Positions 1 to 64,000 of a stretch of DNA of 64,000 bases are shown here, one piece after another (within the stretch, counting starts at the first letter, position 1; every line of letters begins with the position of its first letter). This DNA is from Macrophomina tecta (lineage: Eukaryota; Ascomycota; Dothideomycetes; Botryosphaeriales; Botryosphaeriaceae), in assembly GCA_024180945.1 (NCBI GenBank), contig JAKSGN010000005.1:2728001-2792000 (forward strand), in the 5' to 3' direction. Below the pieces are notes generated by a model, which did not search any database, was not told the DNA's origin, and saw nothing but the letters and a program-made list of their open reading frames with translations. The position numbers and the translations under genes are program-made.

Positions 1-566
1 GCACACGGCACCCTGACAGCGGACGCTGCTAACGATGGCTCGCAAATCGCAAAGAGTGTCAATGAATAACAACGAATCTAGCCATATCGCCTCGACTGTA
101 ATAGCAAATATTTTTAGATGTTTAGTGAAGAAGCCCTCCTTTACTCCGCATCACGTCGGCACAGATATCAGTGGAGGCTTTTGACATGGCCCTCGAGGAG
201 TTATGTGTTGCGTGCAGTTACTTCCACAAAGGGCATTCCGCCGCCATGAGAGGCACCATGTGGAGAGCTCCATTTAATGCTAGCTTTGCGATTGTTGCAT
301 ACGAAGAAGCTGACTCGCAGAGGCAGGGGCGAAAGGGCTTGGCCCCAAAGCTCGAGTCTCTCGAACGACATTATCAGATCCACCAGCTGGTGTCATAGCA
401 GCTTGGACTACATCCTGGCTTGGTGAAAAGCAGAAGCTGGTCATCAGAAGCGGGCTCCCACTATTTCTCAGGGATGCCGACGTCACCGCTGTGGCAGCTA
501 CAAAATAAATACACAGGAAGAGCCGTACAAACACTACTCGCACACAGCCACTTTGCTCACTCAAAG
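1..566. other. Upstream region of the carboxylesterase gene
   Basis: No gene is supported here. Short open frames lack recognisable protein motifs. An A/T-rich element at about 501-510 lies some 60 bases before the chosen esterase start and could be its core promoter; this is weak evidence. Confidence 0.4.
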
Positions 567-2339
567 ATGAAACTATCGCCTCGTTACCTTCTGTTGCTAA
601 CACAGCTTGCCGGACACGTCGCGGCACTCCCAGCAGCGGGTCAGCGGACGCCGTCAGTGGATATCGAGAATGGAACAATCATCGGCATCCACAACCATGT
701 CTATGACCAGGACCTCTTCCTTGGCATCCCTTTTGCGCAGGCCCCCATTGGAGAGCGTCGCTTCGACCTCCCACACCCCATCAATGCCAAATGGAACGAT
801 CCTCTGCGAGCAACGTCGTACGGCCCAGCTTGCAAGGGGTACTCGCTGAACCTCGAAGGCTTCGACCAGAAGGGTTTCCCGCTCCCAAGGAGCGAGGACT
901 GCCTTACTTTGAACATTGTGCGACCGGCCATGGCAGGCAACAGCAGCGGGCGGGAGGCAGGGCAGCTTCTTCCGGTTCTTGTCTGGATCTACGGCGGCGG
1001 CTTCCAGGACGGCAGCAGCCGGGACGAGCGGTACAACATGTCCACCCTTGTCTCAACCTCGGTGGAGATGGGCTCACCGATCCTCGGCGTCACCTTGAAC
1101 TACCGTGTGGCGGGCTGGGGTTTCTTGGGCGGCGCCGAGATCCTCGAGGCCGGGCTGGCCAATATCGGGGTCCACGACCAACGACTGGCCCTGCAGTGGC
1201 TGCGCGAGAACATCGCCGCATTCGGCGGCGACCCCGACAGGGTCACAATCCAGGGCGAGTCGGCGGGCGGCAATTCTGTTGCCCTCCACCTGCGCGGATA
1301 CGCGGGCCAGAGCAGCGACCGGCCCTTCCGCGCAGCCATTATGGAGAGCGCCGGTCCGCCAATCGGGCACCCATCTGGCCCATCGGAGGCCATGGAAAAC
1401 ATGTACCGGGAGGTGCTGGAGGCGATGGAATGCTCGAACGCGCCCGACCACGTTGCATGCTTGCGGTCTGCGTCCGCAGAGGCACTGGGCGGCATTTTTT
1501 CGACGCAAAATTGGGGCAATCCCGGGTATATGGCGGACGGAAGGATTCTCTTTCAGAACACCTCGATGCGTGACGGAGACTTCGCACGGGTCCCGTTGCT
1601 TATCGGCACAAACCAGGTCGAGGGGACCACGTTCATGCGCCAGGCGAAGGTAATGGCGAACACGACCGCCGATATTGCGGATTTCCTGGCGCCAAGAGCG
1701 GGCAAGGCGTCGAGCCAGATAATCAGCTCATTGGTTCAGGAATATCTGAATTTAAATATGACAGAAGAGCTTGGGCCGGTGCGCCCTGATGCGTATGGAG
1801 CAATGTTCGGCCACGCGTCTCTCGCCCTCGCCGACGTTCTCTTTGATGCGCGGAAAAGGCTCCTGGCTGAGACGTGGAGTCGATACGACGTGCCCGTCTA
1901 CAGCTACCGTTTCAAGACCATCCCAGCTGGGATTTCACCCGAAGAGCTAGGCGCGACGCATTTCCAGGAAGTTGCGTTCGTCTTCCGCAACAAGGAAGGC
2001 TGGGGCTACGACATCAACCCTTTCGCAGTCACGCCAGATGATCGGAGACGGTCCTATGAGAACTTGTCAGACGAAATGGCGCGCATGTGGATCAATTTCG
2101 TAAACAACCTTTCTCCGAACGCTCATGAAGGTAAGCGCCGATTGGAACTTGATGTGACAGAGCGAGATATTAAAATTGGTTTAGATTATTCTTCCGCCGA
2201 GCAGTGGCCGAGGTATACAGAGGGCAACCCGGTAAATATGGTCTTTGATGCGGACCACGGTTCCTACGTCGAAAAGGATGATTATAGGGCGATTACTATT
2301 AACATCATCAAGAAGCCCGGTTCAGGGTTTTTGGAGTAA
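567..2339 (+). CDS. Secreted type-B carboxylesterase/lipase
   Basis: Intronless 590-residue alpha/beta hydrolase of the type-B carboxylesterase family, which hydrolyses carboxylic esters, here probably outside the cell. The frame is open upstream, but the ATG at 567 is chosen because it starts a signal peptide (MKLSPRYLLLLTQLAGHVAA). The nucleophile elbow GESAGGNS places the catalytic Ser near residue 232. The acidic residue is in GTNQVEGTTF (Glu about 352) and the His in GATHFQEVAFVF (about 465), so the full Ser-Glu-His triad is visible. The oxyanion motif WIYGGGFQDG is also present. Length is normal for fungal members. Substrate cannot be inferred. It is convergent with the broken GH28 gene downstream. 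Confidence 0.9.
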   Translation: MKLSPRYLLLLTQLAGHVAALPAAGQRTPSVDIENGTIIGIHNHVYDQDLFLGIPFAQAPIGERRFDLPHPINAKWNDPLRATSYGPACKGYSLNLEGFDQKGFPLPRSEDCLTLNIVRPAMAGNSSGREAGQLLPVLVWIYGGGFQDGSSRDERYNMSTLVSTSVEMGSPILGVTLNYRVAGWGFLGGAEILEAGLANIGVHDQRLALQWLRENIAAFGGDPDRVTIQGESAGGNSVALHLRGYAGQSSDRPFRAAIMESAGPPIGHPSGPSEAMENMYREVLEAMECSNAPDHVACLRSASAEALGGIFSTQNWGNPGYMADGRILFQNTSMRDGDFARVPLLIGTNQVEGTTFMRQAKVMANTTADIADFLAPRAGKASSQIISSLVQEYLNLNMTEELGPVRPDAYGAMFGHASLALADVLFDARKRLLAETWSRYDVPVYSYRFKTIPAGISPEELGATHFQEVAFVFRNKEGWGYDINPFAVTPDDRRRSYENLSDEMARMWINFVNNLSPNAHEGKRRLELDVTERDIKIGLDYSSAEQWPRYTEGNPVNMVFDADHGSYVEKDDYRAITINIIKKPGSGFLE

Positions 2340-4183
2340 AGGATTAAGGGACCGCTGCCGGTCTGCAATGATGGTGGCGTTTTTCTCAACGGGCGCTTGA
2401 GACTGAGCGAGGAGTGGTTGAAAGAAGCTATCTAAGATGGAAAATCATCTTATGAAAAATTACACACAGGCTCATAGAGCATTTGTGCAGCTTTGCCACA
2501 CTCTGCCTCACAGCGGTCTTATCTAAGTCCTCATTCGGGCTTAGCCTTGTTATACCTAGCCGGGAGCCTTCCAAAGAGTAGGCTCAGAAGCTTGTATTAT
2601 CATGTTCTTGCTAAGAGAGCTGCTCTGCTGGAAGCTACCTAAGAAGGCGAGTCGTTATCGCGAAGCGAGCGTGACGGCCACAACAAGCCTTGTTGACAAT
2701 ATATTCGATAATTATTTTGACTCATTACAGATATGCAAACCGAGCCGGGGCGGGAGAGGGTTCTGAATTGATCGGCCTAGCCTCCCACGTGACCAGCCTG
2801 CCTATGTCGTCCCAGCAGACAGACTTATTCGTCCTGCTCAAAGGCTCTTGCTGAAAAGCACTGGTCTAAACTTTGTGAGATTTTTTTTTGATGAATTAAT
2901 TTGTCCTACATCAGAACCTTTTCTGTGAATGACACCCTTGTATCAACCGATACGAACTCCTTTGGCCATGAAGCAGAAATCTAGAATGTAAGCACAACCA
3001 GTTACCTTTCTTATGTTTAGGCTTATGGCGAAAGCAGTAAGAACGAGAAGACAAAATCAAGATAAGGGTGCAGTCAATGATGACAACTTGGGTGGACGCT
3101 ACCCAAGACGTAGATGAAGCTGTCAGCATCGTGAATCTCGAGTTTGTCATGCTCAGCAGCACAGTTGAGGAAGAGCAAAGGGGGCCGCAGGGCCGGAGGT
3201 CACTGCACACAATTCTCCCAAGATACGAGGGGACTTCGTATCTGAGAGACCATCTCGTCAGTTGCATATCAAACCAGAATAGACGTCGTCCATGGAGGAG
3301 TGGCTATCTCTGGAATTGGCGGCGATGAGAGAGTTATTATGTCGGCAGTCGAGAAACTTTGTCCCCCACCAGAGGAGGGAGACCTCTTCACGACGTAGGA
3401 AACCTGGATTAGCGTCGCTCCCATGGTGATCGGTATTGACACCTTTGGAGCACAATCCATGCTTCTGACAGCAGCGTGTAATTTTTTTTTTCTATATTTC
3501 CCGCCGCATATATCTCGAGCCATAAGTTGACGACTGATATTACGGCTTAGGCCGTGTCGTACGACTCGTATTACCCTTACTCGTTGACACTTAGCGTGTT
3601 GCTGCTACTATTTAAGTGCCTCTCCTGTAGAATACTTCTCTCCTCAGCAGCTTCTTCTTGTACATAGAACATAGTCGAATTCTGATTCACTTCGTTCCAT
3701 AACAACTGAAGAGCTAAAGAACTCTGTCAATGTTACTGTTGGAGCTGTGATGCTTGGACCATCAGAAGATTTTCGCAGTGACACGATTGAGGCTTTGTGC
3801 AAGCAGCCTTGGCCCGGCTAGACGAGGAAAGGGTCCTTGCAATCCTATTTCTGCAGGAAGTAGCGGTTACAATGACCGTATTCTCGCACTTTAGAACCCA
3901 CAAGCTCAACATCACTTGAATCTAGTACCTACAATAAGCTGACCAATTGGAAATTTTCGCTCGGAAGACTAGAAGTGCTTGACGACAGGAAGTTGTTTCA
4001 AATACAATGAGATGATTACAGAATAGAACTGCCTGGGGAACAAAATTTTCGGAGCAGTCCCACACTTCGGCTCCCTTCGGCCATCTTCGGCCATCTTCGG
4101 CCTCCACCGCCTCATAACCCCACTCGCCGCCCACATGTTCCCCGTTACCCTTACTTCTGAAACAGAATGAGAATGGGTGACGC
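2340..4183. other. Long intergenic stretch between convergent genes
   Basis: No coding region is supported. A short tandem repeat of a TTCGGCCATC-like unit lies around 4070-4110. The section at about 3523-3710 has the look of an old LTR (a TTTAAG box followed by a pyrimidine-rich stretch, ending near CATAACA), but no partner copy or target duplication is visible, so this is only a suspicion. Confidence 0.4.
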
Positions 4184-5690
4184 TCATGCAGTGGCTTTTG
4201 CTCTACCAGCGTCCAGCCCACCTGCTCCGTCAAGTGAGAGCAGCGTCGAAGACGGCTTCAAGCCCGGGAAGAAAGTCGTCGGGACAGGGGGAATTGTAAA
4301 AGATGTGGTCGACGGGAAAGCGGAGGCGTGGTCGTTGGGCATCGTAGTGGGGAGGTTGTACACGCTGGGTAACCTCCGGTCAGTCTAAATCCGCAATATT
4401 GCATTGGGAATACTCACGGAGTGCTGGTAACGGTTTGCACGGTAGAGTAGGTGGAGAGATTGTAGACATCGCCACCTGAATCTTGAAGACATGCGCCCGT
4501 GCCATAAGCGTTCTTACAGGACCAGGTTACGTAGTCTCCTCCCTCCGTCCAGAGGTTCACGTCCTCAATGGCAATGTCATAGCAAGGGACATGCTCGTCG
4601 CAGTCGATGCGGATGGTTGGGCGCCCATTGTCAGTATTGTAACCCCACCAGTTCTGAAAGAAAGATTCGTCAGTGACTGCTCACAAATCCGGCAGTAGCA
4701 GTTGTTTCGACTTGCCTTGAACGTCAGATTGCTCAACTGGACGCCGTCCCCAGCATCTTCATCTCTTGACTCCCAGTGCTCATTGACAGCCAAGATATAC
4801 TGGCCACCGTGTATGTAGACTGTATCCCACGTAACATCGCTTAAATTACCAGACCCACCGTTGGATTTGAGGTAACTAGCATCTGCTTGGTTCATGTACA
4901 GGTTTTTGTACGACACGCTCGAGATGCTAGTGTTCGCACCCAGTGACCCAATGGCCGTCCCACCACTGATGTTGCAGTGAATACTCTCAATCAGGATATT
5001 CTTTGCCGGGCTCTTGACCGTCACGCATTCATCCCCATTTGTGACCTCAACATCATGCACCCACAGATTCTCGCCCCAGATATCAATGCCATCCGTAGCA
5101 CCAATCCGGATCCCGCGAATGATGATATTGTAGATCTCGCCATTCGTGCACGAGTCTTACACAGAGTAGTACGACGCCGAGTCCACCAGTGCAAGCCCGT
5201 GTACGGAGAAATCCGACACATCCGTGAGCCGAAGGAATCGAGCGCCGTATTCACCGTTCTGCAGCAGCTTGTACCCATATCCTTGCAGCGCACCCTGGGA
5301 GTTCCCGCTGAAGAGCTCGAAGTCGTTGGTGTGTTTAACGGTGATCATGGTGCCGCCCTCTTCGCCGTCACGGTTGATTGTGCCATCGAGTTGGATGGCC
5401 GTCGCGTTGCCGTCGCTCAGGTCAACCCACGTCGACATGGGGTAGGTGCCTGGCGGTACGTAAACCAGGCCGCCGGCTTTGCAGTCATCCCAGGCAGCGG
5501 AGAGGGCGGGACCGATGTCAATGGTGCTGTCGTTGTAGGAAGTCACGTCGCAGATTTTGGTGCGGGCTTTGCTGGAGAAGTTGGTGAGAGGGCCAACGGG
5601 CCCTGAGAGTTGAGCCTGGACCCTGGTGGTGAGGACAAAGAGCGCGATTACGGTAGAAGGAATGGACGCCAACATCCTGGCAATGAGCAT
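4184..5690 (-). pseudogene. Rhamnogalacturonan hydrolase (GH28) gene with one premature stop
   Basis: Encodes a secreted endo-hydrolase of the rhamnogalacturonan backbone of pectin (GH28 beta-helix family, rhamnogalacturonase A type). I read three exons: 4716-5690, 4418-4653 and 4184-4364, giving 464 codons. Intron 4654-4715 is a GC-AG intron with donor AAG|GCAAGT; intron 4365-4417 is GT-AG. The signal peptide is at residues 1-26. Family motifs include [35 protein letters not shown] and [17 protein letters not shown] Ser/Thr/Pro-rich tail follows the catalytic domain. An in-frame TAA at 5157-5159 (codon 178) sits where relatives carry Leu, just before [10 protein letters not shown]. Both sides continue in the same frame, so this is a single nonsense change: a recent pseudogene, a variant allele or a sequencing error. 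Confidence 0.85.
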
Positions 5691-7134
5691 GATTGCGTAT
5701 AGGAAAGGAATCGGTTGCTATAGAGTATTTAGACTTGTAAAAGCACACGAGCGTGTTATATGCTTGTGTGTTGACCCCTGGAGGGCCTGACCGAATCCAT
5801 TTGTCCTGCGCCATGCGGATCCTGTTTGAGCTCGCTTATACTGGGAGTGGGGGGCATTTTGTTTGCTTGGTGGAACGTGATTCTCCTTGTTGTGGGTGAG
5901 AAACACTATTCTTGCCGGTAGCGGCCCCCATACAGGGAGTTGCGGAGATTGCGAAGGACGAAGATCTACCAAAAGCCGCGTGTATGGAAGCCATACCGCA
6001 ACCAAGTGAGGGAAAGAGATAGAAACATTCGCAAAATGACCGTTCATGACCCATGGGCAATGATGGTTACACAGCAGAATCAATTTATGGAGCAGTATCA
6101 ATTGGGGAAACGGTCAGTCTCTCCGAAGTGTTTTTCCAACATTTCGCTCCTGTCACCCGAGTGTCAATGCGGGGAAACGGGTGGAGCCGCTGCAGCTTTG
6201 ACACAACAGAGCTGCTATGACAGCTATAAGCGATTGGGGCCGAGGGGTCGGCACATTATGTACTACAACATGTATAGGTGAAATTATGCAGTGAGTCATG
6301 CGTTAATTGGTTGCTTGGGAAGCGAGGACGGTACTACGCGTTCATGGGCTTGGCCTTCATATCGGAGTCCGCCCTAGCTCATTGCTTAGAAAAACTTAAC
6401 AGTCAAATCTTCCACTAACGGGTAACTATTGTCATCAGATGGTGTGAGCACTTTTTCAATGCACCATCTGTTTGATGAGAATTGCCACCGACCTTTAAAA
6501 TTATGAATGACCATCAACTATTAACTACAGAGACAGAGAAGGGGACGACATACTTTTTCTGTCCTGGAATCATGTAATCAGTGAAACGTGACTATCTGGA
6601 AACAAATAAATAGCTCATGACACTTTTGACTGAAAAGTGTAAATGATCTAGTCTGCTACTATCAAGTTTCAGGTACAGGGCCAGCCATTTTCGAACCCAA
6701 GAGGTTTAGCGAAATGGAGCTTACTCTCTAGCGAGTTTGATACAAACTGTCAGCGAGCATGAATCTGGCTACCCCGGTTACAAAGCGTCAGCCTCACTCA
6801 CGTGTTCGTTTTAATTTACTCTCTATCCTAGCCAAATCTTCCCCAGAAGCAAACTGGCAGAACGTCGAGATTTGTGTTCCGCCTGTCCTCGTCTTCATAC
6901 TTACCTTTCTTTCGCTTTCACAGGTCTAAGCTTTTGAAGATGCACAGGTATTCATCATGGAATTATTATTCTAGATATTCGAAAGTGCCGTTCACCTTCA
7001 ACGAGCACCACCGCAAAGGAAGTGGGAGTCCGAAAAACCCCCCCACCGTGACTCCGACGCGCCTAAAAAATCCCTCACCCCTCAAACCGCCCGATTCCCG
7101 GACAATAAAAGATTCCAGACACTTCTCCCCCATC
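5691..7134. other. Intergenic region upstream of the GH28 gene
   Basis: No gene is supported. On the minus strand a TATA-like ATATAAC lies at about 5755-5763, roughly 70 bases before the GH28 start. Sequences matching the loose CreA consensus SYGGRG (CTGGAG near 5778, GTGGGG near 5850) occur in the same promoter; such short matches are common by chance. The open frame at 5940-6281 shows no recognisable motif and is not called. Confidence 0.35.
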
Positions 7135-7714
7135 TCAAGCAGTGAATCCAACTGCCCTCTTCACAATGCCGTCACTCACTCCACCCGGCACGATCTTTCC
7201 GACCTGCGAAAGCTCATTCAGCGGCAAGCTCTCCGCCGCGCCACCCTTACCCAGTCCGCCAGCAACGGGCACATTGTGCGTTAGTCCATCCGCAGCATCC
7301 AAACCCGGTAGCTGCGCAGCCCGCTTATGACCGACGCCGTCGCCGACGCCCGGCACGATGCGGCCGACCTGGCCAAGCGCGTCGGCGGGCGCCTCGCTGA
7401 ACTCGTCGGGCTTGACGTTGCCGAGGCCGCTGGCCAGCACGTCCGGGCTAAGGATGCCGGTCAGGGCGGAGAGGTCGGCTTGTCGCTTGTCGTGCCCGCT
7501 GTTGCCGCCGCCCAGGGGGTTGAGAGCGTCGAGGGGTAGGCTGTTGGTGCCGGCTCCGGGAACGGGGAGGGCTTTGAGGCTGCCCGTCAGGCTGTCGAGG
7601 CCAACCTGCCGCTTGGAGGGGACGGCGTAGCTTGGAGAGGAGTGGGAGGAAGAGCCCTCGCCGCCGTGGGAGGAGTGGTCGGCATCACCGTCGTCGGAGC
7701 CAGGGGAAGGGAGG
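7135..7714 (-). pseudogene. 3' half of a secreted Kex2-site protein gene, cut by hAT copy 1
   Basis: An open frame enters from the hAT border at 7714 and runs on the minus strand to TGA at 7135-7137. It has no start of its own. It encodes a Gly/Ala/Leu-rich chain with four Lys-Arg sites (PSKRQ, HDKRQ, GHKRA, VKRA), typical of Kex2 cleavage in the secretory pathway. Two segments before KR sites resemble each other: LGQVGRIVPGVGDGVGHKR and LSQVGKIVPGGVSDGIVKR. The missing 5' half is at 52147-52609. Joining 52147-52609 to 7706-7135, counting the shared octamer once, gives 1035 nt, exactly 345 codons. The hAT insertion broke the gene and the later inversion moved its halves 45 kb apart. Function unknown. 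Confidence 0.85.
7707..7714. repeat. Octamer AAGGGAGG flanking hAT copy 1 (exchanged target duplication)
   Basis: This octamer directly abuts the terminal inverted repeat at 7715. It does not match the octamer on the other side of the same element (10440-10447). It is the exact reverse complement of the octamer at 52602-52609 beside hAT copy 2. hAT elements make 8-bp target duplications, so the partner has been moved. Confidence 0.9.
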
Positions 7715-10439
7715 CAGACATCCCAGTAATAAATATATATTTATTATTAAGGGCATATTTATTGTTAAGCTTTTCCATAAGGATAATAATATAGACGCTG
7801 CCAATAAATATATATTGTTAACTATTAATAATATAGGCCCACTATTTTCCAGCGCCAATTCCCCCAGAGTGTTTCAGATTAAATTGCAGTCTTGTACGCA
7901 TATTACTGCTTATCAGGCCTCTAGATAGGAGGTGAACTCCAATGTTTGTAACTCCTAGCAACCGAAACTGCTGCCTCGCCATACCCGTCACGTTGCAAGT
8001 ACGCAGTTCGTAATACATCAGCGACATATCTCTACACACGACAATGGACGTCAACATATCCTCACTGCCCCAATCCAATGCCCCGTCAAGTTCTTCCTCC
8101 GTGGTACCCTCTGACAGTGCCTCACAAGTTGCCAGCACACTGTCAGAACCCGAGGCATCGTCAGCTCAGCATACGGTCAAGAGACGGAAACTGAGAGCCA
8201 CATCAACATGGGATCACTTTCGAGAAGCTCAAGGCGACGAGCCACGTACTATGAGCGGGAAATTACTTCACTACTGCACGCGTTGTCGCAATCCATCCTG
8301 GTCAACCCACATATCTGGCAACGCCCGCTATCATCTCGAGAAGGCTCATCACATACTTGTTCGAGAGGATTCAAAATCTCAAAACAGGCGCCAACTAGCC
8401 ATCGAAAATGCCTTCGCAAGAACAACCGGCAAGCGGCTGCAGCAAGTCAGGGAGAATGAGATGAACACTCTACGGAGTGTAATCAATGTCGATGCCTTTC
8501 GAGAGGCACAGATGTTGCTATCCGCACATAAACATTTACCGCTCAACTTCGTAACCTGGCCGGAATACCAGGCACTTCTGGCCGCGATAAACCCTGCCGT
8601 TGAAGAGTTCCTAACTGATTCCGGTAGCACAGTTGCGGCGGACTTGGATAGGGCCTACGATGCGCATCAACAATCCGTAAAGGAATGGCTAGAACGTGCC
8701 CGGAGCCTCGTACACATTGCTATGGACGTATGGTCTTCTCCTCAGCGGAAGGCCTATATCGCTGTTCACGCCCAATGGGTTGACGAGGCCTACAAACCTC
8801 GGAAAGCATTGCTAGGGCTACCAAACCTCCGCCGCTCTCACGCCGGCACGGCTATGGCACCTCACTTGATGACGATTATCCGACAGTACCACTTAGCGCC
8901 CCGAATCGGCTACTTCACTGGGGACAATGACGCAAAGAATGACACCTGTCTCCGCCAACTTGCTGTTGAGCTGTCGCAAGAGTACGGCCTTACACTTGAC
9001 CCAGTGTCCTCTCGAACGCGGTGTGCCGGCCACATCATTAACTTGTCCCTTCAAGCCTTTCTCTTTGCAACTAGTGAGGACGCTCTGCAGGCCGCAATTG
9101 CGCAGGCGCAACACGAGGTAAATGATGTAACAGTTGCGGACGCGTTACACGACCAAATTCAGTCGAACACTTGTCACAAGAGTCACGACAGGCGCAAGAA
9201 ACGCCATGACACTGCCGGCTGGCGGAGCATCGGCCCAATGGGTAAACTCCACAACATTGCGGTGTTCATCCGTAATTCCACAGTGCGCAACGATGCATGG
9301 GATGACATTGCAGAAAAGGCGCTTGGAATTGACAATATCACCCGTTGGAACTCATGGTTCAAGTTGCTTGATGCGGCTATCAGCCAAGAGGGTCCATTGT
9401 CAATATTCCTCAACCAATACCACAACGAGCTGGAAGACGACATCCTCACACATGATGATTGGCAAGTACTCAAAATGACTCACGAGTTCTTGCAGCTGTT
9501 TTACCAAGCGACCTTGGAGCAGCAAATGGAGTGGGCATCAATAGATCAGGTGCTAGAGAATATGGATATTCTTTTCATGCAGTTTGAGAATGCCAAGGTA
9601 AGCCATGGACGGCTCGATCGATTACCAGACCTGGACTGATGTTAAAGCAGGGCAAATACGCCAGCAACGCGCGTATGGTTCATTCCATTCACATGGGTTG
9701 GTGGGTTCTCTCGAAGCATTATGAAGAGAGTGACAGAAACCCAATATATGCCACGGCATTATTGCTCCATCCAGAAAAGCGCCGGAGGTACCTTGACCGC
9801 CACTGGGCAGAGGAATGGAGGCAGACCGCTATTGCTGGTGCACGGCAGCATTGGGCGAAGTACAAGGACCGGCCACTCCCGTCGGAGTCCGCGGCTCGGC
9901 TGAACGACGAACGACGGGAAGTAACACCGTACGAGCGTATCAAGCAGTCAATGAGTGTCTTGGATGAACCCGGAGATGAGGATGAATTCGAAAAATTCGT
10001 CAATTCTCCGCCAAGACCTATGACGACCAAAACACCGCTTGAATGGTGGTGTCGAGAAGAACAGAGGATTGAGTATCCACGTTTACACCAATTGGCCATT
10101 GACATACTAAGTGTGCCGGCGATGTCCGACGATCCGGAACGGGTATTCTCTTGCGCAAGGCGGACAATTTCTTGGGACAGGGCACGGCTCTCGCCTGATA
10201 CTATCGAGAAGCTTCAATGCCTGAGCAACTGGGTGAAGAATGACTTGGTCCGCAAAGTCTACGTGGCAGTAGATGGTAAGGTCATGGATATTGCTGGCGG
10301 CAACGACGACATGCATGGCGCTTCAGTTTTATATTAATAATTATTGATAAGCTTAGCAATCGATAATAATATTAGGATCTGCCAATGAATACATAAGAAT
10401 ATGTCAATATTATGTATTTATTTATTATTGGGATGTCTG
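7715..10439 (+). mobile_element. hAT DNA transposon, copy 1, apparently complete
   Basis: A 2725-bp element with terminal inverted repeats starting CAGACATCCCA and ending TGGGATGTCTG. A/T-rich subterminal regions (TAATAAATATATATTTATTA type) lie at both ends. It carries one uninterrupted transposase gene with a single intron. The second copy at 52610-55333 is in inverse orientation and differs by one deleted base and very few substitutions. There is no RIP signature. The left end sits in the Kex2-site gene and the right end lies 430 bp upstream of the C2H2 pseudogene. The flanking octamers differ from each other, which marks recombination with copy 2. Confidence 0.95.
8044..10337 (+). CDS. hAT transposase with BED zinc finger
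   Basis: Two exons, 8044-9597 and 9651-10337, flank a 53-nt intron (donor GTAAGC, branch-like CTGAT, acceptor GCAG) and encode 746 residues. The frame joins at NAK|GKYAS. An N-terminal BED-type zinc finger lies at about residues 58-100, with CTRC followed by HLEKAHH. The C-terminal hAT dimerisation region contains YPRLHQLAIDILSVPAMSDD and ERVFSCARRTISWDRARLS. A second residue of the RNase H-like core is likely in the AMDVWSSPQRKAYIAVHAQW segment. The protein excises and reinserts the element by cut-and-paste. No frameshift or stop is visible, so this copy could be autonomous; activity is not shown by sequence alone. Confidence 0.92.
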
Positions 10440-10447
10440 CTTGGGCG
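10440..10447. repeat. Octamer CTTGGGCG flanking hAT copy 1 (exchanged target duplication)
   Basis: It abuts the terminal inverted repeat ending at 10439. It does not match 7707-7714. It is the exact reverse complement of CGCCCAAG at 55334-55341 beside hAT copy 2. Confidence 0.9.
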
Positions 10448-10869
10448 TCATTGTATATGTTTACAGGGCCTGCAAGGCTGCAACACGAGAAGGATGCCAG
10501 TTGGCCGTTGGAGGTTGCACAGCAGCATCGCCCTTTCTGCAGCGCGAGCCGGTCATGCTAAAGCGGCAAGGCCTTCTGGAGCCCTTTCTATGAGTCCATT
10601 GCTTCCCCCCCACGGCCTGTGTAGACTCCGCTTGCCATTCCAGCCTGCACCCCGACCTATCGCACTTCTTGCAACTTCGCTGCCCCTTTTACCAACTCCT
10701 CCCTTCCGCTACACAAGCCTCGCCGCTACCTGTCAGCTCGCCCTGTTCTATGCTTTGATGGCGTGCAGTCTTCCAATCAGCAGCCGTGATGAAGCAATCT
10801 TGGTAACCCTTTTTTTTTTTTTAGCGCTGACGAAGAAATAGGGCGTACTGGAATCAAAAGGACACAAGG
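10448..10869. other. Upstream region of the C2H2 pseudogene
   Basis: No separate gene is supported. A T-homopolymer lies at about 10809-10822. If the inversion is undone, this stretch would instead adjoin the sequence now starting at 55342, so promoter elements may have been separated from the gene. Confidence 0.35.
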
Positions 10870-11495
10870 TTGCAGCACAACTCCTTGTCTGACGCGTTCT
10901 TCCTTCAATACTCGTCTGCAGCGGAGGCTTTGTCGAACCCTGTACTGAATGACATAAACGCATGGCATCCGCTGTCTGCCCAGGAAAGCCCTCCTATTAT
11001 CGGCGACAGCGATGGCCATACTGGTGCGCTGCTGTTTCCGCCAAGCTTCACATCGAGCCATTCGCTTGCACCTAGCCTCCATGCCGACCAGTCGTCTGGC
11101 ACCTACAATGCTTTTCGAGAGACCCTGCCAGCGTCTGGAATGTGGTCTGCAGGACACGCGCAGTTTGAGTCCGTGAAAACCTGTCCCCTGCTACCCTACT
11201 CTGGCATCTCCCCAGAAACACCCAATGGGGGCATAATGGACGTCATTCAACTGGCCCCCTCGTCTATGGACGCGGATTTGAATTGGAATCCCATCGGCCA
11301 GTGAACCGTTTACGATCTCCACGATACCGCCGTAGGGTCCGCTCGCGCCACAGATCAAGGACTTTCTGGGCTCCTGCCCTCTCTCAGCGATCAAGTCAAC
11401 GACACCACCGAAACGCATCGCCCCCTCTTTGGATACCCGAAATCTGCGCAATCGAGTAACGGTGCGTACCGATGCGCAACATGCGGCGAGCGCTT

Positions 11496-11500
11496 CTATT
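11496..11500. repeat. 5-bp target duplication CTATT, left of the Copia element
   Basis: CTATT directly precedes the left LTR and is repeated at 17982-17986 directly after the right LTR. A 5-bp duplication is usual for LTR-retrotransposon integrases. Confidence 0.9.
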
Positions 11501-11719
11501 TGTTGGAATATTTGATTCAGTAGTGTTTTGGATTCAGTTATGTCTTATACTCGTTGCACACCTGTCTCAGCAGGTAAGCAAGTTACATACCCGTTTTACC
11601 CTAGTAGGTAGAATAGGTATAAGGGAAGCCCGTACGGCCTCCCTCTACTAGATATGCCAATCTATGGGAACTCATCTTCATCAGTTGAATCAAGGCTGCC
11701 AATTAGTCATTTTCCAATA
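11501..11719 (+). repeat. Copia left LTR
   Basis: 219 bp, matching 17763-17981 closely. The last bases read CCAATA instead of CCAACA, a C-to-T change at the inner edge where RIP begins. Confidence 0.92.
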
Positions 11720-14700
11720 GTTATAAGCCCGGGTGCGTCTTAGGTGCCTTCCGTAATCTAAGCTATCCTCCAGAAGCACCTCTTTGTGCTACGTTTAAGC
11801 GTTCCGTGGCATCCGGACGTCTCGCTTGGCATTCTTTTACCATATAGTTATAAGCGGAGCCAAGTACCTCCCTTATTGGTTATTTTTATAACGGTTATCT
11901 AAACCATCACCAAGTGCCTATTTTAGCAGCCCTTTCTAGGTATAGCGTTCCTAGTAGGTATACTAGCTATCTAAGCGAGTTTTACTACGTACTAGCGCTT
12001 CCCCTAAGTTACCTACGGCCACGAGACTCGGCCCGATTATCTAATAAGCAACTACTAGCCACTACTAGTAACTATAGCCTTATTAAAGCCTATTATCGTT
12101 CTTAAGTCGTCCGATAACTAGGATAAGTAGTATTTCACTATCTAAGCCTAAGCGAAGCAGGGGAAAATCTTTAACTATATTAATCCGAACCTTATAGAGA
12201 AGCCAATCTAGCCAATTAAGCCACGTAGCCCTATAAAACTAAAAAACGACTCTATACGAGTATAGAAGCGTTATAAGCTACAACATAAAGACTATAAATA
12301 AGAGCTCCGAGAATACGAGAAGCTAGAAAAAGAAATTAATAATCTATTAACGGTTATTCTAGACTCTATTAGCTTCTCTCTCTAACCGATTCTTCGAAAA
12401 CTAAGAAATAACCTACACCCTTATTCTTAGCTATCTACGTTTAAAGCACAGCTTTAGTCTATATAGAAGACTTAAGAAAACCTCGTAATTAATTAGCTAA
12501 AGTAGCTTAAGAAATCACCTAGTAGCTAAAATATCGCTAAGTAGCTAGATTAATAGAAGAAAACACTATTTAAGGCGGAATTACTTAACCTACTTAACGT
12601 TTCTAGTAACTAAGGTAAGAAGAGCTTTCTAAAAACGCTTTTATCTTTTAATACTTAGTAGGCTACTAACTATAAGATTAGGCTTTAGAACGGTATTAAC
12701 GAGAAAAACGCTCCGCAAAAAAGCGTCTAGTAAGCCAAAGAGCAAAGGCGGCTAGAATCGTATAAGAGATAAGAAGGGGTAAAAGAAGGGTCTAAAATAA
12801 CTCTATTATATAGCGTCTCGTAGGCGATCGAGTAGAATACTAAAACTAAAAGAACCTATTCTAAAAGAAGAAGAAGAATTACCACTTTTACGCACTCTAT
12901 AAGTACGCCGCGAAGTAGTATTCGTTAGTTAAACTCTCTTCTAATAAGGGTTGTCCTACTTCGTTCCGCGCTAGTAAACGTTACCTGTTATTATTATTTC
13001 TATTATACTCCCGTAGCCGTGTTATAAAGTCTACTTATAGTAGAGGGCCTTCTTCTAATATACTAATTAGAGCCCTCCCCTTAAGCCGCCCCTTAAAGTT
13101 CTATTTTTTATATAAGAAGAACTATTCTCGCCTTAACTAGCTTATCTATCTTCTATCCTATAATAACGGTAAGCTTACTAAGCTACTAGCTAATTTTATT
13201 ATTAAATACCGCAACTACCAACGTTAAAATATAGCCGAAAATCTAAAGGTTATAAAAGTAGCCTTTACGGCTATACTACGTAATTAAAAGTAGGAATGAG
13301 GCCCTTCTAAATATATATATAGAGAGAATTACTAGCATTACTAATACGCGTATTATAACGTAGTAATTAGACTGGCTAATTAGACACCTAATAAAGAGTT
13401 TTAGGCTAAGATTAAGAAGAGCCTAGAGAACCCCTAAACTAAGTATTAAGTAGAGCGTTCGCTTAACCGTTCTAAGCGTAAACGTAAGAATCTGACTCCT
13501 TAGAAGCTATAAGAGAATCCGTAAGATTAGTAATTAACGAACGAATCGAATGATAGTAATTCTTTATTATTTCTAGCCGTAGTAGCCTTAGCTTTTAGTA
13601 CGTAATACGTTACTAAACCTACTATGCTTAAGCTCTTATAGATTACTAATACGGGCTCTACGCACTATATCTATAATCGATTTATATAGAAACGGTTTAA
13701 GAAAACTAAGAATACGAGTCTAGATAATTACGTTATAGCTAGAAATTTAACTATACTAATCGAAGCATTTAGAGAAGTAATAGTTAATATAACTAACTAA
13801 TAAGAAAACTACATTATTACCCTACTAGACGTAGTCTATGTACTATTATTTAAGGCTAACCTCATCTCCGTTACTAAGGTAAGAAATAAGGGTGTTTAGT
13901 TAGATATAGGCTATTTATACCTCTATAAAAAGAATGTTATTATAGTAAATCTAACTCTTAAGTATAACTACTTCTTTATAGAGTATAATAAGAGGTTAAA
14001 TAATTTAAAGGTTAACTTAAATCTTATTATCTAATTTTTACTAGCTACTTAATAGTACGATATATTTATCTATATAGGCTAAAACGCTATTAACGTGTTG
14101 CCTAAGGCAGTTTAAGGAACGGCTATTATAAATTAGAAGCTATCTAAGTACTATAATATATACGCTCGTACGAAGGCCTATTAATAGATTTCTCGAGCTA
14201 TAGAGCTAGAAGAATTATCTACGAAGGCCTTCTTTTAAATTTTATTTAATTTAATATAAATAATACGAGCCAACAACGGTAATTAGTAGATAACGTACGT
14301 AAAATATATATCTACTAAGTTTACTATTACGGTTACGCACGTTACTAAGAATAAGTATACTTAGCACCTCCTTAATATTATCTAAATAATTAAGTCTTAA
14401 TTTAAAAAGACGGTAGCATTTCTAAGATTAAATAGAGAAGTATTACTTATATACGCATTTAAGTAATAGCTTAAGTAGTAGGGAATTATCTATAAGATAT
14501 TAGCTCTCTATACGCCTTAGTAAAATAAAGCTTTAGAATGTTTAGAATACTCTATTATAGTTAAAGCACGCGCTCTACGCGTTAGTACTAACCTACCTAA
14601 AGGCCTTTAGTCTAAAATAATTAAGACAGCCTCCTACATCTATAATAGAACCCTAATAAAGCAGCACTAGTAAAAGACTTTATTCGAGTTAGTCTATAAA

Positions 14701-17540
14701 AAGCAGTCTAAGGTGGCTTACCTACGAGTATATAGCTATAAAGCCTACTTACTACTTAAGACGATTCTATACTTATATAAGCTAAACGAGCGAGTCTTAG
14801 TTAGATATTTAGTTAAATACGATTTAACTAATATCTACCGCATTTAGTATCTATTAAAGAATTATATTATATGATTAAGAGATGTTACATTTAACGAATC
14901 TAGTAAGTTCTTACTAAAGAACTTAGACGAGCTACTAATAGCTTAGTAATAAGATAACGAGCTAGAATTAGTTATACCGCATATTATACTTAACGAGAAG
15001 GACATTATCTACTTAAATAAAAAACTAGAAATATCTACTAACGATATAAGCTAAAAATCTACACCGAATTAAGTAGAAAGTTTCTAAAAGAAATTAATGC
15101 CTATATAGGCTAATTATCTACTAAGCCCGTTATTATTAGTAAGTAGTATTTAAGTCTAAGTACTAGATTCGCCTTAGTTATCCTCTTAAGGATTAGGGGA
15201 TAAAGAATAGTAGTAAACTCGAAGGCTTAGACCCCTTTTACTAGTTTAGTATAAAACTAAGCCGGATCTAGATGCTACTATTAGTAACTATATACCTAGA
15301 GGCTATAATATATTAGCTAATATTAATACGAGCCTAATTATCTAAGAATTAAAGACACGTTGCTAGTGCTATAATATATATATTACGCTAATATAGAATA
15401 ATATATTTAGTTATTAAGGGCTATACTCGTCCTTTATAACTATCCTAAACGAGCTACGAACACGTGCTATAAAGTATTACTAAACCGAGCTCCTACGAAT
15501 TTATAAAGATTAACTACCCCCTAAGCTACGGTTTTACTACGAAATCTTTAAATACCTAATAAAACCCTACCTACTAAAAGCTATTTAAATAGAGCTTTAG
15601 AAAGTCTAAAATAAGGGAGTATAGAAGATAGTATAAGTAAAAGAAGCGTAAAGTCTTTAAAAAAAGATTATTCTACTTACTTAGATATTTAAATATAAAT
15701 TCGATAAATACGATTAGCTTATAAAAGTTAAGACTCGTATCTATATAAGGGGAGACTTATAAAGCACCTAATAAAATATATATATAGCTACCCTAGCCTT
15801 CTAAATCTTTTAAGTACTAATAGCAATTATCTATATGTTTAATTTAGAGATACGTTAGTATAATATTATTAATACCTTTCTCTATATATTTCTTTAAGAA
15901 AAGACGTTCTACTAACCGTCTAAAGAAATAAACCTCTCTACTAGCTAAATACTACTACTACTCTAAGTATTATACGGCTTAAAAGAATTACTAGTATTAT
16001 AGTAAAACTACTTCTACTAGATACTAAAAGAGCTTAGATTAGAATTAATTCTAAACGCACTATATCTCTATATAAATAATTACTTATTTATCTTCTTCTT
16101 CGTAGATAACGTAATTATAGCCTACTATAAGCGTAATAAGTAGTACGCTAATATATTTTAAAAAGACTTATTTTAGTGCTATAAGATACGAATAATAGAT
16201 AAGGCTTAATAGTTCTTAGCCTTACGAATAGTATAGAATTATAAGTAACGGCTCTTATAGCTCTTATAAAAGTTATATATTAACAGCCTTATTACGCGTT
16301 ATAGTGTTAAGAAGACTTATATACTAGCTATATCTCTTCTATTAAATAAAGTACTAGAATCGAATTAAGGCACGTATATAAGCATATAAAATATCTATAC
16401 GTACTAAAATAAGATAGGCTTAGCTTAGTTTATAGCTATAAGTATATATATAAATATAGCCTACGCCTATTTAGTACTATTAGTCTATCTTATTAATCTC
16501 TTAGCTCGCTACTTAGAGCTAGTATAACGTCTCCTCGAATATCTAGTAGGGACTAAGAACCTCGCCTTATACTATTAAGAATTCTAGAAGAACTAGGCTA
16601 ATATCTTTACTATTAATAGTAATGCGGCATATATAAATGATCTAAATACACGCCGTAGTTACTAAGAATCGATTATTATAATATATAATACGCTAGTAGA
16701 CTAGAAAGCAGTTAAATAACTAACTATTATTATCTTAACTACGGAAGTAGAGCTACTCGCTTTATCTAAAATAGCTAAGTAGTACTTCTAATAGAAGCAT
16801 CTATTTAGGAATATTTAGTTCGATCTAGAATATAAGATTAAGATTTAGTACGATAATACGTAAACACTTCGCCTTATAAAGAAGAAAATAGGTAAGCTAA
16901 ATACTAAGCTACGCTACGTTAATATTTACTATTACTAGCTACGCTAAGAGGCTTAGATAGGTAATATTTGCCTTTACTAAACGCCTACGGCCGTTATACT
17001 TATAGACGGCTTAACTAAAGCCTTACTATATTAGAAATACTATTAGTTCGTTAACTAAATTAGCCTTATACCTCTCTTTAAGTAACGGCCCAAGTCGATT
17101 TTAGTAAATAGTATTATTACTTTTATAGAGGTATAACTCTCTTCCCTAGTTATCTTTATAAAAGAAAGAAAGAATTAGAAAAAGAAGCGGATTAACTAAT
17201 CTCTAAGAAGGCCGGCCCTAGCTAGGCTATACTATAAAATAATACTAAGACTAATAAGCTACGTTAGTAGCTAGGCTTAGCACGCCCTATAGATTTATCT
17301 AGCTAGAGTATTACGCCTATCGGCTTAGAAATCTAGCTAATATTAGATAACCCTCTTTCTAACTACTAGTTATCTAGTAGAAGGGCCCTTAATTCACTAC
17401 CTAGGTATATCTAATCCCGTGATCGCTAGTGTCTAATAGGTAATTAGCCTAAATATAGCTACACGTAGCGTATATAATAGTAGTTAGCTTGGTTACTTTA
17501 GATAGAAAGATTTTCGCTTTTTAATCTTATATACCCACTC

Positions 17541-17660
17541 ACGTGACCGAGTAGTGTATTGGGTAAAGCGCTAATTACGTTAGAACCGAGGTTCCGAGTT
17601 CAATTCTTAATATAGGCAGGCTAAAAGATTCCGAGTTCGATTCTAAGCGCCACCACGTAT
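17541..17660 (+). other. tRNA-like fragment near the 3' end of the Copia interior
   Basis: The stretch contains a D-arm-like GTATTGGGTAAAGCGC followed by GGTTCCGAGTTCAATTCT, which resembles an internal B-box, and a second ATTCCGAGTTCGATTCT copy 40 bases later. No complete cloverleaf could be folded by eye. It could be a tRNA-derived insertion or a chance similarity. Confidence 0.25.
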
Positions 17661-17762
17661 TTTTTCTTTTTAAATTTTTGTATATAACGAGTTTAATACT
17701 TATCCTATCCCTATCTTTGTTTTATCACGCACTTCCCTTTCAGGCAACACGTGAAGGGGGTG

Positions 17763-17981
17763 TGTTGGAATATTTAATTCAGTAGTGTTTTGGATTCAGT
17801 TATGTCTTATACTCGTTGCACACCTGTCTTAGCAGGTAAGCAAGTTACATACCCGTTTTACCCTAGTAGGTAGAATAGGTATAAGGGAAGCCCGTACGGC
17901 CTCCCTCTACTAGATATGCCAATCTATGGGAACTCATCTTCATCAGTTGAATCAAGGCTGCCAATTAGTCATTTTCCAACA
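17763..17981 (+). repeat. Copia right LTR and adjacent target duplication
   Basis: 219 bp, preceded by a purine-rich tract (GTGAAGGGGG) that could be the plus-strand primer. It differs from the left LTR by few changes, for example TTTGATTCAG to TTTAATTCAG and GTCTCAGC to GTCTTAGC, all G-to-A or C-to-T. CTATT follows at 17982-17986. Confidence 0.92.
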
Positions 17982-18646
17982 CTATTCTATCGCGTTTCTG
18001 ATCCACCATGGACACCAGGATGGGCACGCCACAATGGCCTGTCGAATCTTGGGATGCTCCTCCACTGAATGGACTGGATGAAATCACATGCTCAACAATC
18101 TCATCCAGATCTCTTGGTGTGCAACCAATGCGGATATCATTCCAAGACAGAGCTAGTTTAGTTCCATGCGCCCGACAGCGGTCATCTGTCATTTTTATGC
18201 TCTGAGAAAGCTGTGGCAAGACCTTCTCCTGGGCCGATGTGCTGGAGAGGCATCGGATCAACCGCCGTTCTGATGCTCAACGCTACCCTTGCCCGCACTG
18301 CAGGACGCACCGTGGCGCAGACGGATTCAGGCGAAAGGAACCACCTGACCCAGCACCCTTGAAACTATCATCACATCGGCGTCGCTGAGCTGAGCGGCTA
18401 TAATCTTACTCGCCAAAGATCATGCCCTCATGAAGACTGTCCTGAGTGGCGTCAGCAAGGGACTTGCGGAAAAGGTCATGCGTTTCAGAAGAGCTCCGAC
18501 TACATCGACCACATGCGCAACGTCCACAAGGAGTCTGACTTTCCCTGCACGGAGCCAGGATGTAACCGAGCCGGGCCCAAGGGGTACTTCCGGATGAAAG
18601 ACCTCCAGAAGCACAAGCTGAAGGAGCACGGCATCCCGATTGAGTA

Positions 18647-19850
18647 AACAGACCGCGCGTCAATCTCGGTAAGCTCATGCGAAGAGGTCTGGAACGCAGA
18701 GGGCCTTTGGAAGGCAGACTCCTAAGGATTTCAACACGTGGGAACAGGCCTGTTCTACACAGACCACAACCTGGGATTTGAGTGAGCTTTATTTCTCTTC
18801 TCCTGGGCAGAGCTTGGACTGGCTTCTGGGAGGAATTTTTTTTTTTTTTTTAAAATAAAAACCAAAAATCGAAAATGCAAAAAAGCATAACAAGTAACGA
18901 TGATTTCCGGCTGTTTGTGGGAGTTGGGAGCAATCGATTTTCTCCTCATCATATGTCAGGATGTTCTGTGATTTTGTAAGCTGCTCGCTACTTGATCATC
19001 GCCTATCAACCCTACTATTCCTTCCAATGCTCTGTGGTCCGGATTTCAGAAGTTCCCTACAAGCGAGAACAAGCAAGGTTCATCACTCAGCATGGGGATT
19101 GTGCTGGGAAAGATCGAGGAAAAAATGCTGCATCGCTCGTGCAATCGAGAATCTCGATACAGACACACAGCGAGCATTTCGGGCCCAGAACACCCCGCAG
19201 CGTGTGGACGAAGCTTTGGTTCTGCACTGCACCGTGTGCGACATTCAATAGCGTGTTGGTGGAGCCTTTCGGTCGCCTCCCGTCATTCTTCGTCATAAGC
19301 TGCTGTGGAAGGACAGCGAAATATCACCGAAGCCTGGGCCATGCACGTGTTTACGCACAAAACAACAGGCAATACAATGCTGCTAACGTCAGACCTACGT
19401 ATAGCGATCTCTGCTCGCGCAAGCGACAGCTGATCGCCCTCTAAGATCGGCACAAATAATACCGCCTTGTGGTAAGCATACGCAAGGCAGAGCCGGCAGC
19501 TTACAGAGAAACAGATGATAGCTCCGGGGGCAATGGCGTCGTCTGCATGCAAGGCTCGGGGCATCTTTCACAACCGGCCCGAGAACCGGGCGCGCCCCAG
19601 GTCGGAATCATTCCCGCACTCGCTTTTGTTCCGATTGTCACGACTGTGCGTCCTCCCAATTTGCTCGAGCAAAGCCGATATAGGAATATGTGCGAAAAGT
19701 CAATCTGCCATGCTGCTGGCAGCATTTTGACGTCAGTTGCGCGTAGCTGTATCACAGGCCGCGTAACCAGGAGCACTTAAAGCCCATTTCCTGTCGCTGT
19801 CTGAATTTCTGCATCCGCCAAACTCGCCGATTCTTCGGACTACCGTCGCC
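18647..19850. other. Intergenic region before the Rds1-type gene
   Basis: No gene is supported; overlapping open frames at 18961-19444 lack motifs. A T-homopolymer of 16 bases lies at 18836-18851. The last 150 bases are probably the promoter and 5' UTR of the following gene. Confidence 0.4.
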
Positions 19851-21372
19851 ATGGTTCGCGTGTATCCGCTCGTCGCCCTTGCCGCCGGTGCCGCCGCCGC
19901 TCCGGCTACGCCAGCCCCCCAGATCGCAGCCATCTACACGACTTTCCCGTCTGGGACTGAAGTTGGTGCTGCTCCTCCGCTAGTGACCAGTGCCACCACC
20001 GAAATCACCAGCCATGGTCCCTACGAGGGTACTGCCACCACCACTGGTGCTGAACAGGGCCCGGCAACCCTAGCCGAGACCGTTGCGCCAAAGCCCAATC
20101 CTACCGCGACGTACTACAACCCCAACGGCAAGCTGACGGCGCCCGAGGCTATCCCGTACCAGCCTGGTGGTAAGTGTCCTACCACATAAAGACAGATTTC
20201 GAAGTATTGACAACCATAGGTGGTGTGGGTGTTGATGGCACTCTTCCCGTCTATCAGGTCCAGAGCGACTTTGACTTCGAGTCACTGGCTCTCGGCATTC
20301 ATCAAGAGTACATTGAGCTGGACCTATTCCACTACGGTCTTGCTGTCTTCTCGGATGAGGAGTTCGAAGAGGCTGGTCTTGGGGCTGAGGATCGCAAGCT
20401 GCTCGAGTACATGGCCGTTCAAGAGGCCGGTCATGCTACTCTGCTGACCAACATGCTTGGAGAGGCCGCTCCCCGCCAGTGCACTTACGACTATCCCTTC
20501 AAGACTGTCCGCGAGTATGTTGATTTCATGCAGAAGTTGACGCGCTGGGGCGAGTCTGGAAACTGGGGTTTCATTGGTCACCTCGACAGCCGTGAAGCGG
20601 CTACCCTGCTTGTCCAGGCTGAGGCTATCGAGGCTCGTCAGCAAGCCATCTTCCGTCAAATGCTGGGCCTCCACCCCATGCCCATCTGGTTTGCGCCCGG
20701 CATTCCTCAGAGCTGGCACTGGACCCTCCTGTCTCAGTACATCAGCTCGTGCCCTGAGAACAACACCCGCGTCGCGTGGCAAAACTTCCCTTCCCTGCAT
20801 GTCGTGAACCAGCCCAACCCCAACAGGTAAGCCAAGACACACCAGACCTCCCCTCGCCGATTTAGACACTGAAATTTCCAAACAGAATCTCTCCCAACAC
20901 CACTGCCGCATGGGAGACCGTCGGCAACCGCACCGGCGACCCCAGCGACTCCAACGTCCTGGCCTCAGACGACTGCACACAGGACACCGAGATCGGCTAC
21001 TCGTGCACGCCCGCGCTGCACCACGACAAGTTCGAGCCGCTCAGCTTCCCCGGCCGCCAGGTCAACCTGACCTGGGACGACCCAGGCCTCGCCGTTGGCC
21101 CCAACAACAGCTACATCACCTCTACGACGGCCGGCGAGCCCACCTTCGTCGCCTGGCTCGGCCAGTATAACCTCACCTACACGCCTCTGACCAAGACCGG
21201 TGCCAACAGTGGTTACACGTACCAGCCGGCCTCGGAGGTGTTCGAGACGGATCCCGCGTTGAACGGGACCGCGTTTATTGCGATTACGGACAGTGATCTG
21301 TTTGTTACGCCGTTCAACCTGACCATGGTGAACCCGCATGTTCGTGCTTTGGGGCTGTACCAGGCTGGTTAA
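19851..21372 (+). CDS. Rds1-type secreted stress-response protein with ferritin-like domain
   Basis: Three exons, 19851-20169, 20220-20826 and 20886-21372, encode 470 residues. Introns of 50 and 59 nt have GTAAG donors. The start ATG has a good context (GTCGCCATGG) and begins a signal peptide (MVRVYPLVALAAGAAAA). A Thr/Ala/Pro-rich linker follows, then an all-helical ferritin-like region with IHQEYIELDLFHYGLAVFS, YMAVQEAGHATLL and LLVQAEAIEARQQAIFRQM. The Glu/His spacing fits the ferritin-like family that includes fission yeast Rds1 and Aspergillus LsdA. The C-terminal third is beta-rich with several N-glycosylation motifs. Members are linked to stress and sexual development; the biochemical role is not established. 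Confidence 0.85.
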
Positions 21373-22141
21373 GTGGTTCGGATGACGTATTTATCAGAGG
21401 ATATTCGGATCCTCGGTAGGTGAATGATGGCACTCGGTGGAAATGCCCACCAGTAACATACTCCTTGTATTGAGACACCTCGTAATCATAATTATCCAAG
21501 CTGTTTATTCTAGAAATCGTATCGGGAGGTTGTCAGTTATCCGTTGTGATTGATAGAATAGCGTTGAGGGTCGCCGGCCAGCTGGCAAACTGCTTCGGCT
21601 TCTTATTGCTGTACTTCCAGACGAAGTTCGTCTGTACTAACGCGATTACCAAGCACACCGGTCCACCTCGTCGCGCGATTCAGTTCTTCAATCCGAACAG
21701 CTGCTTGTCGGATTCGCGCATTCGGATGACCGAGAATTTCCGCAATCCGAACCTATGACATATTTTGTTCTTCGCGCACTTCCTGCCCGCTAAGCAGCGG
21801 AGAGTACGTTCATTTTGGTATTCAAAACCTCGTTATATCTTCCATCAATCCGCCCGAGATTCTCTGTAGAATTGCCTTCTTCTACAAGCCATCTTCCCGA
21901 ACATCAACAACAACCATCTAAGTAAGCGAGTGATTCGCGAGTTAGTCGAAGGGACAGCTAGGGCAGCCAACATACAGACAAATAAAAGTTGCGCAAATCT
22001 TTGCTTATCAGCTGCTCGCATCAGTCAATAAACAAATATTTGGCTGTTTGTTTGATTGCTGACCACCCTGGTGGCAGCTCCTATTTATTTAATTTTTGCT
22101 AATTCAGCTATTGGAACGATAACTACCTCAACTACAAAACT
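21373..22141. other. Intergenic region between Rds1-type and SRPBCC genes
   Basis: No gene is supported. The open frame at 21546-21758 lacks motifs. Confidence 0.4.
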
Positions 22142-22591
22142 ATGCCGCAAGTACTCACTGACGTTACTCGGGTCATCAACGCCCCTATTGAGGAAATTTG
22201 GGGCATTGTCACCTCCTTCGGCGCTGAGGCTCTTTGGTTTCCTGGCGTTGTCAAGTCTTCCCTGGAGGGGTACGGGCCAGGTTCCATGCGCACCATCCAT
22301 TTTGACCACAGCAACCCATGGATCAGGCAGGTCCGTGAGAAAATGGACATGTGCGACCCAGACAAACATATCATCCGCTGGAAGGTTTTCAATAACGATG
22401 TCGCTGAGCTTGGAGAGCTCTATTCTAGCATACTCCTGGATGATATTGATGGCAAGTCGACAAAGTTCCGGTGGTTTGCGGAGGGTGAGCCGATGCCTGA
22501 TGCGGCCCAGCATGTCAGCATGAAGGAGCACGTCGAGGGAATGTATATTAGCTGTGCGGATGCGATCGATGCGAAGCTAGCCTCCAAATAG
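22142..22591 (+). CDS. SRPBCC (START/Bet v1-fold) small protein, polyketide cyclase-like
   Basis: Intronless 149-residue cytosolic protein. The N-terminal pattern VTRVINAPIEEIWGIVTSFG is the standard first strand and helix of the SRPBCC fold, followed by WFPGVV and the basic-to-acidic strand series seen in polyketide cyclase/dehydrase relatives. The C-terminal helix is EHVEGMYISCADAIDAKL. Such proteins bind a hydrophobic ligand in a central cavity; the ligand cannot be predicted. The gene is convergent with the broken gene whose 3' end starts 15 bp downstream. Confidence 0.8.
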   Translation: MPQVLTDVTRVINAPIEEIWGIVTSFGAEALWFPGVVKSSLEGYGPGSMRTIHFDHSNPWIRQVREKMDMCDPDKHIIRWKVFNNDVAELGELYSSILLDDIDGKSTKFRWFAEGEPMPDAAQHVSMKEHVEGMYISCADAIDAKLASK

Positions 22592-22606
22592 GTAAAACCC
22601 CAAGTA

Positions 22607-22682
22607 TTACACGGCAGGGTGCTGTTCAGGTTTCAGGCGAAGGTTATAGAGCTTAGTGACGTTGTCGTGCATCGCAGGCCAG
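22607..22682 (-). pseudogene. 3' end of a gene split by the Gypsy nest
   Basis: On the minus strand this encodes 25 residues ending in LYNLRLKPEQHPAV and TAA at 22607-22609. Read from 39719 down to 39567 and then into this fragment, counting the GCCAG duplication once, the frame stays open: KVTADYKAYW continues as PAMHDNVTKLYNL. The gene was therefore contiguous before the 16.9-kb insertion. I do not recognise the family. Confidence 0.65.
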
Positions 22683-23118
22683 TGTTACGGCACAGCCTTC
22701 ACGGGAATATAGAAAGGAAGGTGGGGGAGCCTTAGAAGAGACCCCGCCTAGAAAGATCGTATCACGTGGGCCAGCACGTGACCTTTTCCCCATAGACCCA
22801 CATGTCGCCCTTAAGAGCCTAGGCTATATAGAGCAATAGTCGCCTAGTATAGCTACAGCGATATCTAGTAATACTAGATTATAGATACTTTCCTACTTAT
22901 ATATAAATTATACTTCTTAGATAGCTTTAACCTTCGTGATTAACTTTAATAGTAATTTAGTATATTATTAGTAATACGGCCTTCGTACGTAGTACTTAGT
23001 CTTATTATATATTTAACTTACTCTTACCCTCTTCTTATATCTACTTAAGAAAATTCTTTAATAGGTTTTCTTTCTCTTTAGTATTTAGATCCTTAGAGGT
23101 AGAGGCCCGCTTATTATA
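22683..23118 (+). repeat. Element 1 left LTR
   Basis: 436 bp. The outer ~130 bp still contains many CA and TG dinucleotides, while the inner part is RIP-mutated. The matching outer part of the right LTR is mutated (TATTACGACA instead of TGTTACGGCA). Confidence 0.92.
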
Positions 23119-24836
23119 CTTTAACTACTATTCTTATAAAGAGAGGAAGGCTCTAAGATTAAGTCTTATTAGATAAGATATTACCCCCTAACGAGTTTAG
23201 AAAATAGTAATAAACTTAGTTAATATAGAGAATATTAGCGCGGGATAAGATCGTCTAGCTATTTTTTATATACTAACTCCCGGGCCCCCTTAGCCCGCTT
23301 AATAGAAGCAAACGAAGCCCACTATAAGAGAACTTATATAGATAATTTAGAAACTACGAGCCGAGAATCTCGTCCTAAGAGATTAGTAGAACTAGACTAT
23401 TAGGCTAAGCCCTATAAGAGATCTAACTACTAAGGTTAAGATACTAAAGCCGAATCTTTACTATAAAAAGCGTACTAAGACGTAGAGCTTTTTTATATAG
23501 CTAAAAGACTATTTATACTTCGCTAAAGAATAATTTAGTAATAACGTAGATAAGATTTACTACGCTAGTACCTTCCTTCGAGGAGTAGTAGAAAAGTAGT
23601 TTAGACCTTATAAATAAGAAACCTAAGAGAAGCCGTAATAGTAATAGTTATCTTAGACCTAGGCTATCTTCTCCGACTATAGAATATTCGCTAAATAACT
23701 ATAGAATGCTTTTAGTACTATCGACGAGGCTAAGCGTGCTAATTAGATTCTTTTTAGAATTTAGTAGAAAAAATCCGTACTCGACTATATAGTCGAATTC
23801 TAAGAAGTAACCTACGTCGCCGAAAAATACTTAGACTATACGCTTTAATAGCTATACTACTGCGGTCTAAAGAATAAGATTAAAGAGGCTATATTCTACT
23901 ACGACGAACTAGAAATACTCTCGAAACTAATTCGCCTAGCTACTAATATAAATAGAAGATAGACTAATAGATAGTTTAAAAAAAAGAGTAGCTACTAAGT
24001 AAATACGACTAAGCCATGCCGAGAACGTACTATATTAGAAAAAGGAGATACTATAGCTTTAAACGTCGCTAACCGTTAAGACGATAAGAAAGAGAATAAG
24101 AGTTAAAATAATAATAAAAAGCCTAAAGAATCTAATCTAAACTAGATAGACGAGTAAAAATAGCGCTATAAGAATTAACTCTATATTATCTACGGTAGTA
24201 ATAAGTACTTCTCTTCTAAGTACCCGTAGAATCCTTATAATAAAAAGAAGAAGAAGTAGACCTTAAGCGCTTAGTATAAAGTATTAGTTATATCCTACTA
24301 AGATAACTACGATACGCTATACTAGATAGCCTACTATAACGATAACTATTAAACGCACTAAAGTAGTAAGAATATATTAGAATAATACCCTTATAAACCT
24401 TAATAATTTAGTATAATAACTAGAAACGAGGAAGTACTAGAAATTAATAACTAAATCAATGACTTCTCCTACGACAACGAGCTAGTTAATAGCGATATAG
24501 GCAAGCTCTATAATAGTACCCCTAAGTTTAGTAAAGCCGGGAATATAGAATAATAGTAGAACTAAGCTATACTCGACCAAATTACGAAATACTTAAGTAG
24601 ATACGGAAATACGAGGCGTATTAAGCCTAGTTTTACCTCGATAATTAACTAGACCTTCGGATTAAGGATAGACCTACTACTATAGTAATACTAGATATAA
24701 AAGGAGAAGCTTAGCTCTCGATTCTATAAAGATAGTATATAGTACTTCTAGAAGAAATTACTCCTCACCTTAGCTAACGAAGTAGCGTCCTAGCTCGAAG
24801 ATAAGGCCTAGAAGGTATAGTAGTAATAAAACCTCG

Positions 24837-25566
24837 TATTACGAACCCCACGGGCGATAGTCCCGTAAGGGTAAATATTCCCTAAGGAATAAAAATCCTT
24901 ACGGAAAGAAATCCCGTAAGGAAATACTAACTACCGAAGATCGACGCTTAAGAAGCTTAGTTAGAATATAAGTAATACTACTAGATCTTGTAGAGGAATA
25001 ACTTCCTTAAGAAAATAAGGCCCGTACGGAAAAGACTAGACGAGAGTATAGAAAACTATAGCCTATAGAAATAATACTTTCTTAGTAAGGGCCGCGGGTA
25101 GAATCTAGAAAACTAATAAAGAAGTGCGTTACGTAATAGTAAATAAGATAAATATTACTATCGCTCGTAGAAAGAAGTTAGAAGTCGAATTCTAAAAAGT
25201 AGACGTTAGCGCCTAGATTACGTAGACTTTATAAGGACCTACTAGGATTAACTTAATCTAAGAATACTAATCTAATACTATTAATCTAGCTACTTTAATC
25301 TAGCTATACTAATCTAGATTATTATAGCTTTCCTATAGTATATAGATATACTTATTAGATAGTACTTTAATCTTCGTAGTTAACTTAAAGTTCTAATATA
25401 ACCCTATTAGAGGTAATAAGCCTAACGCGTATTACGTACTAATATATTACGTAATTACTACTATTATTCTAATTCTTTACTCTTCTTTTATTCTTTAAGG
25501 TAAACCCTTTAGCTATCTAATCCTACTAGGCGATTTTAAAGCCTAGTAGAAGAGGCCGCCGTTATA
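24837..25566 (+). repeat. Element 2 left LTR
   Basis: 730 bp, RIP-mutated, preceded by CCTCG. It matches 33151-33880 and, in reverse complement, the GC-rich solo LTR at 31656-32451. Confidence 0.9.
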
Positions 25567-28500
25567 CTTTAACTACTATTCTTATAAGGAAAGGTAGTTC
25601 TAAAGAGAGGAATATTTAATGATAAGGTAGTATTACCCGATACTCGACGCTAACTAAGTAATATAATAAATAATATCGATATAAATAATAACGATTTTCT
25701 ATAGCTAACTATAGCCGACCTCTTTTAGGTTATTTAAGATATATAAGGCTAGATCGGTAAACTACGTAGATAACTCTAGAAGTAGACTAATGAGAATACC
25801 TAGCTCTATTAATAAATAGGCGAACTTCGTAACTAAGCTACTTCGATAACCCCTACTCTAGTACCCGTTTATACTTTAGTAATTAGCAACAACTTAACCT
25901 TCTAATAAAAGTATAAAGACGGCTAAGCTAGACCTATTCTATAGTAACTAAAAGAAGCTCTAGATTTTTCTCTTATAACTCGACTTATACTTTTTCTTTA
26001 ACTCTAGAGACTTTTCTACTAATAATAAGAAGATAATATTCGCTACTATCTATCTCCGCGATATTATAGTATAGTGGTTCGAGCCCTACCTTAGAGACTA
26101 GATAGAGAAAGAACTAGAAGTACGTAAAAAGAATACTAAGAAAGTCTTTAGAAGCTATAAGTACTTCGTAACTTAGATTAAATAAAGCTTCGAAGACCTC
26201 AATAAGGTTAATAAGACCCGACGAGCCGTTATAAATATCTACTAAAAGACCTTAGTAGCGAACTATACTATAGAATTCTAGAAGGCTGTAGTATATCTAG
26301 ACTATTAGTCTAACCGCGCCCTTATAGACTACTACTACCGAGGACTTAAGGAAAGGGTTAAAGACTAACTTATAATATAAGACGACCCTAAGACCCTAGA
26401 TGAGCTTATTAAGCTAGCTATTAAATATAATAACCGCCTCTTCGAGCGCTAATCTAAGAAGTATAAGATAAACTATAGAGTAAATACTTCGCGCCTAATA
26501 CGCCCTAGATATACTTAGAAAGGAGGAGATGCTATAAAGCTAGATAATATTAACCGCCAGAACAACCTACCTAAAAAAAATAACTACTATAGAAAAAAGA
26601 ATAACGGTTATAAGAAAAAAGATGTAAAGAATAAACCCTAAAGTAAAAATAAAGGTTTAAAAAAAACTATACGTCTACTACGGTAAGACTTAGAAAAAGA
26701 TATACTATTACCTTAAGAAGAATAAATAAGTCTCGGCTACGATATAAGAGCCGGAAAGCCGAGAAGTCTCTATAGTTACTAAGTAAGAAAACCCCTTCGC
26801 TAAGTTTAATAAGTAATGTGAAGAAAGCTAGAGCCCTAAGTATTAAAAGCTTAGCTAGATAGCCTACTATAATAATAACTATACTACTTACTAGAGCGAT
26901 AAGGACGCTATAGGCTAATATTCTAAAGAGCTACGATATATTAATACGACCCTAAGAATAGAGAAAGAGCTTATTAAAATCTTTTTTAACGATAAGGACC
27001 TAGTCGATAGCGATACGGGGGAACTATACGATAGTACTCTAGAGTTAAGTACGACCGATAACGAGTAGTAGTAGAATGAAGCCACGCTTATAAGAATAAC
27101 TAAGCACCTAACTTAATATAAAGAGATACGTCGCATTCTCGATAGCCTAGAGCCTATAGTTACCTAGATTTTAGGCCCTATAATTAACCTCGGGACGTAG
27201 TAATACAAGGTATAGCAAGAAAAGGTATACGTACGCGTATAGTAAGACGATACCTAGAACCCCTAGAAAGAATTACTACTCGAAATGACCGACGAATTCG
27301 TATCTTAGCTAGAGAACGAGGTATAGGGGGTACGATAACGGTAAGATCTATAATACCTCTATAATATAGCCTATACCCTCTATTAGTACGGTATGGTAAC
27401 TAGGAATAGAAGTACCTTATAATAGATATTCTATGAAAAATACGATATGCCTACCTTCTAGTATTAGGTTTGAAATGGGTGGATCTACTAGAGACGACTA
27501 ATTAAACGCGGTAGATAGATATAATAAAAAGATACCCTAATTCTAGTTAATGAATAGAACGAGTATATTTATTATAAAATAATAAGATGACCTATATTAA
27601 AAAACTAGATAGCTTTCCTAGATAGAGACCCTAGAAGGGGTCGTTAGATAGGTTTCTTAACTAGATTATATATATAGCGAACGGAATTATACCTACTAAA
27701 TTAAACCTATATCGACTTTTACATATCCTAGTTATATTCTATGGGAAAAAGGCGATGGCTATAATCGATAGCGGCGTATAAGGCGTATTTATCAATTCTA
27801 AGTTTATCGTTAAGAACTAACTATTCTAGTAAGCTAAGAATTATTCTTATTAGCTAAGTACGGTAGACGGCTCTCTAATAAAATACGGAAATAGCTAGAT
27901 ACGAATTAAGATAGAAAAAGTACTTCTTACTATTAGTAATTACCGAGAACGAATTAACCTTAACGTAATAATAATTTTAAAATACGATATTATTCTAGAA
28001 ATATCGTAGCTAAAGACTTACGAGCTATATATTAGCTAAAGAATAAAGACTATTACGTTTTCTAATAAATACTATAGACGCCACCTCGCAACGGTAAAAA
28101 GAAGCTAATAGAACTAAAAAAAAGCGCTAGAGCCTAAGAGCTAGAGCGGAACCTCTAAGCTAAGATAGCGGGATAATAACGTATCTATAGATATTAAGAC
28201 TATTAGCTATTAAGCGCTAAAACTTATAATAAGATAAGAAGAAAAGGCCTATATAATTTATATAAGACTTAGTAAAGATATCGAGTAGAAGACTTTTACC
28301 CGAATAAAATGAGGCCTTACGAATAAGAATAAGAATAGCCTAAAGCTAGTTAAAGAAAACTACCCCTAGAGACTTAATAAATAATACGGCTACCTAAATA
28401 AAGTAGATACTAGTTTCCTCAGGTATAAAAGCTATAACGATAAAGGTATTTTAATAGCCGAGATTAGCGTAGATCTTAGCAGAATTATAAGGCCTACTAT

Positions 28501-31500
28501 AAATAAATTAGTATCTATACTAGAATTAGAGATAGTTCTATAGAAGTTCTAGAATATACTAGAAATATTTTAAGAAAGAGGTAAAGAATAACTACTAGAG
28601 TATTAGCTATAGAATTATAAGATACCCTTACTCCCGGGAATATAACCTACTTTTAAGCCTATTTACTCCTTATCTAAGATAGAGGCCGAAGTACTACGGG
28701 AATATATTAATAAAAACCTAGAATGAGGATATATACGACCCTTATAGTCGCCGGTAGAATACCCTATTCTATTTATTCTAAAAAAGAATAGTAAGCTCCG
28801 CCTCTACGTTAACTATAGATAGCTAAATAATATTACGATAAAAAACTAATATCTATTACCTCGTATTAACGAATTATAGAATAAGCTTCATAATGCTAAG
28901 TTCTTTATAAAACTAGATTTCTAAGAAGGCTACTACCTAGTCCATATTAAGAAAGGCGAAGAATAGAAGATAGCATTTTAAATATAATTTAAATATTACG
29001 AGTATATAGTAATATCTTTTAGGCTTACTAACATACCGGCTATCTTCTAGAGCTTAGTTAATAATATCCTATATTTATATTTAGATATATTCGCCTTAAC
29101 TTACCTAGATAATATTCTAATATACTCGGAAACGCTCGAGAAATATACTAAGTACGTAAAAAAAGTCCTAAAGGTCTTAGATAAACGAAATCTCTAAGTA
29201 GCCCTAGAAAAGAGCGAGTAGTATATATAAAAGATAGAATATCTAGGGTTTATTATTACCCTAGGATATATCGGTATGGACGATAAGAAACTAGACGTAA
29301 TTAAAGACTAGCCGATACTATAAACCATTAAAGAAGTATAATCTTTTCTTAGATTTACTAACTTTTACCAGAAGTTTATTATAAACTACGCTAGAATAGC
29401 GGCACCTCTAACCGATATTACTAAGAAAGAATACGGGTTTATATAGAAAGAAAGATAATAATAAGCGTTCGACTTACTAAAGTAGATATTTATAGAAGTA
29501 TTAGTTTTAGGGCTCTATAACCCGGATCTACTAATTACGGTAGAAACTAATACTTCGGACTATGCTATAGAAGCCGTACTTAGTTAGCTAGATGAAGAAG
29601 ATAAACTATACCCTATCGTCTACTACTTAAGAAAAATAATATCTGCCGAAAAGAACTACGACGTCTATAATAAAGAACTCTTAGCTATAGTTACGGTTTT
29701 TAAAGAATAGAGATACTACCTCGAAGGCGCTAAATATTAGGTTATAGTCTACTACGATTATAAGAACCTCTCGTACTTTACTACTACTAAAGAATTAAAC
29801 CGTCGATAGGTTTAGTAGGCTAAAGAACTAGCATTCTATAATATAAAGATTACCTATAGAAAGAAATCTAAGAATGCTCGCGTAGACGCGCTAAGTAAAT
29901 GAGCCGACTATATTAAAGAAAAGCTAGGTCTATAACCTATAATACTCGATACATAGAAAGACGGGTCTTTTATACCCGCTAGCTATAGCCGCTAGATTAT
30001 AGCTATTTATAGCCTAGGATAAACGTGGCTTAAGAAAGGACTAGACGACTCGCTTACTTTAGTTAGACTATTTACCCTAGCGATACGCCTCGAAGGTAAC
30101 GAATAGAAGTAAAAGATCTAAGAAGTCTACGTAGATAACGTAACGGCTTAAGAAATTAGAGGACTCGATAACGACCCCCGGGTAACTAGAAACGTAGACG
30201 GTATAATTCTATTTTTAGAATTAGTCTACGTTTTAGTTAAACTATAGAAAGAGCTCGTAAAAGATATATACGAAGCCCTAGTATATAGTTATTAAGAAAT
30301 AAATAAGACGATAGAGCGAATTATAAAAAGCTACTACTTTCTAGGGCTAAAAAGAGCCATTTAATAAGTAGTCTCGTAATATAACCTTTATATTAAAAGT
30401 AAGGCCGCGAGATATATACTTTACGGACTACTATAGCCGCTACTAGTACCGAAGCGCTCTTAGTAATCTATCTCGCTAGACTTTATTACGGATCTATCTA
30501 AGTTAGAAGAACCGCTTACTAAGATTAAATATAATTTAATTCTAGTTATCGTAAATAGAATAATAAAGTACGTATATTATCTACTATATCTTAAAATAGT
30601 AAATATGGAAGAACTCGTCTATACGTTTCTTAGAATAATTCTTAGTAACTACGGGTTATTAAAAGAGCTCGTATTAGATAGAGATTAGCTATTTATATTC
30701 TAATTTTAGTAGACGCTTACCCGCTAGCTTAGAGTAAAGTATAAGCTCTCGACTACAGTATATCTATAAATAAATAGATAGATAGAATAAACGAACTAAA
30801 CGCTAGAATAGTACTTACACTACTACCTTAACTACGTATAAAATAATTAGGTTAAGCTACTACCGCTTATATAGTTCGCGTATAATAGCTTAAAAGCATT
30901 AGCTATATAAGAATTCTTATTCTACGCTAACTACGGCTACGAGCCTATAGCTTATAAAGAGTCTATACTAAGTAAATTTCTAGCCTAAAAAGAAATCCTT
31001 AAAGTAGACTAACTAAAGGTACTCTACGAATAACTATACCTAGACCTCGAATTTATAGCCCTATAAATAGGTAAATACTATAATAGACGGCACTAGAAGG
31101 TACTAAAGCTAAAAAGAAAAAATAAAATTTATCTCCTTAAAAAAAATATTAAGATAAAACGGCCGAACAATAAATTAGACTTTAAGAAAATCGAACCGTT
31201 TAAAATTAAAGAATAGATTAAAAAGGTTAATTTTCGCCTTAGATTATCTAATACTATACGGATATATTCTATATTTTACGTCTTACTCCTCGAACTGGTA
31301 CTAGAAAACGCCGTGCCATTATGCTAAACGAAAGAAATGCTACCGAAAAATCTAAACGCTAACGAAAATATAGACTAGAACGTAGAATAAGTCCTAGATA
31401 GCGGCTATATTAATAGTTAATTCCGATACCTTCTTAAATAGAAAGAAGACTAAGATAATACCTAAGAGCTACCGAAACTCTACGACTATTAAAAGTTTAT

Positions 31501-31655
31501 TAATAAGTTCTATCGCCGAAACCTAGATCGACTAATACTACCGACTCGTCGTATATAAAGAACCTAAAATTAAAGTTAGAAAATGGAGATAACCGTGCCT
31601 AATTAACTAGACCGGAACCCTCGGGAGGCGTAGAACCTAAACTAACGCTAGGAGA

Positions 31656-32451
31656 TGTAACGGCGGCCTCTTCCACTAGGCTTCGGAGTCGCCTAGCAGG
31701 GTCAGGTAGCGGTAAGGTTTACCTTGAAGGACAAGAGAAGGGTAAAGGATTGGAACGATGGGTAGCGATCACGTGACAGGTCGGTGCGCGGTGCGCGTCA
31801 GGCTTGTTACCTCCAATAAGTCTGTATTGGAATCTTGAGTTGACCACGAAGGCCAAAGTACTACCTAATGAGTGTGTTCTATATACTGTAGGAAAGCTAT
31901 GACAATCTGGGGATCAGGACGACTGTTGGATCAGTCGTGGTGTTGGATCAATCTGAGAGTTGGATCAGTGCCAAGGCTTCTGATCCTCGAGTGGGCCTGG
32001 TGGGCCCCACGTGACTTGGGCGCTAATGCCCGTTTTCCGGAATCCGACTTCTTCCTTGATGAGCGGACGATATGTCCGCCTTTCTCTTGTTCGTTCTTCG
32101 TGCTCGAAAGTCGGTTTCCCGGGTTCCATCTCCTGCCCTTGGCAAGGGTGTATACTCCTGTACTTACTACCCGGTTTGGCCAAGCGTACTTCCGTGACTG
32201 ATTCTTCCCCTGCGGGATTCTGCCCTTGGTGTGTCGCTGCGCCGCGTGGGCGTCGTTCCCGTGTGGGCTTCTGTTGTTGCCTAGCCTGGGTCCGTACGCG
32301 CCGTCCTCCCTTGAGGCTGGTTTTCCCGTGCGGGCGCCTTGGTCGTGCGGCTCTGCTGCCCGTGAGGGTTTCTGGCCCCTGCGGTGCCTTTTCCCGTGCG
32401 GGCTCCCAGCCCGCGGGGTCATAAAGCCCTTGTCCCCGGGGGTTCGTAACA
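31656..32451 (-). mobile_element. GC-rich solo LTR of the element 2 family, not RIP-mutated
   Basis: 796 bp from TGTAACGGCGGCC to GGTTCGTAACA, flanked by the 5-bp duplication GGAGA (31651-31655 and 32452-32456). It aligns in reverse complement with the LTRs of element 2: GGCGGCCTCTTCCACTAGG here matches GGCGGCCTCTTCTACTAGG there. The differences are C-to-T and G-to-A in the element 2 copies. It is GC-rich with normal CA/TG content. Open frames inside it are not genes. It inserted in opposite orientation, lost its interior by LTR-LTR recombination, and escaped RIP. Confidence 0.9.
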
Positions 32452-33150
32452 GGAGACCTAATAGACTAAAACGGCCCTATAGCATTATTAGCTAAGGCAT
32501 CGCTACGTAAACGCTTTGATAATCGCCCCTCCTTAGTATTTTTAGGGTTAGAGGTATTTCTAGCCTCTAGCGCTTCTAATTTTCTAAGCACATTAATCGC
32601 ATCCGACTTACGCTATAGTATTAAGGTAGTACGACGCTCGAGTAACTCCTACTATTTTTTAGTATAAGAAAGACCGAAGGCCGCCTTTTAAAGCTAATTC
32701 TCGAAGGCCGTACGTTCGGAGCGCGCCTTATCTAGAGCTCGTCGAAGGCGCTTAACTAAAAAAAAAATTAGTAAGTATATAAAAGAATTTGAAAAAGACT
32801 AATAGTTAGAATTCTTAAGACTACTAGCATCGTAACTAGTACGCCCGGTATAGCAACATTCGCTATAACGGAAGAAACCTAAGGCTACGCGATATATTAC
32901 CTTAGGCTCCTCCGCCTTTCGCTAAGCATTTAAAAGTAAATATTATGAATAAGAAATAAATATCGTAATACCTAGTAAATTAATCTTTGTATCTAGGGAC
33001 TTACGCTTAGTCTTCTACGAATTGCACTTTTATTTTAGAGGCATAGTAGGAGGCTTATAATAGAAGAAGAAAAATAAAAAACTAAAGAGAACCTAAGATA
33101 TAAACGAATAAATAAATCTTCGGGCCGAAGATTCTTAAGAGGGGGAATAG

Positions 33151-33880
33151 TATTACGAACCCTATAGGCGATAGTCCTGCAAGAATAAATATTTTCTAAG
33201 AAATAGAAACCCTTATAGAAAGAAATCCCATAAGGGAATACTAACTATCGAAGATTGACGCTTAAGAAGCTTAGTTAGGATATAAGTAATGCTACTAGAT
33301 TCCGTAGAGAAATAACTTTCTTAAGAAAATAAGGCCTGTACGGAAAAGACTAAATAAGGGTATAGAGAACTATAGTCTATAGAAATAATACTCTCTTAGT
33401 AAGGGCCGCAGGTAGAATCTAGAAAACTAATAAAGAAGCGCGTTACGCGATAGTAAATAAGATAAATATCGCTATCGCTCGTAGAAAGAAGTTAGAAGTC
33501 GAATTCTAAAAAATAGGCGTTAGCGCTTAGGTTACGTAGGCCCTATAAGGATCTACTAGAATTAACTTAATCTAAGAATACTAATCTAATACTATCGATC
33601 TAGCTACTTTAATCTAGCTATACTAATCTAGATTATTATAGCTTTTCTATAGTATATAGATATACTTATTAGATAGTACTTTAATCTTTATAGTTAACTT
33701 AAAGTTCTAATATAACTCTATTAGAGGTAATAAGTCTAACGCGTATCGCGTACTAATATATTACGTAATTACTACTATCGTTCTAATTCTTTACTCTTCT
33801 CTTATTCTTTAAGGTAAATCCTTTAGCTACCTAATTCTACTAGGTAATTTTAAAGCCTAGTAAACGAGGCCGTCATTACA
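33151..33880 (+). repeat. Element 2 right LTR and target duplication
   Basis: 730 bp, same length as the left LTR, followed by CCTCG at 33881-33885. It carries its own set of C-to-T and G-to-A changes relative to the left LTR. Confidence 0.9.
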
Positions 33881-36800
33881 CCTCGCGTATTTATATAGTA
33901 TAGTATTAACCCTCGGCCTATATAAAATAGTAATAAGGATATAGAATACTTTATAATAGATCTTAAAGAAGAAATATACTATACCTACCTTCGAATACTA
34001 GGTTTATAATAACTAAATCTACTAAAGGCGCCTTATTAGATGCGAATACTAGATATAGTAGAAGAAATTACTAATTCTAGCTAAGGACTAGAACCTCTAC
34101 TTCTATAAAAAAATAGCCCGCTAATACTTAGTAAAAAACTAGACGGCCCTATAGTATTAGAACTAATCTAGGGGCTATAGTCTAGGTCTCTTTATATAGT
34201 ATTACGTATACTAAATATAGAAATTCTTACCGGACTAAATCTTTAGAAATAATTTAAAATGAAAGAAATACTTAATAGGGTATCTATTAGAATACTAATT
34301 AATATAGAATTAAGTGAAAACTTCGTATATAACGAGTTTATAGAATAATATAAGATTCTATACTAAAAGAAGAAAGATCTATATCCGCTTAGCGAATTTA
34401 ATAGAAAAAGCTTAGTCTACAAAGAAGACTAGATAAAGATAGAAATAAAGAAAGTAATCCTCTAAATTAAGAACTATTAGAAGTAAATCTCTCTTAATAT
34501 CTAATAAATTCCCGGGTATAATATTATTCTAGATATACCCTAGATCTAAATGTAGAAACCTATCTTTAATTTTAGCGAAAGAGACGAAATTATCTTCTAA
34601 AAAGAGATTAATAACCTTTTATAAAAATTTAGATTATATATAAAAAATAGATTAATAAATATTCTATAGCGACTCTCGTCTACTATAAATCAGGAAGTAG
34701 CTAGCGTAAGGCCTAAGAATAGTAGCTATATAGGTAACTCTAATAATAGTATAAGTTAGAACTAGAACTACGACGTAAAAAACGAAGCCTTTTTAGTAAA
34801 ATATAATTCTATTATAGAAATAAGCCCTACTAAGCGAAACGATACCCCCGAATTATTAAAAGAAATATAACTTAAATAATAGCGTAAGGCCTAGTAACGA
34901 TAGTATTAATAGTAATCTTAGAGAAGACCTAAGATAGAACTAGAACTATAGTATATAAAGCGCTACTTTCTTAGTAAAATATAGCGTCTTAAGCAGAGTA
35001 AGCCCTACTAAGTTAAATATTTCTAAAATCTAGATATAATACCTATTACAAAGAACTATGCGGAGAAAGCGTAAGACTAAGAGTAAGGCTTTGCGAAAGT
35101 AATTAGTAGCTTCTAAACCTCTTATAGATATCTAGATAATCTTAGAAGAGATATTTAGGCATATATAACGCTAAAAATAATAGGTCTATCTTATATATAT
35201 TAAACCCTTACCGGCGGTATAATAGAGAGTATTAGCTAGGACCTAATAAAAAAGACTAAGAAATAAGAACTATCTAACTTCTATTAGAGAAGATAATTCT
35301 ATAAGAATTAAGAGAGAATAATATAATAGCTTAGAGATATAATAGTAATTATAAGAAATATCTTTAATTCTAAAAATAAAAACAGTACCCGAAGAATATT
35401 AGAACTTAGTTACTGTTTACTAAGAAAGAGAAAAAGAAGACTTACCTAAGTATTAACTATAAAACTACGAGATTCTACTTAAGCTAGAAATAAAACCGGC
35501 TTATAAGCCTATCTACTTCTTATTAAAGAAGAAAATAGAGACTCTAAAAAAATATATTAAGAAGAACCTTAAATAAGAATATATTCAGCTATTAATATTA
35601 TTAGCTAAATATCTAATTCTCTTTATTTCTAAAAAGAATAGTAAGTTACGCCTCTATATCGACTACCGATAACTTAATAATATTATAATTAAAAACTAAT
35701 ACCCGCTTCTATGCATTAATGAGCTCTAGAATAAATTAAGAAATATAAAGTACTTTATAAAACTAAACCTCCGGGACGGTTATTACCTAGTTAGGATTAA
35801 AGAAGAGAAAGAATAGAAAATAGCCTTTAAAATAAGACTAGAACTCTATAAGTATATAGTAATACTATTTAGACTTACTAATGCATTAGTAATCTTTTAG
35901 TCACTTATTAATAATATGCTACGCGAATACTTAGATATTTTTTATCTAGCTTATCTTAACGATATTCTTATCTTCTTAGAAACACTTAAGAAATATAAGA
36001 AGTATATTAAAAAAGTCCTAGAAATCCTCTAAGCTAAGAACCTAATTATCGCACCTGATAAATACGAGTAGTACGTATAGAGGACAGAATTCTTAGGCTT
36101 TATTATTACCCCCGGATATATTAGTATAGACGACTCGAAACTAGACTCTATTAAAAAATAGCTAGTACTAAAGATAATTAAGAAAATATAGTTCTTTCTT
36201 AAATTCGCGAACTTTTATAGGAAGTTTATCTAGAACTACTTAAAGATTACGAAACCTTTAACACGACTTACTTAAAAGAAGTATAGTTTCTAATAAAAAG
36301 ATAATTAGTAGTAAGCCTTTAATTCGCTAAAGAGAATATTTTACGAAGCATCTATCTTAGAAATATATAATTCCGATAAACTAATTAAAGTAGAAACTAA
36401 TACGTTAGAATTTATTCTAGAAGTATATCTTAGCTAGCCTAATAATAAAGATAGATAGTATCTAATCGCGTTCTACTTAAGAAAGTTTACCCCGGTGGAG
36501 TTTAACTATAATACTTATAATAAGGAGCTCTTAGCTATTATCTTAGTATTTAAGTACTAGAGATACTACTTAGAAAGAGCCGAATAGTAGATAATAGTAT
36601 ATTATAACTATTAGAATCTTACGCGCTTTACTACGACTAAGGAGCTAAACTAATAATAAGTTTACTAGTTATAAGAATTAGTATTCTATAATTTTAAGAT
36701 TACGTATAGAAAAGATATAGATAACGCCGCCGCTAATACGCTTAATAGAAGAGTAGACTATATAGAAAAAAGAATTAAGCCGTAACCTATAGTACTATAG

Positions 36801-39130
36801 TAGATAAGCGATAAATTACTTACTCTTACTAAATAGTCTTTTCTAATGCTTCGTATCGAGTTAAACCTATAGTATTAGAAGATTTAAGAAGTATACGCTT
36901 AAAACTTCTTTACGTAAAAACTTTTAGCACTTAAGAATAACCCGCGTATTACTTAAGATAGAGAAAAAACACTTCTCTTTAAAGAATTAATTTATATTCC
37001 GATAAGACTACAAGAAGTACTCGTTAAAGATATATACGTAGTACCTACGTATAGATATTAGGATATCGATAGAATAACTAAGAGAATTACGCAAAACTTC
37101 TACTTTCTAGAATTACGAAAAATAGTCTAGCGTATAGTTTTATAATATAATCTTTATATTCGAAGTAAAGCTACGATATACGCTCCGTACGAATAACTAT
37201 AATCCCTAGAAGTACTAGAATGACTATAGTAATAGATTATACTAGACTTTATTACGAAGCTACTAGAGTCTAGAAATTTACTTATAAAAGTTAAATTTAA
37301 CTTAATTCTAGTCTTTATTAATAGACTTATAAAGTACGTATACTTTCTACCCTATCTAGAAGTATTAAATATAGAATAGCTAGCCTATATATTTCTTTAA
37401 TATATCTTCGCGGATTATAAAATACTGGAAGTATTAGTTTCGAATAGAGATAAGCTAATAAGATCTAAATTTTAGTAAACGCTTATACGCTAGCTTAAAA
37501 TAAAGAATAAACTCTCTATAATAGTATACGCGTAAACTGACGGCTAGATAGAATGGATAAACTAGACTCTTAAATAGTATCTTCGCTATTATATTAACTA
37601 CCTATAGGATAACTAGGCTATATAGCTATCTATAGTATAGTTCGCCTATAATAGCGCTAAATAAGAGTTAACTAACGTATTTCTATTCTTTACTAACTAT
37701 AGGTTTAAACTAGACGCGTATAGAGAGGCTATTCTAAGTAGAAAATTAGCCTAAAAAGACGTTCTTAAGGCCGAGCAGCTAAGAGAATTATATAAAGCTA
37801 TTAGTCTTAACCTTAAATACGTACGAATTATAATATCTAAATACTATAATAGATAGTACTAGGCGGCACTAAACCTTAAAAGAAGAAATAAAGTATACCT
37901 CCTTATAAAAAATATTAAATTAAAGCGACCGAGCGATAAATTAGATTTTAAGAAAATCGGCCTATTCGAAATTATAGAAAAACTTAAAGAAGTTACGTAT
38001 TAACTTAAATTACTTAATATATAGATAAATTCTATCTTTTACGTAGTAATACTCGAGCTAATACTAGAAAACGCCACTATTCTAAAAACTTAGAAAGAGA
38101 TTATACTAGAAAACCCTAACGCCGAAGAAGACTAGTATCTAGTCGAAAAAATTCTAGACTATAAGCGGTTCGGTCGTTAGCTTAAATATCTCGTTAAATA
38201 GGAAGGATACGGGAACGAAAATAACTAATAGATACTTAAGAACGATATATACCTAGACCTTATTATAGAATTCTATTATTAAAATCCTAACCTTCTACGG
38301 AGACGAGGTCGTCCCCAAATAAGAATAACGGAAAACCCTTAAAAACTATCGAATTTATCGTAAATAGGAATAAATAGGTAGAATTTATAGGCTTAGAAGA
38401 ACGAGATAATCGTATCTTAACCCTAGATTTACTAGCCGACTTAGCCGTCTATGGCATAGTAGAATCCACCGACTCGTAACGTAGCCATTTTAATAAAAAG
38501 CCCTTAGAATTTTTAGGGTTAGAAGAGCCCCCGGAAGAACCCTTCGCCTTAGAGCGTTCTAGCTTTTTAAGGGAGTTAAACCCTATATAAATTATTTAAG
38601 AACGACGCTTCTTTAGAAAGCGCTACTATTTACGTAACTACTCTAACTTAGTAGCCGCCGTTTATAAGATAGTAAAGATTATACTCTTCTCGGCCTCTAA
38701 ACGTACTTATTCCCGGTTAAGCTTATCTACTAGAGAAGGTTAGTAAAAAATAGAAAATAACTAGCGAGAAATCTATAACCCGAGTTACTCGTCTTAGCGA
38801 TATCGTACTTCTTCCGGCGAGCCTTAAGGCAAGCCGCGTAGACCTTAGAATTATCCGGTAACGCTACGCACTTAGACTCGTGCTTTAAATAGTTAGTATA
38901 GGGAACCATCTCTATTCTATTTAGAAGAATATCGCGAAGTTATCGTTTACGAGAAAGGGTAGAACGATATTACTTAGTTAAATAAGAAATAACCTCGGAA
39001 TCGTTAGAATAGAAATGCTTTAAAGTTATAATAAAAACTTATAGGTAGAGAAAGAAAGGTAAGAGGTCCGTAAAAGAATATATATAGACGAAAGAATCTT
39101 TAGGCCGAAGATTTCTAAAGGGGGGGATAG

Positions 39131-39566
39131 TATTACGACATAGCCTTTACGGGAATATAGAAAGAAAGGTAGGGGAGCCTTAAAAGAGACCCCGCCTAGA
39201 AAGATCGTATTACGTGGGCTAGCACGTGATCTTTTTTCTATAGACCTATATGTCGCCCTTAAGAGCCTAGGCTATATAGAGCAATAGTCGCCTAGTATAG
39301 CCACGGCGACATCTAGTAATACTAGATTATAGACACTTTCCTATCTATATATAAACTATACTCCTTAGATAGCTTTGACCTTCGTGGTTAACTTTAATAG
39401 CAATTTAGTATATTGTTAGTAACACGGCCTTCGCACGCAGTGCTTAGTCTTATTACGTGTTCGACTTGCTCTTACCCTCTTCTTGTACCTACTTAAGGAA
39501 ATCCTTTGATAGGTTTTCTCCCTCTTTGGTGTTTGGATCCTTAGAGGCAGAGGCCCGCTCGTTACA
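39131..39566 (+). repeat. Element 1 right LTR and target duplication
   Basis: 436 bp, followed by GCCAG at 39567-39571. The inner ~250 bp is RIP-mutated; the outer ~180 bp is GC-richer and keeps CA/TG dinucleotides. Confidence 0.92.
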
Positions 39567-39719
39567 GCCAGTAGGCTTTGTAATCCGCTGTTACTTTGTC
39601 TGTTCCAGGCGCGATACAGGATGTGTGATTCATACAAGTCGTGTACGCTAGAACGTCCCAGTGGTCTCTAGAGTGGGCGAAGTAAAACTGGATGGTATCG
39701 CTTGTACCTGCTCCCGTTG
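39567..39719 (-). pseudogene. Exon of the gene split by the Gypsy nest
   Basis: An open minus-strand frame encodes TGAGTSDTIQFYFAHSRDHW and continues through MNHTSC and DKVTADYKAYW to the insertion point. A probable intron (39720-39766, donor GTATGT, acceptor TTTCAG) lies just upstream in transcript direction, but no in-frame 5' exon was found, so the start is missing or decayed. The 3' end is at 22607-22682. Family not recognised. Confidence 0.6.
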
Positions 39720-40167
39720 CTGAAAATGAATATTCTTTGCACAATAAGAGATTGAAGTTTACATACCAGATTAATTTCACGACTTCATTCTTTTTCCTTC
39801 CTCCAGTAGTGAGCCGTTCAAAAGAGGGCAAATATCATCCCGAAAGCACCGCTTTTCTGTATGCTCAGGTTCCAATTTCACAACAGTCCCTCAACGTAAA
39901 TTATGTGGCTTCTGAAGAAAATTTTCAGCTGTGCATCTCTTTCTCCATTCATATACCGTAGCTTGGGACAGCCATTTGTTCATCGAAGTAATAGGCAGCC
40001 CTAGAGCTCTTGGAAATAAATTTTTAGTGGTCAAGAGTATCCAATAAAGTCTAATAGTAGTGCTTATGGAGCAAATGACGAATGAAATGGCTCGCCACAC
40101 TTCTCTTCCCTTCCATGCGTCAGCCACCGCGTCATGAGATCCGCATCACGCAATAACATGAGGAGCC
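39720..40167. other. Region between the split gene and HET gene 1
   Basis: No gene is supported. A 24-codon open frame starting at an ATG near 40066 precedes HET gene 1 but has no good splice donor to join it. Confidence 0.35.
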
Positions 40168-41973
40168 TTGAAGTTCAACTATGCTCCTTTGGTGGACCCA
40201 ACAGGGACAGTGCGGGTATTAGTGGTTGAGCCAGGCACGTGGGACGAACCGATTATCTGCAGCCTCAGACATGTGGATCTCCAAGACGAGCCTCACTACG
40301 AAGCCATTTCGTATTGTTGGGGCGGCTCAGTCAAGAGCCAGGCGGTAATTTTGCATGGAAGCCCATTGGCGGTCACCAAAAACGCCCACGGTGCTCTGCG
40401 CAACTTTCGACGCGAATACGGCCAGTCACAGCGCAATCTCTGGATTGACTCAATTTGCATCGATCAGGGCAACGAGGCCGAGAAAGCGCACCAAGTTGCG
40501 ATCATGGGTGACATCTACCGGAAGAGCGCTCACACGCTTGTCTGGCTTGGTGAAGATGATGGCACCATCGCCGATGCCGTCAAAACATTGCGGAGCCTTG
40601 TCCGAGAGATGGAAGAACAAACCCAGGGGTTTGAATGGAGCAGAATGGACGCCATGAATGTAGACATCATTGGTGCCGGAGCTTCGGGCTCACATCAGTG
40701 GCCATATCCAGCCTGTGTCGGTGAAGTGGTGAACCTTTACGAACGTCCGTGGTTTTCTCGCCTCTGGGTGGTTCAAGAAGTCATTCTGTCGCCCGTCAGC
40801 ACGTTCGTGAGTGGGGAAAACGAGGTCGACTGGCCAGAAGTGGGTAAAGCGGCTACCTGGCTTTTGTACAAGGCCGGAGGAAATGGCAAGTTTGATGTAC
40901 CTCCTGAAAGGCGAGCTGGTTTGTGGAACGCGTCTGGAATGTGGAAGAAGTTTGATGTTGAGCACGGCATGAACGCAAAGAATCCCGCACCACAGCTTGA
41001 ACGGCTCTCCTTGTGTGAGCTTGTCTGGAACACTTTGAGGTTCAATGTTTCCGAGCCAAAAGACAGAATATTTGCTGTCCTCGGATTGACAAAATGGTCC
41101 GCTACGAACATGGCTCTTCCAGAAGCTGTGAGACCCGATTACTCCAAGAATCTGTATTCTGTCTACCGCGACGCGATCAAAGTCGACATCGCTGAGAGAA
41201 AAGAGCTTGGAATCCTTGAGGGAGGTATTGTTGACCAGCAGAGCATCTTTTCCTGCGAAAAAATTCAGACTCCGACTTGGGTGCATCGGTGGGATAAGAT
41301 GGAGACTGAAGAAGATCCGGACCAGCTGGCTTGGTGGTTGTTCAAAGCCAGTGGCGAAAAGACAGAAATAAGTGCCAGCTGGTTTCAGATTCCTCAATCG
41401 TTACTTGTGAGGGGAGCCAAGGTTGACCATATCCGAATGGTGTCAGATACGATACGTAGGTCGGATTTTCAAAGCGTTGAGAAACAGCGGGATCTGTTGT
41501 CTTCGCTGTGGCTATACGTGAAACAGGGCTCGAAAGATTGTGAAAGTGAATCGGTGTTCACTTTCAGTCTTATTCTAGTAGGGGGAAGCGTCAACAGGCG
41601 TCGCGCTGAAAAATACCCGAATCACAGCAGAAATTTTGCTGCATATCTCGATTGGCTTGGTCTTTGCCCTTGGATCGGGACCATCCATCATCCTGTCAAG
41701 CTGGATGCCTCCGGAGATCCCAAAGAATTTGAGGATGCTATGGTATACGCACTGCGAAATCGTCGTCTTTTTGTGACACGAGAGGGATACATCGGAATCG
41801 GATCGCAGCTGGTTCAGGAGAATGACCTCGTATGCGTCCTCCAGGGAGCAAATATGCCGTACATTCTGCGGCCCAATGAGCCTTATCATCATTTCCTTTG
41901 GACCTGCTACGTACCGGGTATCATGGACGGTGAGACGGATGCATTCCGGAAGATGTTGTTTGACATTCGCTAG
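40168..41973 (+). CDS. HET-domain protein 1 (heterokaryon incompatibility), no ATG found
   Basis: Intronless frame of 601 codons. HET motifs are clear: YEAISYCWG at residues 44-52, LWIDSICIDQ at about 91-100, and RPWFSRLWVVQEV near 190-202. HET proteins trigger cell death when genetically different hyphae fuse; the trigger partner is unknown. The N-terminus FNYAPLVDPTGTVRVL fits a normal family start. However, the first codon is TTG (40168-40170), an in-frame TGA lies at 40159-40161, and the next in-frame ATG is beyond the first HET motifs. Either ATG mutated to TTG, translation starts at TTG, or a short upstream exon exists. The rest is intact. Confidence 0.85.
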   Translation: MKFNYAPLVDPTGTVRVLVVEPGTWDEPIICSLRHVDLQDEPHYEAISYCWGGSVKSQAVILHGSPLAVTKNAHGALRNFRREYGQSQRNLWIDSICIDQGNEAEKAHQVAIMGDIYRKSAHTLVWLGEDDGTIADAVKTLRSLVREMEEQTQGFEWSRMDAMNVDIIGAGASGSHQWPYPACVGEVVNLYERPWFSRLWVVQEVILSPVSTFVSGENEVDWPEVGKAATWLLYKAGGNGKFDVPPERRAGLWNASGMWKKFDVEHGMNAKNPAPQLERLSLCELVWNTLRFNVSEPKDRIFAVLGLTKWSATNMALPEAVRPDYSKNLYSVYRDAIKVDIAERKELGILEGGIVDQQSIFSCEKIQTPTWVHRWDKMETEEDPDQLAWWLFKASGEKTEISASWFQIPQSLLVRGAKVDHIRMVSDTIRRSDFQSVEKQRDLLSSLWLYVKQGSKDCESESVFTFSLILVGGSVNRRRAEKYPNHSRNFAAYLDWLGLCPWIGTIHHPVKLDASGDPKEFEDAMVYALRNRRLFVTREGYIGIGSQLVQENDLVCVLQGANMPYILRPNEPYHHFLWTCYVPGIMDGETDAFRKMLFDIR

Positions 41974-42092
41974 AGGTAGCATATTCTTGTTTTCGCCATA
42001 ATACAGACTGCATTTATTAACTTATGGAACCTGGATGTTGTAGCAGCAAGAGAATGCGATCCGTAGTTTCCCGGCTGATTGTTGGTAAAGTG

Positions 42093-42463
42093 ACATTTTC
42101 GGCGGGACTGAGGTTGTCGTCGAGATCAAAACCGAAATTCAGTGGGATTTTGAGCCTGCTGAGCCCCTTCTCCCTTGAGATACCTGTTCAGGGCGCGTGC
42201 CGATTAGCAATTTTGGTAACACTTTCGGTAGGGACGTCCGCAGTAGGTGGGATTCGGAAGGCTACTGCACCCGGGCCGAGTGGATCACTCAATCAAACGC
42301 TGTTGCAGCCAATCAGAGCACTCCTCGCACCGACTACCACATCTTTTTCACTATCCCAAATAGGAAGAGGTTGCGAACTCTGTGCAGAACATTGGAACAG
42401 CAACGAGAGCCCGGGATCTATTTTCTAGGAAAGCCGATCTTGGCGGCAGGCGAGAGATTATAA
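42093..42463 (+). pseudogene. Unrecognised coding remnant with an internal stop
   Basis: One frame runs from about 42093 to TAA at 42461-42463, broken by a single TGA at 42176-42178. It has protein-like composition: DIFGGTEVVVEIKTEIQWDF before the stop, and SNFGNTFGRDVRSRWDSEG and DYHIFFTIPNRKRL after it. No start was found. Family not recognised; it may be the 3' end of a lost gene. Confidence 0.35.
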
Positions 42464-42602
42464 AAGCCTCCGGGGTTGAGAGATGGAGACGGCCGCACCC
42501 AAGAATTGAGATCAAGACAACACTCGCGATTCCCCAGGTACTCAACCCTCACGGAGTCCCGACAAAGCCAAACTCATCTAACGTTGGGTGCAGAAGTCAG
42601 CC

Positions 42603-43664
42603 ATGAAGTACCGTGGAGTCGTCTACGATGTCGGCCTAAAGTTCGGAGACGAAGGCTTTTCGGTTGAGCCGTTCGACCCCCGTCTGGTCGAGCACGATAT
42701 GCACGTTATAAGCAAAGAACTGCATGCCAATGCTGTGAGAATTGAGGGAGAGGAAATCTCTCGGCTTGCAACTGCTGCACGCGCTGCTCATGCAGTGGGA
42801 TTGACGGTGTTCTTCAACCCATGGAAAATGAACGCGGGCGTCGACGAGACCCGTGTTTATCTCGACGAGGCCGCCCAGGTAGCCGAACAGCTAAAGAACG
42901 AAGTTGTGGACGTTGTGTTTGTTGTTGGCTGCGAACAAACAATCTTCGGCAAAGGCGTCTTTCCCGGCGATTCCTTCAACGAGCGTGTGATGTGGCTTGC
43001 TACCCATCTCTCTGGTGGCGGCCATGTATCGGACGACATTCCCGTGCCCTTACGCGAGAAGTCCATAAGACTAAACGAAGTGTTGCGGTCTTTCGCTGAG
43101 GTTGTCCGCGCTAAGTTTAGTGGGCCGCTCACATATTCAAGTGGAACATGGGAGGCTGTCGATTGGGACATTTTCGACATCGTTGGTATCGACTACTATC
43201 GACGAGGGGAGCCGAAGGAAAAGTACGTCGCGGGCCTCGAGCGTCACAGATGCGGCAAGCCTCTCGTCGTAATGGAAGTTGGTAGCTGCACCTATGAAGG
43301 AGCAGCCGACCGTGGCGACGGCGGTTTCATGGTTCTCCAAGGCACCAATCCTGACGGCAGCGGCATCTTCCAAGACGGCGTCGTCCCGACCCGGAGCGAG
43401 CGGGAGCAGGCCGATTACCTTGGTACGCAGCTCGAGCTCCTCGCCAACGCGGGCGTTCACGCCGTCTTCGTCTACGTCTTCTCATTCCCGTGCATGCCGA
43501 CGGGTGAGGGGGCAAAGGATTTAGACATGGCGTGCTTTTCATTGGTCAAGACTTTCCGTGACCAAGATCCGAGGTCGAAGAATATGCCTCCCTGGGCGCC
43601 TAAAGAGTCATTTCACCGTGTCGCCGACTTTTTTCGGGCTCATGCCGCAGCTACAGCACCCTAG
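42603..43664 (+). CDS. TIM-barrel glycoside hydrolase-like protein
   Basis: Intronless 353-residue cytosolic protein. The ATG at 42603 (context GCCATGAAG) is chosen over upstream non-ATG codons. The pattern of alternating strands and helices, starting MKYRGVVYDVG, with HANAVRIEGEE, GLTVFFNPW, VVFVVGCEQTIFGKG, FDIVGIDYYRRG and KPLVVMEVGSCTYEGA, is that of a clan GH-A (beta/alpha)8 barrel. Candidate acid/base Glu is in GCEQTIF and candidate nucleophile Glu in VVMEVGS, on the strands expected for the clan. It resembles poorly characterised bacterial barrel proteins as I recall them, so transfer is possible but untested. Substrate unknown. Confidence 0.7.
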   Translation: MKYRGVVYDVGLKFGDEGFSVEPFDPRLVEHDMHVISKELHANAVRIEGEEISRLATAARAAHAVGLTVFFNPWKMNAGVDETRVYLDEAAQVAEQLKNEVVDVVFVVGCEQTIFGKGVFPGDSFNERVMWLATHLSGGGHVSDDIPVPLREKSIRLNEVLRSFAEVVRAKFSGPLTYSSGTWEAVDWDIFDIVGIDYYRRGEPKEKYVAGLERHRCGKPLVVMEVGSCTYEGAADRGDGGFMVLQGTNPDGSGIFQDGVVPTRSEREQADYLGTQLELLANAGVHAVFVYVFSFPCMPTGEGAKDLDMACFSLVKTFRDQDPRSKNMPPWAPKESFHRVADFFRAHAAATAP

Positions 43665-43881
43665 CTTGGATTGGCGCTGGGAATGCTCGGTTGGAACGGG
43701 GTGTGAGACGAGGAACGACTAGGCACATGGACGTCGATAGCTTTGCTTTTGACGACCTATGCCGAATGAATTTTTTGAACTCTCAGGTCTGCTCTGCAAT
43801 CGCAATGCCACAAATCTGTGTACGGCCACTTCTCTGTTTAGTGTCGCAATGATTGTCAAAGAAACGGACCGATGAAGTGAG

Positions 43882-44760
43882 CTATTTAACGCCATCCAAG
43901 CCACTGTAGAGCGACCAGCGATGCTCTTCGCTCGGATCGTTGAACCTCACTTTCAGGCCCATCTCTCGAATATTGCTCATATCGGCCTCCTCAATGTCAA
44001 AGTCCGACTCGAAACCTGCTCCCATCCAAACGCCATCTGCACAAGAGTGTTTTTTATACTTTTCTACCAACTCTTTTAGTATAGGATGATCGATGATTCG
44101 GTCCCCGTGGGACTGCGTCTTGCTCCATGAGACCCCCCTGTGGAACGAATTCAGGTTGCCGAACGGACTGAACTGCATGACGTTGATTCCCTCCGACCTG
44201 AGCCCGGGGTTGAAATCCTTCTGCTGGAGGTACGGATGCACTTCGATCTGGTGAATAGCCTTTGCCTATACAAATAGTAAGCAAACGTTAAATCGACACT
44301 TTGGCGAGATACCAGCAACTCACCACACTCACTCTCGGAGTAAAGTCTCTATCTCGCCCTTGCTGAAGTTTGACACTCCAATCGCCTTCACCTTCCCCCT
44401 GCCCAACAGCTTCCCCATCGCCTTCCAAGTATCCACGTATATGGTCTCGCCCATCACCAGCTTCCACGTTTCCTTGTCCCTCGGGAACCGGTCCTCTCTC
44501 CGCGTAAAAGTGCGTGGATAGTGTATCAAGTATAAATTCACATACGGCGTATCCAGATCCCGTAGCGAGGCATTGAGGCACGCCTCTGGGTCATCCGGGT
44601 GGTGCGAGTTGCACCAAATCTTCGTGGTCAGGAAAATCTCCTCTCGGAGGATGCCGCTGCGTTTGATGTTCGGGTCAACATTGATCTCCTTGCCGTACTT
44701 TATCATTGTCAATTTCGCCTCGGAAGTGATTTCTTGTGCAGCTTTCTTGTCGGCCGTAGA
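43882..44760 (-). pseudogene. Aldo/keto reductase remnant
   Basis: Minus-strand pieces of the NADPH-dependent aldo/keto reductase family. The 5' piece (44341-44712) has SGILREEIFLTTKIW, YVNLYLIHYPR and GKVKAIGVSNFSKGEIETLL. The 3' piece (43882-44273) has AIHQIEVHPYLQQ, INVMQFSPFGNLNSF and LKVRFNDPSEEHRW. An intron probably lies between them (44274-44340 region), but phases do not fit cleanly. The N-terminal barrel start with the catalytic Asp and Tyr is not legible upstream of 44712. The segment after EKYKKHS lacks the Trp-Gly and SVIPKS cofactor-binding part, which looks deleted. The gene is a relic. Confidence 0.7.
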
Positions 44761-45315
44761 GGTCCTTCAATGCGTCTCCAGGGCAGAAAATGTCGGGCGA
44801 AGAATTTTGCGGAGCAGTGGCGTGCATTGGTTATCGACATTGAGAAGGAACTTTGCGCTTGTTGGCAGTATTGTGGCAACCGATTCGAGCCAGTTGTGCC
44901 GATTTTGCAATTAGAGTAGCTCCATTGGAGTTGGAGACTTCTGAACTACTTCATAGCCATTTACCACATTCCATGCCCCGTCAGCGTCCTTGTGAGATGG
45001 GCTCGTATTGAGCGTAAGCTGGGTTGCAGCGCACGGGTGAATTCTCTGTTGCGGCCGGACGGATCATCAAGTCCCTCGGAACGCATACCCCGCTCGGTTT
45101 GAGAACTCAGGCTGTACACTTTCATCAATTCGAGGACAGGACATCAGCACGATTGTTCAATTCCGAGGTCAGAGGGAAACGTGGAGAGCAGGCATGGCTA
45201 CTTGGGAGTCCGAGCTTCCAGGGCAAGGAGTTTCGGAACGCAGTTGGAGAATATTGCGCTGTTCTCTGCTATCTGAAAGGTAAGTCGTTTGTTTCAATCG
45301 TCAGATAAAAAGACG
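44761..45315. other. Intergenic region between AKR remnant and HET gene 2
   Basis: No gene is supported. Open frames here lack motifs. Confidence 0.35.
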
Positions 45316-47472
45316 TTATCCCAGTGTAATAAACTTCCACTCCCTCTTTTCAAGCGCCATCCAGTCCTTTTCGGAGATCATCGTACATCCGAGTCGGTAG
45401 GCAACACTGTCCCTCCACTCCACAGCCATCACCACCAAACGCTTCGTTGCAGTCATACAAACAATTACGGCGTCCACTTTTGTCACACCATGCCCCTCGG
45501 CCGATCTCCTTTGCCGCAGCTCTTTCAGCTCTCTGCTTCCAATTATGGTCATTAGTCCATCAAATAGAGATGCTTCAAGACTAGCAACACTGGACCAGAA
45601 GTACAATAGGCCCGCTGGACGTTGGGTCGAAGTTGAGGCCAAACTGCTCAGATCTTTTGGAAGCCTGCATTCAGGACCCTGCCACGGTGAACGTCGCTCC
45701 GCCTTATCGGCACCGTGGCTTCCCGGCTCGTTTATGGGAATAATTTCTCCGGACGTGTCTGAGGTCCAGAAGTCGATGACTCTCTGAAATTCGTCCATGC
45801 GGCTGCCTTCGAACCCAGTGCCATATACGTAATGTCGATGGAAGTCAATCCAAGCTGTGTGGCTTGTGCTGCCCCACGCCGCCCAGCTCCACGAAGGGAA
45901 CGACACTTCTCGGATGACTCCATTCGACAGGGCAACTTTTGTGCTCGCATGGTTTCGAGCATGGTCTACGCGGAAGTACCATCCCAGTGACCGTGAGAAT
46001 TGACTCTGAGGGATGCCCCAAAAGAAGCGGTCCGCTTGCACCGTAGACAATCTGGTGCAGATTCCAGAGAAGGCATTGATCAGGTCGGATGGGTAAGTCA
46101 GACGCCGCTGTATGTAGTTCTTCAACAAATCGTCGTAGAGCTGAAAGTAGTCATCGGAACCCGAAACACTGCGAGGAAGCCTGACCGCCGCCGTCCACGG
46201 CAAGATCTCGAGGTTCGTTCTCGCCGTGTCCTCAAGCGCAACTTCTTCCAGCCACACGGCTTCCCGACACCTCCAATAAACCTGGTGTTCAGTGAAGATA
46301 AGGCACCGGCCGGAGAAGAGAAGCTCTTGCATGGTCCATGCCCTCTGAGCCCACGTCGACTTTCGTATGATGTTCCCGGACTCCGAGCTATCGCAGATAA
46401 GGGTGAGGAGATCACCATCTGGAAGATGGAGAACATCTTGAATATGCTCGCGCTCATTGCCGGGTACGCCGGGAAGGCCTGCCTCAGAGTCTTGTCCACT
46501 GGCGGCGACGATGGTGAGCAGAGCATTCTCGTAGATCCGATCCATTTTCATAATTTGCGACTGCTGCATTCCGATGTCGTCCTGAATAATGCAGAGAGCA
46601 TCCACCCACAAGAACCTCTCTCCCATGCTTGCAACCAAAGACATGGCATCACGGATCGTCCTCGGGATTTCTGATGTTTTGAGTGATCCAGGGGCGGTCA
46701 GAAGACTGGAGTTTGCCGCCAGGTGCTTGAGCATCTTCCCCATGCCCCAAACATAGCTCAACGCCGCGTAACGGCATGCCGGAGGGGTCTTCACGATGCA
46801 AAGCTGCTGGACGTCAATCACAAAAACCGGCATGAATCCAGTCATCCCTCCGGCTGAGGTCGAGTCGGGCGTACACTTGGCAAAGTGTTTTCTTTCACAT
46901 GTGCGCAGCCAGGTTTTCGGCAATTCCGTGTCTATTCCGGAGAGCACCTTGCGTCCGGCGCCAGCGTCGGTATTTTTTGCTGGGTCGCTATGGGTGTGTT
47001 TTGCCGCAGCGGAGTAGCCTGCCTGGAGTCTTAAGATCTGTCGCACACTGTTCGAACCCGAATCATGCTTTGCTAGCTCCCACGGCAGGGGAACCCACGA
47101 GGACGATTCTTCGGTGTGTAGCTGTACCCAGGCTGTGGTCGTGTGTGTATGAGGTCCATCCTGGAGAGCGCCTGCGGGATGGGTTTCTGTGCTCGAGAGG
47201 CAGAAGTTGACGTTGGACAGCAGCTTGCACTGACCAGCGGTATCTGCATAGTCCCGACGGAGGTGTTTGGCGACGAGCTTACAGAAGTCACAGCGCTGCT
47301 CGCGCTGAGCAATTTCGTCTGTCGTTCCCAGACTCCGGATGCGACTGGTTTCTTCCTCATCACGCCGTTTGGTGCAAAATCGGGCCGGTTGAGCGATGTG
47401 CTTGAAATCGATATCCGCGCATATCTCGCACAGCCGGCTTCGTGAAACCATATTGACCGGGGGGTTCGTCAT
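45316..47472 (-). CDS. HET-domain protein 2 (heterokaryon incompatibility)
   Basis: Intronless 718-residue protein starting at the ATG at 47470-47472 (MTNPPVNMVSRSRLCEIC). The N-terminal region has paired Cys motifs, LCEIC and QRCDFCKLV, as in many large fungal HET proteins. HET motifs follow: YAALSYVWG, RFLWVDALCIIQDD and WAQRAWTMQELLFSGRCLIF, with YENALLTIVAASG between them. These mark a standard cytosolic heterokaryon-incompatibility effector whose partner is unknown. The frame stays open 37 codons upstream of the chosen ATG without another ATG. No defect is visible, so this gene may be functional. Confidence 0.88.
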   Translation of the reverse strand: MTNPPVNMVSRSRLCEICADIDFKHIAQPARFCTKRRDEEETSRIRSLGTTDEIAQREQRCDFCKLVAKHLRRDYADTAGQCKLLSNVNFCLSSTETHPAGALQDGPHTHTTTAWVQLHTEESSSWVPLPWELAKHDSGSNSVRQILRLQAGYSAAAKHTHSDPAKNTDAGAGRKVLSGIDTELPKTWLRTCERKHFAKCTPDSTSAGGMTGFMPVFVIDVQQLCIVKTPPACRYAALSYVWGMGKMLKHLAANSSLLTAPGSLKTSEIPRTIRDAMSLVASMGERFLWVDALCIIQDDIGMQQSQIMKMDRIYENALLTIVAASGQDSEAGLPGVPGNEREHIQDVLHLPDGDLLTLICDSSESGNIIRKSTWAQRAWTMQELLFSGRCLIFTEHQVYWRCREAVWLEEVALEDTARTNLEILPWTAAVRLPRSVSGSDDYFQLYDDLLKNYIQRRLTYPSDLINAFSGICTRLSTVQADRFFWGIPQSQFSRSLGWYFRVDHARNHASTKVALSNGVIREVSFPSWSWAAWGSTSHTAWIDFHRHYVYGTGFEGSRMDEFQRVIDFWTSDTSGEIIPINEPGSHGADKAERRSPWQGPECRLPKDLSSLASTSTQRPAGLLYFWSSVASLEASLFDGLMTIIGSRELKELRQRRSAEGHGVTKVDAVIVCMTATKRLVVMAVEWRDSVAYRLGCTMISEKDWMALEKREWKFITLG

Positions 47473-47744
47473 GTTTTGCACGGTTTCGATCAGTGTATGA
47501 ACTCTCCAGGTGTCGAGTGCGGGGCAACAGACCGTCAGGCAACAGTGGATCCTTATTGAAAAATGGCTGTGAGCTTGGACCAATCACATTCTCTTTGGCC
47601 GGTCGAGAAGAAAGGTGCCGTACCTTCATTACATGATTTTCGAGACAAGATCGTCAGCATCTCTGCATCGACTGACTGTTCTCCCAGTAATTTACCAGAT
47701 ATGTCACAGCCGTACTCCAGCTACGCACTATCCCCTACAACCTC

Positions 47745-48740
47745 CTAGCGGGTGTCCTGCCAAGCCAAGTCCGGTCCATTGCAGTTTATTTTATCTGCGC
47801 CCGAATGTCTTCCCGCCCCTTCAAGCCGAAGCCTTAACTCGCGAGGAATGAGCTTGATGTAAAGCGGTGGCCTTTCCCACATCAAATATGCTTTCTGATC
47901 CAACCAGTTGTTTTTCGCCTGCTCGGCAAGTGCGATGTCAAAGTTCAGGAGGAAAGCAGTAAGGACCCATTGCATTTCGTGCCACGCAAGACTTCGACGC
48001 ATTTCGGTCAGCCTACGCCCGGGACATGCGTACGACGAGTAAAGACGTACTTCTTTCCAATGCAGTTTCTCGGGCTCAGGCTGAAAGGCTCGCATGCACT
48101 GAGCTTGTCCGTGGAAAAGCAAGGGTCCGGATCGGGGGAGCCACCGCTCCGGATGGAAGCCCTCCGGGGCATAGAAGTTCCGCTCGCTGTGGTGGGCGGC
48201 GTAGCTGGTGACGTAGACGGTCGTCTGGGCCAACGTCAGAAGAAAAGAACTGCGAAAAAAAAAAAAAAAAAAAAGAAAAACCGACGTAACAACAAAGAGC
48301 ACTTGACTTGGGCGCTACTGGGCGTCCGCAGATGATGGCTCCCTCCACCGGAGCCACCCTCGCCATGCCCACAGGGGCCGGCGGATATATCCGCAGCGCC
48401 TCAAGCGTTGAGATACGGCAACTGCGCCAGCGCCTGCGTCGAGAGCCCGTCGTCACCGGCGCCATCAAACGCTTCCCGGACCTCATTGTTCAGCTTGCGC
48501 AGCACGTCGTGATGGTTGCACAGCAGCCAGGTGATACCGCTGAGTGCCGACGCCGTGGGGTCTGTCCCGGCAGCCATGATGGCCGAGCCGTTCGAGTGCA
48601 TCTCGGCGCGCGACAGACCCTTGCCGCTCTCGGCGTTGTGCAGCACAAACGTCCAGATGTCCGGGCGGTCGGTCTGGCGCGCGAGGCGGCGGTCGACGCG
48701 CTCGACGGCGAAGGCGCCAAAGCTGTTGACTCGATTAGTT
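47745..48740 (-). pseudogene. Cytochrome P450 C-terminal remnant
   Basis: Minus-strand remains of a fungal P450, a heme monooxygenase, from before the I-helix to the C-terminus. In order: FGAFAVERVDRRLARQTDRP, the I-helix MAAGTDPTASALSG, LAQLPYLNA, the ExxR element EALRIYPPAP, GFHPERWL, heme loop FSLSPRNCIGK, and LLNFDIAL. The heme loop has Ser where FxxGxRxCxG expects Gly. Introns fit at 48225-48318, which contains a 20-nt T tract, and 48013-48050, which is only 38 nt. A small deletion with frameshift separates LPYLNA (TGA at 48401-48403) from EALR. One extra C in the CCCCC run at 48134-48138 shifts frame after ERWL. The N-terminal half is absent. Confidence 0.75.
48255..48274. repeat. A20 homopolymer in the P450 intron
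   Basis: Twenty A in the plus strand, a pyrimidine tract in the transcript direction, inside the intron at 48225-48318. Confidence 0.95.
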
Positions 48741-51700
48741 CGGAAGTGGCGGCAACATCAGTGCGCATTTTGTCTGCCTTGAGTAGATTCTTCCCATCGG
48801 GACTGGCGCCTAACCAGCAATCGGCAATCGGCCATCGCCAGATTTGCTGTACGCCCTTTCGATGGTTATTGCTATGCGTTGTGGCTCAAGATCTCGGAGA
48901 CAAAAGGTGGCCAAGTTCGGGCGAGCAAAAAAAAAAAAAAAAAAAAAAAGGTGGATGTAAAGGGAGAGGGGCTGACGTCCGGAACTTTAGCCGCTGCGGG
49001 GGACTCGCCACAACTACGTCAAAGGGTCTCGCCCTGAGGCTTCGAGCCCATGTGCAGATCCGTTGGAGGCCTCACAGCCTGACCCGGATCTTCGTCTATC
49101 CGCGCGTACCAAAAATCGACGCCCCTCATTTGCCTTATTGAACCACTCACCCCACCATTCCAAAACCCAGCCGGGACTTCCACCACGGCGCCACGCTTCA
49201 TCACAAGCCTCTTCTTCTGTGCCGCACCACTACCGCAGCGCCCCACCGCCCCTTTACCGTCTCCAGGGCCGCTTTCAGCACACCAGAATCGTCGAGGCAC
49301 GACTGGACTCGACGACGGGACAGATCCTTGGCCGCCTCTGAACCATTCCAGTCGCTCGGCCCGGATCGCTCTGTGCGACGATCACACTGCCTCACTCCCA
49401 CCAACTCTTTGCAGTCGCGTCGCACGGGTCATCCAATCTCTCAACCATCCCCCATCCGGCTCGCCGGGGAAGCGCGCTGCGCAGAGCCCGCGGAGAGCCG
49501 AAGCCATCTCAAATCGCGCAGAATGAATGGTGACGTGAGCTGAAACAGACAGGACTACGAAGAAGAAGGTTGCGGATAGCGGGGGTAGGTGGCGGTGGCT
49601 AGTGGGCCGTCGCGTTTGATGTAGCGAGCGCTCAGCAGCCTGACCTCTTCGGGACGAGCGGGCGAGCTAATGTTCGCGTGGGTTGGTGGTCTGCGGAGGC
49701 ACGGCCGGGCTGGCACGGCGGGCAGCGCGAACGGAGGAATTGTTGGGCGAGCTAGAGGAATAATGAGAGTTCAGAAGAGGATGACGAGAGTAAGGGTGAG
49801 GTGTGATACCCGAAAGGGGAAGGCTGAACCGGAAGAGGAAGCGCACCAGGAAAAACATTGCCATCAACCAGCACAGCGATGATTACGCTGTCATCGTTGG
49901 CGGCAGAACCGTTCTCGGGCACGTCATGCGCCGGCGATGGACCACTCTGCCCTGCTTCGCCGCCTTGTCGATAGGGAACGGTCCCGTATGCTGCGAGAGG
50001 ATCCTGATGTTTCGATCGTTCAGGATGCGTTCGTGAAGAACATACCGGGCCATGTGGCGAGCGATGCCGACAGCTACTGCGGGATTAGCCCCATCACGTC
50101 CAAGGGACCTGAGGCAGTCGCAAGCGTGAAAGTGCCTGCAGTTGTGTCCCAAGGCTGTGCGGCAACGAGGCTTAAACCACCTGTTCTGAAAAATTTCCTG
50201 CTGTAGCAGAGATATTTGCTGGGGGCTTCGAGGACTGTGGAAGCGACCAAATGTATGTCTGTGGCGGTTTTGATGCTCTAGTCCCTCACAGCGATGATGG
50301 AAATCTGCAGGGCCTTTCCACAGTTTACCCGATGTTGGCAAGAATAATTCCTATTATCCTTCCGGAGTGCTGTCTCAGAAGACGCCTTCGAGTAATTCCC
50401 ACCGCACAGTGTTTTAGCACGTATTGAAGCCCGCATCATCCACGGTCCTTTGGCGAAGATACCGTACGACATTCTGCCTGACATCCTGGGCCTTCTCCAT
50501 CTCATGTCAGTTGAGAACCTGACTATAGCGCCTTGGCCAGTTTGCGCATCCCAGGGGGCAACAATGGCTTCTGGAAACTGCAGCCCAAGAACTCAATGTC
50601 TTGGCTCTTTGAGCTCACAATTTGATGGAGGACGAGAGACGCTTGGGAGATAGGGAGATACGCAAAGCCTTGTTATGTTTTAGAGGCTGACGAGGCCAAC
50701 GCGATGGGTAAGTGGATCTTTTATAATTGTTGCGAACGGCTGCCGGTTTTGAAGAGTCTGTGGGCAGTTGGCGGATATTTACGTACATATCATGATTGTC
50801 TGGTGTAGCCTGTCGCTGAGGGATGTCCGGAAGTAGCAACGGAAGACACGGGGTAACAATGGTGGTCTTTACATCCCAATTCTTGCGTTTCAAAAGTAGA
50901 ATGAACTCCAACAAAGAGAACACCAGCGTACCTCCCTGCCTGCCTCAGTCACAGCCTCTATTCGAATCGTCTTGAAGAAGTGTGATGGGTGGGTAATGGA
51001 GACCTCAGACACTCTCGCCAATGAGGCATTAGTGTCAGCACAGTGACCAGTGATCATTCTGCACATTGTTTTGAAGTCTCATCGAGCTTAACTGAATCGT
51101 GATGGCAGGAATGCATGGTCACCAGGTAGCTGCGGCGTGCGAAGGCCCTGATTGGCTGCTTGTTGATGGTGATCACTGAGCCAAAGGGACATCGCGTAAC
51201 CCAAAATTTGTCAACACCCATGCCATTAGCAACAATAGCTATGGAAGGAAATGATACGGCTGGAATGAGACGACCCATGGTTATTAAAGATACTTTGGAA
51301 AGGTAGCCAGCGTCATGCCGATTCTCCCCTTTCCCCCGCTTCATCCGTCTGCATTTCGCGGTACTTTCTTTTCTTGGCAGCGCACCTGGAAAAAACCAGT
51401 AAAACTCTCCAATACACCTTCAAGAAATAATTAGAAAACCCGGTATATCTTGAGGGTGACGAGTCCCACATCGTTGTCCAGGAGACGCGACTCTTAGCAG
51501 AAGGCTTGCTCCAACGCAGACATGTGCTCTTCAGCTGGGGCCGCGGCGTCCCGTGAAACACCCAACAGCTGTCATTCGCCCAAGGATACAGCTAAAAGCT
51601 TAAGGACGGATGATCTACGCCAACACTAGACTAATTGGGCGACTAGCGCTATTGCAGGACACTAACCTTGATGCCAAGCATAAGCTAAAGTCGCAGCACA

Positions 51701-51979
51701 TCAATTAAAATTACTTATTGCAGTTCGGCCACGCCACATCGTCATTAGCTGGCTAGCCATTTTGGTTTCCTCTAGCCCAAATGAGAGTGGCCTCCGCAGT
51801 CGCTGAAGCTCGACTGCTCCGGGCTAGAAGGTTGACCTGCGATAGCACGAAAACTTACTTTTGGCTACACAAATAAGCCAAATTGGAGGTCAAAACAGGA
51901 GGTGGGATGCTCGGTCCAACATCATAGTCTGCGAGGCTGATCGTGCAGGCGCCCTGGTCTCAGCAAACGCGCAAGGAGC
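48741..51979. other. Long stretch without a supported gene
   Basis: Overlapping open frames occur on both strands but none shows recognisable domains. A 23-base A tract lies at 48927-48949. Around 50455-50500 the plus strand reads AKIPYDILPDILGLL, which resembles the start of an F-box and could be a gene relic. The minus-strand frame 49883-50341 has Cys/His-rich text with no recognisable spacing. I call none of these. Confidence 0.4.
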
Positions 51980-52003
51980 CAATTGAGAGGGACAGTATAA
52001 AGT
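51980..52003 (+). promoter_or_regulatory. CCAAT and TATA boxes of the Kex2-site gene
   Basis: CCAAT at 51980-51984 and TATAAAG at 51997-52003 precede the ATG at 52147 by 144 bases, a normal spacing for a fungal core promoter and 5' leader. Confidence 0.55.
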
Positions 52004-52146
52004 AGGTGCGCGGATCCGACCTCTTGTTCAGCATCAGCACCCACATCGTCCGTTCCACACTCCTTCCAAGTACGGGCTATCTTTCCGTTCGTTGTGCATA
52101 CAATCCGACACTCTTTCATTGCGACTCACGGTCAACCTTCGCCACC

Positions 52147-52609
52147 ATGCGCTCCAATAGCATCATCCCCTTTCTCCTCTCACTCTCCACGGCGGCCTCC
52201 GCTGCTGCCATCCCCACCGATGCCGGACCTACGGGACAGCTTAACAGTCTGCCTGTGAACCCTAATAATATTCTGCCAGAAGACTTCCCAGCTCCTCCCG
52301 ATGCTCTCAAGAAAAAGGCTGGGGGCCTTCCCGGCGGTGATCTCACCCACTCCATTGCCGGCCACGGTGCTGGCCTTCCTAGCCTCCCGTCTTATGGCGG
52401 CTACGGCGAGGAAGGTGAGCACACCGGTGATGAGAGCTACAGCCCGGACTCCGACGATGAGGACGACGACTCCGACTCTGACTCTGAGCCTGACGATGAC
52501 GGCGTCGACAAAGACAACGACGAAGATGACGACGAAGACGACGACGATGACGACGACGAGAAGGACCCCTCCTCTGAGGTCTCCGGCAGCCTTGGCCATG
52601 GCCTCCCTT
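52147..52609 (+). pseudogene. 5' half of the secreted Kex2-site protein gene, cut by hAT copy 2
   Basis: Start ATG at 52147 in a strong context (CGCCACCATG) opens a signal peptide, SIIPFLLSLSTAASAAAIP. A mature region follows with a Gly-rich part and a long Asp/Glu/Ser tract at about residues 100-140. The frame then runs into the hAT terminal repeat at 52610 and would stop within the element. The native continuation, with four Kex2-type KR sites, is on the minus strand at 7706-7135. The acidic tract may act as a propeptide, which is inference. With the CCAAT and TATA boxes, a truncated acidic protein could still be expressed. Confidence 0.85.
52602..52609. repeat. Octamer CCTCCCTT flanking hAT copy 2
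   Basis: Exact reverse complement of 7707-7714. It differs from the octamer on the other side of copy 2 (55334-55341). Confidence 0.9.
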
Positions 52610-55333
52610 CAGACATCCCAATAATAAATAAATACATAATATTGACATATTCTTATGTATTCATTGGCAGATCCTAATATTATTATCGATTGCTAAGCTT
52701 ATCAATAATTATTAATATAAAACTGAAGCGCCATGCATGTCGTCGTTGCCGCCAGCAATATCCATGACCTTACCATCTACTGCCACGTAGACTTTGCGGA
52801 CCAAGTCATTCTTCACCCAGTTGCTCAGGCATTGAAGCTTCTCGATAGTATCAGGCGAGAGCCGTGCCCTGTCCCAAGAAATTGTCCGCCTTGCGCAAGA
52901 GAATACCCGTTCCGGATCGTCGGACATCGCCGGCACACTTAGTATGTCAATGGCCAATTGGTGTAAACGTGGATACTCAATCCTCTGTTCTTCTCGACAC
53001 CACCATTCAAGCGGTGTTTTGGTCGTCATAGGTCTTGGCGGAGAATTGACGAATTTTTCGAATTCATCCTCATCTCCGGGTTCATCCAAGACACTCATTG
53101 ACTGCTTGATACGCTCGTACGGTGTTACTTCCCGTCGTTCGTCGTTCAGCCGAGCCGCGGACTCCGACGGGAGTGGCCGGTCCTTGTACTTCGCCCAATG
53201 CTGCCGTGCACCAGCAATAGCGGTCTGCCTCCATTCCTCTGCCCAGTGGCGGTCAAGGTACCTCCGGCGCTTTTCTGGATGGAGCAATAATGCCGTGGCA
53301 TATATTGGGTTTCTGTCACTCTCTTCATAATACTTCGAGAGAACCCACCAACCCATGTGAATGGAATGAACCATACGCGCGTTGCTGGCGTATTTGCCCT
53401 GCTTTAACATCAGTCCAGGTCTGGTAATCGATCGAGCCGTCCATGGCTTACCTTGGCATTCTCAAACTGCATGAAAAGAATATCCATATTCTCTAGCACC
53501 TGATCTATTGATGCCCACTCCATTTGCTGCTCCAAGGTCGCTTGGTAAAACGGCTGCAAGAACTCGTGAGTCATTTTGAGTACTTGCCAATCATCATGTG
53601 TGAGGATGTCGTCTTCCAGCTCGTTGTGGTATTGGTTGAGGAATATTGACAATGGACCCTCTTGGCTGATAGCCGCATCAAGCAACTTGAACCATGAGTT
53701 CCAACGGGTGATATTGTCAATTCCAAGCGCCTTTTCTGCAATGTCATCCCATGCATCGTTGCGCACTGTGGAATTACGGATGAACACCGCAATGTTGTGG
53801 AGTTTACCCATTGGGCCGATGCTCCGCCAGCCGGCAGTGTCATGGCGTTTCTTGCGCCTGTCGTGACTCTTGTGACAAGTGTTCGACTGAATTTGGTCGT
53901 GTAACGCGTCCGCAACTGTTACATCATTTACCTCGTGTTGCGCCTGCGCAATTGCGGCCTGCAGAGCGTCCTCACTAGTTGCAAAGAGAAAGGCTTGAAG
54001 GGACAAGTTAATGATGTGGCCGGCACACCGCGTTCGAGAGGACACTGGGTCAAGTGTAAGGCCGTACTCTTGCGACAGCTCAACAGCAAGTTGGCGGAGA
54101 CAGGTGTCATTCTTTGCGTCATTGTCCCCAGTGAAGTAGCCGATTCGGGGCGCTAAGTGGTACTGTCGGATAATCGTCATCAAGTGAGGTGCCATGGCCG
54201 TGCCGGCGTGAGAGCGGCGGAGGTTTGGTAGCCCTAGCAATGCTTTCCGAGGTTTGTAGGCCTCGTCAACCCATTGGGCGTGAACAGCGATATAGGCCTT
54301 CCGCTGAGGAGAAGACCATACGTCCATAGCAATGTGTACGAGGCTCCGGGCACGTTCTAGCCATTCCTTTACGGATTGTTGATGCGCATCGTAGGCCCTA
54401 TCCAAGTCCGCCGCAACTGTGCTACCGGAATCAGTTAGGAACTCTTCAACGGCAGGGTTTATCGCGGCCAGAAGTGCCTGGTATTCCGGCCAGGTTACGA
54501 AGTTGAGCGGTAAATGTTTATGTGCGGATAGCAACATCTGTGCCTCTCGAAAGGCATCGACATTGATTACACTCCGTAGAGTGTTCATCTCATTCTCCTG
54601 ACTTGCTGCAGCCGCTTGCCGGTTGTTCTTGCGAAGGCATTTTCGATGGCTAGTTGGCGCCTGTTTTGAGATTTTGAATCCTCTCGAACAAGTATGTGAT
54701 GAGCCTTCTCGAGATGATAGCGGGCGTTGCCAGATATGTGGGTTGACCAGGATGGATTGCGACAACGCGTGCAGTAGTGAAGTAATTTCCCGCTCATAGT
54801 ACGTGGCTCGTCGCCTTGAGCTTCTCGAAAGTGATCCCATGTTGATGTGGCTCTCAGTTTCCGTCTCTTGACCGTATGCTGAGCTGACGATGCCTCGGGT
54901 TCTGACAGTGTGCTGGCAACTTGTGAGGCACTGTCAGAGGGTACCACGGAGGAAGAACTTGACGGGGCATTGGATTGGGGCAGTGAGGATATGTTGACGT
55001 CCATTGTCGTGTGTAGAGATATGTCGCTGATGTATTACGAACTGCGTACTTGCAACGTGACGGGTATGGCGAGGCAGCAGTTTCGGTTGCTAGGAGTTAC
55101 AAACATTGGAGTTCACCTCCTATCTAGAGGCCTGATAAGCAGTAATATGCGTACAAGACTGCAATTTAATCTGAAACACTCTGGGGGAATTGGCGCTGGA
55201 AAATAGTGGGCCTATATTATTAATAGTTAACAATATATATTTATTGGCAGCGTCTATATTATTATCCTTATGGAAAAGCTTAACAATAAATATGCCCTTA
55301 ATAATAAATATATATTTATTACTGGGATGTCTG
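52610..55333 (-). mobile_element. hAT DNA transposon, copy 2, inverse orientation
   Basis: 2724 bp with the same terminal inverted repeats as copy 1. It is one base shorter because GGG at 8450-8452 of copy 1 is GG here (54597-54598 on the plus strand). Two coding substitutions were noticed: QLFYQ to QPFYQ and SKHYE to SKYYE. There is no RIP signature. Confidence 0.95.
52712..55004 (-). pseudogene. hAT transposase, frameshifted copy
   Basis: Same gene structure as the copy 1 transposase, with start ATG at 55002-55004 and the intron at 53399-53451. A one-base deletion at 54597-54598 shifts the frame after KRLQQVR, so translation ends at about codon 139, after the BED finger but before the catalytic core. 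Copy 2 cannot supply transposase but keeps both ends, so it could be moved by copy 1 protein. Confidence 0.92.
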
Positions 55334-55341
55334 CGCCCAAG
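55334..55341. repeat. Octamer CGCCCAAG flanking hAT copy 2
   Basis: Exact reverse complement of 10440-10447. It differs from 52602-52609. Confidence 0.9.
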
Positions 55342-56276
55342 CAGGTTTTGAGCACCAGTCAGTCAGTCACAGCCTTTCAGTTGGAGACTTCCTGCAGCAG
55401 AGCAAAAAAAAAAAAAAAAAAAAAAAAAGAAAAGAAAAAAGCAGCATGGCGTTGGTGTTAACGGACAATCGAAGAGCGGCGCGTAAGTAGGCCAGAGAGG
55501 CTGCCTCATCATCCTTACTGCACAGCAGCTCAGAGAAGCACGTGCCCTTGTAAAGAAAGACTGGAAACATTGTATCGGCACTTCCACTTGCAGTAGAAAG
55601 TGACTACATCTAAAAGGAGGTCGGGGGGAGGCAAGAAAGGCTAGCGAGCAGGGCGGAGCTCTAATACCGGGTTTTGCACCTGAACTGTCAATTTTCGCGT
55701 TCCCCGATTTTTCACCGGCGCGTCCTAACAAAATCGCGAGAACGCGCAATCCAGTTGCTTGTACGTCCAAAGCTGTGACGTCCCCCCAATCGAACTTAGA
55801 GACACGCGATTGTCTTGACAAGTGACCTCGGATGCAATTCAATTCCGACGCCTCTTTTTCGTCCCGTGTCAGAATCTTCCTCCGTGTTGCTCAGGCTGGT
55901 ATCCCACCGGCTTTGTCACCACTCGATTATAGAAAAAGATTGGAGAAGCTCAGCCGACATCGTCTTTGGGCCCGGATAACCTGGCATATCATTGCGCCAA
56001 CAGTATCCTTGGCAACGTTTAGACCATCATGAAACCCGCCACCTCAACCTTGGAGCATAGCGATCCGTGATGTAAACTGCATTCTGGGCTGACCACGCTC
56101 ATCCGAAGGTACGCCTCTCTCGTATCGCGACTCGTCGTCCAGCCATTCCACCACCTTGCAATAGGGAGCACATAGAAGAGCAGATTTTTTTAGATGGACA
56201 GGAGTACTACATAAACCTCGCGACATTCCAGTTGAAGGTCGATCATCCAGCAATCCACTCAGTTTGCTCATAATGA
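55342..56276. other. Region between hAT copy 2 and HET gene 3
   Basis: No gene is supported. A 25-base A tract lies at 55404-55428, followed by an A/G-rich stretch. If the inversion is undone, this region would adjoin the sequence now at 10448. Confidence 0.4.
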
Positions 56277-58274
56277 TCAAACAACGGTTATTTGTTGGAA
56301 CAAGTTCCTGTCCAGCCTGAGAATTTCACGAAGCAGACGGCCATATCCTTCGACATCATATCTCCCGATCCGTTCAAATGTAGAGTTTCTTTCGTTTTCC
56401 CTGAGAATTATCCCCCAAACGCCTTCGTCCTCAAGCCGACCAGAAATCGGAACCATGAACTTGTTCCCTTTTCCAGAAATGTAGCGTGGATCATCCACAC
56501 GAGCTGCATGATTGAATTGGCTAATGGCTTTCCCGAATCTCTCGTCATATTTCTCTTGGGGAAGAGGTACAAGCACGATCCCCAGCTCATCATCCTTTCT
56601 GAAACGGCACGGCATGAGCACGCAGGAAAGCGTCAGTACCGCTGATGTCAAAGGTCCATACTTGTTCCGTTCGTCAACTAGTGCAACTTCAACACCGTCG
56701 ATATGCACCAAATCGACATTTGAGGGATCGCTGACGTCTGGCAGATGTACAGGACCGTCAACACTAAACCAGCTCCACGTCGGCGCCCGGTACGGATCAT
56801 CAGCTCGCGTGATCGGCCTTCGTCCACCGTTGTCCAGATCCGCTTCCCAGATGAGTCCGGCAGGCAGATGTTGACGGAAGAAACCAGCAACGTACTCGTC
56901 ATTGTAGAAGGCCCCAAAGCGCTGCGCAACTCCTGCAAACGCGGCGAGCTTGTCCTTGGCGGGAAAGGAGAGGCTCCGGCGAGTGTAGTCACCCACCATT
57001 CTCCACCAGGCCTCCGAGACTTCTTCGCCCTGTGACTTCTCTCTTGACCGTGTGAGGCGCGTATCCGAAGGCTGCGGAATCGTGAATGGGAAAAAGCGGT
57101 GTGCCTGCAAACTGGGACGACCATCCGGCAGCATTTCACTGAGGAGCTGCCCTTCTTTGCATTCCCACATGACCTGCTCAGACCCGAAGTGGAGGATCCG
57201 TGGAGAGAGAAGCCTCTCTTGGTACACCCAAGCACGCTCTTGCAAGGGGCTCTGCAAGAGGTGGACCTCCCCGTCGCGGAGGCTGTCTATTATGGTCCAC
57301 ATTCCGTCTTGGCCGTCATGGTTCCACAGAACATGGCACGGTTGGATACGGTTGGTGTCTCTTTCGGTGAATGCACCATCGTGGGGGTTGCGAGCCCGGT
57401 CCAGAGAGATGTTGATTGCGGCATTCAGGTAGACCAGCTTCATGTCTGAGACATGCTCTTCCCAGTCTTCTCTGCTGCCTGGGCCAGCTTGCAGGATGCA
57501 CAAACTGTCGATCCAGAGGTACCGAAGGCCCAGCTTGATGGTGATCATGACCGCATCTCGAAATGATTTGGGAACCTCTTTGGTTGAGAAGCCCTTCTTG
57601 AGATGGTGCTCGGTCCTATCCTCGAGACGCACGAATTCAGCGCCTCCCCAGCAGTGGCTCAAGGACGCATACGGCGTTGATGAGTCGAATCCAGACCCTT
57701 TCTCCACAAGTCGAAGCTTCCGATTGTTACTCAAGTCTAGCAGCCGCTTTGGTGACCAGTGAGAGTCTCCAGTTCCATTTGATGAGGCACAGCTGGGATG
57801 CCCGGTTTCACATTTCCTGAACCAACGTATGGCCAGGTCGAGGACACTGCGGTGAGATGTGCTGGCTGGAAACTGCCTGTAAAAGAAATCTTTCCTCACA
57901 CGCCAGGGAGAATGCAAAAGGTCTTGTTGTACCAGACGGAGGTGCTCATCATGTGAATCAGACAGTGGGAGATCATCAGAAGGATGAAGTGAGACGACGC
58001 ACCATGGTCCTGCACGACCCCATACCGCTGTCTCGTGAAGGGAGTGGGATATATAGAGCTGTGACGTATTATTCCATGGATAATAGTATATATGATAGAA
58101 TAGTGGACCGCCTGTATATCCACGTTCATGCAGAAAATTGGCCTTTTCTTCTTTGACTACGGAGCAGATCTTGCATCCAGACTTGGCTGCCGAAACAAGA
58201 TGATTCCACGCAGCATGGTGAGTACCAGATTGATCAGACTTGCGGAATATTGCCGTGCACAAGGCGCAGAGCAT
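56277..58274 (-). CDS. HET-domain protein 3 (heterokaryon incompatibility)
   Basis: Intronless 665-residue protein from the ATG at 58272-58274 (MLCALCTAIFRK). An upstream GTG in the same frame is not used as start. The N-terminus has Cys pairs (LCALC, SGCKICSVV). HET motifs in order: YASLSHCWGGAEF, LRYLWIDSLCILQ, LNAAINISLDRA, and LQERAWVYQERLLSPRILHF. It is a standard large fungal HET protein of the incompatibility system, acting in the cytosol, partner unknown. The motifs are more distant from HET genes 1 and 2 than would fit a recent tandem duplication. No defect is visible. Confidence 0.88.
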   Translation of the reverse strand: MLCALCTAIFRKSDQSGTHHAAWNHLVSAAKSGCKICSVVKEEKANFLHERGYTGGPLFYHIYYYPWNNTSQLYISHSLHETAVWGRAGPWCVVSLHPSDDLPLSDSHDEHLRLVQQDLLHSPWRVRKDFFYRQFPASTSHRSVLDLAIRWFRKCETGHPSCASSNGTGDSHWSPKRLLDLSNNRKLRLVEKGSGFDSSTPYASLSHCWGGAEFVRLEDRTEHHLKKGFSTKEVPKSFRDAVMITIKLGLRYLWIDSLCILQAGPGSREDWEEHVSDMKLVYLNAAINISLDRARNPHDGAFTERDTNRIQPCHVLWNHDGQDGMWTIIDSLRDGEVHLLQSPLQERAWVYQERLLSPRILHFGSEQVMWECKEGQLLSEMLPDGRPSLQAHRFFPFTIPQPSDTRLTRSREKSQGEEVSEAWWRMVGDYTRRSLSFPAKDKLAAFAGVAQRFGAFYNDEYVAGFFRQHLPAGLIWEADLDNGGRRPITRADDPYRAPTWSWFSVDGPVHLPDVSDPSNVDLVHIDGVEVALVDERNKYGPLTSAVLTLSCVLMPCRFRKDDELGIVLVPLPQEKYDERFGKAISQFNHAARVDDPRYISGKGNKFMVPISGRLEDEGVWGIILRENERNSTFERIGRYDVEGYGRLLREILRLDRNLFQQITVV

Positions 58275-58617
58275 CGTGAATGGTGGAAAGAGTGGAGTTA
58301 AAGTCACGCGTTATGTGCACGTGAGGGTGGAGGCCAAGAGGATCTGGTGCTCCAACTGGTAAAATCAATTAAGCTGTTAGCTCAGATGCATCCAGAGCAG
58401 AGAGCCACGAACCAACAGAGTATGAGAGTGCTTAGTGTCAGTGGTTCCGTAAACTCTGGCTGTTTCATGTTCCTGTAAGCACAAGGCTGAAGATAGCTCT
58501 CTGCTTCTTGGCGAGAATCCTTTTAAGTCATGTGATCAACCCGTGCTCTTCGCTGTCCAAAGAAGAACTTTACTTAAGACCGTGAACATCATTCACAGGA
58601 TAGAATGTGGAGAAGGT
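58275..58617. other. Spacer between HET gene 3 and the F-box gene
   Basis: No gene is supported; it holds the HET gene 3 promoter and the 3' side of the F-box gene. Confidence 0.4.
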
Positions 58618-59878
58618 TTAATATTCTTCTTGATGTACACCTTGACTTTGTCGTAGTATCGAATCAGTGAGTTCCATTGTGTGAAGGCTGACGTCTTCTT
58701 CAAATTTATGCACCAAGAATGTCCCCCTGAAGTGAAGGCGCTTTAATTTGGTGAAGTCTTGTAGATCAGGCATCGGTGGCATGGCCACTCGAGTCTCGCA
58801 TGGAATGTTGCAGTCCAAGACCAGATCGTTAAGTGACCTCTGATGGATCCGTAGTTCATAGAGATGGAGGAAGCCTTCGGGATCAAACGGACGCCCATCG
58901 CGCTCCAAATGATCCAGAGAGTAGGCGACGGACTTCAGTCCCCTGCAAGCTTCCAATACAGGCTTGAAAAGCTGGCTTGTGTTGGATCGAGGCCGAAAGA
59001 CGAGTATGTCGATGTTGCTGATTTTCTCTATCCAGTAGGGGAAGCCATCCCTGCTCTTGGAGAGGTAATAAAGCTCGAGCTTGCGGAGAGATGGTAGCAT
59101 CGTGATCTCCCAGAAACGATGATCCGTTGGATAATTCTTGAAAGGAGGTTCCCGAAATACGAAATGGTGGAGGGAAGAAAGAGGTCCATGCTCGCCTCGC
59201 GGAGGCGTGTGTTGAGTTGCCCAAGAGATCACGCGCCGACACCAAGAAAAGTAGAAACCGCTGGAGCAAAAGTTCCCGTAGGTCAGGCCAACAGTCTCTA
59301 GGTTTGGAGAAAGCGCTAGTAGCAGGGCAATCTGGGCATCGTAATCCAGTCGTTCCAAATTTTGGAGCCACGAACTCCTTTCTTTCTCACTCAAGGCATT
59401 GAACTTTTCCGAAACTTCAGTGCATGCGGCCCTTAGCTCTTGAACAAATTCATTTTCTTCATCGGAAATAGAAGAATCTCTCAATCCCCTAATAAGGACG
59501 GCGCGCACATAGGACACAGGTTCAGGAGTGCGGATCAACCTCGAAACGCCGTTGCGTAGAGATCGGATCATTGTCGTTTACGAAAATGGGATACAGGAAG
59601 GGCTTTCCGATCCTGTAGAGTTTCCTTGAAACAAGGCAAAAGTTGTAGGCATGGAGCACGCCGGACCGTCCTTCATTGGGTCCGTTAAGAATCTCTCGCC
59701 GGGTATTATAAGTGTCCAAATTCCTGGCTATCTGCTCCAGAAGCTCGTCGGGTAGCTCATTCAAGGAAGGGTTGGTCACATGTCCTCGGATTCGGCTTTC
59801 AGGTCTGTCGTGTAAGTTGTGGATCTTCCAGGAGACGAGCGCATACTCCAAAATATGTAGGTTTAAGGAACCTTGCAA
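58618..59878 (-). pseudogene. F-box protein gene with a frameshift
   Basis: Minus strand. The 5' part (59522-59878) has an F-box, LNELPDELLEQIARNLDTYN, followed by LVSRKLYRIGKPFLYPIFVN. The second part, read one frame over (58618-59571), starts MIRSLRNGVSRLIRTPEP and runs 317 codons as a repeat-like region, with LSPNLETVGLTYG and LPSLRKLELYYL, to TAA. In related fungal genes the two parts are one chain, so a one-base shift at about 59567-59575 breaks it. No in-frame ATG precedes the F-box within the open region, so the start is also missing or in another exon. F-box proteins recruit targets to SCF ubiquitin ligases; the target is unknown. Confidence 0.65.
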
Positions 59879-60344
59879 CGGACGGTACGCAGAGGGGAAT
59901 CACTCAGTAATGCAGTATTCTCCTGACTGGCGGATGACGTGGGGACAGTGGGTCATGGGGCACGGGCTCCGAATGATTCGGTTGATCGGGTACTCAAACT
60001 GGCGGCCGTTTCCGATCCTCTTACTTATTTGGCACAACAGGTGGGCCCTCGCTTTGTTCAACCCTCAGTGATTTCAAATTTTGATTTTTGAGGATGCCAG
60101 TCTGTCATGTCGATCTGCTCGTGGCTGCGAGTGCCAAATTTCTGTCTTTCTGATGAAGAGAGGTACTTTGGCCGACGATGCTCGGCGCCGGCTTCCAATA
60201 AAAGTAGCCCCATGGGGAGGCGTAGAATTGATCCGGACACAAATGTTTAAGAACAGCAATAACGTTCACATCCAGGACAATGCTTCCACTCCCCACAACA
60301 GTAAAATTCTCCAGCGTTTGATGGGAATATCCATGCTTTCCGCT
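59879..60344. other. Spacer without a supported gene
   Basis: Nothing recognisable on either strand. Confidence 0.4.
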
Positions 60345-61370
60345 TCACAATTCCGCTTCACTGGAGTCGCGATACAGCGCCGACCTCCACCCACAACTCC
60401 AGAATGGCTTTTTGCTGAACCCTGGATCATCCATGACATTGAAGGAAGCATCGGCAACGCCCGCCGCACTCGCGAAGATCGGGTCAAACATGACAGCTTC
60501 CGCCTGGCCTTGCGCCTTGCCCAACACATCCCTCAAAGCCTCGCGGAACTGCTTCTCTTCGGCACGGTCCCCATAGCTAACCAGATCATCCACACCCGCC
60601 CTCCTATCGGATTCCCGCAAGAAATTCGCCAGTGCGGCGCTGACGAGGTCCCAATGCCGTGGATCCTGGGGAGCGGAATCGTCTCCCAATTCCGGCCACG
60701 CGTCATGACGCAGCTCGTCGAAGACGCCGAGCTCTTGGGTGAACAGCACGGCGGCCAGGCCGGAGCGGCTGTAGTCGACGGCGAGCAGGACGCGCTCGTC
60801 GTCGGTCTCGATGCCGTTGGCCACGGCAGCCGCTAAGGCGGCATTGATCGGATTCGGCAGCGCGGTTTGCAGGCCGTCCGCCGCCAGCGCGTCGCGGATG
60901 GCGGCGTTCTGGTCGGCAGAGAGCGTGGCCGGGATCGCGACGTCGGCGAAGCAGAAGGTGGTGCCCAGGTAAGCTTCGACAGAAGCCTTGAGGGCGCGGA
61001 CCATTGGCTTGGCGGCATTGACGCCAGAGGAGGGCAGCTGGGAGGGCTGGCAGATGGCGTCGAGCAGCGGGATGCTGGCGATCAGGCGCGGGCACAGAGC
61101 GGACTTGGGGTGTGGAGACGCGGCGCTGTGGCCGCGCATGAATTGCTTGTAGGCGGGGCTGCCTTTGATCTTGACGACATTGGCGACGGTGGAGTTGGCG
61201 TGGTGGACGGACGCGGTGCCGTAGTCGTGGGCCAGGCTGAAGCCGACGCCAGGCACCAGGCGGCGTCGCGGCGGTTCTTGCGCGGCGATGCAGGTGCAGA
61301 ACGACAGCAGCAAACAAAGAAGGAGGGCTAAGCACCAAGGCGCTTGGGCGGATCTGCTGCGAGGAAACAT
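60345..61370 (-). CDS. Secreted or ER protein with an actin/Hsp70-like ATPase fold
   Basis: Intronless 341-residue protein starting at the ATG at 61368-61370. A hydrophobic signal sequence, PWCLALLLCLLLSFCTCIAA, follows. The segment LAHDYGTASVHHANSTVANV resembles the first phosphate loop of the actin/Hsp70 ATPase family, and RVLLAVDYSRSGLAAVLF the second. The region FADVAIPATLSADQNAAIRDALAADG resembles the Hsp70 strand-helix VPA element. The C-terminal substrate-binding part of Hsp70 is absent. It therefore looks like a divergent single-domain family of fungi entering the secretory pathway. Nucleotide binding is a prediction only. Confidence 0.6.
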   Translation of the reverse strand: MFPRSRSAQAPWCLALLLCLLLSFCTCIAAQEPPRRRLVPGVGFSLAHDYGTASVHHANSTVANVVKIKGSPAYKQFMRGHSAASPHPKSALCPRLIASIPLLDAICQPSQLPSSGVNAAKPMVRALKASVEAYLGTTFCFADVAIPATLSADQNAAIRDALAADGLQTALPNPINAALAAAVANGIETDDERVLLAVDYSRSGLAAVLFTQELGVFDELRHDAWPELGDDSAPQDPRHWDLVSAALANFLRESDRRAGVDDLVSYGDRAEEKQFREALRDVLGKAQGQAEAVMFDPIFASAAGVADASFNVMDDPGFSKKPFWSCGWRSALYRDSSEAEL

Positions 61371-62003
61371 GGCGCTCGCCAGGACGATGCGATGGCAGCC
61401 AGCTGGAGAGGCGATGGGGGCTTGTTCAAGAAGGAAAGAGTGATGGGTGCGTGCGCGAAACACTTCTGGCGGGGCTGCCCCAACACCACCACAGCCTCAG
61501 CCCTTCTCCTGTCTCCAACACGAACCTCTCGCCAAGCACGTTGGCGGCTTTCTGGGGCCAGGAACATGCTTGCATGCATGTCATCCACCAACCCACCTCC
61601 GTCATGACATTCTCCCAGTGACCCATCCCACCCCGTGGTTGGATCCTTTCTTTCCACGCCGCAAGACAAATCCATTTCAGCAGCTTGGCCGTGTTGGACT
61701 TGGCGCATTTCCAATATCACGCCCTCAGGAAGCCAGGGAAATCCCCAAACAGGGTGCTTCCCACGCTTTCACTTCAGCTCCTGGCCAGTGTTGGAGCGCC
61801 GCCTCCAACACCATCAGGATACATACACCTTCCGAGTCGCGTTCACGCGCAAAAGGCAGCTTCGCAATCCTTCAGACCTATTCTGAGCATCATGGGTGTC
61901 GAGAAAGAGCAGACGATGCACTGCGCTCGAGACTAAAAAGGCCTTGAAAGCGTTGGATTTGTTAGCGTCTACGTCACACTTTGTCACTGTCTCCATCGCA
62001 ATC
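61371..62003. other. Intergenic region between divergent genes
   Basis: No gene is supported; it probably holds both promoters. The frame at 61447-61947 lacks motifs. Confidence 0.4.
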
Positions 62004-63991
62004 ATGCGCATTCAATCTCTTGCTCTCCTTTCTATAGGTGCAGGCCTCGTTGCAGGTGTACCGCACGTCCGCCGCGACCCTGCGGACGATGTGGACCCAG
62101 ACGACCCATCAAAGTCCAATCCGAAAACAGCTCCGACCTCGTTTCCTTCTCTGCCTAAGGCGGACAACCCATTCCCAAATGGCATCAAGAAAGTTCCTGA
62201 CGAGTGTACCAACTTCCAGAAGGTTTCGGAAGACTGCCATAACGCCTTTGACGGCGTGTCTACCGAGAGCGTCTCCGCCTATGGTGGAGGATTGCTGTTC
62301 GAAGACGGGAGCTGCAACGACGACCAGAAAGCGGCGCTTGAAACTGCGGCCTGGGATGCTCTGACCCTTGCTCAATATACCGGCGACAGGAAACCGACCA
62401 ATGCCCGTCAGGTTGCCGCTTGAAAAACTTATGTCGGCCCCGACTATTCCATTTTCCAGCAACGGATGCTCGGTAAATATGCCACCAATCCACCAAATCT
62501 GTGAGAACTCTTTGCTGACTTATGGTTCACAGACAATTTCAATCGTTTCAAGGATTTCAAGAAAGACAAGAAATTCGACATCATCACCAGCTGCAAGGAT
62601 ACGAAGGGCTGGTGCGGCAAAGAAATTGACGGCAAGGGTGTTGGTGGGTATGCTTGGACGTACCACGGATGGACTGGGTAAGTCTAGACCAGAGCCTCTC
62701 TCGCGTTGGAATGCATCTGACAACCTTCGAACAGGTGGTACCATTACATCACTTTGTGCCCAAATTTCTTCGGGTTGGACACTTTTGAAGAGAAAATCGA
62801 GTTTATTGAGGACCAAATCCAGAAGGGGGACTTCCATTACGCCGAGGAGGCCGAGTGGCTAAAGAATCAGGGCCAGTTCTTCCTGCATGAGATGATGCAC
62901 CTAGACTCGATTGGTCAGCCTCATGGTACGTTCGGGCTCCATTCTCTCTAAATCCGAGAGTGTTAATTTTCGTAGTGAAAGATGAATACGTGAGCGCCGA
63001 GGAGATTGGGCCCAGGGCATATGGGCCAAGGCTGGTCTACAAGCTTGCGCAACGCGCTATCAAAAGCGGCGGCGGTGCCACTCGCGGAAGCACAAACGCA
63101 GACACGTATTCCTGGTTGAGCGTTGTGAACTACTTTTGGGATCTCACCGGCTACTTCCCCAAGCCGCCCAACTGGAAGGTCACCGAGGCCGAAATCGACA
63201 ACATCGGCTCCGGCGAGGAAGCGCGAGCCGTCGGCCCCATTTCCGTCTACATCGGCGACGTCACGGAATCGACCACGGACAGCGACATGCAGGCAGCCTT
63301 CGACAAGTTCATGGAGGGAATGGACACGCCCGCGCCCCCGGCTACAACACCAGCCCCGGACGACGGCATCCCCGCACCCTCCTGCGCCACCGAAGGCACC
63401 AAGTTCCCGCAGCCGCCCGTCGAAGAGTTCATCACCTCGTTCTGCTCCGACAAGCGCTTCTGGGACACCATGATCGTGCCGCCCATCTCGACCGGCACCG
63501 GCCAGACCAGCGACGGCAAGGGCAAGGCCATGGGCGTCGAGGCCTCGTACGACCTGCCTGGCACCTCGGACAAGCTGTGGCTGCAGCTGGCCTTCGCGAC
63601 GGACAGCTGCACCGGCTCCTTCCTCTTCGCCCAGGGCACCGACGACGCCAGCAAGATCAAGCACTGCCGCGTGCGCTTCCTCACCGCCCTCAACGGCTGC
63701 CAGACCGACACCATCGACGAGAAGCTCGGCGGCACCGTGCGCGACGTCTGCGCCGTCTACGCCATCACCGCCCGCCCGGAGGGCGCGGACCCCTTCAACG
63801 AGGAGGAAAAGGATAATGGCGATTTCACGTGCAAAGAGACGGACACGTCGCAGATTGGTGGCGCCGCCTCGCCCCTGGCGGGCACCTGCACGTGTTGGTA
63901 CTCCAATTCGCCTGGCTTGACCGATGTGTTCAAGATGCCGTCGAGTGGAAACTGCAAGGATACTAGTAGGGCTGACTTGCTGAACAACTGA
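62004..63991 (+). pseudogene. Secreted HExxH metallopeptidase (M35-like) with a probable nonsense codon
   Basis: Four exons: 62004-62472, 62533-62677, 62735-62925 and 62976-63991. The introns of 60, 57 and 50 nt have GTAAAT, GTAAGT and GTACGT donors. Signal peptide: SLALLSIGAGLVAG. The zinc site is FFLHEMMHLDS, with AYGPRLVYKLA and NADTYSWLSVVNYFW downstream, as in fungal deuterolysin/lysine-specific metalloendopeptidase relatives. A Pro/Ala linker leads to a Cys-rich C-terminal domain of unknown role. In exon 1 an in-frame TGA at 62421-62423 interrupts RQVAA/KTYVGPDYSIFQQRML; TGG to TGA would fit. A 48-nt in-frame intron with a poor GTTGCC donor could also remove it, so inactivation is probable, not certain. 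Confidence 0.75.
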
Positions 63992-64000
63992 TTTGAAAAG

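What the first reader, a model, noticed from the sequence alone, without database searches (positions are those of the whole stretch)
7707..55341. About 42-kb inversion between two inverted hAT copies, proven by exchanged 8-bp target duplications
Copy 1 is flanked by AAGGGAGG and CTTGGGCG, copy 2 by CCTCCCTT and CGCCCAAG. Neither pair matches within a copy. AAGGGAGG is the exact reverse complement of CCTCCCTT, and CTTGGGCG of CGCCCAAG. Two independent insertions followed by homologous recombination between the inverted elements gives exactly this pattern. The segment between them, with two HET genes and all LTR elements, has been turned around relative to the insertion-time order.
Basis: partly seen in the sequence, partly recalled or inferred. 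Interest (0 to 1): 0.9.

Follow-up and report, generated by a model that had tools for sequence, protein, structure and literature searches.

The report
Transposon copies that shuffled a genome
Two near-identical copies of a young mobile element in a fungal genome carry each other's 8-base insertion scars, so the 42-kb stretch between them was likely flipped by recombination between the copies, and 38 of 102 copies read across the genome have mismatched scars, most of which recur at another copy.

Summary
Copy 1 (7715-10439, +) and copy 2 (52610-55333, -) of a 2.7-kb hAT element differ at four places, and their flanking octamers are reciprocally exchanged. The window lies in a 54.1-Mb, 37-contig assembly, probably of Macrophomina or close kin (one esterase, 94% identical to M. 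phaseolina MS6). I read both ends of 102 family copies: 64 have a perfect 8-bp duplication, 38 do not. Of the 38, 27 5' octamers and 27 3' octamers recur on the opposite end of another unequal copy; chance gives about 0.6 for the whole family. They form six reciprocal pairs, this one included, one closed trio and five open chains. The two window copies are not sequence twins, and one crossover between element positions 1138 and 1782 returns the commonest haplotype. That favours ectopic recombination over transposase-made inversion. Misassembly is the main surviving rival: four contigs start at or inside an element, and neither reads nor a relative's genome was available. The mechanism is known from Drosophila Galileo; the genome-wide scale, if real, is new to me.

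The parts
7707..7714 (+). octamer X (AAGGGAGG) at the 5' end of copy 1
   Evidence: recurs as reverse complement at 52602-52609
7715..10439 (+). hAT copy 1, 2725 bp, 11-bp perfect terminal inverted repeat CAGACATCCCA; transposase of 746 aa predicted with one 53-bp intron (9598-9650)
   Evidence: (PF05699 in the second exon)
10440..10447 (+). octamer Y (CTTGGGCG) at the 3' end of copy 1
   Evidence: recurs as reverse complement at 55334-55341
10440..52609 (.). segment inferred to be inverted (42,170 bp); holds two HET genes (40162-41970 +, 45319-47583 -), a ferritin-like gene (20174-20827 +) and AT-rich repeat blocks
   Evidence: the inversion itself is inferred
52602..52609 (+). octamer X (CCTCCCTT) at the 3' end of copy 2
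52610..55333 (-). hAT copy 2, 2724 bp; one G fewer in a G run at element position 735, which breaks the reading frame (possible homopolymer sequencing error)
55334..55341 (+). octamer Y (CGCCCAAG) at the 5' end of copy 2
52147..52608 (+). first part (154 aa) of a protein that looks secreted (my reading of its N-terminus; no signal predictor was run), cut by copy 2
   Evidence: no Pfam match
7138..7713 (-). open frame of 192 aa cut by copy 1, in the same codon phase through octamer X as the 52147-52608 frame; probably the rest of that gene
   Evidence: no Pfam match; no homologue at E<=0.001; parts weakly alike (E 0.073)

Best explanation
The 42-kb segment was likely inverted by reciprocal homologous recombination (ectopic crossing over) between two hAT copies that had inserted in opposite orientation at two sites, which would leave each copy with one of its own and one of its partner's 8-bp target duplications. 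Shown directly: the inverted copies, the reciprocal octamers, the 8-bp duplication at 64 of 102 copies, and octamers shared crosswise between many other copies. Inferred: that two separate insertions came first, that the crossover fell inside the element (best placed between element positions 1138 and 1782), and that the assembly is right here. The crossing-over machinery would be the host's; the transposase need only have made the copies. Genome-wide the same process probably made at least 20 exchanges, both inversions and translocations.
For: Reciprocal octamers on inverted near-identical copies. 8-bp duplication is the rule for the family: 64 of 102. Among the 38 unequal copies, 27 of 38 5' octamers and 27 of 38 3' octamers are found on the opposite end of another unequal copy. 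Over all copies there are 32 such matches (the 27 plus five that come from repeated or doubled flanks) against a mean of 0.57 and a maximum of 3 in 500 chance draws. Closed sets: six reciprocal pairs and one trio. Undoing all closed sets gives 10 linear and 0 circular molecules; random orientations avoid circles in 12.4%. Linked pairs lie on the same contig in 8 of 21 cases against 54 of 703 for all pairs of unequal copies (P 1e-4, though pairs within a chain are not independent). Two of 6 reciprocal pairs are inverted and under 50 kb apart, a class of 10 among 5253 pairs (P 5e-5, the 50-kb limit chosen after seeing the pairs). The window copies are not twins: copy 1 alone carries two substitutions that occur in other copies, and one crossover returns a haplotype held by 7 other copies of the 41 read in full. 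M. phaseolina isolates 11-12 and Al-1 differ by large inversions and translocations (PMC6829926, abstract and section 7).
Against: No reads and no relative's genome could be examined, and the sequencing method of this assembly is unknown to me. Contigs C16, C24 and C25 all start at base 5 of an element and C35 starts inside one, so the assembler stumbled on this family. Eleven of 38 octamers on each side have no partner among the unequal copies. Chimerism of the window copies is only consistent with, not proven by, four variants, one of them a homopolymer indel; a crossover that returns a haplotype seen elsewhere exists for 3 of 6 reciprocal pairs only, leaving aside trivial cuts, and the haplotype returned here is the commonest one. 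Unequal copies do not cluster significantly (14 neighbouring pairs against 10.9, P 0.13). At mean 0.055% divergence the burst is very young for 20 or more rearrangements.
Confidence: 0.72

Rival explanations
1. Misassembly: the assembler joined the wrong flanks through two near-identical elements, here and at other unequal copies; the real chromosome has both duplications intact and the opposite orientation.
For: About 104 copies (104 5' ends, 107 3' ends), those read in full differing by 0.055% on average from their majority; contigs C16, C24, C25 begin at the same element base and C35 inside an element; the 735 G indel in 3 of 41 full copies may be residual homopolymer error; a swap of two copies gives the same reciprocal octamers.
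Against: 2.7 kb is shorter than usual long reads (general knowledge; the reads used here are unknown). Copies carry their own variants: 23 distinct sequences among the first 30. Partners are enriched on the same contig and at short inverted distance, which random path errors would not give; linked pairs share a rare substitution in 3 of 10 cases against 19 of 820 of all pairs. Contigs C29 and C37 have lengths that are exact multiples of 5,000, which suggests, as a guess only, cutting on Hi-C bins. In print, M. phaseolina assemblies differ by inversions and translocations.
Confidence: 0.2
2. [quoted passage not shown]
For: Gives nearly the same outcome (Delprat et al. 2009, PMC2775673, passages). 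The C3 pair shares two rare substitutions and the C6/C7 pair one, as sisters would, so it may apply there.
Against: The window copies share none of their variants and copy 1 alone carries two substitutions seen in third copies; in 4 of 6 reciprocal pairs at least one partner has such a substitution that the other lacks.
Confidence: 0.05
3. Reversed-ends (alternative) transposition of Ac/Ds type.
For: hAT elements of maize do this (PMC8225341, passages).
Against: It uses elements in direct orientation, makes one new matching duplication and loses the fragment between the ends; here the copies are inverted, no octamer matches within a copy, and both octamers have their partner.
Confidence: 0.01
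4. Chance match of octamers.
For: None beyond short length.
Against: Chance mean 0.57 matches for the whole family against 32 observed, 27 of them between unequal copies.
Confidence: 0.001

Closest known systems
Drosophila buzzatii inversion 2z3 and Galileo (Delprat et al. 2009, PMC2775673; passages seen)
   Same: Two inverted copies of a DNA transposon with exchanged target duplications flank an inverted segment; read as ectopic recombination.
   Different: Galileo is of the P superfamily with 7-bp duplications; the non-inverted chromosome was sequenced there, not here; here the same sign recurs at many copies of one genome.
Styx in Zymoseptoria tritici (Badet et al. 2023, PMC10853768; abstract and passages seen)
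   Same: Recently active DNA transposon in a crop fungus, linked to large rearrangements; new copies reported as not affected by genomic defences.
   Different: There followed in a pedigree, with fusions, deletions and duplications; in the passages I saw, exchanged target duplications are not used as the record.
Verticillium dahliae rearrangements over repeats (Faino et al. 2016, PMC4971763; passages seen)
   Same: Inversions and translocations over similar transposons, read as homology-based repair.
   Different: Found by comparing strains, with different element families; here one family, one genome, read from its own insertion scars.
Ac/Ds reversed-ends transposition in maize (PMC8225341; passages seen)
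   Same: hAT elements at both ends of inversions, 8-bp duplications.
   Different: Transposase makes the inversion and a new matching duplication; here none.

Membership tests
hAT superfamily element | 8-bp target site duplication | tested here: met
   64 of 102 copies exact; 0 of these 64 are 9 bp
hAT superfamily element | short terminal inverted repeats | tested here: met
   11 bp perfect, CAGACATCCCA, weaker beyond
hAT superfamily element | transposase with C-terminal hAT dimerisation domain | tested here: met
   PF05699 E 1.5e-15 in the second exon; the first exon alone gave no Pfam match; several relatives are named AC transposase
Inversion by ectopic recombination between transposons (criteria of Delprat et al. 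2009) | two homologous copies in opposite orientation at the ends of the segment | tested here: met
Inversion by ectopic recombination between transposons (criteria of Delprat et al. 2009) | exchanged target site duplications | tested here: met
   family control
Inversion by ectopic recombination between transposons (criteria of Delprat et al. 2009) | both copies chimeric | tested here: inconclusive
   variants at 735, 1138 in copy 2 and 1782, 2002 in copy 1 fit one crossover, but are too few to prove it
Inversion by ectopic recombination between transposons (criteria of Delprat et al. 2009) | single target copies in the non-inverted chromosome | not testable with these tools
   the genome tool states that this genome has no relatives there
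Hybrid-element insertion | the two copies are sister copies of one element | tested here: not met
   no shared variant; copy 1 alone has two substitutions seen in third copies
Reversed-ends transposition (Ac/Ds) | direct orientation, new matching duplication, lost inter-element fragment | tested here: not met
   inverted copies, both octamers reciprocally paired

The most novel reading that the evidence does not exclude
One very young hAT burst has reshuffled a whole fungal genome: about a third of its copies have traded flanks with another copy, giving at least 20 inversions and translocations, and the exchanged 8-bp scars form a register from which the earlier chromosome order can be read from a single genome without any relative. 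Most exchanges came from crossing over between distinct copies, and a minority (the C3 and C6/C7 pairs, whose partners look like sister copies) may have been made by the transposase itself through hybrid-element insertion, so two routes would run side by side in one genome.
Probability: 0.55. Interest if true: 0.8.

Novelty: new member of a known kind. Interest (0 to 1): 0.6.

Why it matters
Exchanged target duplications have been used as the sign of transposon-mediated ectopic recombination, in the case I read for one inversion and with the uninverted chromosome at hand. Here one genome gives many, with closed reciprocal sets, which would let rates, partner choice (distance, orientation, kinship) and mechanism be measured directly. 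Isolates of M. phaseolina are reported to differ by large inversions and translocations; this would supply a concrete, testable cause in a crop pathogen. If instead it is misassembly, the same octamer test is a cheap quality check for any assembly rich in young DNA transposons.

Tried and rejected
Telomere repeats to judge chromosome ends: no exact (TTAGGG)4 in the assembly. Homologue spanning the X breakpoint: the 192-aa part found none at E<=0.001 among 934 candidates (that search only sees proteins of 0.55 to 1.75 times the query's length), so gene continuity rests on codon phase and weak likeness. Clustering of unequal copies: not significant. Copy age: unequal copies average 1.78 differences from the family majority against 1.17 for equal ones (23 and 18 copies), but the sets were chosen differently (L001-L030 are the best matches to copy 1; L186-L195 were picked as partners), so I draw nothing from it; the 41 are not a random sample. 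The repeated AGTGGGAG flank of C31:2121186+, C31:2271100- and C25 belongs to another repeat with 15 full-length matches of that stretch, so I do not count it as exchange; the C16 flank is also repeated (5 matches at 87-100%). C10:694092- and C36:323017- share both 150-bp flanks and may be one locus assembled twice; both are among the 64. By the counts one more copy should lie at the end of the list, on C37; searches did not locate it. It, four copies at contig starts with one end readable and one diverged copy on C28 are not in the 102, nor is a diverged copy on C21. I saw no report of this case in the listings of searches (open-access full texts only). The assembly was not matched to a published one; PMC8867778 (passages) describes other, more fragmented Macrophomina assemblies.

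Full report
The claim was checked first on the bare sequence. The two hAT copies are at 7715-10439 (+) and 52610-55333 (-); they are identical except for one G indel and three substitutions. The element has an 11-bp perfect inverted end, CAGACATCCCA, a transposase of 746 aa predicted with one 53-bp intron, and the hAT dimerisation domain in its second exon.

The window is G000:C5:2728001-2792000 of a 54.1-Mb assembly in 37 contigs. The host is probably Macrophomina or near kin: the esterase at 549-2336 is 94% identical to one of M. phaseolina MS6, the next hit 47%. That rests on one gene. Pattern searches with up to three mismatches found 104 5' ends and 107 3' ends of the family. I read both ends of 102 copies, the two window copies among them. 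In 64 the octamers are equal; in 38 they are not.

The unequal copies are not random damage. Of their octamers, 27 of 38 on the 5' side and 27 of 38 on the 3' side recur on the opposite end of another unequal copy. Over all copies there are 32 such matches, the 27 and five more that come from repeated or doubled flanks; a model that keeps base composition by position gives a mean of 0.57 and a maximum of 3 in 500 draws. Matches of the wrong kind are few: 5' with 5' two and 3' with 3' ten, counted in both directions and traced to the repeated or doubled flanks listed; 5' with the reverse complement of 3', one. The links form six reciprocal pairs (C5, this window; C3:3115434+/3147778-; C1:169185+/C6:2826458-; C6:594196-/C7:2125643-; C13:161106+/C31:1145423-; C29:3143001+/C37:3315847+), one closed trio on C30, five open chains holding 17 copies, and six copies without a link. 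If a closed set of n copies needs n-1 exchanges and a chain of n copies at least n-1, the minimum is 20; this count is inference. Two of the five open chains hold five copies each; one mixes C7 with C20, the other C7 with C6 and C27. Copies with no partner could be what deletions between direct copies leave behind, or their partners may lie in unassembled sequence; I did not test that.

What made them? Ectopic crossing over predicts reciprocal octamers, linear molecules when undone, and a bias to near partners. Undoing the closed sets gives 10 linear and 0 circular molecules. Linked pairs are on one contig in 8 of 21 cases, against 54 of 703 pairs of unequal copies (P 1e-4, taking pairs as independent, which those within a chain are not), and 2 of 6 reciprocal pairs are inverted and closer than 50 kb, a class of 10 among 5253 pairs (P 5e-5, limit chosen afterwards). 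Reversed-ends transposition would leave a new matching octamer and lose DNA; it does not fit. Hybrid-element insertion gives a very similar outcome but two sister copies. In 41 copies read in full, not a random sample, the mean difference from the family majority is 0.055%. The window copies share no variant; copy 1 alone has 1782T and 2002C, both seen in third copies; one crossover between 1138 and 1782 returns the majority haplotype, held by 7 other copies. A crossover that returns a haplotype seen elsewhere exists in 3 of 6 reciprocal pairs, this one included and trivial cuts left aside, so this is weak support. In 4 of 6 reciprocal pairs at least one partner carries a substitution seen in a third copy that the other partner lacks. 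The C3 pair (two shared rare substitutions) and the C6/C7 pair (one) could be sisters, so hybrid insertion, or a local hop before crossing over, stays open for them. Seven of 105 pairs of shared sites show all four combinations, which fits exchange between copies, though polishing of reads in repeats could also mix variants, and three of the seven double types are copies with equal octamers.

The serious rival is misassembly. Contigs C16, C24 and C25 all begin at base 5 of an element, and C35 begins inside one. Swapping two copies in an assembly would look the same as a real exchange, and a relative's gene order would fit both. Against it stand the short length of the element, the proximity and kinship biases above, and the published finding that M. 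phaseolina isolates differ by inversions and translocations (PMC6829926: abstract, section 7 and passages read). Contig lengths of exactly 3,215,000 and 3,345,000 hint that the contigs were cut on Hi-C bins; that is a guess. I give the rival 0.2.

At octamer X the element cut a frame: 154 aa of a protein that looks secreted end at 52608, and a 192-aa frame begins at 7713 on the other strand, in the same codon phase through the octamer. The two parts have no Pfam match. Since its role in a probable crop pathogen is unknown I kept the parts apart. It is a second, weaker sign that the two X flanks once met.

Known cases: Galileo in Drosophila has inverted copies, exchanged duplications and reported chimerism; Styx in Zymoseptoria and repeats in Verticillium show transposon-linked rearrangements in fungi (passages). 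What I did not find in the listings is a single genome in which one family's scars are exchanged at this scale; my ten searches covered open-access texts only. I rate the finding as a new member of a known kind with unusual reach.

Noticed in passing
window 8044-10337: The first exon of the hAT transposase (query 8038-9639) is 90% identical to proteins of Fusarium oxysporum and 81% to one of Purpureocillium lavendulum, though the host looks like a dothideomycete (recalled placement of Macrophomina); horizontal transfer is likely but untested. A Macrophomina phaseolina MS6 fragment is 84% identical over 48%.
   Followed up: partly
window 12000-17700 and 23000-39100: AT-rich blocks of 31% and 32.6% G+C between direct repeats that look like LTRs (11501/17763, 22681/39129, 24836/33150), as after repeat-induced point mutation; the young hAT copies show no such bias (13 of 59 substitution occurrences are C>T or G>A).
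   Followed up: partly
window 56280-58310 (-): A third HET-domain gene just outside the inverted segment, besides the two inside.
   Followed up: no
L178/L179 (G000:C31:1681103-1686570): A hAT copy split by an insertion of about 2.7 kb with an 8-bp overlap of the flanking element parts (336-343), perhaps another hAT-like element nested in it.
   Followed up: partly
G000 contigs C16, C24, C25, C35: Three contigs start at the same base (5) of the element and one inside it: assembly breaks at this family.
   Followed up: yes
G000 contigs C29 and C37: Lengths are exactly 3,215,000 and 3,345,000, as if cut on 5-kb bins.
   Followed up: no
L002:4241-5740: Another repeat with 15 full-length matches of this stretch listed at 100%, so more than one family is young here.
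   Followed up: no
L184 (C28), L185 (C21): Older copies of the same hAT family, 2-4% diverged and incomplete.
   Followed up: no
L093/L094 and L156/L157 (C10:694092-, C36:323017-): Two copies share both 150-bp flanks near contig ends: duplicated chromosome end or doubled contig.
   Followed up: no
C3:3115434+ and C3:3147778- (L186, L187): Inverted pair 32 kb apart with exchanged octamers that also shares two rare substitutions found in no other of 41 copies: local hop plus crossover, or hybrid-element insertion.
   Followed up: partly
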